Shown here one piece after another: positions 1 to 64,000 of a stretch of DNA of 64,000 nt. The translations under genes were made by a program, and so were the position numbers. This DNA is from Cubamyces lactineus. Its lineage: Eukaryota; Basidiomycota; Agaricomycetes; Polyporales; Polyporaceae. Below the pieces are notes generated by a model. It was given only the letters and a program-made list of their open reading frames with translations. It was not told the DNA's origin and ran no database searches. The stretch's first letter is position 1; each line of letters starts with the position of its first letter. The stretch spans positions 62,001-126,000 of the forward strand of contig JACDTU010000017.1 in assembly GCA_022376465.1 (NCBI GenBank). Reading direction: 5' to 3'.

Positions 1-1253
1 CCTTCGGCGCTAAGCGCCAACGGAAGCTCGACTGGTTCAAGTCTCGTCGTATCTCCTCCCACTTGATGAGGAGTTGCTCCGCATCGGCGCGTTGAACCGG
101 ATCCCTTCGCGTCATGACTTCGATCAACGGAATGAGGAACTCCATGCTGTCGTATTTCTGGTAGAGTGTCGCATATTGGGATCCATGATAAGGAAGGGGC
201 CCGCGAAGAACGCTCACCTTCTCGAACTCATGGGAATAAAGGTTTCCGAGAGCAAAAATGTCTACTTTGAAAGGGTCGTACGGAACAGTGTTAGACAGTT
301 CCGGTACTTCTCTGTCTCTTCCGACCCGGCCGAGAGCGGTTGGTGTAACCCCCGGCTGGAATTGAAGCGCAAGGCCGAAATCGATGTAGAAGTACCGGAT
401 GGAGCGTCCCGCACGAGGAAGAGGAGTGACGTGATACATTCCATCGGGGGCAAAATTCAAGCGAACTGGATGGTGACCGTCTGGATATAGCGTTTTCGCG
501 TCCATCATGATGTTAGGGATGGATATATCGCTGTTGAAGTGGTGAGCTGAGAGTCTAGGAAGATTTTGAACAGACTTACCAGTGGGCTACACGGTGTCGG
601 TGCATGAATGTCAGACCCTGGTCGGTGTGAAGTTGACAGGACGATTGTTGACCGTCGTGGCACTACGACTCACCTCTAAAGTCTGTGTGATAAAGTCAAC
701 CACGTCTCCCAGAGTGCTCCAGTCCGGATTGTTGCAAGGGCGTAGGTACGGCATTACCATGAGCGCCTTCTCGTGATCAAAGGGATCCGGTAACATCTGG
801 TGTACTGGAACACAATGATTCATGGGGTCCTTGAAAGTGGAGAGAAACTGAGCGATCTGTAGCTCCTCTGTATCCCTGGCAAAAGTCTTGATCGCAACGA
901 GCTCATTGGTCGCGATACATGTAGCGTCCATAACCTGGTAATCCTGTTTTACGGAGGGTCACTCGGAGATCGCAGACGTGCAGGCATGATGGGCGTACCA
1001 TGAGCAATATTGAGTCCTCACAATATCTCGGAGACAAGTTTGTCCCTATCCAAGACGGCCGCCAATTGGGCCTGTACCTTGGTCGTAGTAAGTACCCAGC
1101 TTCCTCCAAGTACCGTTGACGTTGTTGCCAGAAAACCTCAAAAGGGGCCAGGTTATACACGCCTTCAGCCGTCATGCGCGCGTGACGCTCTACGGCTGCA
1201 TCGGATAACACAGCATATCTAGGAGGCTTTTTAGCTGCCGGGTTTGTAGACAT
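1..1253 (-). CDS. K1: array protein kinase, C-terminus off the left edge
   Basis: Probable Ser/Thr protein kinase of an Agaricomycete family, with no signal peptide or membrane segment seen. Exons by homology with the other copies: 999-1253, 674-943, 580-617, 218-530 and 157 to the edge. About 344 residues are visible and roughly 29 C-terminal codons are missing. The start is the ATG giving MSTNPAAKK. Exon 1 holds the family block YLLRPRYRPNWRPSW and CEDS; no glycine-rich loop is recognisable. The beta-3 lysine is in ELVAIK, followed by YIDFG (DFG) and EVPELS at the APE position. The catalytic triplet, rebuilt over intron 3, reads HCD instead of HRD, as in K2. It is divergent with P1, 468 bp away. 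Family membership and kinase fold are well supported; activity and substrate are unknown. Confidence 0.88.
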
Positions 1254-1721
1254 GGGCTGAGAGCGAGAACACAGAAAGAGCAGATCTCAGCCGCCCACAC
1301 TTGGCGGCATAAACGTGGACGTAACGTGCTTATCCAAGTAAGGTAAGTACGTTCAAGTGCTATGGGTCTTCGGGCGTCTGATGCCGCCGGCGCTCAGCCT
1401 TCGCTCGCATCCATCTGAGATGCTCGGAGGCTATCCGCCATCCTGACCATCTCTCGCCTTTACGCCACCCTTTCATCGTGCATATACTTCTTGTATCAAC
1501 CGAGTGTGAAGCTGGATACATGTGTTGCCCACGTTCCTAGGACAGCGCGGCAGCGGCCGAATATCCAGGATGGCTTAAGACGATGCTCGAAGGGCTATGA
1601 TCTCTCGCGAGTGACACCCCCGCCGTCTCTAGACGCACCTGCACCATCGTACTCGGCTGCTCCCTAAGCATAGTTGTCCCCACATCTCCATCGTCAAGTT
1701 TGTCTAGAACCTTTGCTCCAG
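1254..1721. promoter_or_regulatory. Shared divergent promoter of K1 and P1
   Basis: This 468-bp gap between two divergent start codons must hold both promoters. It contains CCACGTTCCTAGGA at 1529-1542, a motif found in variant form in the same place in most other modules. No clear TATA box was seen. Confidence 0.6.
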
Positions 1722-2942
1722 ATGTCTGACTTAGGTTTCAACGTCTGGGGCACTATTGCCGCTGTCCTTGGCACAATGACTTTACCTTCCGTCTTCATCG
1801 CCTGGTTCACCACTCGTCTTCCGCGTGCACGCTTGCCTGATCTCTCCAATTTACTGCTGGAAACACTACTTCTCTTCCTCACTGGGCTACGAGAAGGACT
1901 CTACAATGACGATAGCGAATTACGTTACTTTGACACCCATATCCAGAAGTCAGTGGCCTCGGTGTCTGGGCTTGATGCTCGTCTCTCACTTTGCTAACAT
2001 TACCCATATAGTGCAAGATGTGCTGTAGAAGATGTACGCGCAGAAGTCTTTGGGATCACTACGTGGCGTCAAGATGTCAAGCATTGGTACACCGGTCTAT
2101 CAGGGAACATATCGGACATAAGTGAAGATTTGATCAGCCTCAGAGCTAGTCTGGCTGTACGTTCCTCTCTTTCCTCGTATCCCCCACACACACTGACGCC
2201 CGGGTTGCAGAAGATACAGTCTGGCAAACGTAAGCTCTTAGCAGCGCAAGGCTATCCGAGCAAACGCGCGCTATCTCCATATGCACAAGGTCGGTCTCAG
2301 CTCCGTCCGCAGTTTGCTTCAGGATGCTTATGTGTCGTAGAACTACTCCGAAAATATGCAGAGATTCTACTCTTGCCCTATTCGTCTACATGCGCTTCTC
2401 TTGCGCCTAGCGAGGGCTACCCCTCCGAGGGCCCAGCGGCACTCTCAGCGGTCAGCTCGTCGGTGGGGGTGCCCGTATCCACCCCGCTTACCAAGTCAGA
2501 TATCGGTCTCTCAGCACCCTCAGATGCCGGCTCTTCCTCCCCGACTCCTTCCCTCGCACCCACTTCGTCTCTGCTCTCCGGCGACTCTGAGCAGCGCCAC
2601 ACGATATCCGACGCGGACCTCAAGGTGCTCTTGTGCATCATCTTGTTGCTACTCTGTTCGAATTCCAGTCAAGCCGTTGAGCGCAGCCTCTCGGAGGCGA
2701 CGCAAGGCGCGTCACCCCAGTGCGTGCCTAAACCTGCACCCACCCGCGCTCTTCTTGGGTCTGGAGGTAGATTGCCACTGCGTCTTGCGAAGCGCACCGG
2801 TATCAAGGCGAGCCTGCTCTATCGCCCTATTGTCAGGCGGTCCTTGTCTACCATGGGCGTGGCATCTGCGGCTCCGCAACCTGATCCGGAGTCGCTGGTC
2901 TCTCCGGGCTGCGGCCGCGGAGATAAAGAACTCCAAGGATGA
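1722..2942 (+). CDS. P1: array partner, membrane-anchored helical protein
   Basis: Exons 1722-1948, 2012-2156, 2211-2289 and 2341-2942 give 350 aa. The ATG starts MSDLGFNVWG, the family N-terminus. Residues about 7-30 form one hydrophobic helix, followed by RLPRARLPDL, an amphipathic helix, and in exon 2 WRQDVKHWYTGLSG with a second long helix. The linker is Ser/Pro-rich. Exon 4 carries ISDADLKVLL (2604-2633), a basic stretch and PDPESLV near the end. P2 has an extra intron in what is exon 4 here; in P1 the matching donor GT has become AT and the frame stays open, so the old intron start appears to be exonised. I do not recognise a database function. Likely membrane-bound, with the bulk facing the cytosol by inference. 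Confidence 0.82.
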
Positions 2943-5239
2943 GTTGGACATCCTTGGTCAACGGCAGTGGCGAAGTTGCCACCTGTACAGTTGGTCGCTG
3001 CGATCTTCATCCCAGCTGCCGGGGATCCGCAGGCGATTTTCTCCCTCGCGTCCTACCTCTCTGCGATCTGTCCGTCCTATGCATCCCTCTCTCATCGTGC
3101 ATGCTGTCCCCTCTCATCATTTTTTTGCCTTGCATCGTGACCGCCACTGTTATCTATTGTGTTCTGCTCGCTAGCGCTGCCGTCCTTGTACCTGTCGTGA
3201 TGTTAACGTTGTCGTTGTAACCTCGCTGACCCTGTTGTTGTGTTTCCCGTACTGAATATGACTATCGGACCTCATGTTATCAAGATGTGGCGCGCATGAT
3301 TCTGAACGCCTCCTTGCACTGTGGCGCATTATGACAACCCTCATCCTCGCCGAAAGTCGACGTCGCTCTGTCCTCGCCTCAGCTACGAATCCCAATATGT
3401 CTGAATCTCGCCGTCGCACAGGTTCCTGCAACGTTGTACGTCGCATGTTCCGTGTCTTCGTCTCAGAGCCTCGTGGTGGTACAGAAGCTCTGCAGAGGCA
3501 TGATGCATGCACCTTGTTCGTGCTTCTCGGTTATAATGCGCGCTGTAATCGCAGGGTAGAGATCTACGACGAAGTGCCGGAGATGCCCACTGGGATATAG
3601 AGGGGGTTTGGCATGGGATAGTACGTGAGGGAATAGATTAGGCGTAAGAACGCTGGTTCGGTGAACGTGTCTCGACTCAATCGGTCAGCGGGTGAAGTCT
3701 CGCGGTTGCTTCGACGACCGGCGTTATACGACAACGCGAAGACTATGTTACCCCATATTTACCCTTTGGCCGAACTTGCAAGCGAACCTAACTTCGACTC
3801 CCTGCATAATCAGTCTATAGGTATCAGATTATAAGTGAATACAAGCGGAACGAATCACCTACTCGACGCACGTCGCGCATCGACGAGTCTGATAGGCCAC
3901 ATACAGCGACTTCCAAAGCTCATACCTTCGTCTGGTACTTGCATCGGGACGTCGTAGATTTCCTTCCCTATATCATATTCCGTACATCCGTCGGGTACAA
4001 CCCAAGTACTCACTGCACGAGTCTTCGCTCGTAGGGTCTCAAGCGCTGAGCTTGTGGAGCTTTGCGGCGGAACGCCCACGATGGTACACCTCATCACGCA
4101 CACAAGCCGTAAGTCAATTGGGTTCCACTGACCCATGGGAACCTACACAGGCGCTCACGCATCGTGCCGCAGGTCGGTTTAACCCATGTACGCAGCAAGG
4201 GAAGGCCAAGGAGAGACACCCTTATCCAGGAAGACTCGTAGGCTTCGTACAGCTCCCGCGGCGGCGGTATATGATAGTGGGCGCCGAGGGCACGAGTCCT
4301 GCAACGTGTGCCCTGCTCGTGCATGGTGCACCCCACACTGGCACCGCATTCGCTTGATGCATAAGATAAGTCGATGCCTGGACCGTTCGCGTTCAGATCA
4401 GCTATGCCGTAGCCTGGACGAAGCATGTGAAAGACATGACTCACGAGTAACGTGCGTCTACCACAACCTTGAGAGTATGCGTGCCATCCTGATATCGCAT
4501 GCTGGACAGCGTACTGGCCTGTCCTTCATGCCGCATGAGTCGCGCAACGACGTCGCCCGAGCTGCGTCGCGATGGGCGAAGCGAAAGCGGTGATATGTGG
4601 AACATGCATATGCATTTGGACGCAGCGATCGACAGGTGCATTACTACACAGCAATCACCTATGCGACCTCGCCTCGATGCTGGCTGGTTCGCATGACAAT
4701 GATGCGGCTGTGAGGGCACGCCTCCGACAGTGGCTACGCCGAGGCCATGAATCGCGCGGTACTGTTCATATCGCTGAGTTCATGAACTCGAACGTGAGAT
4801 ACAGCCACTACGTACCCGAGTGCACGTCCCGCCGGTATTGGTTTGCCTGTACGATCTTGCATAGGCACAGCATGTCGCACAAGAGCAGGGCATGGCGATC
4901 ACGAAGCGCAAGGAAGATAGATGACCTGCACGTATATTCCAGTAGTATCTGTCCCAGTATCAGCGGCTACGTCCGAACAGGTTCAGTCGGAAAGGTGCGC
5001 ACCGATTCTACAGCTGCCCGCAGGCACTTGTGGATATTATAAATACATATCCTAGAGGCGAAGAGGGTGGTATACAAGGCCGATAGCAAATACAGTTCAG
5101 CAAGTGGATGCAGCGAGGGCGGAACATGAGACACAATGACGGCAGTGCAAGCAATACAAGGTAAAGCTGCCGAGCATGTCAGTGTAAGTCAGAGACGGAG
5201 AGATGTTGGAGACATGACATACTGTAAGGCAGCGCCTCG
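2943..5239. other. Spacer between modules 1 and 2
   Basis: About 2.3 kb between the 3' ends of P1 and K2. It contains the 3208-3596 repeat. The rest holds overlapping small frames on both strands with no recognisable protein, so I see no further gene. Confidence 0.5.
3208..3596. repeat. Conserved spacer repeat, copy A
   Basis: About 390 bp, matched at 8532-8922 with roughly ten differences by eye. A perfectly identical core of 227 bp runs from 3270 to 3496. It lies about 265 bp after the P1 stop, the same position as copy B relative to P2. An open frame of 108 codons starts at 3274, but most differences between copies change amino acids, which argues against coding selection. Gene conversion or a non-coding constraint would both fit. 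Confidence 0.75.
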
Positions 5240-6577
5240 CTAGCTGACAAGGCTCTTGAGGTGGTTGATCCCGTGCCAGGCCACGGCCACGGTATCGTTG
5301 AGTACTCGTTCAATCGCCGGTTCGCCCTTAGGCGCTAAGCGCCAGCGGAAGCTGGACTGGTTCAAGTCTCGTCGTATTTCTTCCCACTTGAGAAGAAGCT
5401 GCTCAGCATCAGCGCGTCGGGTCGGCTCCCTCTGCGTCATCAGCTCGACGAGCGGTACGAGGAATTCCATGTTGGTGTACTTCTGAACCGACGTGAGGAA
5501 CTCATGATAACGACAAATCGCACGAATAGTACTCACCCGCTCGAACTCTTGCGAGTAAAGGTTCCCAAGAGCGAATATATCAACCTTGAAGGGATCGTAT
5601 GGAACCGTGTTAGATAGCTCTGGGACTTCTCTGTCTCGCCCAACTCGTCCAAGAGCGGTAGGCGTCACACCAGGCTGAAACTGCAGTGCAAGTCCGAAGT
5701 CGATGTAGAAGTAACGTATTGAACGGCCTGCACGAGGGAGAGGGGTTACGCGATGCAGGCCATCGGGGGCAAAGTTCAAGCGGACAGGATGGTGACCCTC
5801 TGGATAGAGCGGTCTCGCATCCATCATAATGTTCGGGATGGCTATATCGCTGTCGATGGTATGAGAACATGTAGAAGATAGAGTCCAAACCGCGCACGCT
5901 CACCAATGGGCTACACGATGACGGTGCATGAAAGTCAGACCCTGAGCGGTGTGAGGTTGACAGGATGATTGTTAACCATGATCCTGATCCAACTCACCTC
6001 TAACGTCTGCGTCACAAAATCAACTACGTCGCCTAGAGTGCTCCAGTCCGGGTCGTTGCAAGGTCGTAGGTATGGCATAATCATGAGCGCCTTCTCGTGA
6101 TCGAAGGGATCTGGTAAAATTTGGTGTACGGGTACGCAATGATTCATGGGATCTTTGAAAGTAGAGAAGAACTGAGCAATCTGAAGCTCCTCTGTATCCT
6201 TCGTGAAACTCTTGATAGCGACGAGTTCGTTGGTGTCAACCCGGGTAGCGTCCATGACCTTGTACTCCTGAGCAACGACAGATCAATCAACGATCTGGAG
6301 CGCGCCGAAGATACTTACACACCTCTAGCATGATCGAATCTTCGCAATAAGTTGGGTCCAAATTTGTCCCTATCCAAGATGGCTTCCAGTTAGGTGTGTA
6401 CCGAGGTCGCAGCAGATAGCCAGCATCCTTGAAGAATTTGTGACGCTGTTGCCAGAAAATCTCAGTCAAGACCAGATTGTAGACGCCTTCGCGTGTCATA
6501 CGCGCATAGCGCTCAGTGGCTGCATCGGACAGAAAAGCATATACAGGGAGCTGTTTAGGCTTTTGCGGTGCAGACAT
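5240..6577 (-). CDS. K2: array protein kinase
   Basis: Exons 6323-6577, 5998-6267, 5904-5941, 5537-5849 and 5240-5482, all with GT-AG introns of 54-56 nt, give 372 aa. Landmarks: N-terminal block YLLRPRYTPNWKPSW at about residues 54-68, beta-3 Lys104 in LVAIK, catalytic Asp189, Asn194, and DFG at 238-240. The catalytic aspartate and the DFG aspartate are 49 residues apart. That is about 30 more than in typical protein kinases, because of an insert rich in PLYPEGHHPVR and PLPRAGR. Codon 188 is TGC, so the triplet is HCD (a non-RD kinase), shared only with K1. It ends HGINHLKSLVS. Its closest relative in the window is K1. Divergent with P2. Confidence 0.9.
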
Positions 6578-7052
6578 GGACTTAGAACGAGAACACAGAA
6601 AGCACAGATCCCAGCCGCTCGCGCTACAGCAGTTCGCAACAACGTGGGCGAAGCGTGCCTTTCCATATATAGTAAGTATGTTCGAGTACTACGGACCGTT
6701 CAGCGGCTATCTGACGGGCACTTTCAGGTCGCATCTCAGATGTTCTGAATCTTGACGACCATCCGCCATACTCACGGGCTGACGCCACACACACATCGTG
6801 GAGATGCTGCCTGCGTCGGCATACTGCGAACCTCATGCATGTGTTGACCACGTTCTTAGGACAAATCGACAGTAACCGAGCATGCAATACAGCTTAAAGG
6901 ACGACGATGTGGGACGGGTGATCTTCTCCCATCTCTTGCGGGACGGCCCACTCCTCCAAGCCATCCGAGTTACCCTTTTCCCGCCACCGTTCTCCCTCAC
7001 ACACATCTGAGGGGCATCTGTGAAGTCGCTGCGCACATCCACTCGACCATCG
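6578..7052. promoter_or_regulatory. Shared divergent promoter of K2 and P2
   Basis: A 475-bp gap between divergent starts. The array motif appears as CCACGTTCTTAGGA at 6848-6861. Confidence 0.6.
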
Positions 7053-8276
7053 ATGTCCGATTTAGGCTTCAATGTCTGGGGTGCCGTCGCCGCTGTCGTC
7101 GGAACGGCGGCATTGATACCAGTTATTCACGCTTGGTTCAACACACATCTTCCACGCGCACTGTTACCCACCTTATCGAGTATCCTCCAGGAAACGCAAG
7201 AGTCTTTCGTCACCGGGCTACGAGAGGGTTTGTTCACTGATGACACTGAGCTGTATCACTTCCATAACCGCATCCGAGCGTGAGTAGAACCACTTGCACG
7301 GTTGACATCGATTCGTTCGATCTGACATCTTATCCGTAGTATCAAACGCCAAGTTGGTGAAGCGCGCGCAGAGGCTCTTGAAGCCACTTCGTGGCGTCAG
7401 GACGTTAGAAATTGGTACACGGGCTTATCAAGCAAGATATCTCATCTGTGTCGCAACATAGACGATATCAGAGCCAAACTGGCAGTGAGCACCCTTCGAT
7501 TACTGGCCCTTACTGTGACATCTGACTCTCGACTGTAGAGGACACAATCTAACAAGCGGAAGCTTCTTGAAGCTCAAGGTTATCCGGACACACTCATGAT
7601 ATCTCCGTATGCACAGGGTTCGTCTCCTCTCCTAACCTGTCTGTCACGGTGCTGCGAAGTGACTCATCAAATTGCAGAGCTGCTCCGGGAGTACACGCAA
7701 GGAACGCTCCTGCCCTGTTCGTCTCTGTTCATTCCACTCGCGTACAGCTAGAATTTTCTTACTCACATTCCCCTAGCTCTGTCCGCGATCAGTCTACCGA
7801 GTGTTGAACTTACGGCGTCTGCGTCAGTGGTGCATCGCGAACTTGCGAATGGTACACGCACCGACAGCCCTAGCTCTCACCCTCAGTCTTCGCGCACATC
7901 TACTTCCTTTCTATTCAGCTACGACAGCAAGTACCATCTCATCTCCGATGCGGACCTCAAAGACCTCCTATCCCTGGCCTTGTCTTTTGTTCGCTCCCGG
8001 CAGGCTTCCGACGCCAGAGACGTCCCGTCTGTGACGGCGCAAGACGCTTCGCTCGCGGGTGCGCCGAAGCCTGCTTCAACCAACGGCCTATACGCACAGC
8101 GCCGGAGCAAGTTGGCGATACGTCGCGCGAAGCGGGCTGGCATCAAGGCAGACTGGCTCTATCGTCCCATCATTCGGCGATCCCTGGCTGCCATTGGCAT
8201 GCCGTCAGCTCACCTGCAACCCGATCCGGAGTCGTTGGTACCTCCGGGGTTCGGCTATTGCGAACAAGGGTTTTAA
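7053..8276 (+). CDS. P2: array partner, membrane-anchored helical protein
   Basis: Five exons: 7053-7279, 7340-7484, 7539-7617, 7678-7716 and 7777-8276, giving 329 aa. The fourth intron (7717-7776, GTTCGT donor, CCCTAG acceptor) is needed because the frame would otherwise stop at TAG near 7749. P1 lacks this intron. N-terminal helix MSDLGFNVWGAVAAVVG, then a second helix region WRQDVRNWYTGLSS. The tail carries ISDADLKDLL (7941-7970), a basic segment with RRAKRAGIKADWLYRPIIRR and a PDPESLVPPG end almost identical in layout to P1. The first three exons have the array lengths 227, 145 and 79 nt. Function not known. Confidence 0.85.
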
Positions 8277-9955
8277 GGATGACTTGATCAGCCTTGGTTA
8301 ACGGCATCAGCGAAATCGTCCTCTGCGTCGTTAACTGCTGCGAACACCGCCGCAGCTTGCGGGGACGTCCTCCTTCACAACCTACTTGTCCATTCTATGC
8401 GTTCCTCTTATCGTGTATGCTGTCTCCTCTCGTCGCTTTTTTCGGATCGCACCCGCCACCGTGACTTATTTGCAATGTTTCGTTCGCTAAGTTGTCGCTG
8501 TTGTCCATGTATTCGTCTCGATCCAGAATATGTTGTCGTTGTAACCTCGCTGACCCTGTTGCTGTGTTTTCCGTACTGAATATGACTATCGGGCCTCATG
8601 TTATCAAGATGTGGCGCGCATGATTCTGAACGCCTCCTTGCACTGTGGCGCATTATGACAACCCTCATCCTCGCCGAAAGTCGACGTCGCTCTGTCCTCG
8701 CCTCAGCTACGAATCCCAATATGTCTGAATCTCGCCGTCGCACAGGTTCCTGCAACGTTGTACGTCGCATGTTCCGTGTCTTCGTCTCAGAGCCTCGTGG
8801 TGGTACAGAAGCTCTGCAGAAGCATGATGCACGCACCTTGTTCGTGCTTCTCGATTGTCATGGGCGCTGTAATCGCAGGGTAGAGATCTACGACGAAGTG
8901 CCGGAGATGCCCTCTGGGAGATGGGTTTGGCACGGAGTCATACTGTGAGGGAGTACCGCCATTCGCTCGGAGCCCGTGCCGAGGGTGACGTATCCATGGG
9001 CTCAAGCTGCCAGTGCGCTCGAGGCAGCATGTGTATGATGGGCCAATGATGAGGCGATACCTAGAGCCCAGGCTATATGCCTCGAATGCATCGGCTTGGA
9101 GAGCGGAGCCGCCACAGGACGCGGCTGAAAACAGCCCTCGCGTAGAGTTATCACTGCCACAGCATGAGTCTGCGGATGCATTCTGTAGTCGTATTCCCAG
9201 GCCCGTTTTTATGGCGGTATATGGGGCATGGGGATATCACAATGAAGCAGGATATGGATGTAGGCGGAGATTCCCTGCATTGGATCATAGCAGTATTACA
9301 TGAACACCCTGACTGGCGCGTTCGACACCCCCGGGGGCTGACTCTCTGTGACGTTCGGCATTAGTTAGCCTAAGGTCGACGTAAAAAAGGAAAGCTCCCA
9401 CAGTGACAGCGCCGACGGGGACGCGTACCCTATGATGTACTTTCTGATTGCGTCGCGATACACAGCAATAAGGCTCTCCGTCAAGTTCGATATGAACGGC
9501 AGTCATAACGCATGCGAGTGTGACAGGCGTCCTGCACTGACGTGTCAATCAGAACCTAGCATACGGCACATGACGAGAAGGAGACTTGCGAGTATAGCGC
9601 ACTTCTTGGCGAGACGAATGAGCTGCGGGACGGTGCAAGTGTGTCAGGCTGATTGGGAGCCGATTCGAGGTTTCGCACCAAGCCCTGCGAGGAATGGGCT
9701 GTGAAATGCCTGCGGAAGTCATCGAGCGACAGCTTCATACAAGTAATTCATCTCTGCGAGTACAGTAAGTCCACAACAAGATATGTGCCCAGCACCTACA
9801 GGAACGATTCGATACAATGGTAGCAAGATTGAGAGCGAGACTGGAAAATGCGAACGATAAAGTGACAGGCGATCCTATCGATATATGAGCCATGAGAGAA
9901 TTTAGCAACTTGACACAGACTCTCGAGAACAGACACGTACCTCAGCTGTCCTCAG
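8277..9955. other. Spacer between modules 2 and 3
   Basis: Holds the 8532-8922 repeat. A stretch near 8950-9050 resembles 16170-16260 downstream of P3. No recognisable gene. Confidence 0.5.
8532..8922. repeat. Conserved spacer repeat, copy B
   Basis: Second copy of the block at 3208-3596, with an identical core at 8594-8820. Flanking sequence on the P side is clearly less similar between the two loci, so similarity rises abruptly at the repeat edge. Confidence 0.75.
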
Positions 9956-11293
9956 CTACCTCGTGAACTTCGTCAGATGGTTTATACCCTCCCACGCGAC
10001 CGCGACGACGTCGTTGAACATCCTCCCTATCGCAGGTTCGGATTTGGGAGCCAGGCGCCAGCGGAATACGGACTTGTCCAGGGAGTTGCGAATCCTAATC
10101 CATTCTGCCAGGGCCTCGTCCGCAGAGGGGCGCATTGCAGGTTCCCGCTGCTTCATCTTCTCTATCAGAGGAAGCAAGAAATTCACGCCATGAAATTGCT
10201 GAGATCGAGACGTCAGCCGACCGATCAGCAGCGCACATCCGAACGCACCTCCTCAAACTCCTTGAAGTACAGATTCCCGAGGGCGAATATATCGACTTTA
10301 TAAGCATCGTAGGGCACATCCGATGATAGTTCTGGGACGTCCGTGTCTCGGCCAACGTCCCCAACCACGAAGTGCGATGCGCCTTCAGGGAAGCGTTGTG
10401 CGAGCCCGAAGTCGATGTAGTAGTACTTCATGCGGTGCTCCGCTCGTGGCAGAGGTGTGACTTGGTAGATAGCATCCGGCGTGTAGTCGAGGCGAACGGG
10501 ATGGTGGCCGTCAGGATACAGAGCATGTGCGTCCATCATGATGTTCTCTACCGCAATGTCGCTGAAGTCACATAAGTACCGCTTGAAGTCCAGTATCTCT
10601 AACACCGTACCGATGTACTACGCGATTTCTGTGCATGAACACAAGACCCTGGCATGGACGAAGATGTTAGTGATGAGTAACCTGAACGCGAGTCCACGAA
10701 TGTCATATACCTCTAGCGTTTGATCGACAAAGTCAATCACTTGACCTACCGTGGGGAACTCGGGACTATGGATGGGTCGGAGGTACGGCATGACCATCAA
10801 CAATAAGCCGGGATCGTATGGATCATCTAGGATTTGGAGGATGGGAACACTGTGGTTCTGAGGATCTTGCTGGGACGTTAAGAATTGGGCAACTTCGAGC
10901 TCTTGGCTGTCTTTTTCAAACGTCTTAATGGCTACAATGGAATCATCTGCTGTGCTGCGGGCGTCGATGACCTGGTGTTTCTGCGGAGACGCGATCAGCC
11001 ATTTCGGCCTGGATACGAGCGCCTATTGAGGCACTTACAAAGAGTACGATGGAGTCCTCACAATAATCAGGATGTAGTTTTGTTCCTAGCCATGAAGGCT
11101 TCCAGTCAGGCCAGTACCGAGGCCTCAAGACGTAGCCGTGCTGGTGTAGGAATTCCTGGCGCTCTCTCCAGAAGATTTCCGACGGAAGGAGACCGTAGTT
11201 ACCCTGAAGTGTCGACTTGGTATAGCGTTCAAAGTTCTTGTCGTTCAGGTAGACATAATGGGGCAGCTGCTTTTCCTTGGCCGGTGCAGACAT
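9956..11293 (-). CDS. K3: array protein kinase
   Basis: Exons 11039-11293, 10711-10980, 10611-10648, 10249-10561 and 9956-10198 give 372 aa. It opens MSAPAKEKQLPHYVYLND. The catalytic loop reads HRDIAVEN after splicing (HRD kept), and YYIDFGLAQRF gives the DFG. The C-terminal lobe includes REPAMRPSADEALAEW and ends NHLTKFTR. The kinase looks intact, but its partner P3 now starts about 3 kb away because a LINE lies between them. About 100 bp of kinase-proximal promoter, including a CCAACGTGGA segment also seen upstream of K5, remains in place. Confidence 0.9.
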
Positions 11294-11356
11294 GTGTTCA
11301 ACTTGTGTACAGCGAAGGGTGCAGATTCAAGGTCGTCCTAACCAGATGCTGTTGCG

Positions 11357-13501
11357 GTGGGAAGATCTCCAACGTGGAATCAGCGTGGTTCCCATATGCG
11401 GCATTGGGAGACCAGGCGCCCGCAACGCCAGAGAGACGCCCAAGAAACGACCCTTTGTGCGTCTTTCTATCGCATGTCCCAGGAACCCCAACCGCCATGT
11501 CCTACAGGCGGGGGCAAGGCGCGAGGTCCAGACTTTGTCAGCTACGAGGACGTCCTGCGTATTCCAAACGCGGACCTATGTGCGCTGTTCCAGGCATGCG
11601 TTGACGCGAGGATGGCCCCGTCTGTATGGCTGACGACAACACTGGCTGCAGTACAGAAGAAGGGAGCAGCGACTACGGACCCAGCTGGCTATCGTAATAT
11701 CGGACTGGAAAGCTGTCTCCTCAAGACACTCACGCTACTCATCGACCGGCGGCTGCGTGAGTGGGCGGACAGTGAAGACCTCTTCCCTCCGCACCAGAAT
11801 GGCTTCCGGGCAGGTCACCGGACAGAGAATAACGTGTTCATCCTACGCACCGTCATCGAGCAGGCAAGGGCAAATGGCCGCACAGTATGGGTGGCTTCCA
11901 TTGACCTCTCCAACGCCTTCCCTTCCGTCGATCAGGATGTCATGTGGGCCAAACTTCTCGACTGGGGAGCAAGCGGCCCTCTTCTGGACTGGCTACGCAT
12001 GCTCTATGAACGCATGACATATGTGGTCCGCTTCAATGGCGAACTCTCCGAGTTCTTTCGAGCCCTGGCAGGCATTCTTATTGGCGACCCCGCCTCCCCG
12101 GTCCTCTGGGTTCTGTTCTTCGCGGACTTCACCACACCACACTGCAGCGATGATGTTACCCTCGACGGGATCCGTGTACCGTACCTGGCACAGGCAGACG
12201 ACATCCTCCTCCTGGCCTATAGTCCAGCGGCACTACAGATCAAAATCAATGCTCTGGAACAATGGTGCATGCGTAACGGCCTGAGCATCAACGTGCGTAA
12301 AAGTCTACTCATGGCGTTCGGCCCCCTGCCACTGGTCCCACCGCTCCTCACCCTCTATGGCGTGCCTCTAACGCTTACGGCGTCAGCGACCTACGTGGGA
12401 GTCACCCTCACCACCACAACACGCAACATCTTCAAGGAGCACCGCAGCCAACAGGCGTCCAAGGCGCGGCGACTGGCGCTGGCATCGCTATCCCTGGAAG
12501 CGTACATTGGTCCACTCCCACCCGATATCGCGCGCACGCTTTACACCGCGCGCATTGAACCGCACCTACTAGCGGCAGCCATGGTGGACCTCGACGTGGA
12601 CCGCACATCGCTAGCAGAACTCGAACAGGTCCAACTGACCTTTGTACGCCGAGCACTGCAACTTCCGAGACACTCCCCAACTCTTACACCCCTCCTCGAT
12701 ATAGGCCTCTGGCCTCTACGCTTCAGACGCGCTCAGACGGCGATCAAGTATCTTGCGTATCTCGTGGACTGCCCTGCCTCTATGGCCTCAGCGGCGCTAC
12801 GAGTAGCAAGTAACCTCGCACGCGCAGGGCACCCCTCCTGGATCAGTGACCTCCACCATGCCCTCAGTGCCCTGCCGTTCCCTGTTGCGTTTGATTTCAG
12901 AGCCGCCATCACCAGCTTGTCAGCCCAGGCGATGTTAGCAAACCTCAGCACCGCGCTTGCAATGCATGCCCGCGACCACGTAACCAACGCGACCAAACTC
13001 ACCGCGTGGAGGGAAGCTGCTCTGGCTCTCCTCCCACCCTGTCCCTCGTCCGCCGCGCTATTCAAGATGCGAGAGTACCTCCGCATCCCAAACGCGCGCA
13101 TGCGGAAGGACGTCGCGCGGCTGCTCGCAGGCATCTCACCGTGTGCAGTAGAGCTACTACGCCATCATCAAGTACCCCGCGACCGCCGCATCTGCCGCTT
13201 CTGCCTATATCGGGACGTGATAGAAGACGAGCACCATATCCTCTTTGCCTGCCCGGAGCCTACCATCCAGCACGCTCGTGATGAGTTCTATATGGCCATC
13301 ATGAGTAAGGACCCAGGGATTGTCTATCTCCGCCGTCGGTGCGGGGACTGGAGCTTCTTCGGTACCATGCTGAACGACTCTACCATGGTTCACACAACTG
13401 CGGCCTTCGTCTCGACCGTGTTCGAACACCTCCGCCGCACTGAACCTCGGCTCCTCGCCACAGAGGAAGAGTTCATGGCACTCCCACTGCAGCCGCATTG
13501 A
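11357..13501 (+). mobile_element. 5'-truncated LINE (non-LTR retrotransposon) with reverse transcriptase frame
   Basis: An open frame of about 700 codons encodes a non-LTR reverse transcriptase: YRNIGLESCLLK, QNGFRAGHRTENN, SIDLSNAFPSVD, GILIGDPASP and the catalytic block LAQADDILLLA (QADD in place of YADD). The C-terminus has a Cys/His knuckle, CRFC followed by EDEHHILFAC. No endonuclease domain precedes it, so the copy is truncated. The first 40 or so codons of the frame overlap the K3 promoter and are probably not element sequence; the junction is near 11400. The 3' boundary is unclear: it may extend past the stop to the CTC repeat at 14036-14056. Reverse transcription is the family function. 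Without the endonuclease this copy is probably not autonomous. Confidence 0.85.
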
Positions 13502-14035
13502 GGACGTGAGCGCGACTCACCAAACAACGGGTACGCAAGGTCTGACACGAAACTGGCTTCCCTTGCTGACTCGGGTCAATACAGGATGGACTTCCGCTCC
13601 CCTCGGTCATGGGGCATGTACATGATGAGGTGGTACTAGTGGGTAGCGCGTGAGCCCCCGCACCGCCGCCGTAGCGCTCTCCCTGCTCCTGAGTGGAGCA
13701 TAGGTGTGCACCATGTCCTGCATCCGGCCCCGGTATCGCTGACGGTGTATAAGCAGAAGCGACAGACGAGACAATGCGACTGTAGGAGCAGTTTTTTATC
13801 CATACAAATGGTTTTTTCTCCCCAGATTGCCACGTTCTCGTATACGGACTCTTGCTACATAAACACCGTAGTGTGCACTACCATGGCGAAGTGATCGAGA
13901 TCTCGAGTAGGTTAACATTTAAGTATTGGTCCCATGGTAGACGTTTTAGCTGAAGGTCACGCGTAGTACAATCATGTAACGTAGAGGGGCCGTGTGACCG
14001 TTAAGGGCAGTAGGCTAGCGTCTGCTCAAATTTAG

Positions 14036-14056
14036 TTCCTCCTCCTCCTCCTCCTC
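14036..14056. repeat. CTC/TCC trinucleotide tract
   Basis: A run of CTC units lies between the LINE frame and P3. LINE copies often end in a short simple repeat, so this could be the 3' end of the insertion; no target-site duplication was identified. Confidence 0.4.
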
Positions 14057-14302
14057 AGGTGATAGCACAGAATCTCGACAGCAACGCGTGGTGAACCTGC
14101 GTTTACGTCCCCGTGAGAACTGTTCTAGGGTCAGTTCATATATATTATCGCAGTGTCTACTCTGAGGTGTGCGCCACATTCCCTAGACCGACCTCACTAC
14201 GCCCTACTGACTGGGGCTCCCTGCCTGTACCTATCGTCGTGGAGCGGCAGAGACTAGACTTGCATCTGATTGTCCTTTGACTTACTCCACTAAGCTGACT
14301 GA
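14057..14302. promoter_or_regulatory. P3 upstream region, separated from K3
   Basis: Contains CCACATTCCCTAGA at 14174-14187, a degenerate form of the array promoter motif, 116 bp before the P3 ATG. This marks where the original K3-P3 promoter resumes after the LINE. Confidence 0.5.
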
Positions 14303-15476
14303 ATGTCAGACTCTGCATTCAACGTTTGGGGCGCTGTCGCCGGCGCCATCGGCGTATTGGCTATCGTCCCCACCTACCTGTTCGTTTGTCGTATGCCGAC
14401 CGCCAGATACCAAGTTCTCAAGGCGACGCTTCAAGAAGTGGAGAAGAACTTTGGTAATGGGCTGAAGCAGGGTCTTATTCGCCCCGAAGCCGATCTCCAC
14501 CAACTGTTTAACTGGCTGTGGTGGTGAGCATTTTGTAACGCTTGATAAGAATTTCATGTTGATGATACCTATAGCATCCAGGTCCGCTTCGACAGCCTTA
14601 CCGATGAAGTCGACAACATAAACTCGTGGAGGGAAGAGCTCAAATGTTGGTATGACGGTCTGTCAACTCGGATCTCCTTGGTTTACGACGCAGCGATCGA
14701 GCTGCGAAAGTTGATCGCGGTATGTTAGCGATTGACCTGTAATTCTCGTGCTCGTTTCTCATGCAATATCTACAGAAAAGGAGCTCTAGAGAGCGAAGGG
14801 CTCTAATCGCCGCCGGGATTCCATCTCGGCTGGCGGAGCTCTCTAGCAAGCGAGGTGAGTCTCTGGTGGCGTCTGGCCTTCGACGCGTCCGTTTGTTGAT
14901 CAAACCGTCACAGAACATTTCAAATATATCGGTTCCAACTTCCTGCTACACCTTCCCAGAGAACAATCGACGGGCCTTCCTCGCCACCACCTGTCTCCTG
15001 GGAACCCTGAGGGCCACCAGGCTACCGCCACTGAAACTTCCCGTGTGGGCACTATTGCCTCGTCCTCCCCGGAACCCCCTGCATACGATTACACGCATGC
15101 GCCACTATCCCCATCTACTTCTTGCAGTACCGCACCACCTACCACATCAGCGAAATCTCGAACCTGCGACTGTGGCGCCACCTCCCAAGGCAGACGGCGT
15201 CTCGACTGGGACGCAGACCTCGCAGAGTTGCTATCCGCTGTGTTGATCCATGCTTGCCGCGCGGACAAGGGCAGACACGACAACCAACTCCGCAGGGAGA
15301 TGCTGCGCCGTTTCGGTACCCAGCTCTTGGAGGGCCTCGACGAAGCCTGCGACGCTGGCGACGAAGCCCCCGCCAAAGAAGATGGCGTCGCCCATTGCCC
15401 CACGTCGGCTGCGACACGACCCGACGAGACGGAGAAGAGCAACCAAGATACCGCTGCCAGCGACGAACGTGAGTAA
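14303..15476 (+). CDS. P3: array partner, membrane-anchored helical protein
   Basis: Exons 14303-14523, 14575-14719, 14776-14854 and 14914-15476 give 335 aa. N-terminus MSDSAFNVWGAVAGAIGV with one hydrophobic helix to about residue 30. Exon 2 (145 nt) carries WREELKCWYDGLSTRI. The third exon is basic, with RSSRERRALIAAGIP. The tail is long and Pro/Ser/Thr-rich. It keeps the DADL motif as WDADLAELLSAVL (from about 15203), but its end is acidic and unlike P1/P2. The frame is intact despite the LINE upstream, which has put about 2.7 kb between it and K3. Confidence 0.82.
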
Positions 15477-17005
15477 GGCTCGAGCAAAAGTCGAGCGACT
15501 CGACAAGTCTGGGTGGTACCTCTCTCGTATCATCCCTCGTGTCACGCAACGCCATTCTTCTGCCCAGTCGCAGTTCCACAGCATTGGGAATAGACATTCC
15601 GTCGCTTCCGTGTACCATTCCTCGCTCCGTTCTTCCGTCATCCGCCATGCTCTCCTCGCATCTCCCTCATGCTCGCTTTACATCGTTTTTGTTCCTGTCT
15701 CGGTAATTGTATTGTCGCTGCGTCTTCAGGTGTTGACTATGGGTGTCGTATATATGTATGAACAGTTGTCTCGAATGTTGTGAGCCACTCGACGCGCTAG
15801 ACGATTGACGTGGTCGTGCCCGCCCGCGACTTGTGAAGTGGCTGCATCCCAGGACGCTCATCTATCGAATGATCAGCCTTGTTGTATTCCGAAGTGCTCG
15901 AGCTCGAGCGAGCGGGATACTGCTCTGATTGAAAGCGGCAAGACGCCTGCGGGTCCCCTTGTGATGCACGTATATTGATACATGCGATCATGCGCGTCCT
16001 CGGAATGACGCGTCGAAGGGGCAGTATCAACCACAGCCCCGCAGGCATGCACTCGAATTCCCCGCCACTCGCTTTAGGAGCGCTCATGGAGAAGTGAGGA
16101 CACGAGTTGAATAGGGCACTATGACTGAGCGCCCACGATGGTCCGATGGAGGCACGCTGCACTCGAGAGAATACCGCCATTCGCTAAGGCCTCTGCCGAG
16201 GATGACACGCCATTGAAGTGCAAGCAACCCTCGAGGAGGCGGTGTATGGGCGAATGCTAGAACATCTTTCGATGCAGTAACAGCACGAGGGGAGACTTCG
16301 GCGGTTCTCTCTCTAGCGAGGCTCGAGTCTCATAGCAGCTGTCCTCGTATCCGGTTTTAGCATCGCGTTCGCCCCGTGTGGGTGATGACGACAGGAAAAC
16401 AAGTGTGAAAGTCACCCGCGGGCAAGGCATTAACGCGATCACCGATGTTTGTCTGCGAGCTCCCGCCATTTTTCGAAGGTCAGGCCGCATATAGGCATAG
16501 TGCAGGTTCATGGCAAGTGTATATCGGGCCCAGTCGAATATATGAGCCGAGGATTCATAGCGTTCCACGCGACAGACTGTCTGGGAGCAAGGGGGAAAGG
16601 TTGTGACTCGATCAGCCATGGTCGCGTTTGAGTCGGCTAGCGCTCATCTGAGCGTTCAGGACAGCGCACCAGTGCAGCTTGCATTCCGCCGAGACATCCT
16701 AAACATACAACGAGATCGTTACATCTACCCTACTATGCCATCAAAGAGGTTAGACTCAGCTACGATTAGAAGCTATGAGCACTCACCGGGAAAGCTGCAA
16801 CACCGTATCCCGAGGGAGGGCATAATTTATACGCTATAATATACGTGTAGCAGTGGACAAACTCGAAAGCAACCAAGACTCTGACTGTCAGCGAGACGAG
16901 AACAGGATCGACCGACAACGCAAAACGGTAGAGCTTTGTCTAGAGTCAGCTAGATGCAACACTGTATACAAAATGCACCTACCGTACCGGACGGGGGCAA
17001 CACCA
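15477..17005. other. Spacer between modules 3 and 4
   Basis: No recognisable gene. A CCCAGGACGCTCAT segment near 15848 and a stretch near 16060-16130 match the 3' flanks of P4 and P5, so this is duplicated module flank. A weak tract near 16826 resembles the 3' flanks of K5, K6 and K7. Confidence 0.5.
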
Positions 17006-18328
17006 CTATCTGACAAGCTTCTTCAGATGGTATATACCCTCCCATGCGACAGCGACGGTGTCGTTTACGACCCTTTCGATCGCTTGCTCAGATTTTGGGA
17101 CTAGTCGCCAGCGGAATAGTGATTCGCTCAATGTTGCGCGCTTCCTCTGCCATTCCTGCAGCGTTTGCTCAGCTGTCGGCCGCTCCTGAGGCCGCTCTCG
17201 CTTCATCAACTCGATCAAGGGTTCCAAGAAGTCCGTATTCTTATATTTCTGCAATAGCGTCAGCGTAATGTCGAAGGTGTGAAGAAGAGCACCGACATTG
17301 CCAAACTCTTTGAAGTACACGCTACCCAGCGCGTAGATGTCGACCTTGAAAGCATCGTATGGGACCGTCTCGGACAGCTCCGGGACTTCTGCTCGCCCTA
17401 CATCGCCGATGACGTATGGCGAATCACCCGGTTGGAACCAAGAAGAAACGCCGAAGTCAATGTAGTAGTAATGCACGTTACGGCCGGCACGCGGTAACGC
17501 CGATACCGGGTACAACGCGTCTGGAGTATATCCCAGACGCACGGGGTGATACCCACCCGGATACAGCGGTTTCGCGTCCATCATGATGTTGGACGTTGCG
17601 ATGTCTCTGGGAGAATTACTATAAATTTCGTTTGCCTCTTCCTCAGGACGGAGACACCTACCGATGAGCTATGTTGTGCGAGTGCATGAAGGCGAGGCCC
17701 TATCCAAAACTTAGGACAGATAGCCGTTTTCCGAGGTATCAATACCTACCTCCAATGTCTGATCGACAAACTCGATTACATCTCCTACTGTAGCGAACTC
17801 CGGATTGTTGCAAGGCCGGAGGAATGGCATGACCATCAACCCAAGACGAGGATCTTGGGGATCTGGGAGAATTTCGTGGACTTTGACGCAATGGTTCCGC
17901 GGGTCACTGATAGATGAGAAAAATTGTGCTATTTGCTCTTCCTGTCTTCGCTTAGGAAACAATTTAATAGCAACCAATTCTGAGTCTGATAGGCGCGTCG
18001 CGTCCATGAGCTGGTAATCCTGTATGAACCCGACTTGAGTACCGTAGATGTCAAAATATAATCTAGGGCTTACAATGAGAAGAATGGAATCTTCGCAGAA
18101 GGTGGGATCCAGATTCGTATCTTGCCAAGATGGCTTCCATCCAGGTCTGTACCTCGGCCTCAAGAGATAGCCACGGTCGTTCAGGTAACGAAATCGGGCT
18201 TGCCAGAACTTCTCCTTAGGCAAGAGGTTGTAGACGCCCTGCTCGGTGAGCTTCCTGCTACTTTCCAGTAAATCCGCATCCAGGAACGCATGGCGTGGGA
18301 GCTGCTTTTGCTTGACCGGCGTAGCCAT
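17006..18328 (-). CDS. K4: array protein kinase
   Basis: Exons 18074-18328, 17750-18019, 17662-17699, 17297-17606 and 17006-17248 give 371 aa. The fourth donor is GTCGGT, unusual but fixed by homology. HRDIATSN catalytic loop; YYIDFGVSSWF gives DFG followed by Val instead of Leu. K4, K5 and K6 share a one-residue deletion, GDVGRAEVPEL where the others have GDVGRDxEVPEL, so these three are a recent subgroup. C-terminus AWEGIYHLKKLVR. Divergent with P4, 433 bp apart. Confidence 0.9.
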
Positions 18329-18761
18329 TAACTTGCAGATGCTCTAGCGAGGAGACGGAACGAAGTGCATCGTACAATCTGGCGCGTGCCAACGTGCGAA
18401 GTGGCAACGTGGTAGCCGTGTGCCTCCAAAAATGGTAAGTCCCGCGGTTAGACGCCGAAAGGTATACCATCCGTCTGGCATGGGCGCAAGACCAATCTGA
18501 GATTGCACTCTCACCCAGTACCTCACAGCCAGACCTCATATTATGATCGTGTACTTCCTCCGCCTCTGGGAACCACTTGCTATTCTGCATGTTTGCGGCG
18601 ATACATGTGTTGTCCACGTTCCAAATATCACCGGTGGACTGGTACTCAGCGAGTCCCGCCACATAAAACCATAGTGCTCCCTCGAAGGTGGGATACACTC
18701 GTTCCCCCGAGGATTGTCAACCCTTTGACCTCTACTCTGATCTCTACACACTTCATCCGCC
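18329..18761. promoter_or_regulatory. Shared divergent promoter of K4 and P4
   Basis: Motif CCACGTTCC at 18614-18622, here followed by AAATATC as in modules 5 and 6 instead of TAGGA. Confidence 0.6.
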
Positions 18762-19879
18762 ATGTCCGACCTCGGCTACAACGTCTGGGGCACAATAGCT
18801 GGCGCCATCGGGACACTCACCCTGATACCGATATTCCTCACATGGCTCCAAACTCGGCTCCCGTCCACCATTATGCCGTACCTGCTTGCTGAGCACAAGG
18901 AGACACAAGTACTGTTTACCGAAGCCATCCGAGACGGTCTGATAACCGACGAGGAGATACTCCAATTCAACCTCAACCTCTGGGTGTAAGTTTCGACGAG
19001 CTGCAGTCGGAGGCCATTCCTCATATCTGACTGCGGCGCGACTCGTGCAGGTCTACGATGCGTGTTGATGAGATGAGCGCCAAAGTGTGTGCAGCAAAGA
19101 CATGGTGGGAAAACGTCAAAAATTGGTGGCATGGCTTATCTGGTCGCGTTACGGCCATTCGCGACGAGTTGAACCCCATCCGGGTGAAGCTTGCTGTGAG
19201 TTTGTCCACTTTTCCTTAGTTTCACATAAGTTCACGATCCCTCCTTCCCCAGGAGAGAAATACCGAGGAACGCAAGAGGTTGGCTTCCACAGGTGTTCCA
19301 ACCCAGCTACCTCTGATCACAAACGACAAAGGTGAGATGCACATGTCCATCCATCGCCTAGGTCCTAACATCGTCGACGTAGACCTCAGGTCCATTCACT
19401 CTTCCAAAATCCCCGCTACCGCACGTGCGCAGGGTGTGTACAGCACCTGCACAGCTGCGACGGGCGATTCTCGTACTACTCTGGTCTCCGACGCCGGTAC
19501 CGACGCCACCCAGTGCTCTCTTCGCTCAGTAGAACATGCCTGCACGCCATCGACCGTTCGCCCCATCGATCACTTCATATCCGATGCAGACCTGCACGAT
19601 GTGCTGGCTTTTGCTCTCTTTCATCCTGCCGTGAAGGGCGGGCTAGGTGGAGAGACGGTAGAGACGCCTGGTAGCGACGAGAAGCTACACAATCCTGGAT
19701 CCGACTTTGGCTCCAGCCACGATGCGATCCACGCCGGTGCTAAAGCGTTGTTCCGTATTCTGAAGCGCGTTTACGCTATGCGCGCTCAGAACTTGGACGC
19801 CGCCGCCGATCCTGAGGCGTTGTGGCACCTCGCAGATGAGCTCAGCGCCCGTGACGATGGTGGCTGGAAAGATGTCTAA
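18762..19879 (+). CDS. P4: array partner, membrane-anchored helical protein
   Basis: Exons 18762-18985, 19051-19195, 19253-19331 and 19383-19879 give 314 aa. MSDLGYNVWGTIAGAIG begins the membrane helix. Exon 2 has WWENVKNWWHGLSG, and the tail has ISDADLHDVL (19576-19605), a LFRILKRVYAMRAQ segment and a WKDV end. The last intron (19332-19382) is 51 nt, in frame and free of stops, but has a clear CCTAAC branch point 17 nt before its AG. Both spliced and retained forms would therefore be open, differing by 17 residues. Confidence 0.83.
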
Positions 19880-21606
19880 TCGACACTCCGTCAACCACCT
19901 CGGTGTATCGTCGCGGTCTATGGACATCCTTGTCATTGGTGCAAACACTCTATCCCTCGTCACTCCATTACTGCGATGAATCACAGCGTTCGTGCCGCTG
20001 CTCAAGTGGCTCACTACGGCCGTCGGCAAGCCGACGACGTAGTAGGGACACGGACTCCAGAGCTTGCCAATGGCAACGACGCTGTGTCGTCTCCCTGTGC
20101 GGCTTGCTCCCCTGCGCTGTGCTTCTAGCCTTCGTCATCTATCTGCCCCCGTCCCCGGGATCGCTGCATAACCCACCGTAGTTCTATGAGCGAAGACAAC
20201 GCTCCGCTATCCAATCAGCCTCCCTCTCGCTTAACATGCTTCTCTCGTCTCATTTGCTCATGTTCTTCAGTTCGTTCGTCTGCTATTCTTGCTCCGTTGT
20301 ACACGCGAGCTGTTGTATCCGTGTCGTTCATATCGTGACTGTAGCCGTCCTGACGTTGACGTCAAGGACGTTGTGGCTTCTATTATGTTGAGCTCTCGTA
20401 TCCGAGATTCATTGTTTTTGAACTTCTTGCTGTCGAGCAGTGACCGTCGTCGCGTCGTAGTGCTCAGGCGCTACCGCGGGCTTGCAAGATCCTAGGACGC
20501 TCGTTCATAATCGATGTGTTGGCTCTAACTAAATCGTCAATCGCGGCCCTGCGCGTGCACTCGTTCCAGCGCTGGTCCCCCACTTTGCCGTATGCCATGG
20601 AGGCCTGCAAGCGACTTGACTATACCGAGACCTATGGTTCCGGCTTACGCCCCTCGTTGCATCTGTTCGTTCATGTAAGCACTCGTTACATCACGATGCC
20701 AAAGAACATCAATATCGAGCACATCACGCACACATAGTGTCGGAAGCTCTCAGGCTGTGCAACATCACACGCCCCGCAAACATGACGCGTCGAGCAGGCA
20801 GCCTCAGCCTCAGCACCGCATAGCATCATGGCATACACTACCAGGGCCCGACGCCACTCACGTACGGGAGCGCCCATAGCAGAACGAGAACACGAGTTGG
20901 ACAGCGTTTTCTTTCGACGCGTTCTCCGCAGCAGCATCGCAATCGCTTCATGCTTGTCCAGGTCAGGTTACGCGCGTTGAATATGACTCGAACGTCTGCC
21001 GCGAAGCTTCACGAAGCCCCAATGCAGATGATCGACGGCCGCCCATGTCAGCGCCCGTGCAGCGTGTTCGGAGAGTCGGATAGGGCTGCAGCCTTGAGGC
21101 TGGGGAAGTTGATTTCAGCGCGGTGGGTGAAGTTCGACAGGGTTGAACAGGAGCGTTGCATGGCGAGAATCAGGTGCATCTTTGAGTGAACGGCCGCCTT
21201 ATTCGTGCCGTGCTTATCAGTCAATATTTGAGAGATCTTAGATCACGGTAATGTCCAAACGAGTACGGATGAAAATCGCCGCGAGGTCTCTACTACCTTC
21301 ATTTCTCCACGATATCAAAATGTTACATAGTTGATGTGTTCTCTACTCTGGAAGATGGTTAGTTGACATCCACTTCTTCAGAGCGAATGGCAGGTACCGA
21401 GTAACCAGCTGCGATAGTAGGGCGATGATAAGTTATACGCTATAATGTAGACGCAACAATATGCGAGACCGAGAGCAGGCGCGACTCAGTTATCAGCAAA
21501 ACGCGAAAGCAGAACCTATGAGACGCAATAGTACACGGGCATCTGACGCAGGTGAGCTGCGTGTGCGAAGGGCAGGACGAAGGACGCACCATGCGAACAC
21601 CCACCA
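19880..21606. other. Spacer between modules 4 and 5
   Basis: Holds the segment CCTAGGACGCTCGTTCAT at 20491-20508, which recurs after P5 (twice) and P6, and the conserved block at 20983-21113. A TTATACGCTATAATG tract near 21432 is the probable 3'-flank of K5. No gene recognised. Confidence 0.5.
20983..21113. repeat. Conserved spacer block, copy 1
   Basis: Matches 26181-26304 with few differences, including 62 identical bases (21019-21080 against 26217-26278). A third, partial copy is at 30590-30648. Copies 1 and 2 share an ATG-started frame (MTRTSAA, then LHEAPMQMIDGRP) of about 40 codons, which copy 3 breaks. Confidence 0.7.
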
Positions 21607-22927
21607 CTACCTCACGAGCTTCTTCAGATGGTAAATACCCTCCCAAGCGGCGGCGACGGTATCGTTGACAACTCTTTCGATCCCCTGCTCGGACTTGGGT
21701 ACGAGCCGCCAGCGGAAGAGCGAGTCGTTCAATGTTGCTCGTATTCTCTGCCATTCGCGGAGGGCTTGCTGTACGGTCGGGCGCTCCTCCGGTCGTTGTC
21801 GCATCATCTGCTCGATCAAGGGCACCAAGAAGTCTGTATTCTTGTATTTCTGCTGGGATTTAGTATCACGATGAGAGTATCGCAGCGAGACACTTACGCT
21901 TCCGAACTCCTCAGAGTATACGCTACCCAACGCGTAGATGTCGACCTTGAACGCGTCATACGGTGTCGTATCGGATAGCTCCGGGACCTCAGCTCGTCCT
22001 ACATCGCCGATGACCAGTGTTGAAGAACCAGGTGGAAACCAAGTGGTCAACCCGAAGTCGATGTAGTAGTATTTTATGGAACGACCAGCGCGTGGTAAGG
22101 GTGAGACTGGGTATAGGGCGTCTGGGGTGTATCCCAGACGAACCGGATGGTAGCCGTTCGGATACAGTGCCCTAGCGTCCATCATTATGTTGGCCACAGC
22201 GACGTCTCTACTTTGGTTGTCATACGTGTGAACGAAGCGTAGTGTTCGATATGCGTACCGGTGAGCAATGTTATGTTCATGCATGAAGGCAACTCCCTGT
22301 TGAGTGAGTCAGGCTGAGACTCTGCGCGAAGCCGGTTGGGCACCTAACCTCCAAGGTCTGATCAACGAACTCGACGACATCCCCAACGGTAGCAAATTCC
22401 GGATCATCGCAAGGCCTGAGGTAGGGCATAATCATCAAACCTAGACGAGAGTCGAAAGGATCTGGCAGAATCTCGTGGATTCGAATACAGTGGTTCCGCG
22501 GGTCCTGGACCGATGCGAAGAATTGAGCGACTCGCTCCTCGTCTCCCTGCTTAACAAACGACTTGATGGCTACTTTCTCGTTGGTAGAAATACGAGTCGC
22601 ATCTATGACTTGGTAGTCCTGGATTTACGGAGGTTCAGTGATATGACCGGCATAGAGATAGACGGGACGCACAATCAACATGATGGAATCTTCGCAGAAT
22701 GTGGGGTCGAGATTCGTGCCTGTCCATGACGGCTCCCACTCGGGCGAGTATCTTGGTCTGAGAAGATATCCGTGGTCCTTGAAGTAACGATATCGAGCTT
22801 GCCAGAATAGTTCCTTTGGTGCGAGATTGTACAGGCCCTGGGAAGTACGTAGCCTGCTGACTCTCAGCGCTTCCCCATCTAAGATAGCATGATTGGGCAA
22901 TCGTTTCGGCCTGGCCTGTGTAGCCAT
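21607..22927 (-). CDS. K5: array protein kinase
   Basis: Exons 22673-22927, 22349-22618, 22259-22296, 21898-22207 and 21607-21849 give 371 aa. The first intron donor is GTGCGT and the fourth GTAAGT. Catalytic loop HRDVAVAN, beta-3 lysine in KVAIK, YYIDFGLTTWF, and the GRAEVPELSD form of the activation segment. It ends YHLKKLVR as in K4. The 38-nt third exon, which encodes the segment up to the HRD, has the same length in all ten intact copies. Divergent with P5. Confidence 0.9.
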
Positions 22928-23376
22928 AGAACTTGTGTAGGTCTTGAGTAGGGCGCAGAACGAAGTCGCGCGTGCACTGGTGCTGTGTGGTGGAAGCCAA
23001 CGTGGAGAAGGCGCGCCTCTGAGATCTTCCCAAAACGGTAAGTAGGTTCGAAGTCTTCGGAACGCCCATTATTATTTCCTCCGGCTTTCGGCGTGAGTAC
23101 TTACCACCACACCAATCTCAGATCACTTCTAGTCCGTCTCCCTTGTGCCTGTGTAGTCTGTGCGTCCATGGCAGCCTTTGGTCTGCCGATTCTTGGATCG
23201 ATGCACGCGTCGTCCACGTTCCAAATATCGGTAGCTCGCCGTCCTGGACCATATATATGGCGACCTTCGAAATGCTTTCAACGCACACTATTGCTCCAGC
23301 TCCTCGCACTCAACCAACATCCTGCACGCCTCGCACCAATCCATAAGTTTCACCGCACAGTACTGAGGTTCCCGCT
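22928..23376. promoter_or_regulatory. Shared divergent promoter of K5 and P5
   Basis: CCACGTTCC at 23214-23222 followed by AAATATC, the module 4-6 version of the array motif. Confidence 0.6.
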
Positions 23377-24469
23377 ATGTCCGACCTAGCCTTTAACGTG
23401 TGGGGCGTGGTAGCTGGGGTCATCGGACTCTTCGCGCTTATCCCGGCGTTCCTCACCTGGCTTCAAACTCGTCTACCGACCGCCAGGCTTCCTCATTTGA
23501 TTGCCTCCTTCATAGAAACAGAAAGGCTTTTTGCTGCAGCAATTCGCGATGGCCTGTTCACTAACGAGAATGATCTCTGTCAGTTCAACCTCAACATTTG
23601 GACGTGCGTCATCACTCCCATTCCCGTAAGGTCTCCTTGCTAAAGACGTATTGTACAGCGCTGCCATGTACCTGGATGATATCCATCTACCGAAGTCTAC
23701 GCGGCAGAGACGTGGAGCGAGGACGTACGCAACTGGTGGAACGGCCTCTCTGGCCGCATCGCAGCTCGATGTCTAGAGCTCAACAACATCAGGAAGAGAT
23801 TGGCTGTGAGTTACGCGCATGGTGCTGATATTGGCTGAGCTGATCTTATGTAGGCAAGGAATTCTCGAGAGCGAAGGCGCTTGGCGTCTTTGGGAGTCGT
23901 CACCGAACTGCCACTGATGTCTGACCATAAAGGTGAGGTGAACGTTCGTACGTTACAGGCCTTACGACTACAAACTGACTCTGAATCCTTGAGATCGCTT
24001 TGGCACAACTTCTACTGGGGGCGCATTGACCATCCCAATCCCGGTATCTTCATCGCACATCAGCCCTTCGCGGGTTCAGCATGCTACCACACTGCTGCCC
24101 CTCTACAACGTTGGCAACCACATGTTACCGAGAGCAACCTCCTCTGGCCAAGCCGCCCCCATTGAATCCTCTATTCCCGGACAAGACGACGTCGAGGATG
24201 TGACTAGTGATCCTAATGATCAAGCTGCCTACCACATGATATCCGAAGCGGACCTGCAAGATTTGCTGACGTTTGCTCTTTCCCCGTTGACGGATTCGAC
24301 GCGTCAACGTGCTACGCGCAGCCGTCTTCGGGCAGTTTCCCGCCTACTCCGACGCATCTATGGCATGCGTCCTCGCGGAGCCGCCCTCCCCATTGATCCC
24401 GAATCACTCCTTCCGCCGACGGATGCGGACTCCGGTGACCATAACGATGATGGTCCTGAGGACGTCTGA
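23377..24469 (+). pseudogene. P5: array partner with a frameshift in exon 2
   Basis: Expected exons: 23377-23603, 23659-23805, 23854-23932 and 23994-24469. Exon 1 (MSDLAFNVWGVVAGVIG) and exons 3-4 (ISEADLQDLL at 24238-24267, then RRIYGMRP and a DPESLLPP end) are in good order. Exon 2 does not join in one frame. The part before about 23691 and the part after it (TWSEDVRNWWNGLSG) are in different frames, consistent with loss of one base near 23690-23692. No alternative acceptor rescues it: the start frame reaches TAG, and the later frame meets TGA at 23677. Without the shift it would be of ordinary partner size. It could also be a sequencing error. If real, K5 is without a full-length partner. 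Confidence 0.65.
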
Positions 24470-25199
24470 ATGATGCTCCCGTTTGACCCATCCGGCATCT
24501 CTATGGTTCAATGGTCATCTCCGTCATTGGCACACACCTCACTCTCCCCACCTACTCCTTCTCTCGATGACGCACATGGCTGCCGAGATCGGTTGCCGGT
24601 GGTCATCAGCAAGCTGGTGATGTAGGCATGTCCAGCAACGTCGAGGATAGCGCAGTAGGCTTCGCCCTGAATGTGCGGCATCTCGCCACCCGACTTGTCA
24701 GTTCTGTGTCTGCCCGTAGCATCGTCGCTGTCAGGTACTCCTCCGCCTCCTCGCTGGCTGCATATCGTACTGCAGTTCCACGAGCGAGAGCCAATGGTCC
24801 TCCCCCCATGCTCTACTCAATCTCCCCCCGTATATGCTTTACCCTCTCACACCCTTTCTCGTGCTCTTCCGTTCCTCGTTGTTGCTACCCATGTTCTTCT
24901 GTACGCTCAAGCAGTCGTATCTTTTGTTACTGTTATCGCTATTGCCCTGGTGTCGACATCAAGGACTTCGTAACTTCTATCGTGTTATGTCCTCATGTTT
25001 GTGCTCATCATCATAATTGAACCTTGTGCTGTTGGACAGCGACCATCCCGCTGGCCGCAAACTCCTCAGGGTCTATTACAAGCTTCGCTAGACCCTAGGA
25101 CGCTCATTCAAGATCGATGAGTTGACTTTGCCCAATTCGTCAATTTCGACCTGTGCGCACTCGCTACAGCGCTGGCGCCCCGCTTTATTGCATGTCGTG

Positions 25200-25272
25200 A
25201 AAGACTAGTACCTCTAAGGTCTTCGGAGCTGGAGATAGACATCGTGCCGCCGACGAATGGGAGGACGTCTGA
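25200..25272 (+). pseudogene. Relic of a partner gene C-terminus
   Basis: The segment ending GAGGACGTCTGA at 25261-25272 resembles the last codons of P5 (and the WKDV end of P4). It is followed by sequence like the P5 3' flank, including a CTATGGTCCATGG stretch. Only the tail survives; no upstream exons are visible. It suggests that a former module between 5 and 6 has been deleted. Confidence 0.45.
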
Positions 25273-26180
25273 CCGACCGATGCTCTAGCCACCTGGTACT
25301 TTGCTATGGTCCATGGTCTCATTGGCGCACCGTCGCATTCCTCCTTTCGTCTCCTCCGTAATGAGTCGCAGTGCAGCGTCTCATCGACATCATTCGGCCC
25401 GCCTACTCTGTGTTTGCGTCCAGCATGCACTTGGTAGCATCCCCCGTTCCTCCTTCCTCCCTCCACTGCGTACTCTCCCCTCGGCCCCTCTGTCTCAAAT
25501 GCTTTCTCCTCTTGCTCTTTCCATGTATTCCGCTCTGCCCCATTGCTGTTCGCGTTTCCCTAATTGCTTACGCTCATGCCGTGGTATGTCCATTGTTATG
25601 GTCGTCGTCTCTGGTCTCGGTAAACAAGGACGTTGTAAACCCATCGTGTGTTCTTGTGTATGTACTCATCGCTCCCATTGAATTCCTCGCTGTTGAATGA
25701 TGGTTGCGCCACCACGCTCTCGTTCGTCATACGCCACCGGAGGCCTTGTAATATCCTAGGACGCTCGTTCATGGTCGATGAGCTGACTCTACCGTGTCAT
25801 GGAGGACTGCTTGCGCTGCATCCTGTGCTTCCAGCCTGCATCGCTCATCGCACCTGGACACTACTCGTATCCCAACATGCGAAAGAGGATCAAAACGGGA
25901 CGTATTGCGTACCATCAACGTCCGACAACCTGCACAACGCAGCACGGTTCACCGGCATGATGCGTCAAGCAGGCAGCACCGGCCTTGTTCCCGCATAGCA
26001 TCATACCAGTGATACCATGCATCCCAAGGGCCCTCGACTCGGACGCCACTCGCGTAGGGGGGCGCCCATATGCATGCTGTAAAGAGGGCACGAGGTCGAC
26101 GACGTTTCCTTAGGACGCGTTCCCCGCTGTAGCATCGCATTCGCTTCATGCTTCTCTAAGCCAGGCTACGCGCATTCAGT

Positions 26181-26304
26181 ATGACTCGAACGTCTGCCGC
26201 GATGCTTCACGAAGCACCAATGCAGATGATCGACGGCCGCCCATGTCAGCGCCCGTGCAGCGTGTTCGGAGAGTCGGAAAGGGCTGCAGCCTCGAGGCTG
26301 GGAG
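26181..26304. repeat. Conserved spacer block, copy 2
   Basis: Second copy of the block at 20983-21113, about 490 bp beyond the 3' end of K6, as copy 1 is beyond K5. The flanking kinase last exons differ much more between K5 and K6 than this block does. Confidence 0.7.
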
Positions 26305-26790
26305 AGTTGATACGTGCGTGTAACATGATATCGGGCGCGAGCACAAGCTATCTGGCGCATGGCGAATGCAGCGCGGAGAATCTTGTTCGGACGATCTAGC
26401 ACCTCGCCGATGCGGCGCAACGACACATCATGAAGGACATGACGTGTGTTCCGAGACGATATTCCTAGTACATCAATTTCTCAACGATATCCGAGTGTTA
26501 CAAGGTTGATGTAGTGTCTACCCTGCCCAGATGTCAGAACACCCAAATTTCGGTGCGGTGACAGGTAACGTACCGAGAGCATTCAAGTTGGGATGGCGAT
26601 AAGTTAGATGCTATAACGTAGGAAGAGCAGCAATATGCGAGACCGAAAGCGGGCGTAGCACGAGGTGTCAGCAGAGCGAAAGCAGAATCAACCGTAGACG
26701 CGACGAGCACAAGAGCCAGCTGTGATAGATGCGGTGTCACATTACATCACGTAGGCGTTGGGTGAGAGACATACCAATGGGCGAAGCTGA

Positions 26791-28114
26791 CTATCCGACA
26801 AGCTTCTTGAGATGATAGATGCCCTCCCATGCGACAGCCACCGTATCGTTGACAACCCTCTCAATCGTCTGCTCCGAGTGAGGTACGAGTCGCCAGCGGA
26901 AGAGCGAATCGTTCAGGGTCGCGCGTTTCTGTTGCCATTCCTGGGAGACCTGCTCCGCTGTTGGACGTTCTTCTGGCTGCTGTCGCTGCATCTTCTCGAT
27001 CAAGGGCAGCAAGAAGTCCACATTCTTATATTTCTGAAGACGCGTCAGTATGTGCTCAGTTTCGCGTCACTCACGGTTGCTCACGTTTCCGAATTCTCTG
27101 GCAAACACGTAGCCTAAGGCGTAGATGTCGACTTTGAAGGCATCGTACGGGACGTCATCGGACACTTCCGGGGCCTCGGCTCGTCCCACATTTCCAAGAA
27201 CATATGGTGATGCACCAGGCTTGAACCAAACGGAGAGGCCGAAGTCGATGTAGTAGTATTGCACATTCCGACCAGCGCGCGGTAAGGGGGAGACAGGATA
27301 TAGCGCATCTGGGGTGTATCCCAAACGGATTGGGTGATGGCCGTTCGGGTATAGTGCCTTAGCGTCCATCATAATGTTGGAGACTGCTATATCTCTGCGC
27401 AACCCGTCAACCACCACATAGGTCGAGTTGATCCAATGCGACAGCTTACCGGTGAGCTATATGGAGCCTATGCATGAATACGAGCCCCTAGACATCACGA
27501 TGAGTAGATGTAGATGCACAGACCAAGAGACAAACCTCTATGGTTTGGTCGACAAACTCAACAACGTCTCCTATAGTCGAGAATTCCGGGTTGTTACATG
27601 GTCTGAGATACGGCATAACCATCAATCCTAAGCCAGGTTCGAACGGGTCCGGGAGGATTTGATGACATCGAATACAGTGGTTCCGGGGGTCGCGAATGGA
27701 GGCGAAGAACTGGGCGATTTGCTCCTCTTGATCTTTCTTCACAAACGACTTGATGGCTACAAGCTCGCTGGTTTCAATCTTTGTTGCATCCAATACTTGA
27801 TAATGCTGTGCATGGATCAGGAACGTCTCGTCAAGACAAAGGACATGAAAGCGGCGTACGAGTAGCATGATAGAATCTTCACAGAAGATGGGTGCGAGAT
27901 TTGTGTTGAGCCATGATGGCTTCCAGTTGGGAGAGTACCTAGGCCTCAAGAGGTAGCCGTGGTCCTCTAAATATCGATACCGAGCCTGCCAAAACAATTC
28001 CTGCGGCGAGAGCTTATACAAGCCCTGGGAAGTACGCAGATTGCTGACTTCTAGCGCCTCTCCGTTCAAGTACGCGTGATTGGGCAGTCGCTTCGGCCTG
28101 CTGTTTGAGGCCAT
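26791..28114 (-). CDS. K6: array protein kinase
   Basis: Exons 27860-28114, 27536-27805, 27450-27487, 27085-27394 and 26791-27033 give 371 aa. The start is the ATG giving MASNSRPKRLPNHAYLNG, aligned with K5; the open frame runs further upstream without support. Intron 1 (27806-27859, 54 nt) is in frame and stop-free, so a retained-intron form of 389 aa is possible. HRDIAVSN, YYIDFGLSVWF and the GRAEAPEVSDD activation segment; the Glu-to-Ala-Pro change before PEVS is unique to K6. Confidence 0.9.
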
Positions 28115-28560
28115 AGATCTCGAGCAGCTTGAAAGTAGGGCGCATGCGCAGAAGGGTGTGCAGTGCTTGCATGTGTTGCTGCGTGAGCGTCCGAAAACGT
28201 GGTGGAAACGTGGGCATGCCTCCCAAAAGCGGTAAGTACGTTGGAGGTCTGCGGGACGCCCGCCATTATTTCCTCCGATCGCAGTTTCGCAAGGACGGCC
28301 ATGATCCAATTCGGCGCACAAGACCAATCTCAGATCTAAGTGTACCATCTCTCCATCTTGTGTCTGTGCAGCTTGTGCATCGATGCACGCGTCACCCACG
28401 TTCCAAATATCTGTGAACTTTCGTCCACGCCCAATATAATGGCGGTCATCTCGAGGTCAACCCGTCTTCCTGCTTCCCAATATCCGCCCCCTGCGCTGCA
28501 ATCGTCCACCACTGCAAAGCAGGTATCCTGAGTCGTCGCCTCTTGGAGTACGTTTTTGCC
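28115..28560. promoter_or_regulatory. Shared divergent promoter of K6 and P6
   Basis: CCACGTTCC at 28396-28404 followed by AAATATC. Confidence 0.6.
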
Positions 28561-29661
28561 ATGTCAGACTTAGCCTTCAATGTCTGGGGCGCCATCGCCG
28601 CAGTCATCGGTACTCTCGCATTAGTCCCCACCTTCCTCATCTGGCTTCGAACTTGCTTCCCATCCGTCTTGCTACCTTCCCTCATCGACACGTTCGACAA
28701 AACGGAAGTTCTCTTTAAGAAGGCGGTCGCAGCTGGTGTGTTCACCAGTGAGGAGGAGCAGAATCAGTATGATGTCACACTTGGATCGTGAGGACTCTTG
28801 TTTTGATCTCGTGTCCCTGAAGTAACCTTTCTCTTAGTGCGAGTACGCAGATACTCGACATACAATCGCAGGTGAAGTCTAGGACCTTCCGTCAGAACGC
28901 TATCAATTGGTGGAACGGCCTGTCTGGACAAATCGTCGCTCTCTGTGAGGAGCTAACCTCTATTCAAGCCAACTTGGCCGTATGTTGCCAAACATTTATG
29001 AGCAATCTCCTACTTACTGCGGATTCTGCAGGAAAAGAGCTCTCAAGAGCGGAAGCGTTTGGCTTCAGAGAGAAATGTCCCTGATTTGCCCTTACTGTCG
29101 AACCGCAAAGGTGATTTACGTGTACACTTCCAACTATCGTAGGCTGACCCTTGCTGTCCAGGAATGCGCGATCAACCATGCGCCGGCTCTCCTGCTCTCC
29201 CTGCCTCAGGATCCTGCTCTCTTGGGTCAGGGAAGGACGCATGTTCATCGCGGGGCATCGATAAGGCCGCCGACAATATCGCCTATCGCTTTGTCGGGGA
29301 ACGGTCTGACCGGCCTACGCATCATCTCATCTCCGATGCCGATCTCCAGAGCCTGTTATCTGTAGCCCTCTCCTCGACTGAGGATGGGGACACCGAGAGC
29401 CAGCTTGCTGCCCAACCTAGCGAGGTCCTGTTGGACTTCGGCAATGGCTCCCTCGATTCCGCTCCCTCCGACTACGGCCGCGGCCCCAAGCGTAGTCGCC
29501 TCAGAGAACTCTCCCGTGTCGTCAAGCGCATTTATGGCATACGCATCCATGGGCATGGCAAGGATCAAGACGTCCATGTTCCCATAGATCCGGAGTCCCT
29601 GGTGCCTGTCACCGTCGACCTCAGCGATTGCGACGACTTCAAGAAGTCAGCGAACGTCTGA
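28561..29661 (+). CDS. P6: array partner, membrane-anchored helical protein
   Basis: Exons 28561-28787, 28838-28979, 29032-29110 and 29162-29661 give 315 aa. Exon 2 is one codon shorter than in most copies. MSDLAFNVWGAIAAVIGT opens the membrane helix; FRQNAINWWNGLSGQI lies in exon 2, and ISDADLQSLL at 29329-29358. The tail has LRELSRVVKRIYGIR and DPESLVPV, most like P5. The last acceptor (CTGTCCAG) joins GGA ATG, giving one open frame to the stop. Confidence 0.85.
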
Positions 29662-31117
29662 CGTTGTGACGTTGATTGGGTCATCTTCGGTTCCTTCGGT
29701 ATCTCGCTACAGTCCGCGGCTATCTTCGCTATCGCTACAGTCCTCCCAGTCTGGCCTGCTCACCCTCACCCTGCCTCCTCATGAGGCGTTGTCGGTCATC
29801 ACTCTCCAACTTGCTACGATGCAGGCAAGTCTCCCGACAAGAGTGGGTTCCCCGGGAGAGTGCATGTCACCAATAGTGTGGCGTGTCGTCGAGTTAGTGT
29901 CTGCGTTCAGCACGCACTTTGTGGCGGCGGCACGTCTAGTCCTCGTCTTCTTTGTCCTCGCTCGGCGCGTACTCTGTCGCAATTCGAAGAGCAAGGACGG
30001 CTTCTGCATACACGCTGTTCCCTTGTCTCTGTGTCGCATATGCTCTCTCCTCTTTCGAGCCTCTTCCTCGTACCCATCCGCTTAGTCCATTGCTATCCAC
30101 GCTCCCCTGTACGCTCAAGACGTCACAGTGCTCTTGTTCTCGTTGTTGTTATTGTTTGCCACCCTGGTGTTGATGGCAAGGACTTTGTACCCTGTGTTGC
30201 ATCGTGCTACTGTGTATGTACTTATCGCTGCTATTGAATTCGTTGTCGTCGAACAGAGCCGCCCGTATTAGTATGTTCCACGCTCGGCAGGCGCTACCGG
30301 AAGGCGAGTCCGGACCTTAGGACGCTCGTTCATCATGAGGTAACTTCGCTGACTTCTCCAACCCCAACTTCGCTCTAACCCGTGCCTAGATAACGTACTG
30401 CAGCCCTATCCGCTGCATGCCATGCGGTGAAAAGGCCGTAGGAGGCATGAGGCGAACACCATGTCTTGGAACGCTACAACACCGCATTCGCTTCATGCTT
30501 GTCCTTGTTGAGAAGGCTATGGCTAAGCGTGCGAGGCGACTCGACATCTGCCACAAATCCCACGAAGCTACGAAGCTCTATAGTGAAAAATCGACGGCCG
30601 CCCATGTCAGCGCCCGTGCAGCATGTGCGGAGAATCGGAAAGGGCTGTTACCTCAAAGCTGAGGCGTGCGGGAGAACCAGCTATGGCGGATGTACTTCGG
30701 AGAATCGTTTGGCAACGAGTATCTGCTTATACGCCTGCGACGGTGGAACCGTTGCAGTAGTTGTAGCAGAGGACTCCGCGTACATGGACCATACAGTGTT
30801 CCCGAAACGATGTTTCTAGTATTACTCGTGATCTTGCACAGTGTTCGAACGCTACTAGATTGATGTGACTTTTCCCTAGGAGTCGATTAGTCGTCTTGAA
30901 TCTGATCAGGGCGAGGTACTGACCGAGTATCCAGCTCAGGCAGAGTATAAATAATGTGCTATAATGTATATGCAGCAGTACGCGCGACCGAAAGCAAAGC
31001 GACTAAATGCGTTAGCGAAACCAGAACGAGACAAACCCTACGAGGAAAAAGGCGCCTATCATCGGTGAGATACGCTTGAAAATGGACAACGGGAGACGCA
31101 CCATGCGAACGACATCA
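29662..31117. other. Spacer after module 6
   Basis: P-type 3' flank with CCTTAGGACGCTCGTTCAT at 30314-30332, a partial third copy of the spacer block at 30590-30648, and the kinase 3'-flank tract GTGCTATAATGTATATG near 30955. No gene recognised. Confidence 0.5.
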
Positions 31118-31363
31118 CTACCTCACAAGTTTCTTCAAGTGGCAGATCCCTTCCCAAGCAACGGCGACAGTATCGTTAACAACTCTCTCAATCCCTTGTT
31201 CAGACTTGGGTATGAAACGCCATCGGAAGAGGAAGTCGTTCAGCGTCGCGCGCTTCTTCTGCCATTCCTGGAGCGCCTGCTCCGCTGTTGGTCGCTCCTG
31301 TGGCCGCTCCTTCATCATCAGCTCGATCAAGGGCTCCAAGAAATCAGCGTTCTGGTCACATTT
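31118..31363 (-). pseudogene. K7 relic: last exon of an array kinase
   Basis: Encodes only the C-terminal lobe end (ADFLEPLIELMMKERP to CHLKKLVR, 81 residues plus stop), most like K4 and K5. An acceptor AG precedes it at 31364-31365. Upstream on the minus strand there is no sign of exons 1-4, while the K 3' flank is kept, so the 5' part was deleted. It is odd that the remaining exon has no stop or frameshift, apart from one extra codon near its start. Confidence 0.8.
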
Positions 31364-32720
31364 CTAGGGGATGGAATGACTTCGAATATACCGACTCTGT
31401 TCAACCCCGGCTATTCCCGAGTCGCTTATGATATGCAGCGCCATATGCCGCATGTAGTTAGCTAGGAGGGCCCGAGTTGACTATATTGTGCCATGACATG
31501 ACCGGCACGCTTCCTTGATGCAGCGGCAGCACGCCATGGACAAGATTTGGGGGCTTCAGAGAAGCAGAGATCTAGGCGGTGGCGTTGACTCGGAAGATGG
31601 ACTATGGGGGCGGATTCTGCGATGTTCGCCAGCCACCTCCGTCCATCGTTAGCGCTCAGAACCAACGACACACCGAGGTTCAGCCAGTTGCACACGACAC
31701 GGCAAGATGCGTATGAGGCACTGCAGGGCATCGACGGTGATGATGTGCGTGGTGAACTTGCGCTCCCGGGCTACAAGAACGGCACGAGTGCGACAACGAG
31801 GTACAGACGTTCTTTGGGCATGTTCTCCCACCCGATGTATCGCATCCGCTTCAGGGTATGAGTCTTAGGAATCGTGATTGCGAAGTCCTCCCAGCCTCTG
31901 GCAAGAGTGGAACATGAGAAGTCAAGGGTGCCGCCGAGGAGGAGCTTCGCCACTTGCTAACTGAGTGCCGACATGAGGCAGTGAGGGTGAATTGCGATGA
32001 AAGCATCTTGCATGAGGTCGAGCATGAGGATGCGCATTTTAACACAACTAGGAGGCGCTGTTGGTGTGGTGACTCCAGGAATGCGTGTGCCCGCGTGCGC
32101 GCATGCGAGGGCTTTTAGAGTAGCAGTGCACAGAGGACGCATATCTGCGCGATTCAGATGTCGCGTTTGGCACATACGGTGCTACACAGCCAGTAGCTTC
32201 GCCATGGTCGCTGTAACCGTGCGTCAATATGCATGTACGACAAGTCGAAAAGGCGTGACGCACCCCTAATTCAAGCGTACAGACGCTTTTGCTCTAGTAC
32301 CGCTTCGATCGACGACGGTTCTAACAGCACACGATTCTGTAGTCAAGTGCCGAGCCGTGTTGTGCGCATTGAGTGTCGCCGTTGGACCCGGATGTCTAGA
32401 TATCTTGCAACGTCTAGTTTTCACAGCGCGAGGAGAATACAGATATCGTTCTGTCAACCAATCGTTAGTATTGGCGCAACTCAGCTCAGAATACCGCGGG
32501 CGTACTGACCAGTATGGTATCCAGGAATACGAGATAATGTACATCTTAACGTAAATGGGATATTCTCCGAGACGTGCACAGCGATTTCAACAGAAGACGA
32601 AAGCACAGGCATGGCGTCGAAAGCCTGGTAGGGCTCCACAATCTGGAAAGGTGCAAGACGATATCAGAGAGGGCATGCGGCGTAGCGATCGAACGAGTAT
32701 ACCTCAAGAGGTCCAAGCTG
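31364..32720. other. Region beyond the K7 relic
   Basis: This is where the rest of K7 and a P7 would be expected. I see only short overlapping frames and no similarity to either gene. Confidence 0.45.
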
Positions 32721-34045
32721 TCACCTCACAAACTTCCTGAGGTGGTAGATGCCTTCACGCGCGATAGCGACTGTGTCGTTGAGGACCCGTTCCACAGCGG
32801 GCTCCGTCTTGGGTCCTAGCCGCCAGCGGAACAGAGACTCCTTAAGATCAGCCTTAATTTCTTCCCACTGCGCGAGGAGTTGCGCAGCAGTCGGTCGCAA
32901 CTCTGGACGTGGTTGCCGCATGTTATCGATGAGAGGGATTAGGAATTGCATGCCGTTATATCTCTGGGAGAGCATCAGGAATGTACGCGTGACAGTCACC
33001 ACGATCACAAACCTGTTCGAATTCCTGCGAATAGAGATTCCCGAGGGTGAAGATGTCCAGTTTGAACGCGTTATAGGGGACGGTGGATGATAGCTCAGGA
33101 GCTTGCTTATCGCGCCCCACACGGCCCACTACGTATGGAGAGGCGTCGCCGGGAAACCATGATGATAGACCGAAGTCGACGTAGAGATATGTTACAGAAT
33201 GATCCCCTCGAGGCAACGGAGTGACCTCGTATAGACCATCGGGAGTGTAGTGTCGGCGGACGGGGTGGTGTCCGCCCGGGTACAAAGACGCTGCGTCCAT
33301 CATGATATTTTCGACTGCGATGTCTCTAGAAAATAGTTAGCATAATACTCTTGTACGTTCAGTATACTCACCGATGCGCAACATTGTGTCGATGCATGAA
33401 TACCAAGCCCTGAGGAGAATGAGCGACCACGAACATCCTAGATGTCGTCTAAGCTTACCTCGAGAGTTTGATTCACGAAGTCTACGACATCTCCGATGGT
33501 AGCAAAATCTGGGTCTCTACATGGTCTGAGGTACGGCATGACCATCAACGAAAGCTGAGGGTCGAAAGGATCCGACAAAACTTCATGAATTGTAACGCAG
33601 TGGTTCAGGGGATCGGTGATCGAGGATAGAAACTGTGCGATGCGAGCCTCTTGCGTGTCATTTCGAAATTGCTTAATGGCAACTAGCTTATTGTCCTTGA
33701 GCTTCCTCGCATCAATTACTTGGTAGTTCTGTTGTCATCGGTCAGCGGAAGGCCAACTATGATCGGATGCTTCCGGTACAATACGCCTACCACGAGCATG
33801 ATGGAGTCTTCGCAAAATGTAGGATCCAGTCTTGTTCCCTTCCAAGATGGATCCCAGTTTGGCGAGTACCGTGGTCTGAGCTGATAGCCATGTTCATAAA
33901 GGAAAGGTTGTCTGGCCTGCCAAAACAATTCTGTGGGCAATAAATCATAGACGCCTTGGTGCGTTAGTTGTTCGTAACCTTGTGCAGCCTCCTCATCGAG
34001 AATCGCATAGCTGGGCAGTCGTTTCTGCTTCTCCGGCACAGACAT
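32721..34045 (-). CDS. K8: array protein kinase
   Basis: Exons 33791-34045, 33459-33728, 33372-33409, 33013-33325 and 32721-32963 give 372 aa. N-terminus MSVPEKQKRLPSYAILDEE. HRDIAVEN, YVDFGLSSWF and GRVGRDKQAPELSS, so it keeps the residue deleted in K4-K6. The helix-F aspartate is in FKLDIFTLGNLY. C-terminus AREGIYHLRKFVR, intermediate between the module 1-6 and 9-11 types. Donors are GTAGGC, GTAAGC, GTGAGT and GTTTGT. Divergent with P8. Confidence 0.9.
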
Positions 34046-34518
34046 GAGGCTAGAGTAGGCGTGCAGGAAGGCACAAAATCAAGTGTATCGTACCCTAGCG
34101 AAAATCACGGAGGAGCAGAGCACAACTTCGCCAACGTGGTTGCAACGTGTTTACTGGAATCTACCGAAAATAGCAATATCGTTTAGGGCGCTCGGTACAT
34201 GCAGCGCCCAAATCTACATCCTCCTCTTACCACCATCTCCAACGGGGCTGATGATGCAGCCAGAGGACAGCCCTGCGCACGCCCGCCATGTCCCTCCGCC
34301 TCGTCACCATCGTCACGCGTAAGTATATGTGGGGAAAGCAGATCGATGCATGCATACGCCACGTTCCTAGGATAGGACACGAACGCGTGAAGCCTGGCTT
34401 ATAGCGACAATTGGCCCCCTGGGAGGCTACTTTCTCCTTCTCAGACTCGACACCGGAGAGCACCCTCTACGACCGCCTTTTCTTCGCATTCACTTCGAAC
34501 GACATCCTCTGAGTCGTA
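34046..34518. promoter_or_regulatory. Shared divergent promoter of K8 and P8
   Basis: CCACGTTCCTAGGA at 34359-34372, identical to the module 1 motif. Confidence 0.65.
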
Positions 34519-35597
34519 ATGTCGGAGCTCGGCTTCAACATCTGGGGGGCGGTGGCGGGCGTCCTGGGCACCTTCACTATCATCCCTTTTGTGTGGGGTT
34601 TATTCAAGAGTCAGATGCCGTCCGGAAAGCTCGCCGCCCTCGATGCGCTGTTGAACCAGACTCAAAAGCTTCTTGACACCAGCGTTCAAGAGGGTTTGAT
34701 CATGGAAGAACGGTTCCGCTTCATGATGCGGACGTGAGTCCTCCCATCCGCTATGTGCGCAATGCAGGACTTACACATGGCGGCATTCTAGGACGAGGAA
34801 ACGCATTGATAAAGTACGGGCTGAAATATACGGTGCACATTCGCTGAAGGAAGACCTGCGCAATTGGAGGAAAGGTCTATCTACCCGCTGCTCGCTGCTA
34901 TGCGAAGAACTCGATGTCATACGCGCATCAATCGCTGTAAGTCTATCAATCTCTTATATCTTTCCAAGATAACTGAATCCGATGCTTCCGAACGACAGCG
35001 GAGCAGTGCCGAAGAGAGGGATAGATTGGATGCCTTGGGAAGGGTTCCCGAGTTAGTCGCGTCTTCGTGCTCGCCAGGTTAGCTTCTTGTTTCCCGTCGC
35101 GTCCATAACGTACTCAGAGACAAGTAGCTCGACCTATCTCGGATACATCCCCTCCTTCGCAGATGTCGGCCGCAAAGGATGTGGACGGACAGTCTGCCGA
35201 CTCGCAGACTTCTCATCAACCACCTCACACCACCACCTCGTCGTCTTCAGGAGACCAGGCTCATTCAGATGAACACCTTGAACGCGCGGAGTTTCTGGTG
35301 TTGGTACAGAAAAAGAAGAAACGCAATGTCTCGCAGCGAGCCGTGCTGCTCCGCTTTGGCAGGCACCTGTCCCTTCCTAACTGCCCTCGTACCACCCGTG
35401 GTATTGTTCTATCCACCAGGCCTCTTGCGACAGGCAATGGCGGCTTGTCTACGCTCGCCAAACACATCCTTCGTCGTTCAGATGATGCTGGTCTGCCCTA
35501 CACGGTCGGCGACATACGACATCCCTTGGCATTTGCCGCCTTGCCGCCGAGTCTATTACAAGACGGCTACGACGGCGATGACGAGAGCGATGTCTAA
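34519..35597 (+). CDS. P8: array partner, membrane-anchored helical protein
   Basis: Exons 34519-34733, 34792-34936, 34969-35077 and 35128-35597 give 312 aa. MSELGFNIWGAVAGVLGTF starts the membrane helix, followed by KLAALDALLNQTQKLLD, closer to the KLxxLD wording of P9-P10. The third exon is longer than usual (109 nt). The tail lacks the DADL motif and instead has a lysine cluster, VQKKKKRNVSQR, and an acidic DGYDGDDESDV end. Intron 2 is very short (32 nt), which is a weak point; the acceptor CCAAG is fixed only by frame and position. Confidence 0.75.
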
Positions 35598-36920
35598 TGT
35601 ACCGTCTTCCGCTTATGGATTCGACTGCCTACAGTCTGTCCAGATCGCATCCTGCTTTATGCTTTCTTCTCTTCCTCTTCCGTGCTGTGTGGTCCGTTCC
35701 CGAGTATGTCTTCGCGTTTCCCCTCCCATCTATGTTTGTATTATGTCCATAAAGGACTACAACGTGTCATCTGGTCCATGGTCACTACAGCAGGGCTGTA
35801 TCCACTTCTCCGGCTGCTATGCACTGCTTTGCAATGTTGTATCTCGCCACTTTTGATGTCAGCGTACTGTACTCGGAGGTGAGATTGAGGGTCCATTGTC
35901 AGCACCGGTACGCTCGCGCAACTGCAGCTTTGAAACCATGATGCTTATGACCACGTGGTTATCTCTGCCGTGCGGCGTTTGGCTCAGGCTGGATAAGCTA
36001 ATACCTCCGTCGGCTGCCGGCTGCACTCAATCGCAGCCTATAGGCTCGCTGCGGCGGATACTGCCAGCTTGTTCAGGTACGCACCGCCCTCAAGCTTCTC
36101 GTGATGCATCGATACGCACATTCTACATGAGGCTTGCTTCTTCTCTCGTCTAGATTTCCGTCCTCGCGAATTCTGATCTCGCTGCTTTTAGGCGCACGCG
36201 TCTGCGCGGCAGCGAGTCCAACAAACACGAGCATCACAACAAGTGGCGGTGGCGTAGAAAACTGTCCTGCACTGGAGGATATCAAGCATACAGAAGACGG
36301 ACAACTGTTAGGACGTGTACAACGGTAGTCTTGTATTCCTAGTTTGCATGCTAACTCACGCTTACATTGCTCAGTAGTGTTCAAAGCGACGCGATGATAT
36401 TGTACTTGACAATTACAAGGAAAGTGGCCTTGTCTACTGAGGGGCCGCAGCTGTGTGAAGAACGTGAGCATATCTCTACGCCACATTCAGCGGGCATCCC
36501 TATCCGTACTAGAGCTGCAGCACTCACTATATCGTTCGCACGAATAATCAGAGGTCGGTAGTACGCTTCCATTTAATCGATGGCTCCATACCCTTCCGCT
36601 CAATCGTCCTCCCGTTTCCCAGTATGGTCCTAAGAGCACTCCAATAATTGGGTCGGACGTCACGGGCTATGATTTCCATCAATCTGAGAGGAAGAAGGGA
36701 CCGCGGCCAGAGTGAGGGCGTGCTCATGTTGGTTCTGGACGCGTGAAGTGATGCGATCCGGCACCCTCAAATTTCGCCTTCACGCTGTGAGCGCCAATCG
36801 TCGAGGCCTATAAGAGAACAACGCCTCCCCTGGGCTAAGGGACGCCCCGTGCATAGCTCACACATCGCCCCTGAGAATCGCCAGGCTGCCCCTCACACCT
36901 TCCAGCAGCCTTTCGCCACC
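35598..36920. other. Spacer between P8 and L1
   Basis: No kinase is found on the minus strand where the L1 partner would be expected. A hydrophobic frame around 36134-36328 looks like a signal peptide but has no supported start. A CCTATAAGAG TATA-like site lies near 36807, about 110 bp before the L1 ATG. Confidence 0.45.
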
Positions 36921-37503
36921 ATGTTCCCTACTCAGCTCTCCTTGGCCACGGATGCCGACGCGCAGAGCAAGGTTGATGCCAACAAGCACATCGCTTGTTG
37001 GAATGCGCCCTTCTTCCTGTTATCGGCCTACTTCTTCGTCCTAATTATCGTCATCCCTGCTTTATGCCGGTTGGCTTCGCCCTCTCGTCGGATCAAGGCC
37101 ATCCTCCAGACGACGGGCGCACTGAGAAACGACCTCATGGCGCTCGTTGAAGAAGGCCTTCATGAGAAGGCGGTCGAAGGGTACCGTCGTCAGGTGGACG
37201 AGTAAGTGTAGCGTTATTGTCTCGCTAGGAGCGTCCCGACTAAACTGATTCCCTTAGCTTGGAGAAGCACACCCGCAGCGTACAGGCCATCTACGCCAGT
37301 CCGACCCCAGCTGGTCGCTTCATGATGGTTCTGCGCAGGCTCCCTGACTTGGAGCTTCGTAGCTTGGCCGCACAAGCCGTGCAGCTCCAAAAAGATGTCA
37401 AGGTGCGGATGCGTCCGAGTCAACGTCGTCGCCAGCCCGTATATCATTGCTGATTTCCACCTTTCTTCTCTAGCACGCCCGCAATGGGTCGCTGCTTATC
37501 TAG
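36921..37503 (+). CDS. L1: orphan partner-like membrane protein, no tail
   Basis: Exons 36921-37201, 37258-37402 and 37474-37503 give 151 aa. The start ATG lies in GCCACCATGT, a good context. After about 35 polar residues comes one membrane helix (FFLLSAYFFVLIIVIPAL), then RRIKAILQTTGALRNDLMAL and, in exon 2, a helical region. Exon 2 is 145 nt with phase 2 on entry and 0 on exit, exactly as in the P genes, which identifies it as a divergent family member despite low sequence similarity. The third exon soon meets a stop, so the linker and basic tail are missing. No kinase lies beside it. Confidence 0.7.
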
Positions 37504-39048
37504 CTGGGTGCGATAGCCAATGGTGTCTGACCAAAGTGCTCTTGCGAAGCATGTCGGGACACCGTCTGCCATCGGCCCCTCCGCAACGGCAACCTAGTAT
37601 CCATCGGATGGGAAGGCTTGTGTTAGCAAGACTCAAACCGCCATCGAGTGGACACTTGTTTGCCACCTCCCTCATATTTCCTGTCGTGATCGCCTTTAGA
37701 TATTGTGCTCGCCCTTGATGTACTTGTCTCCGAATGGAGCATCCCATTGTGATAGATGAGCTACTCGCTTTTGTCTCTCGGTTGTAGTCGTTGTGAAATC
37801 AGAATGGTTGTCTCGTGAAACTCGAAACCTCGCTGGTATTCCTGGATGCGGACAAAGAAGCGCGATTTTATGCTACCCACTCCTTGGGCTCTTTGGGCTA
37901 CTTTATTTTTCTGGATCCTGGCTTACCGCCCAGGCCCAGGGCTGTGCTAGACGTCAGGCAATGTAGTGCGCGCCTTAACGAGTATCTGTACAGTGGGCAG
38001 GGTTGTCATGTGGAGGGGCTTTGGAGATCTATGGTGGAGCTACCGACGCATTAAGGTATATTACAAGAGCTACGGGTTTACTAGGGTTTTCCTTTTTTTT
38101 CTCTTTTCTTTTTTGTCTAGGGGCCCATCGAGTGCTCTGCGAACCTCCACCGTGTTGATGCTCACTGCGGCTCGGGCTCAGAATGATACTTTCCTAGCAA
38201 AATCAGGTGCCAACATAGAAGTGAGGAAACAGCGCTGGGAATTATTGAGCCACAGAAAAGCTGCGCCGCCTACGATTATTTTCCTGGCTCCGCCACATCC
38301 CGCGGGCAAGGTGAAGTACGAACAAGATATACCTGACTTCAAACAGGGCTCTCATATGTGTATTACAGCTATCCTATTTTGCTCAGGGGGCTATCGTCGC
38401 GGTTAGCAACCGTAACGACAAGACAAGAAGGGCGGCGGAGGCTTGCGTAGCGTTCTTGCACGACTGCCAAATTGGGAACGCCGGTGTGATCACCACCGGC
38501 ATTCCTTACACGCGAACTGCTGCCAGGCGCCTACGGGTCCTTGGGTGGGCACCGCCATGTCTGCACCTTGTGACCGAAGGCATGAGTTGCCACGAGTTTT
38601 TGTTATGCATCTCCCGACCGCAAGTACAACAACGTGTTTTCTGACGCCGAACAGCCATGTATCGCTTCCGAAGGTACGTGACCCCAGCCAGGCATGCGGT
38701 GAACCCACTGGTCTGATCAGGTTTCCCCAGGTTCCTGAGCTGCGATGAGCAGGAGAAGCATTCCAGTTCGCACTTCCCGCACAGCCATGGGCGTACTCGT
38801 ATGCGTTTGCGCTATCCGATTGTGAGCTATCGATACACGCCTCATGCACGAGGTATCGCGAAGGCGCGGATGGCGACGCATCAGCGCCGTATATGTAGAG
38901 GACCGCCGCTGCCTAGGACGACACGAATCCTTCGTACCAGTGTCTCTCTCCTCACATCCTCCTCCACTTTCTCTCGCCTCGCTGCGACGCAACACTCATC
39001 TCTATTTATCACTCTGCTTTACTATCTCTTTTTCTCACTCTCTCCGAC
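37504..39048. other. Spacer between L1 and L2
   Basis: No recognisable gene and no kinase relic. CCTAGGA at 38912-38918, 131 bp before the L2 start, is the array promoter motif. Confidence 0.45.
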
Positions 39049-39795
39049 ATGGGTATTTTTTCGTACATCTTACTCGGATTCATCCTCTTCGTCTTCCTGA
39101 GACAATTGCCGTCTCACAAACTATACGTACTCACCCAAGATTTGCAAGAAGCCCAGTCATACTTTTCCGCGCGCGTAGAGGAGGGCCTGATCAGTGGCTC
39201 ATACCTGGACGACTTCCGTGCGCGGCTAAACGAGTGAGTACGCCACACAGTCCTCCAATCGACCGGAGATAACTCATTTTGGTCGTGGCATTCACTTGCA
39301 GATTGCAGGCAGAGACGGATGCTCTACAACGATTGATGAAAAGCGTCTGGCCGTTCTCCTACCGCGACTTCTGGTACATGTTCCGTGGGGTCACCAAGAA
39401 GTGCTACAAGCTACGCGACGACGTGGAGTCTGTCCGCAACAACATCTGGGTACGCATAAGCAACGCGCTTCGTGATGTTCTCGTGCTGATCAGGGTAATT
39501 GATGCAGAGACATAGCTCCCAGGAGAAGATTCGTCTTGACATGTACAAGACGGTATCGCCCAGTCTCCGTGCTCGGTGCCCGAGTGGTACGTCCGCCATA
39601 CCCTCATCTTGGCCGCTCCTCTCATGCTGAATGATAGACTACTTCACCGATGCATCTTCGCCCGCCTCCCCAACGCTGTCCCCCGTTTCCTCCCCTTCTC
39701 CGCCGCGAACCTCGTGTGCAACAACGTTCCCAACCCCATACATTAGCCCTAACAGAAGATTCGACGCGTCGATGAAGATGCCTCGTGCGATGTGA
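39049..39795 (+). CDS. L2: orphan partner-like membrane protein
   Basis: Exons 39049-39233, 39302-39449, 39508-39586 and 39638-39795 give 189 aa. The membrane helix is at the extreme N-terminus (MGIFSYILLGFILFVFLRQL), then LPSHKLYVLTQDLQEAQ and a VEEGLISGSYLDDF region like the EEGL segment of P9-P11. Exon 2 has FRGVTKKCYKLRDDVESVR. Exon 3 is the family 79 nt. The tail is short, rich in Ser/Pro (SPASPTLSPVSSPSPP) with a basic end. Intron phases are 2, 0 and 1 as in every P gene. Orphan: the nearest kinase, K9, is tail to tail with it. Confidence 0.75.
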
Positions 39796-40594
39796 CTGAT
39801 CCCCCCCTTCCTCGCCTCTCCCCTTCCCCGTCTGCCGCTCCGATACACTCGTATATATACCTAGAACGCCCGTCCGCTCGTTCCTCAACAGAACACCGCG
39901 GCCATGGTAAGACGACCTCAGTCACGTAGACCGCTGATCCTCAATTGCGAACTTGACCCCCGGATCCATCATGTTCCCTTCTTGGCCCCGACGCCCTCTC
40001 TACTCATCGCCATCTGCTGTGTTGGTGTATAATTGTGAAGCTTTGGAATCTGGATGCCTGTTGTATCGTTACCGTACTCGTGTTATCGCCCCGCTGTCTC
40101 ATGCCGCATGCTGCATGTGTATGCCCGTCAATGCAATATGTTTCCCAACGCGTTCTGAGGGTTGTGGATTCAAGTCGGATTAGTCTCACTCCTTCTAAAG
40201 CATGGTTCCCCGTATAGGCTGTCTTCGTAGATCAATCGAGAAGACACATCGGAACATTTGGAGGCCGGGGCGGGTAGTCTTCTGAGGTTGCACTGCAGGC
40301 TATCAATTGCAGCCGCTCGGGTGAGCTCTGGGTCCCAGAAAGTGCGACAACTCCTCGGATACACAACCCGGGTATCTCTCCGTACTGTATGACTGACATT
40401 GTGGTAAATTGTAGTATACAAGACGTACTGAAATATTATATCTGGGCAAGCGATACCAGAGCGCGGGCGACAGCAGATAGCATAACGAGACAGGCTAGGT
40501 TTATCCGGGTGATAGACTATCGCCAGGGCACAATAGATCAGTAGGCGGTACTTTAAGTAGTAATGGTGAATGGCACGTACGTGCTGTGTGTGGT
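39796..40594. other. 3' spacer between L2 and K9
   Basis: A stretch at about 39955-40155 (CTCATGCCGCATGCTGCATG and flanks) is repeated at about 44095-44290 between P9 and K10, so it is duplicated module flank. No gene. Confidence 0.5.
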
Positions 40595-41931
40595 CTACGT
40601 AGGTCGAACGAAACGGCGTAGCCGACTGAGCCCATCCTTGGCGGCGGCAACAGTGTCATTGAAGAGCCTTTCGTAGGCAGGCTGTGACTTGAGGCTCAAT
40701 CGCCAACGTAGAGTGGATGGGGTCAGCTTCTTCCGAGCCTTCTGGAAGATCTCGATGAGTTCTACCGCAGTCGGTCGTTGAGAGGGCTGTCGCCGCTTCA
40801 TTGCGTCGACGAGTTCGCATAGGAAATCGAGGCTATGATACTTCTGAGTCCTCGACATCAGCCTAATAGCTTGCGAGTGCACCAGAGGCAACCATACCTG
40901 GACGAACTCCTTGTCAAAGAGGTTCCCGAGGGCGTATATATCAGCTTTGAACGCGTCATATGGGACGGTCGAAGACAACTCAGGAACCTCCGCGTCGCGC
41001 CCTACGTCACCTACGACATAGGGGGACGCGTCGGGTTCGAAACGAACGGACAAGCCAAAGTCGATGTAGAAGTATTTCACGGGATGATCCATTCGAAGTA
41101 GCGGCTTGAGTTCTTCGACAATGTCCGGAGAGCAGTCCGTCCAAACAGGGTGATGGCCATTCGGATACAACGCCCTGCCGTCCATCATGATATTTGGGGG
41201 GGCGATATCCCTGTGTCAACAGCTTTGACATGGTAATGTTGATCTACACGTTGGGAGAACAACTTACCGATGCGCAATTCGTTGTCGGTGTAGGAAAGCT
41301 AAGCCCTACGCTAGGTGAACATGCGGACAAGTCAAAGAAGTAAATAGCCCACCTCTAGCATCTGTGAGACAAAGTCGATAACGTCACCGACCATCACAAA
41401 TTCCGGGTCGTCGAATGGCCGGAGGTATCTCATGACCATGATTGAGCAGGTCGCGTCCAGAGAGTCCTCGAGGACGTCTACCACTTCGACGCAGTGGTTC
41501 TCTCGGTGCTCAAGGGAGGTGAGAAAGCGCGCAATTTGCAGCTCTTGGCTGTCTTTCTTGACACTCTTCATTGCAACGAGGAGGCCATCCGATTGCCGTT
41601 TTGCGTCCATCACGTAGGGGTCCTGTCAAAGTACAATGGTTGTGAGTTGCAGATGCGAATGCACTAATTCCACACTGACGCTGGACATGATGGCATCTTC
41701 ACAAAATTCGGGGTCTAGATTCGTGTCCATCCATGAGGGTTTCCACTTCGGGGAGTATCGCGGTCTTAAGTCATATCCTTGGCTCTTTAGCGAACGAAAG
41801 CGATCTCGCCAGCGAACCTCGGACGGCGTGAGATCGTACGCGCCGTCGAGTGTGAGCTCTGCTGTGCGCTTTGAGGCTTCTGGTGACTGGAAGAAGTATG
41901 GAGGAACAACCTTAGTGTCTCCCATCGGCAT
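40595..41931 (-). CDS. K9: array protein kinase, second subtype
   Basis: Exons 41680-41931, 41353-41622, 41268-41305, 40898-41210 and 40595-40843 give 373 aa. Start MPMGDTKVVPPYFF; a second ATG two codons on is equally possible. LLVAMK replaces VAIK. HRDIAPPN and MMDGRALYPNGHHPV (Gly where K1-K8 have Ala). FYIDFGLSVRF, and FKADIYALGNLF in helix F. The tail ends RRFVRPT, two residues longer than K1-K8 and shared with K10. With K10 and K11 it forms a distinct subtype. Divergent with P9. Confidence 0.9.
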
Positions 41932-42420
41932 CGATACAAAACACGGACGGGATAGAGAGGAACCTGCGCGCTGTGGTTGACTGTGCAGGCCTCGACGGGC
42001 TCGAGTCGAAGTTACAAGTACACTAAGCGCTCAAGATTGCTCCAGATCAAGCCACAATAGACGCCGGCCTGATTGCACAAACGCCGAAGGTACTGTAACG
42101 CTTGATGCAGTACCATCACCATCCCGTACATGACCCAGGTTCGCTGATGAATATCATTTTAGGGCATCGTTCTATAGATAAATAAAGGCATCGGCCGATA
42201 TCCACGACTTACGGCTTCTCCCGAGTCCACGTACAAGGGATGCTGGTGAGTTTTCCACATGTTGCATCGCCTCGAACCCCATGCGAAAGGGACATTATCA
42301 TAGCAATCGATACGCAAGGTGCCCACGCGGTCCTAGGACGAGCAGATACTCACATATACAGCGAAGTGGCCATGTAGCCCCCACTAGCTGCCCCCCCCCC
42401 CCGCACCTCCCACTTGTACC
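41932..42420. promoter_or_regulatory. Shared divergent promoter of K9 and P9
   Basis: CCACGCGGTCCTAGGA at 42323-42338. A run of 12 C at 42391-42402 sits 18 bp before the P9 start codon, in the presumed 5' leader. Confidence 0.6.
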
Positions 42421-43585
42421 ATGCTTGACGCCTTCAACATATGGGATCTCTTCATTGGGATCGTCAGCCTTCTGACGTCTGTTCCCATCGTATATCATTG
42501 CGTCACCAGACAGCTCCCTTCCAGGAAGCTCGTTACTTTATTCGATACGCTCTCGGAGACGGAAACTCTCTACACCTCATGCATCGAGGAAGGCCTCTTG
42601 AAGGACTATGAGGCTCGTACGTTCAGTACAAATTTATCTGTGTACGTTGAGAAGCAATGTTTTGTACCAGACGGCATCGCGGCACTGACCGTACTTGTTA
42701 TCTTGCAGACTTCAGCGTCGCGCCACCGACATCCGAGTGTTGGTGCAATCTGCGAAAACGTATGGAGACGACTTCAAGAATCTCGTCCAGGGCGTCACTA
42801 GACGGATCAACCGTCTGTGCAAAGATATCAAGAAGGTCCGCTCAAAAATATCAGTAAGTGGCTAGATTATGTCGCTGTGGATCCATTGTTGAACGTGGTA
42901 CAGACAACCAGCAATCGCGAGAGGGAAAGACGACAAAGGGTAGAGGCTGAACTCCGGATGGCCGAGAATCCTCTTGAAACAGGTACGTACGTTATACTCT
43001 AGGCGATATTGGACGCTGCTCACCTATATCCAAGGCCATGAACAGGACGCCGATTTTGTCACACTCTCTGATACGGTGTCATGGTGGAACCCATGGACAT
43101 ATATCAGGTGTTGCATCGACCTCATAAGCTGTGGATGTCCGTCTCGCAACGACGACGAGGACGAGGACATACCGCCCCAGCAGGCGCCCCCGCTCACAGA
43201 GGTCGTGATCCATCAGCCAACCTCTGCACAGACTAGCGCTCCACGCCTTCCTATGCCTTCTGCGCTACTCCCACCCCTCTCAGGCCCGCAGCCATCTCCC
43301 CCTACACATTTGTCTCCTGAGCGTGGCTCTTCGATCGGCTCATCTATCTCAGAACGGTCTTCCTCGACAGCGTCGAGTCGGTGGAAGATTCGTGGTACCC
43401 CTCTATCTCGTGCTCGCGCCCTCTCGCGCCACTTGCGACGCAGTCGCATCGCACGCTCGAAGACTTCGAGTCAGGCCATCGCGATTGTTTCGCTGAAGCA
43501 GGCAGTATTCTTGCCTGAACTCCCATACATGGACGATGATCCGGAGTGGGAGGATCTCGAGTCGATGACTGTACAGGTGGCGTGA
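42421..43585 (+). CDS. P9: array partner, second subtype
   Basis: Exons 42421-42641, 42709-42853, 42904-42982 and 43035-43585 give 331 aa. N-terminus MLDAFNIWDLFIGIVSLL in place of MSDLxFNVWG, then QLPSRKLVTLFDTLSETETL and EEGLLKDYE. Exon 2 ends CKDIKKVRSKIS and exon 3 has NRERERRQRVEAEL, a highly charged helix. The tail has a tryptophan/cysteine stretch (WWNPWTYIRCCIDLISCGC), a long Pro/Ser linker, a basic segment RALSRHLRRSRIARSK and an acidic PEWEDLE end shared with P10. The DADL motif of P1-P6 is absent. Confidence 0.83.
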
Positions 43586-44709
43586 ACACCGTGCCACGCG
43601 AAGTTGCCTGCAACTTCAGCAGCGAGACGCCTACCACACAACCCCGTGACTGACGTGCTTATTTCCATCTCTTGCATCCTATGTCCACACTTCCTCAGCA
43701 CTGTTTGTCGTCTTATGCGCTGCTTCGAGATTGACCATCCATGTTCTAGGTCCCCGTTGCTGTTCGCATCTCCCTCTCATGCATAGGTGTCCCATTTCAA
43801 CCAGCTATGCATGTACCTTGCCAGATTTGTGATAGCAATGTGTAATCTATGTACTCACCATGTTCGCCGTGTAATGGATGCGACACGATAATGATCTTGT
43901 GTGATCCTTGGCCCTGGGAATCGTCAAAGATCAGAGCAATTCTGGATTGAGGGGTCCTGCGGTGTGGGATCATACAAGAACTTGGGAGACTGCGACAGCC
44001 CAGGTAATGCGACAAGACTTGACCTGCACGACTATGTTGAACATCGATTATGAAGGGGGAAGCCACGTACACCTCTGATCCTCGATCGTGAAATGGACCC
44101 TCGGATCCATCATCCTCCCCTCTCGACCCCGACGCCCTCTCTTCCGTGACGCATCATGCGCCATTTGCTGCTTTGGTGTATGATTCTGAAGCCTTGGGCG
44201 CTTGTTGTATCATTACTGTCTTCGTGTAATCGCCTGGCTGTCTCATGCCGCATGCTGCATGCGTATGCCCGCCAATGCAATATGTTATCCTACACTTTTC
44301 TATAGCTGCGAAATGAGGACCGCATAACGACTGCCCGACTGCCCCCAAGACGCGTGTTCCCGTATTCGACCGTCACCGTGGAGGGTAGCGATCGAGAGAT
44401 TCACCTGCCAGTGGAAGACCCCAATCGAGACGGGAACCGCTCTGCTCGAGGCCTAGGGCCCACCGCGTGAAGAGATCCATTGAAGGTTTGATTACTACAC
44501 CGTATCGTACAACTTCCATTGGGGTGAACTGTAGTATACAAACGCGTTAGAGAATTATGTCTGAGTGAGCGGTACCAGAGCGCGAGCGACAACAGATAAC
44601 ATAACGAGAGACCGGGTAGGTATACTCGAGGACTACACTGAGAGGAAGAGAGGATTTCAGCTAGGCCCAATGGAGAGACGGCGAATAGTACGTACGGGCT
44701 ATGCAAGAT
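43586..44709. other. 3' spacer between P9 and K10
   Basis: Second copy of the flank described at 39955-40155, here at about 44095-44290. No gene recognised. Confidence 0.5.
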
Positions 44710-46046
44710 CTACGTGGGCCGAACGAAGCGGCGAAGCTGGCTGATGCCATCCTTCGCAACGGCGACGGTGTCATACAAGAGTCGCTCGTACGCTGGTTCT
44801 GACTTCGAGCCTAACCGCCAGCGGATGCCCGAAGGGGTCAGCGTCTTCTTCGTCTTCTGAAACATCTCGACGAGCTCGTCTGCGGTTGGCCGTAGCGGAG
44901 GTTGCTGGCGCTTCATGACATCGATCAGCGAGCGTAGGAACTCGAGGCCGTGGTATTTCTTACTCGAGCACATCAGCGACGCGAGACGTGGGACACGTGT
45001 GAGACGAGTGATGCTCACCTGGGCCAACTCTTTGTCGAAAAGGTTTCCAAGGGCATAGATGTCCGCCTTGAACCCGTCATATGGAATAGTAGAGGATAGC
45101 TCAGGGACTTCTGCATCCCGCCCTACATCACCTACGACGAGCGTGGACGAACCCGGTGCAAAACGGACCGAGAGTCCGAAGTCGACGTAGAAGTACTTGA
45201 CCGGGTGGTCCATGCGATGTAGTGGAACAAGATCCTCGATTGCGTCAGGGGAGCGATCTCTCCAGATCGGATGATGCCCTTGAGGATACAACGACCGTCC
45301 GTCCATCATGACGTTCGGAGGGGCTATGTCGCTATTCACAGCGATGCGTGAGGTCTGGGACAACTGTGACAGATACAGTTGCATACCGATGCGCGACGCG
45401 CTGGTTATGCAGGAAAGCCAGGCCCTGGTGTGTGTCAGCAAGACTAGAACGACCATGTAAGGAGCGTCTTACCTCTAACATCTGGGAAACGAAGTCGACG
45501 ACATCGCCCACCATCGTGAGCTCGGGGTCGTCCCAAGGTCGGAGATATTGCATGACCATCAGCGAAATGGTGGGGTCGAGGGGATCGTCCAGTACATCGA
45601 TCATAGGGACACAATGGTTGGCGTCGTGTTGCACCGAAGAAAGGAACCGTGAGATCTGGAGCTCCTGGCTCCCCTTCTTAATGGTCTTGATTGCAACAAG
45701 TTGCCCGTCAGTTTGACGTGTAGCGTCAATAACGTCTGGGTTCTAAAAGATACCTGTCAGCGAAGGCCGTGGTACATCAATAGCGGTCGAACCGCCGGAC
45801 ATTTAGGACGACTGAGTCCTCGCAAAAATCAGGGTCGAGGTTTGTGCCAGTCCATGAAGGTTTCCACTTTGGGTGGTATCGAGCCCGTAGTTTATATCTT
45901 TTCTTGAGCAGGTATTCGTAACGATCTTTCCAGGGTACCTCGCACGTTATGAGGTTGTAGACGCCATTGTTGGTGAGGTCGGCTTGCCGTCGAGCAGCGT
46001 CGGGCGGCAAGTAGATATAGCCAGGAAGTTTCTTCTGTTCAACCAT
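44710..46046 (-). CDS. K10: array protein kinase, second subtype
   Basis: Exons 45801-46046, 45473-45742, 45387-45424, 45019-45331 and 44710-44958 give 371 aa. The N-terminus MVEQKKLPGYIYLPPD is three residues shorter than in K1-K6. The first donor, GTCCGG, is weak but no better site keeps the frame. QLVAIK, HRDIAPPN, FYVDFGLSVRF and GDVGRDAEVPELSS. It ends RRFVRPT like K9. Divergent with P10 across an enlarged 689-bp gap. Confidence 0.88.
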
Positions 46047-46735
46047 ACGAGAAGAAAAGGGTGCGGGAGCTCAATGCCCGGGGGTTGGATCTGTGAGTGC
46101 TCTGTTGGCTAAGCACTGTTGCGACTGTCCTGCAAGGATATAGCCGCATGCAACCAATTCGTGAATCGTGATCGACTCACAGATCTGGTTCTGTTTTAGG
46201 AAGGAGCAAGCACGTGAGCGTGAGAATGTCTAGTCGCCGGCGCCGCCGACTCAGCCTCCGGGTCCCTACTAGACACACCTGCAGTTTGTTGTTCTACTGC
46301 CACGGCAGGATGTGTAGGCATGCCGCGTTCCGGTGGAGCATATTGTATAAGGTAGGAAAGAACTGTTCAGACCTCTTATATATGTCGCACGTTCATTATG
46401 TCTTCTCTCCTCATCGCTCGCGCTAACGCCTTCTCACTACAGAATCGTACAGATCCCCACATGCTCTTCTAATGATGGCAGCGCCCACGGTTCGCCTCGA
46501 ACGCCCTAGCCATGACTCGTACAGCTGGGTACTGACCAAGCTCTGGAATGGTTAAGCGAGAGAAGCAGGTCTTCGTGCCCGCATCGCCCTTTCCGCGAGT
46601 GTGCTAGGGTTGATGAGCGTGTCGCCCACGAGGCCTACCTCCTAGGATTGGCCGACTTGTTCTCACTTATACTCCCGAAGCCGCATACCTCAGCTCCCAA
46701 TACCCCCCACATACCGCCACTAGCCTCCGCGAAAA
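46047..46735. promoter_or_regulatory. Shared divergent promoter of K10 and P10
   Basis: CCTAGGA at 46641-46647, preceded by CCACG at 46626-46630; 89 bp from the P10 ATG. Confidence 0.55.
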
Positions 46736-47857
46736 ATGTCCACCGTCGCTTACGCTCGATGGGATGTCTTTGTCGGCGTCGTCGGCGTGTTGACTGCTAT
46801 TCCGGTCCTTATCGCACTGATTGCCACCCAACTGCCCTCTAGGAAGCTCAAGGGCCTCGACGAGGCGTTGATGGAGACGGAAACCGTTCTCAATGAGTCT
46901 ATTGAGGAAGGCATCTTGAGAGACTATCAGATTGGGGCATTCAAAGAGCGCCTTGAACTGTGAGGGTAGACGATTCAGTGGCACACGCACTTAACTCATC
47001 ACTCTCCTTAATAGCCTGCGCAATAGGACCACTGAAGTGCGTGCTCGAGTCCACGCCGCGCGGACGTGGTCGGAGGATCTCGAGAACTGGGTACAAGGGC
47101 TGACGAGCAAAATTACCCAAATCATCAAGGATGTCAAAGAAGTTCGCTCGACCATATCGGTAAGCGACTCTTTGGTCCTCGTATTGGTCTATCGCTCATG
47201 CAGTTGGTCGTAGACGACGAGTACCCGCGAGCGGGAGGAACGTGAACGTGCAGAAGCTGCACAACGCCTCGTCGCTGTAGGTGGCGTCAACGCCACTGGT
47301 GAGCATGGCTTCACTGTATACCATCTACCGCTAACGGGTTTGTATATCAAGCTGATACAACATCAGACGCGCGTACCCTTCCTAGGTTATGTTTTTTCTT
47401 GTGGCGACTCCTGGAAACACTATCTTTACCCACGCGCTGGTCGCCACACTCTTTCTCGACTCCTGCAGGAGGCAGCGTCATTGCATTTGATTCCATTCCT
47501 ATGGGTCACGATCCTACTCTAGCCTCACCGATAGGCACATCTGCCAATCCTCCCAATCCCCCTACTGCTCGAGACGCACCATCCAACCACACCCCGTCCG
47601 CATTGCCCTCCGATACAAGCTCCTCTCAGTCATCCCGGCATAGGCGGAAGTGGCGTGGCAGTGCTTACTCTCGGACTCGCGCATCGTTCCGATACATACG
47701 TCGCTGCCGCAAGCAGCGTACCGAAGTCGGATCGCTCGATGTGATCATGGTTTCCATAGCGGAGCTCTCCTCCTTCGAGCTGCTCAAGGCGGATGACGAT
47801 GATGCTTCAGGTGAGTGGGAGGATCTCGAAGCGGCAAAGCTGCGGATCGTCGTTTGA
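46736..47857 (+). CDS. P10: array partner, second subtype
   Basis: Exons 46736-46959, 47015-47159, 47214-47298 and 47367-47857 give 314 aa. The last acceptor could instead be the AAG ending at 47351, which adds five residues and better fits a CTAAC branch near 47328. N-terminus MSTVAYARWDVFVGVVGVL, then QLPSRKLKGLDEALMETETV and EEGILRDYQ. Exon 2 includes TWSEDLENWVQGLTSKI; exon 3 is almost entirely charged (TRERERE-type). The tail has LCFFLWRLLETL, a Pro/Ser linker, a basic RTRASFRYIRRCRKQR segment and GEWEDLE near the end. Confidence 0.8.
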
Positions 47858-48903
47858 CCCATCCGACGCTCCTAATCGCGATCCCGTCGTGCCTATGTCT
47901 TCCTATTAGTATGACATGTTTCTCTGTCTCGCTTTGCACTCCCTCTGGCTCCGTATCATTTCGTCTCTCCTGTTAAGATGAACGCGTCGTAAGGTACCGT
48001 GGATGACATTTCGGGGATCGGTGGACACATAGTGCTAGCCATGGATTCGTACTGGATAGACGCTGGGCACGCTTTTGGACTTCTCCGCGGTACCGCACGC
48101 TTCTGTCTTGCCTTGCACCCACTTTGACTCTGTATTTTCTCGTATTACCTGTGCATGCCGCTTGTTTCCTGTGCTGTTCTCTACGTATCGTGTATTTACT
48201 TGCCTATGCTCGTATTCACCTATAGAATATTGCCTCGCATAGCTATCGACGGACGCTATACTCAAAGCGGCGGATATCTTCTGATTCTGACTAGATACAC
48301 GGGCCACTCGACATCACTACCGACATGTAATTATACCACAAACTTCGAAATATTGGACCTATTCTCACGTCTATATATCCCGCCGCACGCGTACAATCTC
48401 AGTAGGCGTATTCGATGCATCGTCATGCTTTTTCCGCCATCGGAGCATGGTCCAGTAGTGGCTATACATAGATGAACCTGATGTGGTTCATCTCGTGGAT
48501 CGTCATATCGCATGTCGTTGTTCCGCTTAACACAGACTTGAACGACATGTGAGGGTGTGCTGTGGATCGATTATGATTTAGGCTCAGGACTACTAGTAGT
48601 GAGTGTGACTTGTAATCCTCACTCACGATGTGCGCCATGCGATGGCGGCGTTTCAGGTCCCTGTGGGGCTCAAGGATTGCGGAGCATGCCAGGAAGAAAC
48701 GCTAGTGTGGCTCTTCAATTAGCCGGACCTGCCGTATTTTGTACATGATATACAAGACTTGGTCCCGAATGCGTTGCAAATGAGAGAGCGATAGCTTGCG
48801 CGAAAAGCTGCGAACGCGAACCCTAGTCTATTGTGTATCAACTGCATATCAGTATACGAGGGGAATGGGATGCGTAAAATATACGCAAACCCACACTACG
48901 AGA
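47858..48903. other. 3' spacer between P10 and K11
   Basis: No recognisable gene; AT-richer than its neighbours around 48300-48600. Confidence 0.45.
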
Positions 48904-50229
48904 TTAGCCAACCATACGTTTGAGGTTGTTGAGTCCCGAGCGCGCGACTGCGACAGTATCGTTGAACAAGCGCTCGTACGGCTGCTCAGTTCGAAGGACA
49001 AGCCGCCATCGAAGTGTAGTGTCGTGTAGTGTGGCTCGTAGCTGGGTAAGCATCTTGAGCAGTTCGTGTGCAGGCGGTCGAAGGTCGGGATCGCTCTGCT
49101 TCATCATCTCGATGAGTGGACGGAGGAAATGGACGTTCTTCCATTTCTACATGAAACGGAGTCTGTGAGCGGTACGCACAGGATTTGTGGTACAACGCGA
49201 CTTGCCTGCTCAAGGTCTCGATCGAATATGTCTCCCAGAGCATATACGTCTGCCTTGAAGGCGTCATAGGGTACCGTCGAGGACATCTCCGGGACGTCCG
49301 TGCGTTGTCCGACCTTGCCAACGACCAGCGGTGACGCTCCTTCAGCGAACCGTACGGACAGGCCAAAGTCGATGTAGTAGTACGTCACTGGGTGGTCCAT
49401 ACGGGACAGAGGGTGTGCGTCATGTATCGCGTCTTCCGTTTGATGTATTAGTACGGGGTGGAAACCCTGAGGATAGATGGGCGATCCGTCCATCATGATG
49501 TTTGTTGGCGCGATATCCCTGCAGCGGTCGTCAGCACGACAGCTTATGTTGAAATTGTCATATTCCTAACCTGTGGGCGATTCGATGTCGATGCATGAAG
49601 GTAAGGCCCTATGGGTGTTCAACGGGATTCTTTTGCATTCTCATCGTGTGCCCACGTACCTCCAGAGTCTGCATAGCGAAGTCGACAACATCTGCTACGA
49701 TTTGAAATTCGGGGTTGTCGTACGGTCTCATGTAGGGCATAACAAGGAGAGACAGTTCGGAGTCGAGAGGGTCGTCAAGGACTTCCAGGACAGATATACA
49801 GTGGTGGTCAGAGCCTCCAACAGAAGCTAAGAACCGAGCAATGTCCAGTTCGCGGCTCTCTCTACGGACTCTCTTGATGGCAACGAGCTTGTTATCGACT
49901 TGACGTCGTGCATCCATTATACGGGAGTCCTACAGGCTTCTAAGTCAGGTACGCTACACCGAAATTGAGTCTAGATGACTTACGTTGAGGACGATGGAGT
50001 CCTCACAAAAATCCGGGGCGATATTCGTTCCTATCCATGATGGCTGCCAATCCAAGGCGTATCGTGGGCGAAGGGTATACCCCTTCTTGTCTAAAAACTC
50101 CCGACGCTTTCTCCACTCGAGCTCGGCCGGAAGAAGCTTGTAGGACCCTTTCCGAGTCTGTTCTGCGTAGTATTGTGCGATTTCAGGCGAAAGATAGACA
50201 TAACTGGGAAGTTTCTTGACATCTGACAT
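48904..50229 (-). CDS. K11: array protein kinase, second subtype
   Basis: Exons 49984-50229, 49660-49929, 49571-49608, 49206-49518 and 48904-49146 give 369 aa. Intron 4 starts GCAAGT, a GC-AG intron with the usual GC-donor consensus; every other array intron checked uses GT. KLVAIK, HRDIAPTN (the arginine codon is AG+G across intron 3), YYIDFGLSVRF, and GKVGQRTDVPEMSS with Gln-Arg replacing Arg-Asp. The tail ends NNLKRMVG and lacks the RPT of K9/K10. Divergent with P11, with the longest promoter gap of the array (861 bp). Confidence 0.9.
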
Positions 50230-50524
50230 AGCCTCAAAGGACGATGGAGCGTCTGGGGCTTATCAGGGACCTTTTGTGCCAATCTAGACCGTTCAAGTTC
50301 GGTCTAACTGGGTCTTGAGTATTTGAAGTGTCAAGAGTTCAAGAAAGGTGTGCACGTGTGGGTATCCAATCGAGATCTGAGCCGATCTGATATAGCCGCC
50401 CGAGCACAACAAACGGACGGCGCCAAAACTTATACCTGCCTTCTGCCTCGCGGGCTGACTGGCTCACACACGAAAAAGCGCGCGGGCGGCGCTTGTATGT
50501 GGCACGGTCACACCCAGATAGCGG

Positions 50525-50568
<44 letters not shown>

Positions 50569-51090
50569 GCCCACTTTTCCGGGTCTGTCTCCTCACGCTG
50601 ACCTCGTTTCTATGATGATACTGCCTCCGTCACCTCAGGCAGTGTACTCCGCATGGGTATGGCGCATAGATAACCTATGTGAGTGCCTTACTGCAGCAGA
50701 TCTTCCACGGTCTCATCGATTATTATTGATGCTGTCCTACGTATGATCATACTGGGTCGACACGGACTAGGACAAACTAGAGACGATAGCACCTCGTCTT
50801 TGAACTGATATCTCCGCGCTCGTATCTTCGTGATGTCTAGAGCCACCATGTGCGTTCAGCGCATCCAGGCCTCCAACCGGCTACCGATGCCCTAATGTAG
50901 CATAACACTTGGAGAAACCGCTACACACAACGTAAATTGCTAGCGAAAGCTGTCTTGATCATCGATACGCATGCTTTACACGCGGCACGGCGTTAATAAG
51001 GCCGCTGAGAGGCTCCTAGGGCTGATCTGTTTCGACTCATCCTCTGGACTCCCGCTCCCTGCTATTCCCCGAGTCCGTCAGACTTACACC
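50230..51090. promoter_or_regulatory. Shared divergent promoter of K11 and P11
   Basis: CCTAGG at 51015-51020, 71 bp before the P11 ATG, and a TC dinucleotide tract in the middle of the region. Confidence 0.5.
50527..50565. repeat. TC dinucleotide microsatellite
   Basis: About 39 bp of uninterrupted TC on the plus strand inside the K11-P11 gap; a length-variable tract that could alter promoter spacing. Confidence 0.9.
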
Positions 51091-52148
51091 ATGATTAGCG
51101 GCTTCACCGTGTTTGACGTTGTAGTTGGCGTTACAGGCCTACTGGCCTTGATTGGGCAGTGTTCGTACTGGATCATCAAGAGGAGACTTCCCGCCACGAA
51201 GCTGCGCGTCCTCGAAGATACCTTGTCCGATACACAATCGCTACTGACTACTTGCGTAGAGGAGGGCCGACTGGGTGGTGGCAACGCGGCGCAACATTTC
51301 CGGGCCCGTTTGGACGAGTACGTCTGTTTAAGATGACTGTTACCAACCCGCTGACTCCTACGCCACTCCACCTCGCAGCATCAAGGAGAAGGTCAGCGAT
51401 GTCAGGCTGGAGCTATCTCGCGCAAGCACATACATGGATCACTTTAAGACCATAATGACCGGGCTACCACGGCGGATAGATCGCCTATGCCAGGAGACTA
51501 CTACAATTCGTGTGCAAATATCTGTGCGGCTTCGTCGTCATATTCTCAGTTACGCTTCAGCTGATGCTCGTAATTAGATCACCAGCTCAGAGCGACAACT
51601 GCCTGGATCACAGGTTGCTGCTATCCCGACAACGGATCCGTCTCTTGCGGATGGTAGGATTTCACTGTTGTCGCCGTCAGTCGTCGCTGAGCAGGCGTCG
51701 TATAGTGAGCGCCCGCTCCGAGACGCCCAACCTCAACGACGCTATTAGCGCTGGTCCTGCCACTCTCGGTGCTAGTGTCCCAGTTCTCACTAGTTCTGAA
51801 GTCACATCAAGCAGTCAATGCACTGTCTGGGACAATGACGTCTGCACATCGCACCGAGAGGCTGCCGTGGGCGCCAACGTCGACGCTGCAGTTAAACGCT
51901 CCGCGCAGCCTGACACCGCTATGCTCGTGTTGTCCAGCGTGTCGTCGGAGCCCACAAGCCTCATGCGGGAAGATGGGAGAGGCGACGGCTCCAGCCTCTC
52001 TGAGCCTCTTCTTCCTAACACTAAGGATACCATCCTTCCCTCCTATCGGCCGACAACGAAGCGTATGCTTCATCGCAAGAAGCGGCTGAATGACGCCGTG
52101 GCTCGCACTCGTGCATTTGCCCGCTTCTTGCGTAGGTCCTGCGCATGA
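51091..52148 (+). CDS. P11: array partner, second subtype
   Basis: Exons 51091-51317, 51379-51523, 51578-51653 and 51706-52148 give 296 aa, the shortest of the paired partners. N-terminus MISGFTVFDVVVGVTGLLAL, then KLRVLEDTLSDTQSLLTTC. Exon 2 has TYMDHFKTIMTGLPRRIDRL. The tail is Ser-rich and ends with a basic RLNDAVARTRAFARFLRRS segment; both the DADL and EWEDLE motifs are missing. Last gene of the array. Confidence 0.8.
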
Positions 52149-53232
52149 TCCGCGCACCCTCCGCGACTAGCACGTTCCCCGGACCCCCGCCCAAAGACCG
52201 CCCAATGTATTCTTCCTTCTCGCTTGATAGTACGCTTTCTCTCACGATTCCATAGGACTCGGTTCTGATCTGGACTCTGGTGTACGATAGTGTCACCGCT
52301 GCATAAGCAGTATAGCACTGCATCATGTTCCTCCACCGATATTTATTGCTTTCCTCCTAACATTCTGGCTGTAACAGCTACTATTACGGCTGGGAGGGGC
52401 CGATAGCGCTTGAGAATGTTATTCATCTCGGCTCCTTGAGGAGACTGTATCCTCCCGTGAGTCCTGATTCCTCGTCAAGTGAGCCTAAGATAGAGAATCC
52501 TGCGAGCGCAATGCATACGACATCCTAAGCAACCTGCAAACTCGGAAAGCAGACGTGAGCAGTAGGTAGAATGAAGTACGAGCCTGCTAGCGCCGAGAAT
52601 CGCGTCGAGTCAGAGGAAGTAAGCACCGCGTCATCGCAACTCTGACAAGTATACTGAGATGTGCCTCCAGGGTGGTACTACCGAACGATGTATGATTGGG
52701 TGGCATTGATGGTCCGTAGTCACGTATAGCAGGCTGGCATACGTCCATGACCACTCACAAACTGGCACAGGAACCAAGTTACAACGGCGTCTCTGCCAGT
52801 CACGCCACTGCTGCGTATGCTGCCAAGTGACATTGTGCCGGTTGCACACTGCGCATGGAGTGAGACCCGGAGATAACCCTTGGTTCCCCACCAACTACAA
52901 CAACTGCTAAATCCGGACTGACACGCGCCACTTGGGAGCGGGATAGTAGACAGACGCCGGCAGCCACCTTGTTCTATGTCTCTGACCACGACCGCTGACC
53001 TCCGAGTCTCCGTCTCTAGAGCATGGATACCTTGTCTTGTACGGTGCTACGGCGAGTCTCTGGGCCCTTGAATGCTCATTACCTTGTACTACGAAGCTGG
53101 AGATCACCTCTGAACATTCCTAATGGCTTTCAGTATATCACTCAGCCCCGGCTAGCTCGCGCGAGTCCGCTTTCCCTGCCAGCCTGCTCTGCCAACCTCC
53201 TCGCCCTCTAAGCTCCAAGCGTGACATTCCTT
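52149..53232. other. Right boundary of the array
   Basis: About 1.1 kb without a recognisable gene or further array homology. Confidence 0.5.
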
Positions 53233-54740
53233 ATGTATCCGGCATATTTTGTCCATGGAATTGACGGTTCTCGCTACGAGGAGCCTAAGCCGCCGGCTCC
53301 TGGTTACGATCTCGTTGTCTTCCTCGGCGAGCTCTACTTGGGGATCGACCAACTTCTCCGGCTCATCCCTCTCCTGTGCGTTTGCCCTTCGAATGCACTT
53401 GGCCCTCGTCCTGTCTTCCGTCGTTTCCACTGGTACGAATGGCTTTGCAAAACCCCTCTCGCCATCGCATGGAAGTTCGTCACCATGCCACTGCTTTCTC
53501 CGCAAGACCACGCGCGGCGATTATACAAGACAGTCAATGTTAAAGGGAAGCGCAGACAGGAAGCGCAGCCTCCTCCTCCGAAGGCGTAAGGCCTGCTCTC
53601 TCATCCTCGTCCCCTTTCATGCTGAAAGGTTGCGTAGGACGGTACGGGTGAAATGGTACCCCGACCTAGATACTCCCTTGAAACCCTGGCCTGCGGGCCT
53701 TGGTGAGCTATGGACAGACCTCCCGATAGAGCCAGACGGTTCCCTTGATTTGCGCCCACTCAGGCGCATGTGGGGTATGGAGAACATCTACGTACGTGCT
53801 TCGTCCGCTTACATGTTCTAATTGATTGTTTTGAATGGACGGCGGTGTCGGTTCTAGGTCATCGATGCCAGCCGTGGACGACGTTTGCGTACCGGCCGGA
53901 AGCCGGATGATCAACTGAGCAAGCTCGCGTGGAACGTCCTGCTCGATGGCCATAGAGTCCTTGGCGTGATCGGTATGACCCCTCTTCCATACGAAATTCA
54001 CTGTGCGACTGATCTACGACATTACCTTATCAGAGAGGGCTACACCATCGACGCAAGTTGCCAGAGAAGGACGCGCATTCCTCAAACGCTTGACCACAGA
54101 CCCAACCCTTTGGTTGTCCTTGATGAAAGCACTACCAGCGACGGTGTTGTGGACTGCCCTCGTGCTCCTGGCTATACCCATCCTCATGATATGGCGAATC
54201 GGAGAGCTCGCCTCGTCCCTCGTTGCGATTGCCGCGCATACCGCTTGGACAAGGCTAGCCATGCATGTCTCCCCCACGGTGCACAGCGTCCGCCGCCGCC
54301 TCGCCGTCACGAGCAACGACTCCACACAGTCCATGCTGGCATTATGCTCGAAAGTGCGACGCGCGGGCTACCGTTTCGTCGATGTCGTGGCCTCCATCTT
54401 CTCCGTTTTGGGCAGCATGTTCAGCAAATACGTATCGCCCTTGCTTGCTTGGCTATTGTTCGCTGTTGGGGCCTGCGTGGTTGTTCTGGTAGACGGTTTG
54501 TACCAAGTGGTGGCCCCCGTTAGTAACCAGTCTACAGGGGACGAAGCCTATCTCAATCACAATTCGCCAGCAGAAGACGAGACTTATCCGGAAACCGAGG
54601 TGTCGGACAACTACTCGTATGGAACGAGTGGGGAGCACGAAGATCTTGAAGGCTGGGATGCCGAGAGGACTGGGGATTATTCTTACGGCGACCACGAAGA
54701 AGAGCACGATGAAGACGTTGGATACGAAAGTGGGCGGTAG
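53233..54740 (+). CDS. Unrecognised multi-pass membrane protein
   Basis: Exons 53233-53585, 53638-53791, 53858-53972 and 54034-54740 give 442 aa. The introns are inferred from frame continuity; the second acceptor could instead end at 53628. A hydrophobic stretch lies at about residues 24-51 (VVFLGELYLGIDQLLRLIPL), two strong membrane segments at about 245-262 (VLWTALVLLAIPILMIW) and about 345-365 (LLAWLLFAVGACVVVLVDGL), and a very acidic C-terminus rich in Glu, Asp, Tyr and Ser. The middle has KWYPDLDTPLKPW and WNVLLDGHRVLGVIGM. I do not recognise the family. It is not an obvious P relative, although it borders the array. Confidence 0.6.
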
Positions 54741-55319
54741 CTCATTGCGGACTGTTGAGGACGTCACCTACGCTGCTGCCCGAGCCGCTGAGGGTGAGCG
54801 AACCGGCCGTTTTTCGTAGTGTACCGAGCGATGATGAATCTCACGCAACTTATGCTATGCCGCACTATGTACTTATGCCAATCATCTTAGGAACGAGGGT
54901 GTTTTATGCCTTTGCTTCGCCGTGTGCGCTCTTCCAGGACCGGAGAGGTATTTGCGCGTCTCAAGGGCGCGACCCATCACGGCGACACGTGCCGTCGTCA
55001 CGACGCGTTCATCTCACTTTCGAGGCGGACTCGCAGCGCCTCTTGCTTTCCATCTCCCTCAGCTTCACTCCGCTTTCCAGTCCAAAACCTGTTGCTCGCA
55101 CAGCAAATGCCACCAGCATATACTGCAATTTCTGCCATGTTACTAGCCGCCACATGGACGGAGAGAGACGGGCAGCTTGGTCTCACAATGTGATGGGTTT
55201 CTAACGCGCATCGCCACGCAACCCAAGACATTTCAAACTACCATGGTACTCGAGTAAAGCCTTGCTCTTCCACCCTCAGATCCCTCTATACACGTCTCTT
55301 AGCTAGCTATCGACTCAGG
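54741..55319. other. Intergenic region
   Basis: No recognisable gene; it contains the terminator of the preceding gene and the promoter of the next. Confidence 0.5.
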
Positions 55320-57007
55320 ATGCGGAGCTCAAGCGTTGTGCTCCACTTCACGGCAATTCTGGTAGCTACTGCTAGTGCAGCTAGGCAATCTCTGACCGTC
55401 AATGCGAATGACCCGCGGATCTCGTACAGCGGGGTCTGGGGCACGAATGAGCGAGGCCGATATATCGCTGCAGTGGACAATAACGACGCTGGAGGATCGG
55501 CGAGTTTCTACTTTACAGGTACGTCTGCTAACATTCTGGCTATGATGCAGCTTGTAACATGCTTGGCTAGGGTCGTCAATATCGATATTAACGTCCGATC
55601 CTGAAGAAACAGCCATGTACATCGTCGATGGTCGTACCGAGTTGTGCACCCGTGGCGACTTGCTCGAGTCGTCAATCGTCAGAGTCGACTGCACCCCTCC
55701 GCTCTCCTTCCGACCACATCATTTACGGCTAACCGCTATATCTCCTTCATTCAAGGTATCCCACATAGAGATCTCATCGGTACCCTTGCGCAGACCGCCG
55801 GGAAGACCATATAGCAACCCCAGGACCTTTCTAGACTACGTCCGGCACCATGCCCGGGAGTTTCTTGTAGGTCGTGCTGAGCAGTCTGGCTCGAGCAAGG
55901 CAGCTGCAAAAGGCTCGGCGACTGAGACAGCAAGCGCCTCTACTGCGAGCACTACGGACGTTGTCTCGTTGCCGCCCTCCAATATATGTACCTCGCCTAG
56001 CGGATGCCAGGAGGGTTGGTGCCCTGATCCATCCGAGTGTCCTCAGTTCTACTCTTCCACGAGTATATATGCGACCGCTAGTGATGGGGATGGCTTTCCA
56101 GGTGGCAACGCCGGTTCCACGCCTTCTTCCACGCCTACTACGACGACGTCCACTCCCGCCACACATTCCTCCACTTCTAGCGCTATTGCATCCCCAACCC
56201 AAGTCCTAGACTCGTCTTCAGCCTCCCATCCGCTCTCGCATGGCTCGATTGCGGCCATCGCAGTATGCAGCGTAGTTGGAGCGCTGTTGCTCGCCTTCCT
56301 CTTCTGGCTTGCGCGTGGGGGAACGTTTGGGTCCGGACGATTCCTCGGCATTGGCTTTGGTGATGCGCGGTACGCCACGTCGTGGGGCGGCGTGTTCACC
56401 GAGGGCGCTGGCGGTGGGGAGAAGGGTGCGGGCGCGGTCCCTGTCAGGCCCGGAGAAGCAGGTTACGTCGTCACTCCATTCGGTAAGTCTACGGTCGTCT
56501 TCGTGGATGTAGGATACACAATGTCATAGCTTATCCTTATGCTGCGCAGTCCCGCCCAGCTCTCCTTCGGAAACGACGGCAATTGATTCGAACGCGCTTG
56601 TTTCGCTAGCAACGCCCTCTACTGCACTTGGATCCGCGCCGCCATTGTTGCCCAACTCCAAGCTCGCACCTTCACCGCCGTCTTCTCCTGCCCCTCCAGC
56701 TGCGGGAGCTGCATCTCCTCCCGGGCTCGTCCGCGCACAATCGACACACAAGGCACCCCTCCCCCAAGCCCCGCAACCTTCTCGTCCTACTGATTCTATG
56801 GCGTCGGCTGCCGACGCTGGGCCCCACGGCGCCACAGAGGCACCTGCACCGAGCAGCGGCGCCAGTCATGCTAACGTTGAGGAGGTAGAGGACTTGGGCG
56901 CGTTCTGGCCGCAGGCGCGTACACGACGGCAGTCGCAGGATGGCGGGGTCAGGTTGGAGGGTGGGCCAATCGGCGGGGAGCATCTGCCTCCTGCATACGA
57001 TGAGTAA
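55320..57007 (+). CDS. Secreted/single-pass mucin-like membrane protein
   Basis: Exons 55320-55518, 55571-56482 and 56550-57007 give 522 aa. A signal peptide lies at residues 1-20 (FTAILVATASAA). An N-terminal domain of the kind common in Agaricomycete surface proteins follows, with RISYSGVWGTN and GSASFYFTG, then a cysteine pair region and a long Ser/Thr/Pro stretch likely to be O-glycosylated. One membrane helix is at about 290-313 (IAAIAVCSVVGALLLAFLFW). The cytoplasmic tail has DGGVRLEGGPIGGE and ends LPPAYDE, a PPxY-type motif that in other systems binds WW domains of ubiquitin ligases. Likely a plasma membrane/cell wall protein; ligand unknown. Confidence 0.8.
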
Positions 57008-57121
57008 TCCTGAGGGATGTAACGGATACTGCGCGGCACACTTTACGCGTCCGGTTGGTATTTTATGTATTTTCGCCAAGACCAGATGTCACACCACCAA
57101 CCCAAAACGTTGTGTGCTGCT

Positions 57122-57156
57122 TTGAGCGGGGGTGGGGGTGGGGGGGGGGGGGGGCA
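57122..57156. repeat. G-rich tract
   Basis: GGGGGTGGGGGTGG followed by a run of about 16 G, just after the preceding gene. It has potential to form a G-quadruplex. Confidence 0.7.
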
Positions 57157-57287
57157 TGCGCTCCGTGGAGAGTACGTGCAAGCTTTCGACGAGGATGGGG
57201 CAATGGACGGCGTAGTTTGTGGTCACACCAGCACGCCGACAGCATTCATATCGCGGGACGTGGCAACACGGGTGCACGACAAGTCCA

Positions 57288-57600
57288 TCACGCATCCAGT
57301 TCAATCACCTTCAAAAACCAGAGGTGTATCGCGCCCTCTTCCTCGACTGGCGCGTTACCAGGCCTCTTCCGTATGAGCACCATGAACCGTATCTTCGGTT
57401 TACCCGGACGTATCATAACACATCGCTGCCCGTCTCCTCGCCGGGCAAGATGTTCTTGGGATTGCAACCCCGCGCGGTTTCGGTCGACCTTACTCTCATC
57501 GAAATCGGGAAATTCAGCCAAGGCGAATCCGACTCCCCGGAACCCGCGTAGAGTTCGAAGTCGAAGGGATGTGCATCCGTCAGTCGCGCGTATTGATGGC
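57288..57600 (-). pseudogene. Decayed copy of the 57741-58461 gene
   Basis: Pieces of the downstream half of the gene at 57741-58461 are visible in two frames: ESDSPWLNFP in one, then DGQRCVMIRPGKPKIRFMV and a final KVIELDA in another. The frame breaks next to the NILPGEE motif, where a few codons are lost. No exon 1 was found. Confidence 0.7.
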
Positions 57601-57740
57601 AGTAGGAACCTCATCCGATCGTATAGCGTGCATTGCTGGAAACTGAACCGAACATGTGATGAATGAGTGCACGTAGCTGCGCAGGTAACGACAAGTACAT
57701 AGGTCTTGCGCCGCAAAGTGGTTGGCGGACACTGGGGATA

Positions 57741-58461
57741 TCATGGCGCCAGTGTGATCACCTTCGGGAAGTCGAGACGAATTATGTTTGCTGTAGCCTG
57801 TGCATTCTCGTCTGTGGGCCTTTTCCGGATAGGAACCGTGAAGTGGATCGCAGGTTTTCCCGGGCGCGTCAACACGCACATCTGTCCGTCGCGCAAGATG
57901 AATTTCTCCTCGCCCGGTAGGATGTCCTCTTGTCTGTTCCCGAATACGCGTTCGATTGAGTGGCTCTTCATGGCCCCCGGGACGTTTAACCAAGGCGCGT
58001 CTGTCTCGCCGGGTCCTGCGAAGAGTTCGAACTCAAACGGAAAGTTCACTGCTTCGCCCGTCTCATTGTCGACAAAGTCCAAACAGTACTCGGCGCCGGT
58101 AGAGAAATCTGGAAAGAGCCGAATAGAGTACTTGGTGTCGGGGATCGGACGACTCTGGATACACTCGTTCTGCTCTCCAGCATACGGCTTGATCTGTCAG
58201 ACAGATCACAGTGCGAGATTAGCACAGGTTCACGAGTGATTTAGAAACATAGCGTACGCCTGTCGGCTCAAAGAGTGTGTCCAATGCGCGGTCCCAGTCC
58301 TCCTGCGTTTGCACCAGGTCCTCGTCCTTGCTCATCAGCTCGAACTTCTTGTCCAGGGCAGTATATACTTCTGCTTGCCCGCCTTGATACCGGGTTGCAC
58401 CCAACTGCAACAGTTCCCAGTCGTTGCGCGGTTCAATCCCTGGATTGAGGTGTCCAATCAT
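57741..58461 (-). CDS. Small unknown protein, intact member of a local family
   Basis: Exons 58258-58461 and 57741-58193 give 218 aa (intron with GTACGC donor and CAG acceptor). No signal peptide or membrane segment. Motifs shared with the two decayed copies beside it are ETDAPWLN, DILPGEEK, LRDGQMCVLTRPGKPAIHF and a final DFPKVITLAP; the alternating hydrophobic pattern suggests a beta-rich C-terminal half. Not recognised; no function can be given. Confidence 0.65.
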
Positions 58462-59559
58462 CTTCTGACTGTATTGCCTAACAGAAATCTTGGTATTTCT
58501 TGGGAAGCGAGGAAATGGAGTTGAAACCGAGCTAGCGGACGCAGCAACAGAGGGTGCTTCCCGTTGTGTCCGAGCGGCTCCGTTAGAAGAATCATACGGT
58601 TAATGTCTAGAGTCAGACTTCTAATAAAGAACAACGTCAGAGTCCATGGTACAGATAGAAGTAGAACTATGCACATACTTTCCGCGCAGTACCGCGAGCC
58701 ATTCCCGGCAGTTTCAACGTGACTGCAAGATGTGTAGCTTTGGTTCAAAAACGACTAAAGCTGCAAGATTTGCAGTCAGAAGAACTTAGCGTCGGTAAAG
58801 TACGCGCGAGATGTTTGGCCCAAAAACTGTCTTCGAGGCGTGAAGACAAACGCGGGACAGTAGGCTGAGGTCGCCGAGTCGTCTCAGGTCTGCCAGCGGG
58901 TCGGTCACGTGACCGCGTCGACGTAAGTGTAACGCCTTGTAACGCGTCGGTCACGCTGACAGTCACATGCTCAGACGCCCACAAGCTGGACTCGACGAAG
59001 GAGGTAGAAGGCTCAGGTACCTCCTCTTGTCGTCCAGTTACTATCTACCCCTGGAAAAGCTAACACCACCTACGTTTCTATAGGCTGCCAATCAGCACAA
59101 GTCGTAGAGATAGATTCACCTCGTCGCCGTCGCTCGCTTTGGGCTGAGGCGCTCAGGGCAAGCATTCACCGATAGACAGCAGCGCGAGGCTGCCGCTGTG
59201 TCTTCTTGGCGGCCCGAGGATGTTGCAGCTGAACGTGTCCATTGACGCCATGATGCTGGTTCGACTGGTCAAGGACGCTGTAGACGCATCCGCTTTCGCA
59301 TGGCTCGATCGTTGACGTGCAAGTGTAGTCGCGAGAGGCTCTCTGAAGTCCTCTTGCTCACCTTCAAGTTGAAGTCTATGCTGGCGTGTCGAAGGACATC
59401 GCTTGGCGGTACAACACACACCTCAACAGGCGTCCTGGCGACAATGAACAAGTTGGCCGGACTGAGATGCGGCACATGAGAGTAGGAAATGGAATGGTTG
59501 ATCTCGGCATGAAATGCATATTGTTGATATGCACAGATAGGCTGGGAATGGCAGGCTGG
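58462..59559. other. Intergenic region with a 14-bp palindrome
   Basis: No recognisable gene. CGGTCACGTGACCG at 58902-58915 is a perfect palindrome around CACGTG, the core bound by fungal bHLH factors such as Cbf1/Pho4; it lies 441 bp upstream of the gene starting at 58461. Confidence 0.45.
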
Positions 59560-59847
59560 TTACGGCGCCAGGTTGAACTGCCTTGGGAAGTCGATATGGA
59601 TGACGTCTTCTTCCATTGGGCTCATGAATCGTATGTTTGACTTCCCCGGACGAGCCATCAAGCACACCTGCCCATCGCGCAAGACCTGCTTCTCTTCACC
59701 AGGGAGGACGTCTTTGTGCTTGTGTCGATGATCATGAGCCTCCTCAATTGAGAGGAACGTAACATCGGAACCAGTGCCAGTGCCACTGCCAGCAGTGACA
59801 TCATGATCGTATTGCTCGGATGAACTATTGTTGCGGTTCGCGAGCAA
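59560..59847 (-). pseudogene. Second decayed copy of the 57741-58461 gene
   Basis: Ends with DVLPGEEKQVLRDGQVCLMA, RPGKSNIRF, DVIHIDFPRQFNLAP, clearly matching the intact copy's C-terminus. The upstream part is replaced by a low-complexity TAGSGTGTGS stretch and lacks exon 1, so it is probably a fragment; a short expressed protein cannot be ruled out. Confidence 0.6.
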
Positions 59848-59961
59848 TCACAATGACAAAGAAAAGGATTCAAGAATCAACGCCTCCAAGACCGGTACCA
59901 TCATCAACTACACATTTGAATCCGTCATACCACAATACTTACAGGCTCAGTTAACTCGAAG

Positions 59962-60988
59962 ATGACCAGATATGCGGTTACGGGCACGACGGGCGGCCTT
60001 GGTTCGCAGGTTTTGAAGTATTTGCTGAAGCTCGTGCCTGGTTCGTCGGGATTCACACATCTAGGGTATCATGCTCATATTGAAGCTACGCCGTAGCATT
60101 TGACGTCGTGGTATCATTGTACAATCCTGCTGGTGCATCCGAGGCGATCAAGGAATCCGGCGTGGAGATCCGTCGGGGCGACTACGGCGACCCTGCCTCG
60201 CTCGACCAGGCCTTCGCTGGCGCAGACAAACTCCTCATCGTCTCCTACCCAAGTATCGCGCACGAGCTCCGCGTGAAGCACCACAAGAACGCGATCGATG
60301 CCGCGAAGCGTGCCGGGGTCAAGCATGTCTACTACACCTCCCTCGCCTTCGCAGGCAACAGCGTCGCCGCGGTCATGCAAGCCCACATCGATACGGAACG
60401 GTACCTCAAGGAGAGTGGGCTGACGTACACGATCCTTAGGGAGGGGATCTACAGCGAGAGCTACCCGCTCTACTTCGGGTTTTTCAACGCGGCGGAGGGC
60501 AAGGACGAGGTGATCATACCCTACAGTGATGGTGGGATCGCATGGGTGAGCAGGGAGGACCTCGGTGAGGGCACCGCGAAGATTATGGTCCAGGTAGGAC
60601 CTTTGGTAATCTACTCTGTCAAAACATACGCTCACCGCTACTACAGGGTGGCTTCGAGAACGAGACGCGCTTGCTCTCCGGCTCGCGCACGATCACGCTC
60701 AAAGAGATCGCCGATAAGGTCTCGTCCCTCCTTGGCCGCAGCATCCGCCTTGTCATCGGATCCGAGGACGACTACGTCCGGGCGAATGTTGGAAAGCACG
60801 GTCCGCGCGGAGAGGAGGAGTTCCTGCGCAAGTGGGCGACGACGTACAAGGCGCTCGAGCGCGGCGAGCTCGATGTGGTAGACCCGCTCCTGCAGGAGGT
60901 CCTCGGGAGGGAGCTTAAGCCATTCGGGGAGACCCTGAAGGAGACCCTGAGCCTCCAAGGCGCAGTGATGGACCAGTACGCCAAGTAG
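59962..60988 (+). CDS. NmrA/QorB-like NAD(P)-binding oxidoreductase
   Basis: Exons 59962-60040, 60097-60593 and 60647-60988 give 305 aa, the usual length for the family. N-terminal Rossmann motif TGTTGGLGSQVLKYLLK, then RRGDYGDPASLDQAFAGAD with KLLIVSYPS, AAKRAGVKHVYYTS, and ESGLTYTILREGIYSE, the typical order of atypical short-chain dehydrogenases related to bacterial quinone oxidoreductase QorB and fungal NmrA. Cytosolic. It probably binds NAD(P)H; whether it reduces a quinone or only senses the nucleotide is not shown. Convergent with the ABC gene. Confidence 0.85.
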
Positions 60989-61366
60989 AGGGGAGCGTTG
61001 AAGAAGTAACGGTATGGAGTCCTGTATGATGATCGTCTCCACATGAAGCCTAGGCAAGATGTCCATGAGATGCGATCCCTTCCGACCCTAGGGTGATTGC
61101 GCCCTGGCTCCAGCAATAGCCGCCTACCCTGCTTTGGGTCTTGAGCGAGGTGGGAACCCTTGACCCGAAGCCAGGGTATAAAAAAAAAGAAACACACTCA
61201 CAAGACCAGGGCCTAAGTCCCGCTTGATCCCAGCGTCTTTCTCTATCATCATCGGGACGGAATACGACAGCAGGCAGTCAAATATAGTCGAACAGCATGA
61301 GGTCAATCTCCGTCATAGATGTCTCTACTCACATCTAATCCAGGCGAGGTGGTATCAACTTGCGAT
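60989..61366. other. Convergent 3' spacer
   Basis: Tail-to-tail gap with an A run near 61181 and no gene. Confidence 0.5.
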
Positions 61367-63195
61367 TTACTCTGGGACCGGGAAGATCTGTTCGCCCTTT
61401 CCACCATCCAGCCAGAACCGCTGGACGCCCTGCTCCGGGCCCCATGGAACCTCCTCCTCCCAATGACTGACCACAATGCACGCCTGCTCTTCCGTCAGGC
61501 CCCCTCCACCGTCCTGCAGATACTCGTGTGCAGCCTGAACCATCGCCTTGTCCATCCCTGCCCATGCCTCGTCCAGCAGCACCAGTGGCGGGGCGCCCAC
61601 GAGCGCCCTCATGAGAAGCACCATCGACTGTTCTCCGGGGGTGAGCGTAGGGAACGACGTCGCGAAGAACTTCTCTTCCGTCATCTGGTCCGGGTGCGTA
61701 TGCCATTGTCGTGGGCCAAGTGCACGCATTACCTCGTGCATCCGGTGCACGCGCCATTCCTCCTCCTGCGAGCCTGGGGCAAGGTCCGTCCCGTCCGCCG
61801 CGATACCGACGCGGCGTTTGCCCTTGGGCACGAACCCACCATCAAACCCGGTGCCGATGGCGTCCCAGACCGTGAGCGAATGCCGGCGCGGGAACGCATT
61901 GAAGAGCTCCGGGGAGACGCGCCCGATACGCCGGTGCAACATGGGCGTGGCCCAGCGCGCGCGCTCACGATCAAAGAGGTACAGATTCGTCGATTGCGTG
62001 TACGACTGCGGGTGCTCCCCGGTGAGAAGGGCGAGAAGCGTCGTCTTGCCTGCGCCGTTCTCTCCGATGAGGTGCCAGCGTGAGTTGGCGCGAATCGTCC
62101 ATTGGATGGAGGAGAGCACCTGGCGCGGACCGTACTGGACGGTGACGCCCTTCATGTCCACTAGTGGGTTCCCATGCTTGCGATGCTTGTAGGTGGACTC
62201 GGGGGTCGAGCCGCCCGACGCCTGCGACATTGCTGGGGTAAATCTCGAGGGGAAGACGTCCTCCTTTTTGCCTGCGTGGACGGAGCCACCGTCCTTGATG
62301 AGTGCGACATGCGTCGTCCAGTCGGGCAGCGGGTCCTGTGCGCGGAGGCCCATAATGACATGGGGAGAGTCTTTCTGCCTCTTGAGTTCCTGCAGCAGCG
62401 CGAGGAGGATCCCCCGCGACTTGTAGTCCAATCCGGCTGCAATACGAGTTCACAGACTCTGATCAATTGCACCGTAATATGAAACTTACTAAGAGGCTCG
62501 TCCAGCAAGAGCAACCGGGGGTGCTCCAAGAACGCCTTCGCTATCCTCGCTCTTCGCGTTTGTCCATTACTGAGAGCGACTATCGGTAAGTCCAGCAGCC
62601 GCCTCAACTGCAGCCACTCCGTGAGCATTTCGAACATCTCCCGCTTGCGCGCCTTCGCCGCCTCGTCCGCCTCGTCCAACGTCTTCTCCGGCCTGTGGAA
62701 GTCCGGAATGGCCAGCTCATGGAGGGGTCGCGCGATGTCAGGAAAGAACGTCTCCCGCAGTGTCCGCTTGTCCTCCTCGCGCATCGCGCCGTACCGCGCC
62801 GTGAAGTCGTAGAACCCGTCGCCCGACCCGCGGCCGCGGTGGGCAAAGGTGACCATCTGCACGTACCTGTGCGGGTCCGCGTCCTGCAGGAACGGAAAGA
62901 GGCCTCCGGGCGGCGGGGCTGGCGGAGTGATACGGTGTGTGCCCATGAGTGCGCCGAAGAGCGCAGGCTTGAGATGGGATGAGGCCGCGCCGTCGCTCAC
63001 GACAGCCCAGGCTTCGTTGGGCTTGACCGTCCATGATACGTCGCGTAATACGGGGTCTTGATTGCCTAACTCGTATATGTTCGAGTGCGGTATGTTCACG
63101 ACCGGGAGCGAGGATGCATCGGTGTGGACTCGAGAAAGTAGGCTGGGGTGTCGGGGGAGACGTTTGAGCGTCTCAAGAGAGCTCTGCCATCGCAT
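61367..63195 (-). CDS. Double-cassette ABC ATPase without membrane domain (ModF/YDR061W type)
   Basis: Exons 62490-63195 and 61367-62436 give 591 aa. Two nucleotide-binding cassettes, no membrane helices. First cassette: signature LSNGQTRRARIAKAF and Walker B LLLLDEPLTGLD, split by the intron, but the Walker A position (SDGAASSHLK) lacks the GKT/S core. Second cassette: Walker A GENGAGKTT at 360-368, signature LTPGEQS, Walker B LVLLDEAWAGMD. The layout matches E. coli ModF and yeast YDR061W, soluble ABC proteins of unclear role. The basic N-terminus (RWQSSLETLKRLPRHPSLLSR) could be a mitochondrial presequence. One active and one degenerate ATP site is inferred. Confidence 0.87.
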
Positions 63196-63775
63196 AACGC
63201 TTGTACAGCTCGAGCTTAGCCTTTAGCGAAGACCTATAGATGAGGTGAGAACAGAATCGCTGGAAGATGCGATGGTGGTGGTCGAGAGACCTGGGAGCGT
63301 CTCGCGAGTCGTCCATGAAAGTGAGCGATGACTTGGAGTCGAAAGGCATGACTCGGCCTCGAGTGCGCGTGTGTTACAAAGGTGGTGGTCGAAGTCAAGC
63401 CGTGGCCCAGGCGACTGTACGCGATGCGGACGTGTAGAACTTCTTCCTAGATGGCATTACCTGTAGCAAGAGGGTTCAAGCGTCGGAATTCGTAGGACCA
63501 TAGCTTCGTCCACAAGCGCTTTCCATCAACCTGTTCGTTATGCGATCGAAGCCCCTGGTATCTACTGAGTACAGATCACACGGATGGCTATAATTTGTTC
63601 TTTTGCGTGGCGCATGGGCGGATAGCATTGGGGGGTACGACGCATATGCATACATCGGTCATGTCATGGAGGGGCCCGGGCAAGCACCAATGGCTCAGAG
63701 TACATAGATTCCGCGAGAGCAGAACAAAGCGGCGAGAGGTAAGGTAGACGACGGGAAAAGACCAAGACGAATCGT
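63196..63775. other. Intergenic region upstream of the ABC gene
   Basis: Contains the ABC promoter and the 3' flank of the ribosomal protein gene; no further gene. Confidence 0.5.
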
Positions 63776-64000
63776 TTAGATGAAGCCAATCTGTAGACAT
63801 CATAAGCGACTCAATGATGGTCTAAGGAGTCGGGGGAAACTGACCTTGTTCGCAACGTCCAGCGCGTCGTGGTCGGCCGTCAGACGGACGTACGCCTTCT
63901 TTTTGCCATCGGGGCTACATGGTGACATTAGGGCCCGCAGATATACACCAACCGCGTTTCAGAGGTGACTTACCGGATGAGAGTGTTGACCTTGGCGGCC
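63776..64000 (-). CDS. RPL25: 60S ribosomal protein L25 (uL23), 3' end, cut by the right edge
   Basis: Three terminal exons read by splicing: 63974 to the edge, 63845-63914 and 63776-63790. They join as [32 protein letters not shown] and IGFI followed by TAA, the highly conserved C-terminus of ribosomal protein uL23 (yeast L25, animal L23a), which binds rRNA at the peptide exit tunnel and is a docking site for SRP and chaperones. The last coding exon is only 15 nt. About 41 C-terminal residues are in the window. Confidence 0.92.

What the first reader, a model, noticed from the sequence alone, without database searches (positions are those of the whole stretch)
1..52148. Tandem array of divergent kinase and membrane-protein pairs
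Ten intact kinases on the minus strand alternate with ten partner genes on the plus strand, always head to head and K left of P. The same arrangement is repeated over 52 kb without any other host gene inside. Such a strict two-gene unit suggests that K and P work together and are co-expressed from one promoter. I know the kinase family as common in Agaricomycetes, but know of no described system built from this pair.
Basis: partly seen in the sequence, partly recalled or inferred. Interest (0 to 1): 0.92.

Follow-up and report, generated by a model that had tools for sequence, protein, structure and literature searches.

The report
Repeated kinase and membrane-protein gene pairs
In a wood-decay fungus, a kinase gene and a gene for a small, probably membrane-anchored helical protein have been copied together, back to back, many times and to several places in the genome, often with a mirror-image DNA signal between them, which suggests an undescribed two-part signalling or defence system.

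Summary
The window is Cubamyces lactineus C9:62001-126000. The core observation holds: ten kinase genes (K) each stand head to head with a gene (P) for a protein with an N-terminal hydrophobic helix and a predicted helical bundle. Alternation is not strict: two further P-like genes without a K lie at 36.9 and 39.0 kb, P5 looks broken, an RT splits pair 3, and the array runs on leftwards. The pair is a real unit: all 17 K loci found in the 36.3-Mb genome (a 3' fragment apart) have a divergent P-type neighbour, 13 clear, 3 probable, 1 weak. K and P distances agree (Mantel r 0.88, 12 pairs). Nine of 11 named close P hits from other species share a contig length with a listed K. New: seven gaps carry AACGTGG-N(190-220)-CCACGTT, each half facing its own gene; seven of the genome's nine such sites are here. 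K keeps kinase residues; P evolves faster and has no convincing Pfam match. Best reading: a co-regulated membrane-kinase module, possibly recognition-like. Expression, interaction and function are untested.

The parts
1..1253 (-). K1 kinase (3' end outside the window); HCD in place of HRD
1722..2942 (+). P1
   Evidence: exons after the second uncertain
5240..6577 (-). K2 kinase (HCD)
7053..8276 (+). P2
   Evidence: later exons uncertain
9956..11293 (-). K3 kinase
11342..13501 (+). reverse-transcriptase ORF, stop to stop (RVT_1), between K3 and P3
14303..15476 (+). P3; N-terminal domain clear, end uncertain
17006..18328 (-). K4 kinase
18762..19879 (+). P4 = C8Q73DRAFT_794109
21607..22927 (-). 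K5 kinase
23377..24469 (+). P5; exon 2 probably broken
26791..28114 (-). K6 kinase
28561..29661 (+). P6
31124..31354 (-). K 3' fragment without the rest of the gene
32721..34045 (-). K7 kinase
34519..35597 (+). P7
36921..37402 (+). P7b: P-like gene without K (first two exons; rest not resolved)
   Evidence: weak profile match, 11.8 bits; strong exon signature
39049..39515 (+). P7c: P-family gene without a divergent K (first two exons; rest not resolved)
   Evidence: (55.6 bits with a profile built without it)
40595..41925 (-). K8 kinase
42421..43585 (+). P8; later exons uncertain
44710..46046 (-). K9 kinase
46736..47857 (+). P9; later exons uncertain
48904..50229 (-). K10 kinase
51091..52148 (+). 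P10; later exons uncertain
   Evidence: the end is also that of the finding
1312..1535 (.). mirrored element pair AACGTGG...CCACGTT between K1 and P1
6641..6854 (.). mirrored element pair between K2 and P2
18406..18620 (.). mirrored element pair between K4 and P4
22999..23220 (.). mirrored element pair between K5 and P5
28196..28402 (.). mirrored element pair between K6 and P6 (a second K-facing copy at 28207)
34133..34365 (.). mirrored element pair between K7 and P7

Best explanation
K and P form one heritable two-gene module. Shown by sequence: a protein kinase with its catalytic residues kept stands head to head with a gene whose protein has one N-terminal hydrophobic helix, a predicted helical bundle (about 136 residues in P4) and, in P4, a mostly disordered tail. 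The module duplicates and disperses as a pair. In seven gaps the same short element faces each gene at a set distance. Inferred: the element co-regulates both genes; P sits in a membrane with bundle and tail in the cytosol, holds its own K there and is a substrate or switch for it; fast change in P with a conserved K lets each pair answer to a different signal. The array therefore most likely works as a set of parallel membrane-kinase pathways, plausibly immune or recognition-like, as tandem, fast-diverging pairs often are.
For: 17 of 17 K loci found have a divergent P or P-like neighbour: 11 in the C9 array, C29 and C17 are clear; C43, C42a and C42b are probable (same intron phases, exon 2 of 139-142 nt; the C42b and C43 partners are public gene models P0135 and P0137); C1 is weak. 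In a whole-genome search the C43 partner has the C42a partner as its only match elsewhere (E 0.034). K-P distance Mantel r 0.88 (12 pairs, p 5e-5) and 0.93 (16 pairs, the four distant ones included). 9 of 11 named close P hits of other species share a contig length with a listed K of that species; in T. pubescens the tags are 1194 (K), 1195 (P), 1197 (K). Mirrored element: both halves in 7 of 12 gaps, against a mean of 0.01 and a highest value of 2 in 500 Markov shuffles; 15 of 16 heptamers of the window fall in K-P gaps; 9 mirrored sites in the genome, 7 of them here, 2 in the reversed control. dN of K 0.06-0.12 against 0.25-0.34 for P in the K1/K2/C29 comparisons. P4 model: residues 11-140 at block pLDDT 80-94. 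An N-terminal hydrophobic stretch in 14 of 14 close P proteins.
Against: No expression, interaction or phenotype data. K8-K10, C42a, C42b and C1 gaps lack the heptamer; C29, C17 and C43 have it only on the K side; K3 has the K-side copy and its exact P-side copy lies at 466 bp, out of place. P-like genes occur without K at 36921, 39049 and C9:55346. Co-duplication of neighbours alone would give congruent trees, and K3, K7 and K8/K9 are placed differently in the two trees. The C42b partner finds no other partner in a whole-genome search. dS is near saturation or not computable in most comparisons, and dN/dS for P, where computable, is 0.16-0.42, so there is no sign of positive selection. The immune role rests on analogy only.
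Confidence: 0.6

Rival explanations
1. P is a membrane-inserting cell-death executioner of the MLKL/HeLo/CC type and K is its trigger or brake, so each pair is a two-gene necroptosis-like switch.
Confidence: 0.17
2. Hitch-hiking: K and P are unrelated in function; tandem duplication by unequal exchange copies both because they are neighbours.
For: Spacers 97% identical between units 1 and 2 show exchange between units. P-like genes without K exist.
Against: The pair persists at six places on five other contigs, down to K identities of 29-51% per matched exon, and in seven gaps the mirrored element faces both genes.
Confidence: 0.13
3. Toxin and antidote: P is a membrane-active poison and K the kinase that silences it; arrays persist by addiction or drive.
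For: Every K locus has a P while P evolves faster.
Against: P-like genes stand without a divergent K, which an untamed poison would not tolerate unless they are dead or another K covers them. No toxicity data.
Confidence: 0.06

Closest known systems
Head-to-head gene pairs with bidirectional promoters
   Same: Divergent neighbours with a short gap (the usual definition, start sites not more than 1000 bp apart, is in the abstract start of PMC2648788, seen in the search listing). Here the gaps were measured between start codons.
   Different: One pair type is repeated in an array and dispersed, and in seven gaps each gene has its own facing copy of one element.
AgaK1 / FunK1 fungal kinase families
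   Same: Lineage-expanded kinases of mushrooms; AgaK1 and FunK1 are said to be expanded in Coprinopsis and Laccaria (passage of PMC4215621). One AgaK1 of Coprinopsis (CC1G_09799, PF00069) is listed as changed on challenge with E. coli and B. subtilis (table passage of PMC4704728).
   Different: K scores on the general Pfam kinase models, not on a fungal-kinase family. Whether K is AgaK1 could not be tested. No partner gene is mentioned in the passages read.
HeLo / HeLo-like / MLKL N-terminal domains and CC domains of plant NLRs
   Same: Helical bundle with an N-terminal membrane-active helix; such domains number nearly 2000 sequences in basidiomycete NLRs (passages of PMC9815663).
   Different: No sequence match; fold comparison inconclusive.
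het-S/nwd2 type paired genes of ascomycetes
   Same: A two-gene cluster with a membrane-targeting cell-death partner (passages of PMC12881547).
   Different: That pair uses an NLR and amyloid signalling; the Pfam scans of K and P showed no NLR domain, and amyloid motifs were not sought.

Membership tests
Protein kinase superfamily (PF00069) | Pfam score above the cut-off | tested here: met
   4 of 4 K-family proteins (P0016, P0017, P0030, K_C1): 34.5-49.9 bits against 31.7. An early K6 model that lacked an exon scored 22.6, below it.
Protein kinase superfamily (PF00069) | Catalytic Lys, HRD Asp and DFG Asp | tested here: met
   10 of 10 in the window; HRD is HCD in K1 and K2.
FunK1 (its Pfam fungal-kinase model is recalled, not from a call) | Match to a fungal-specific kinase profile | tested here: not met
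   Only PF00069, PF07714 and a spurious TssC row appeared, for 5 proteins scanned.
AgaK1 | Membership of the curated Coprinopsis family | not testable with these tools
   No AgaK1 sequence at hand; name seen only in papers.
HeLo / HeLo-like / MLKL_NTD / Goodbye | Profile match | tested here: not met
   16 P-type proteins against Pfam-A at E <= 10: no such family; six unrelated families matched 1-2 members each, best E 0.0095.
HeLo / MLKL / CC four-helix bundles | Shared fold | tested here: inconclusive
HeLo / MLKL | Membrane permeabilisation and cell death | not testable with these tools
   Needs expression.
Bidirectional gene pair | Divergent genes less than 1 kb apart | tested here: met
   9 of 10 window gaps 433-861 bp between start codons; K3-P3 is 3.0 kb with an RT ORF. 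Transcription starts are unknown.
Bidirectional gene pair | Correlated expression | not testable with these tools
   No RNA data available.

The most novel reading that the evidence does not exclude
A basidiomycete innate recognition system made of many divergent pairs, in which each P is a membrane-inserting effector or sensor and its own K the switch, all raised together by one transcription factor that reads the mirrored CCACGTT sites: a fungal two-gene counterpart of RIPK3-MLKL, built independently.
Probability: 0.13. Interest if true: 0.92.

Novelty: new variant of a known kind. Interest (0 to 1): 0.7.

Why it matters
Mushroom-forming fungi carry large lineage-specific kinase families for which I know of no described partners or substrates. 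A gene that travels with the kinase at every locus found here names the likely partner, and the mirrored promoter element gives a direct, testable handle on when the module is switched on. P is a family without a convincing Pfam match: of the C. lactineus P-type genes only P4 and two distant partners turned up in the protein database, although those searches were not exhaustive. If the pairs are recognition modules, they would give basidiomycetes a non-NLR system for self or microbe sensing.

Tried and rejected
Fold library: the P4 model gave no Foldseek match at E <= 0.001. HeLo or MLKL folds did not appear in the rows shown, which does not exclude them. The model of the distant partner was too weak to search with (mean pLDDT 58).

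Profile comparison of single distant partners with P: C43 (probability 0.2) and C1 (0.4) at chance, C42a (1.6 over 18 columns) barely above the best of 60 shuffles (1.2), C42b above them (11.3). The joint profile of the four gave probability 49.5, P 1.7e-4, without a shuffle control of its own. A profile of close P proteins gave E 0.015 for C42b and nothing useful for C42a and C1; C43 was not reported (Z set to 1000). I therefore lean on exon phases, public gene models, and call C43, C42a and C42b probable and C1 weak. The C42b partner matched only itself and a C11 stretch at E 0.067 that I did not follow up.

The exon-signature scan found C43 and C42a but not C42b or C1 at the threshold used. 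In the first 53 kb of the window it found seven of P1-P10 (P1, P3 and P5 were missed), both new P-like genes and one false hit at 4641; 0 hits in 48.2 kb of control.

Mirrored element in the other gaps: no 7-mer lies in both orientations in more than 2 of the 4 K8/K9/K10/C17 gaps or of the 4 far gaps; no shuffles were run for this. Longer pattern CCACGTTCCWARRWWW: one genome match, too strict. Telomere repeats in the first 600 bases of C9 and C29: none. Kinases at C41 and C17:239 kb are outside the family and showed no P. AgaK1 papers give a lead, not a test. Metagenome scanning was capped at zero, so synteny in other species rests on contig length and locus tags.

Rows dropped or weak: K1 is partial; P5 enters as a forced splice lacking part of exon 2; K0/P0 are not in the Mantel test; K3's gap is not in the 12-gap shuffle test; P0010 and P0134 (unnamed fragments) and the distant-type P0136 of C. 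menziesii (no listed K with its contig length) are not in the 9 of 11 count; 120 of 628 K hits were listed.
Full report
What the window is. G000:C9:62001-126000 of a 36.3-Mb, 43-contig genome. P4 is identical over 314 residues to C8Q73DRAFT_794109 of Cubamyces lactineus, on a contig of 818610 bases, the length of C9.

Gene models. In P the first two introns sit at fixed phases (2, then 0) and exon 2 is 142-145 nt, P5 excepted. All K keep VA[I/M]K, H[R/C]D...N, DFG and [A/V]PE. K1, K2 and the C29 copy read HCD. Four of four K-family proteins pass the Pfam protein-kinase cut-off. The best solved relatives are ordinary protein kinases at weak scores (best E 1.8e-9). P has no convincing Pfam match: none for P6 at E <= 1, and among 16 P-type proteins only scattered rows, best E 0.0095 in 2 of 16.

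Departures from a strict array. P5 has no ordinary splice that leaves exon 2 open. A K 3' fragment lies at 31124-31354. A reverse-transcriptase ORF lies between K3 and P3. A scan for the P signature (N-terminal hydrophobic stretch, phase-2 intron, exon of 124-151 nt, good splice sites) had 0 hits in 48.2 kb of control sequence. In the first 53 kb of the window it had ten: seven of P1-P10 (P2, P4, P6, P7, P8, P9, P10), one false hit at 4641, and two new P-like genes at 36921 and 39049. A profile built without them scores 55.6 bits for the gene at 39049 and only 11.8 for the one at 36921. Neither has a divergent K; no K match lies between 34.1 and 40.5 kb. To the left of the window lie K0 (degenerate), P0 and an unpaired P at C9:55346.

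The pair elsewhere in the genome. Searches with three different K proteins end at the same 17 loci, the 3' fragment, and in one of them a distant kinase on C41 (E 2.5e-4). Beyond the 11 loci of the array, C29 (closest to K2/P2) and C17 (K closest to K10, P best matched by P10) are clear divergent K-P pairs. At C43, C42a and C42b, where K matches K7 at 29-49% per exon, the divergent neighbour has the same two intron phases and an exon 2 of 139-142 nt. The C42b and C43 neighbours are public gene models, P0135 and P0137. In the whole genome the C43 partner matches only itself and the C42a partner (E 0.034); the C42b partner matches itself and, weakly, a C11 stretch (E 0.067, not followed up). The C1 neighbour is weak. 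The genome hits of P6 (E <= 0.001) and of the P9 N-terminal domain (E <= 1) all lie at the array, C29 or C17.

Co-inheritance. K and P distance matrices correlate at 0.88 for 12 close pairs and 0.93 for 16, at the floor of 20000 permutations; 0.82 with K1 and C29 left out, 0.79 for K1-K7 alone. The trees share the groups (K1,(K2,C29)), (K4,K5,K6), (K10,C17), K8-K10 with C17, and the four distant loci. They differ in the place of K3 and K7 and in whether K8 and K9 are sisters. P changes faster: dN 0.25-0.34 against 0.06-0.12 for K in the K1/K2/C29 comparisons, with dS high. No computable dN/dS value reaches 0.5.

Other species. 628 K relatives have E <= 1e-10, and the 120 listed come from polypores such as Trametes, Cubamyces, Pilatotrama, Lentinus and Cerioporus, often several on one contig length. 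Of 11 named close P hits outside C. lactineus, nine share species and contig length with a listed K; the other two lie on contigs of 5.7 and 8.2 kb. The distant-type hit P0136 of C. menziesii has no listed K on its contig length. TRAPUB_1194 (K), 1195 (P) and 1197 (K) are numbered neighbours in T. pubescens. These are proxies for linkage, not read synteny.

The mirrored element. In a k-mer count over ten groups of gaps, CCACGTTCC appears in seven; the best 9-mer of 30 Markov shuffles averaged 2.8 and never passed 4. All five exact copies in the window lie in K-P gaps. The core CCACGTT occurs 16 times in the window, 15 of them in the K-P gaps, which make up 7798 bases. In K0, K1, K2, K4, K5, K6 and K7 one copy faces P at 141-198 bp from its ATG and one faces K at 58-92 bp. 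That makes 7 of 12 gaps, against a mean of 0.01 and a highest value of 2 in 500 Markov shuffles. AACGTGG-N(190-220)-CCACGTT has nine places in the genome, seven in these gaps; the reversed control has two. Part of this is common descent of the gaps, but the flanking DNA is largely diverged (mean column identity 42% in an alignment of nine), so the element seems to have been kept. K8, K9 and K10 lack it; C29, C17 and C43 have only the K-facing copy.

What P looks like. AlphaFold gives P4 helices 4-32, 34-57, 63-89, 93-101 and 104-136, with block means of 80-94 for residues 11-140, and a mostly disordered rest. An N-terminal hydrophobic stretch is present in 14 of 14 close proteins (best 19-residue mean 1.7-2.8) and in four distant ones (1.3-2.1); most of the close sequences scored were N-terminal parts only. 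Basic residues tend to follow it (alignment), so by the positive-inside rule (general knowledge) the bundle should face the cytosol. Fold matches are those of any helical bundle; NLR CC domains are among them, but not above designed bundles.

Mechanism. Shown: pairing, orientation, co-inheritance, catalytic residues, the element, faster change in P. Inferred: co-expression, membrane anchoring of K through P, phosphorylation of P, pair specificity, recognition role. The nearest empirical hint for a biotic role is one Coprinopsis AgaK1 kinase listed as changed on bacterial challenge (table passage), and membership of K in AgaK1 is untested.

Literature. Nine answered searches listed no paper whose title or abstract start names such a kinase and membrane-protein pair. 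I saw search listings, and passages of PMC9815663, PMC12881547, PMC4704728, PMC13214342 and PMC4215621. Subscription journals are not covered.

Noticed in passing
window 3208-3595 and 8532-8919: Spacer stretches behind P1 and P2 are 97% identical over 388 bp (99% over 300), far above the genes (K1/K2 82% protein); the 300-base part has no other match in the genome: recent conversion or unequal exchange.
   Followed up: partly
window 20850-21113, 26042-26311, 30590-30647: A second spacer repeat behind P4, P5 and P6; its 95-base core is 97% alike in two copies, 93% over 58 bases in the third, and found nowhere else in the genome; function unknown.
   Followed up: partly
K1, K2 and L042:8255 (C29): One K subclade reads HCD instead of HRD (non-RD type); K1 and K2 keep the other catalytic residues checked, while C29 has VTIK.
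   Followed up: no
window 11342-13501: Reverse-transcriptase ORF within the K3-P3 gap.
   Followed up: no
window 47959-48144: Very weak K-like stretch between P9 and K10 (E 0.014), perhaps a remnant.
   Followed up: no
window 60084-63222: NmrA-like and ABC-transporter ORFs right of the array.
   Followed up: no
P0014, P0015, P0022: Public gene models that hold two K kinases in one protein, probably fused neighbours; annotation of these arrays in databases seems unreliable.
   Followed up: no
L049 (C41:1341090 and 1343110) and L050 (C17:239184 and 241364): Two same-strand kinase-like matches at each place, outside the K family, without detectable P.
   Followed up: partly
G000:C11:287498-287758: Weak match (E 0.067, 27%) to the C42b partner P0135, not at a known K locus.
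   Followed up: no
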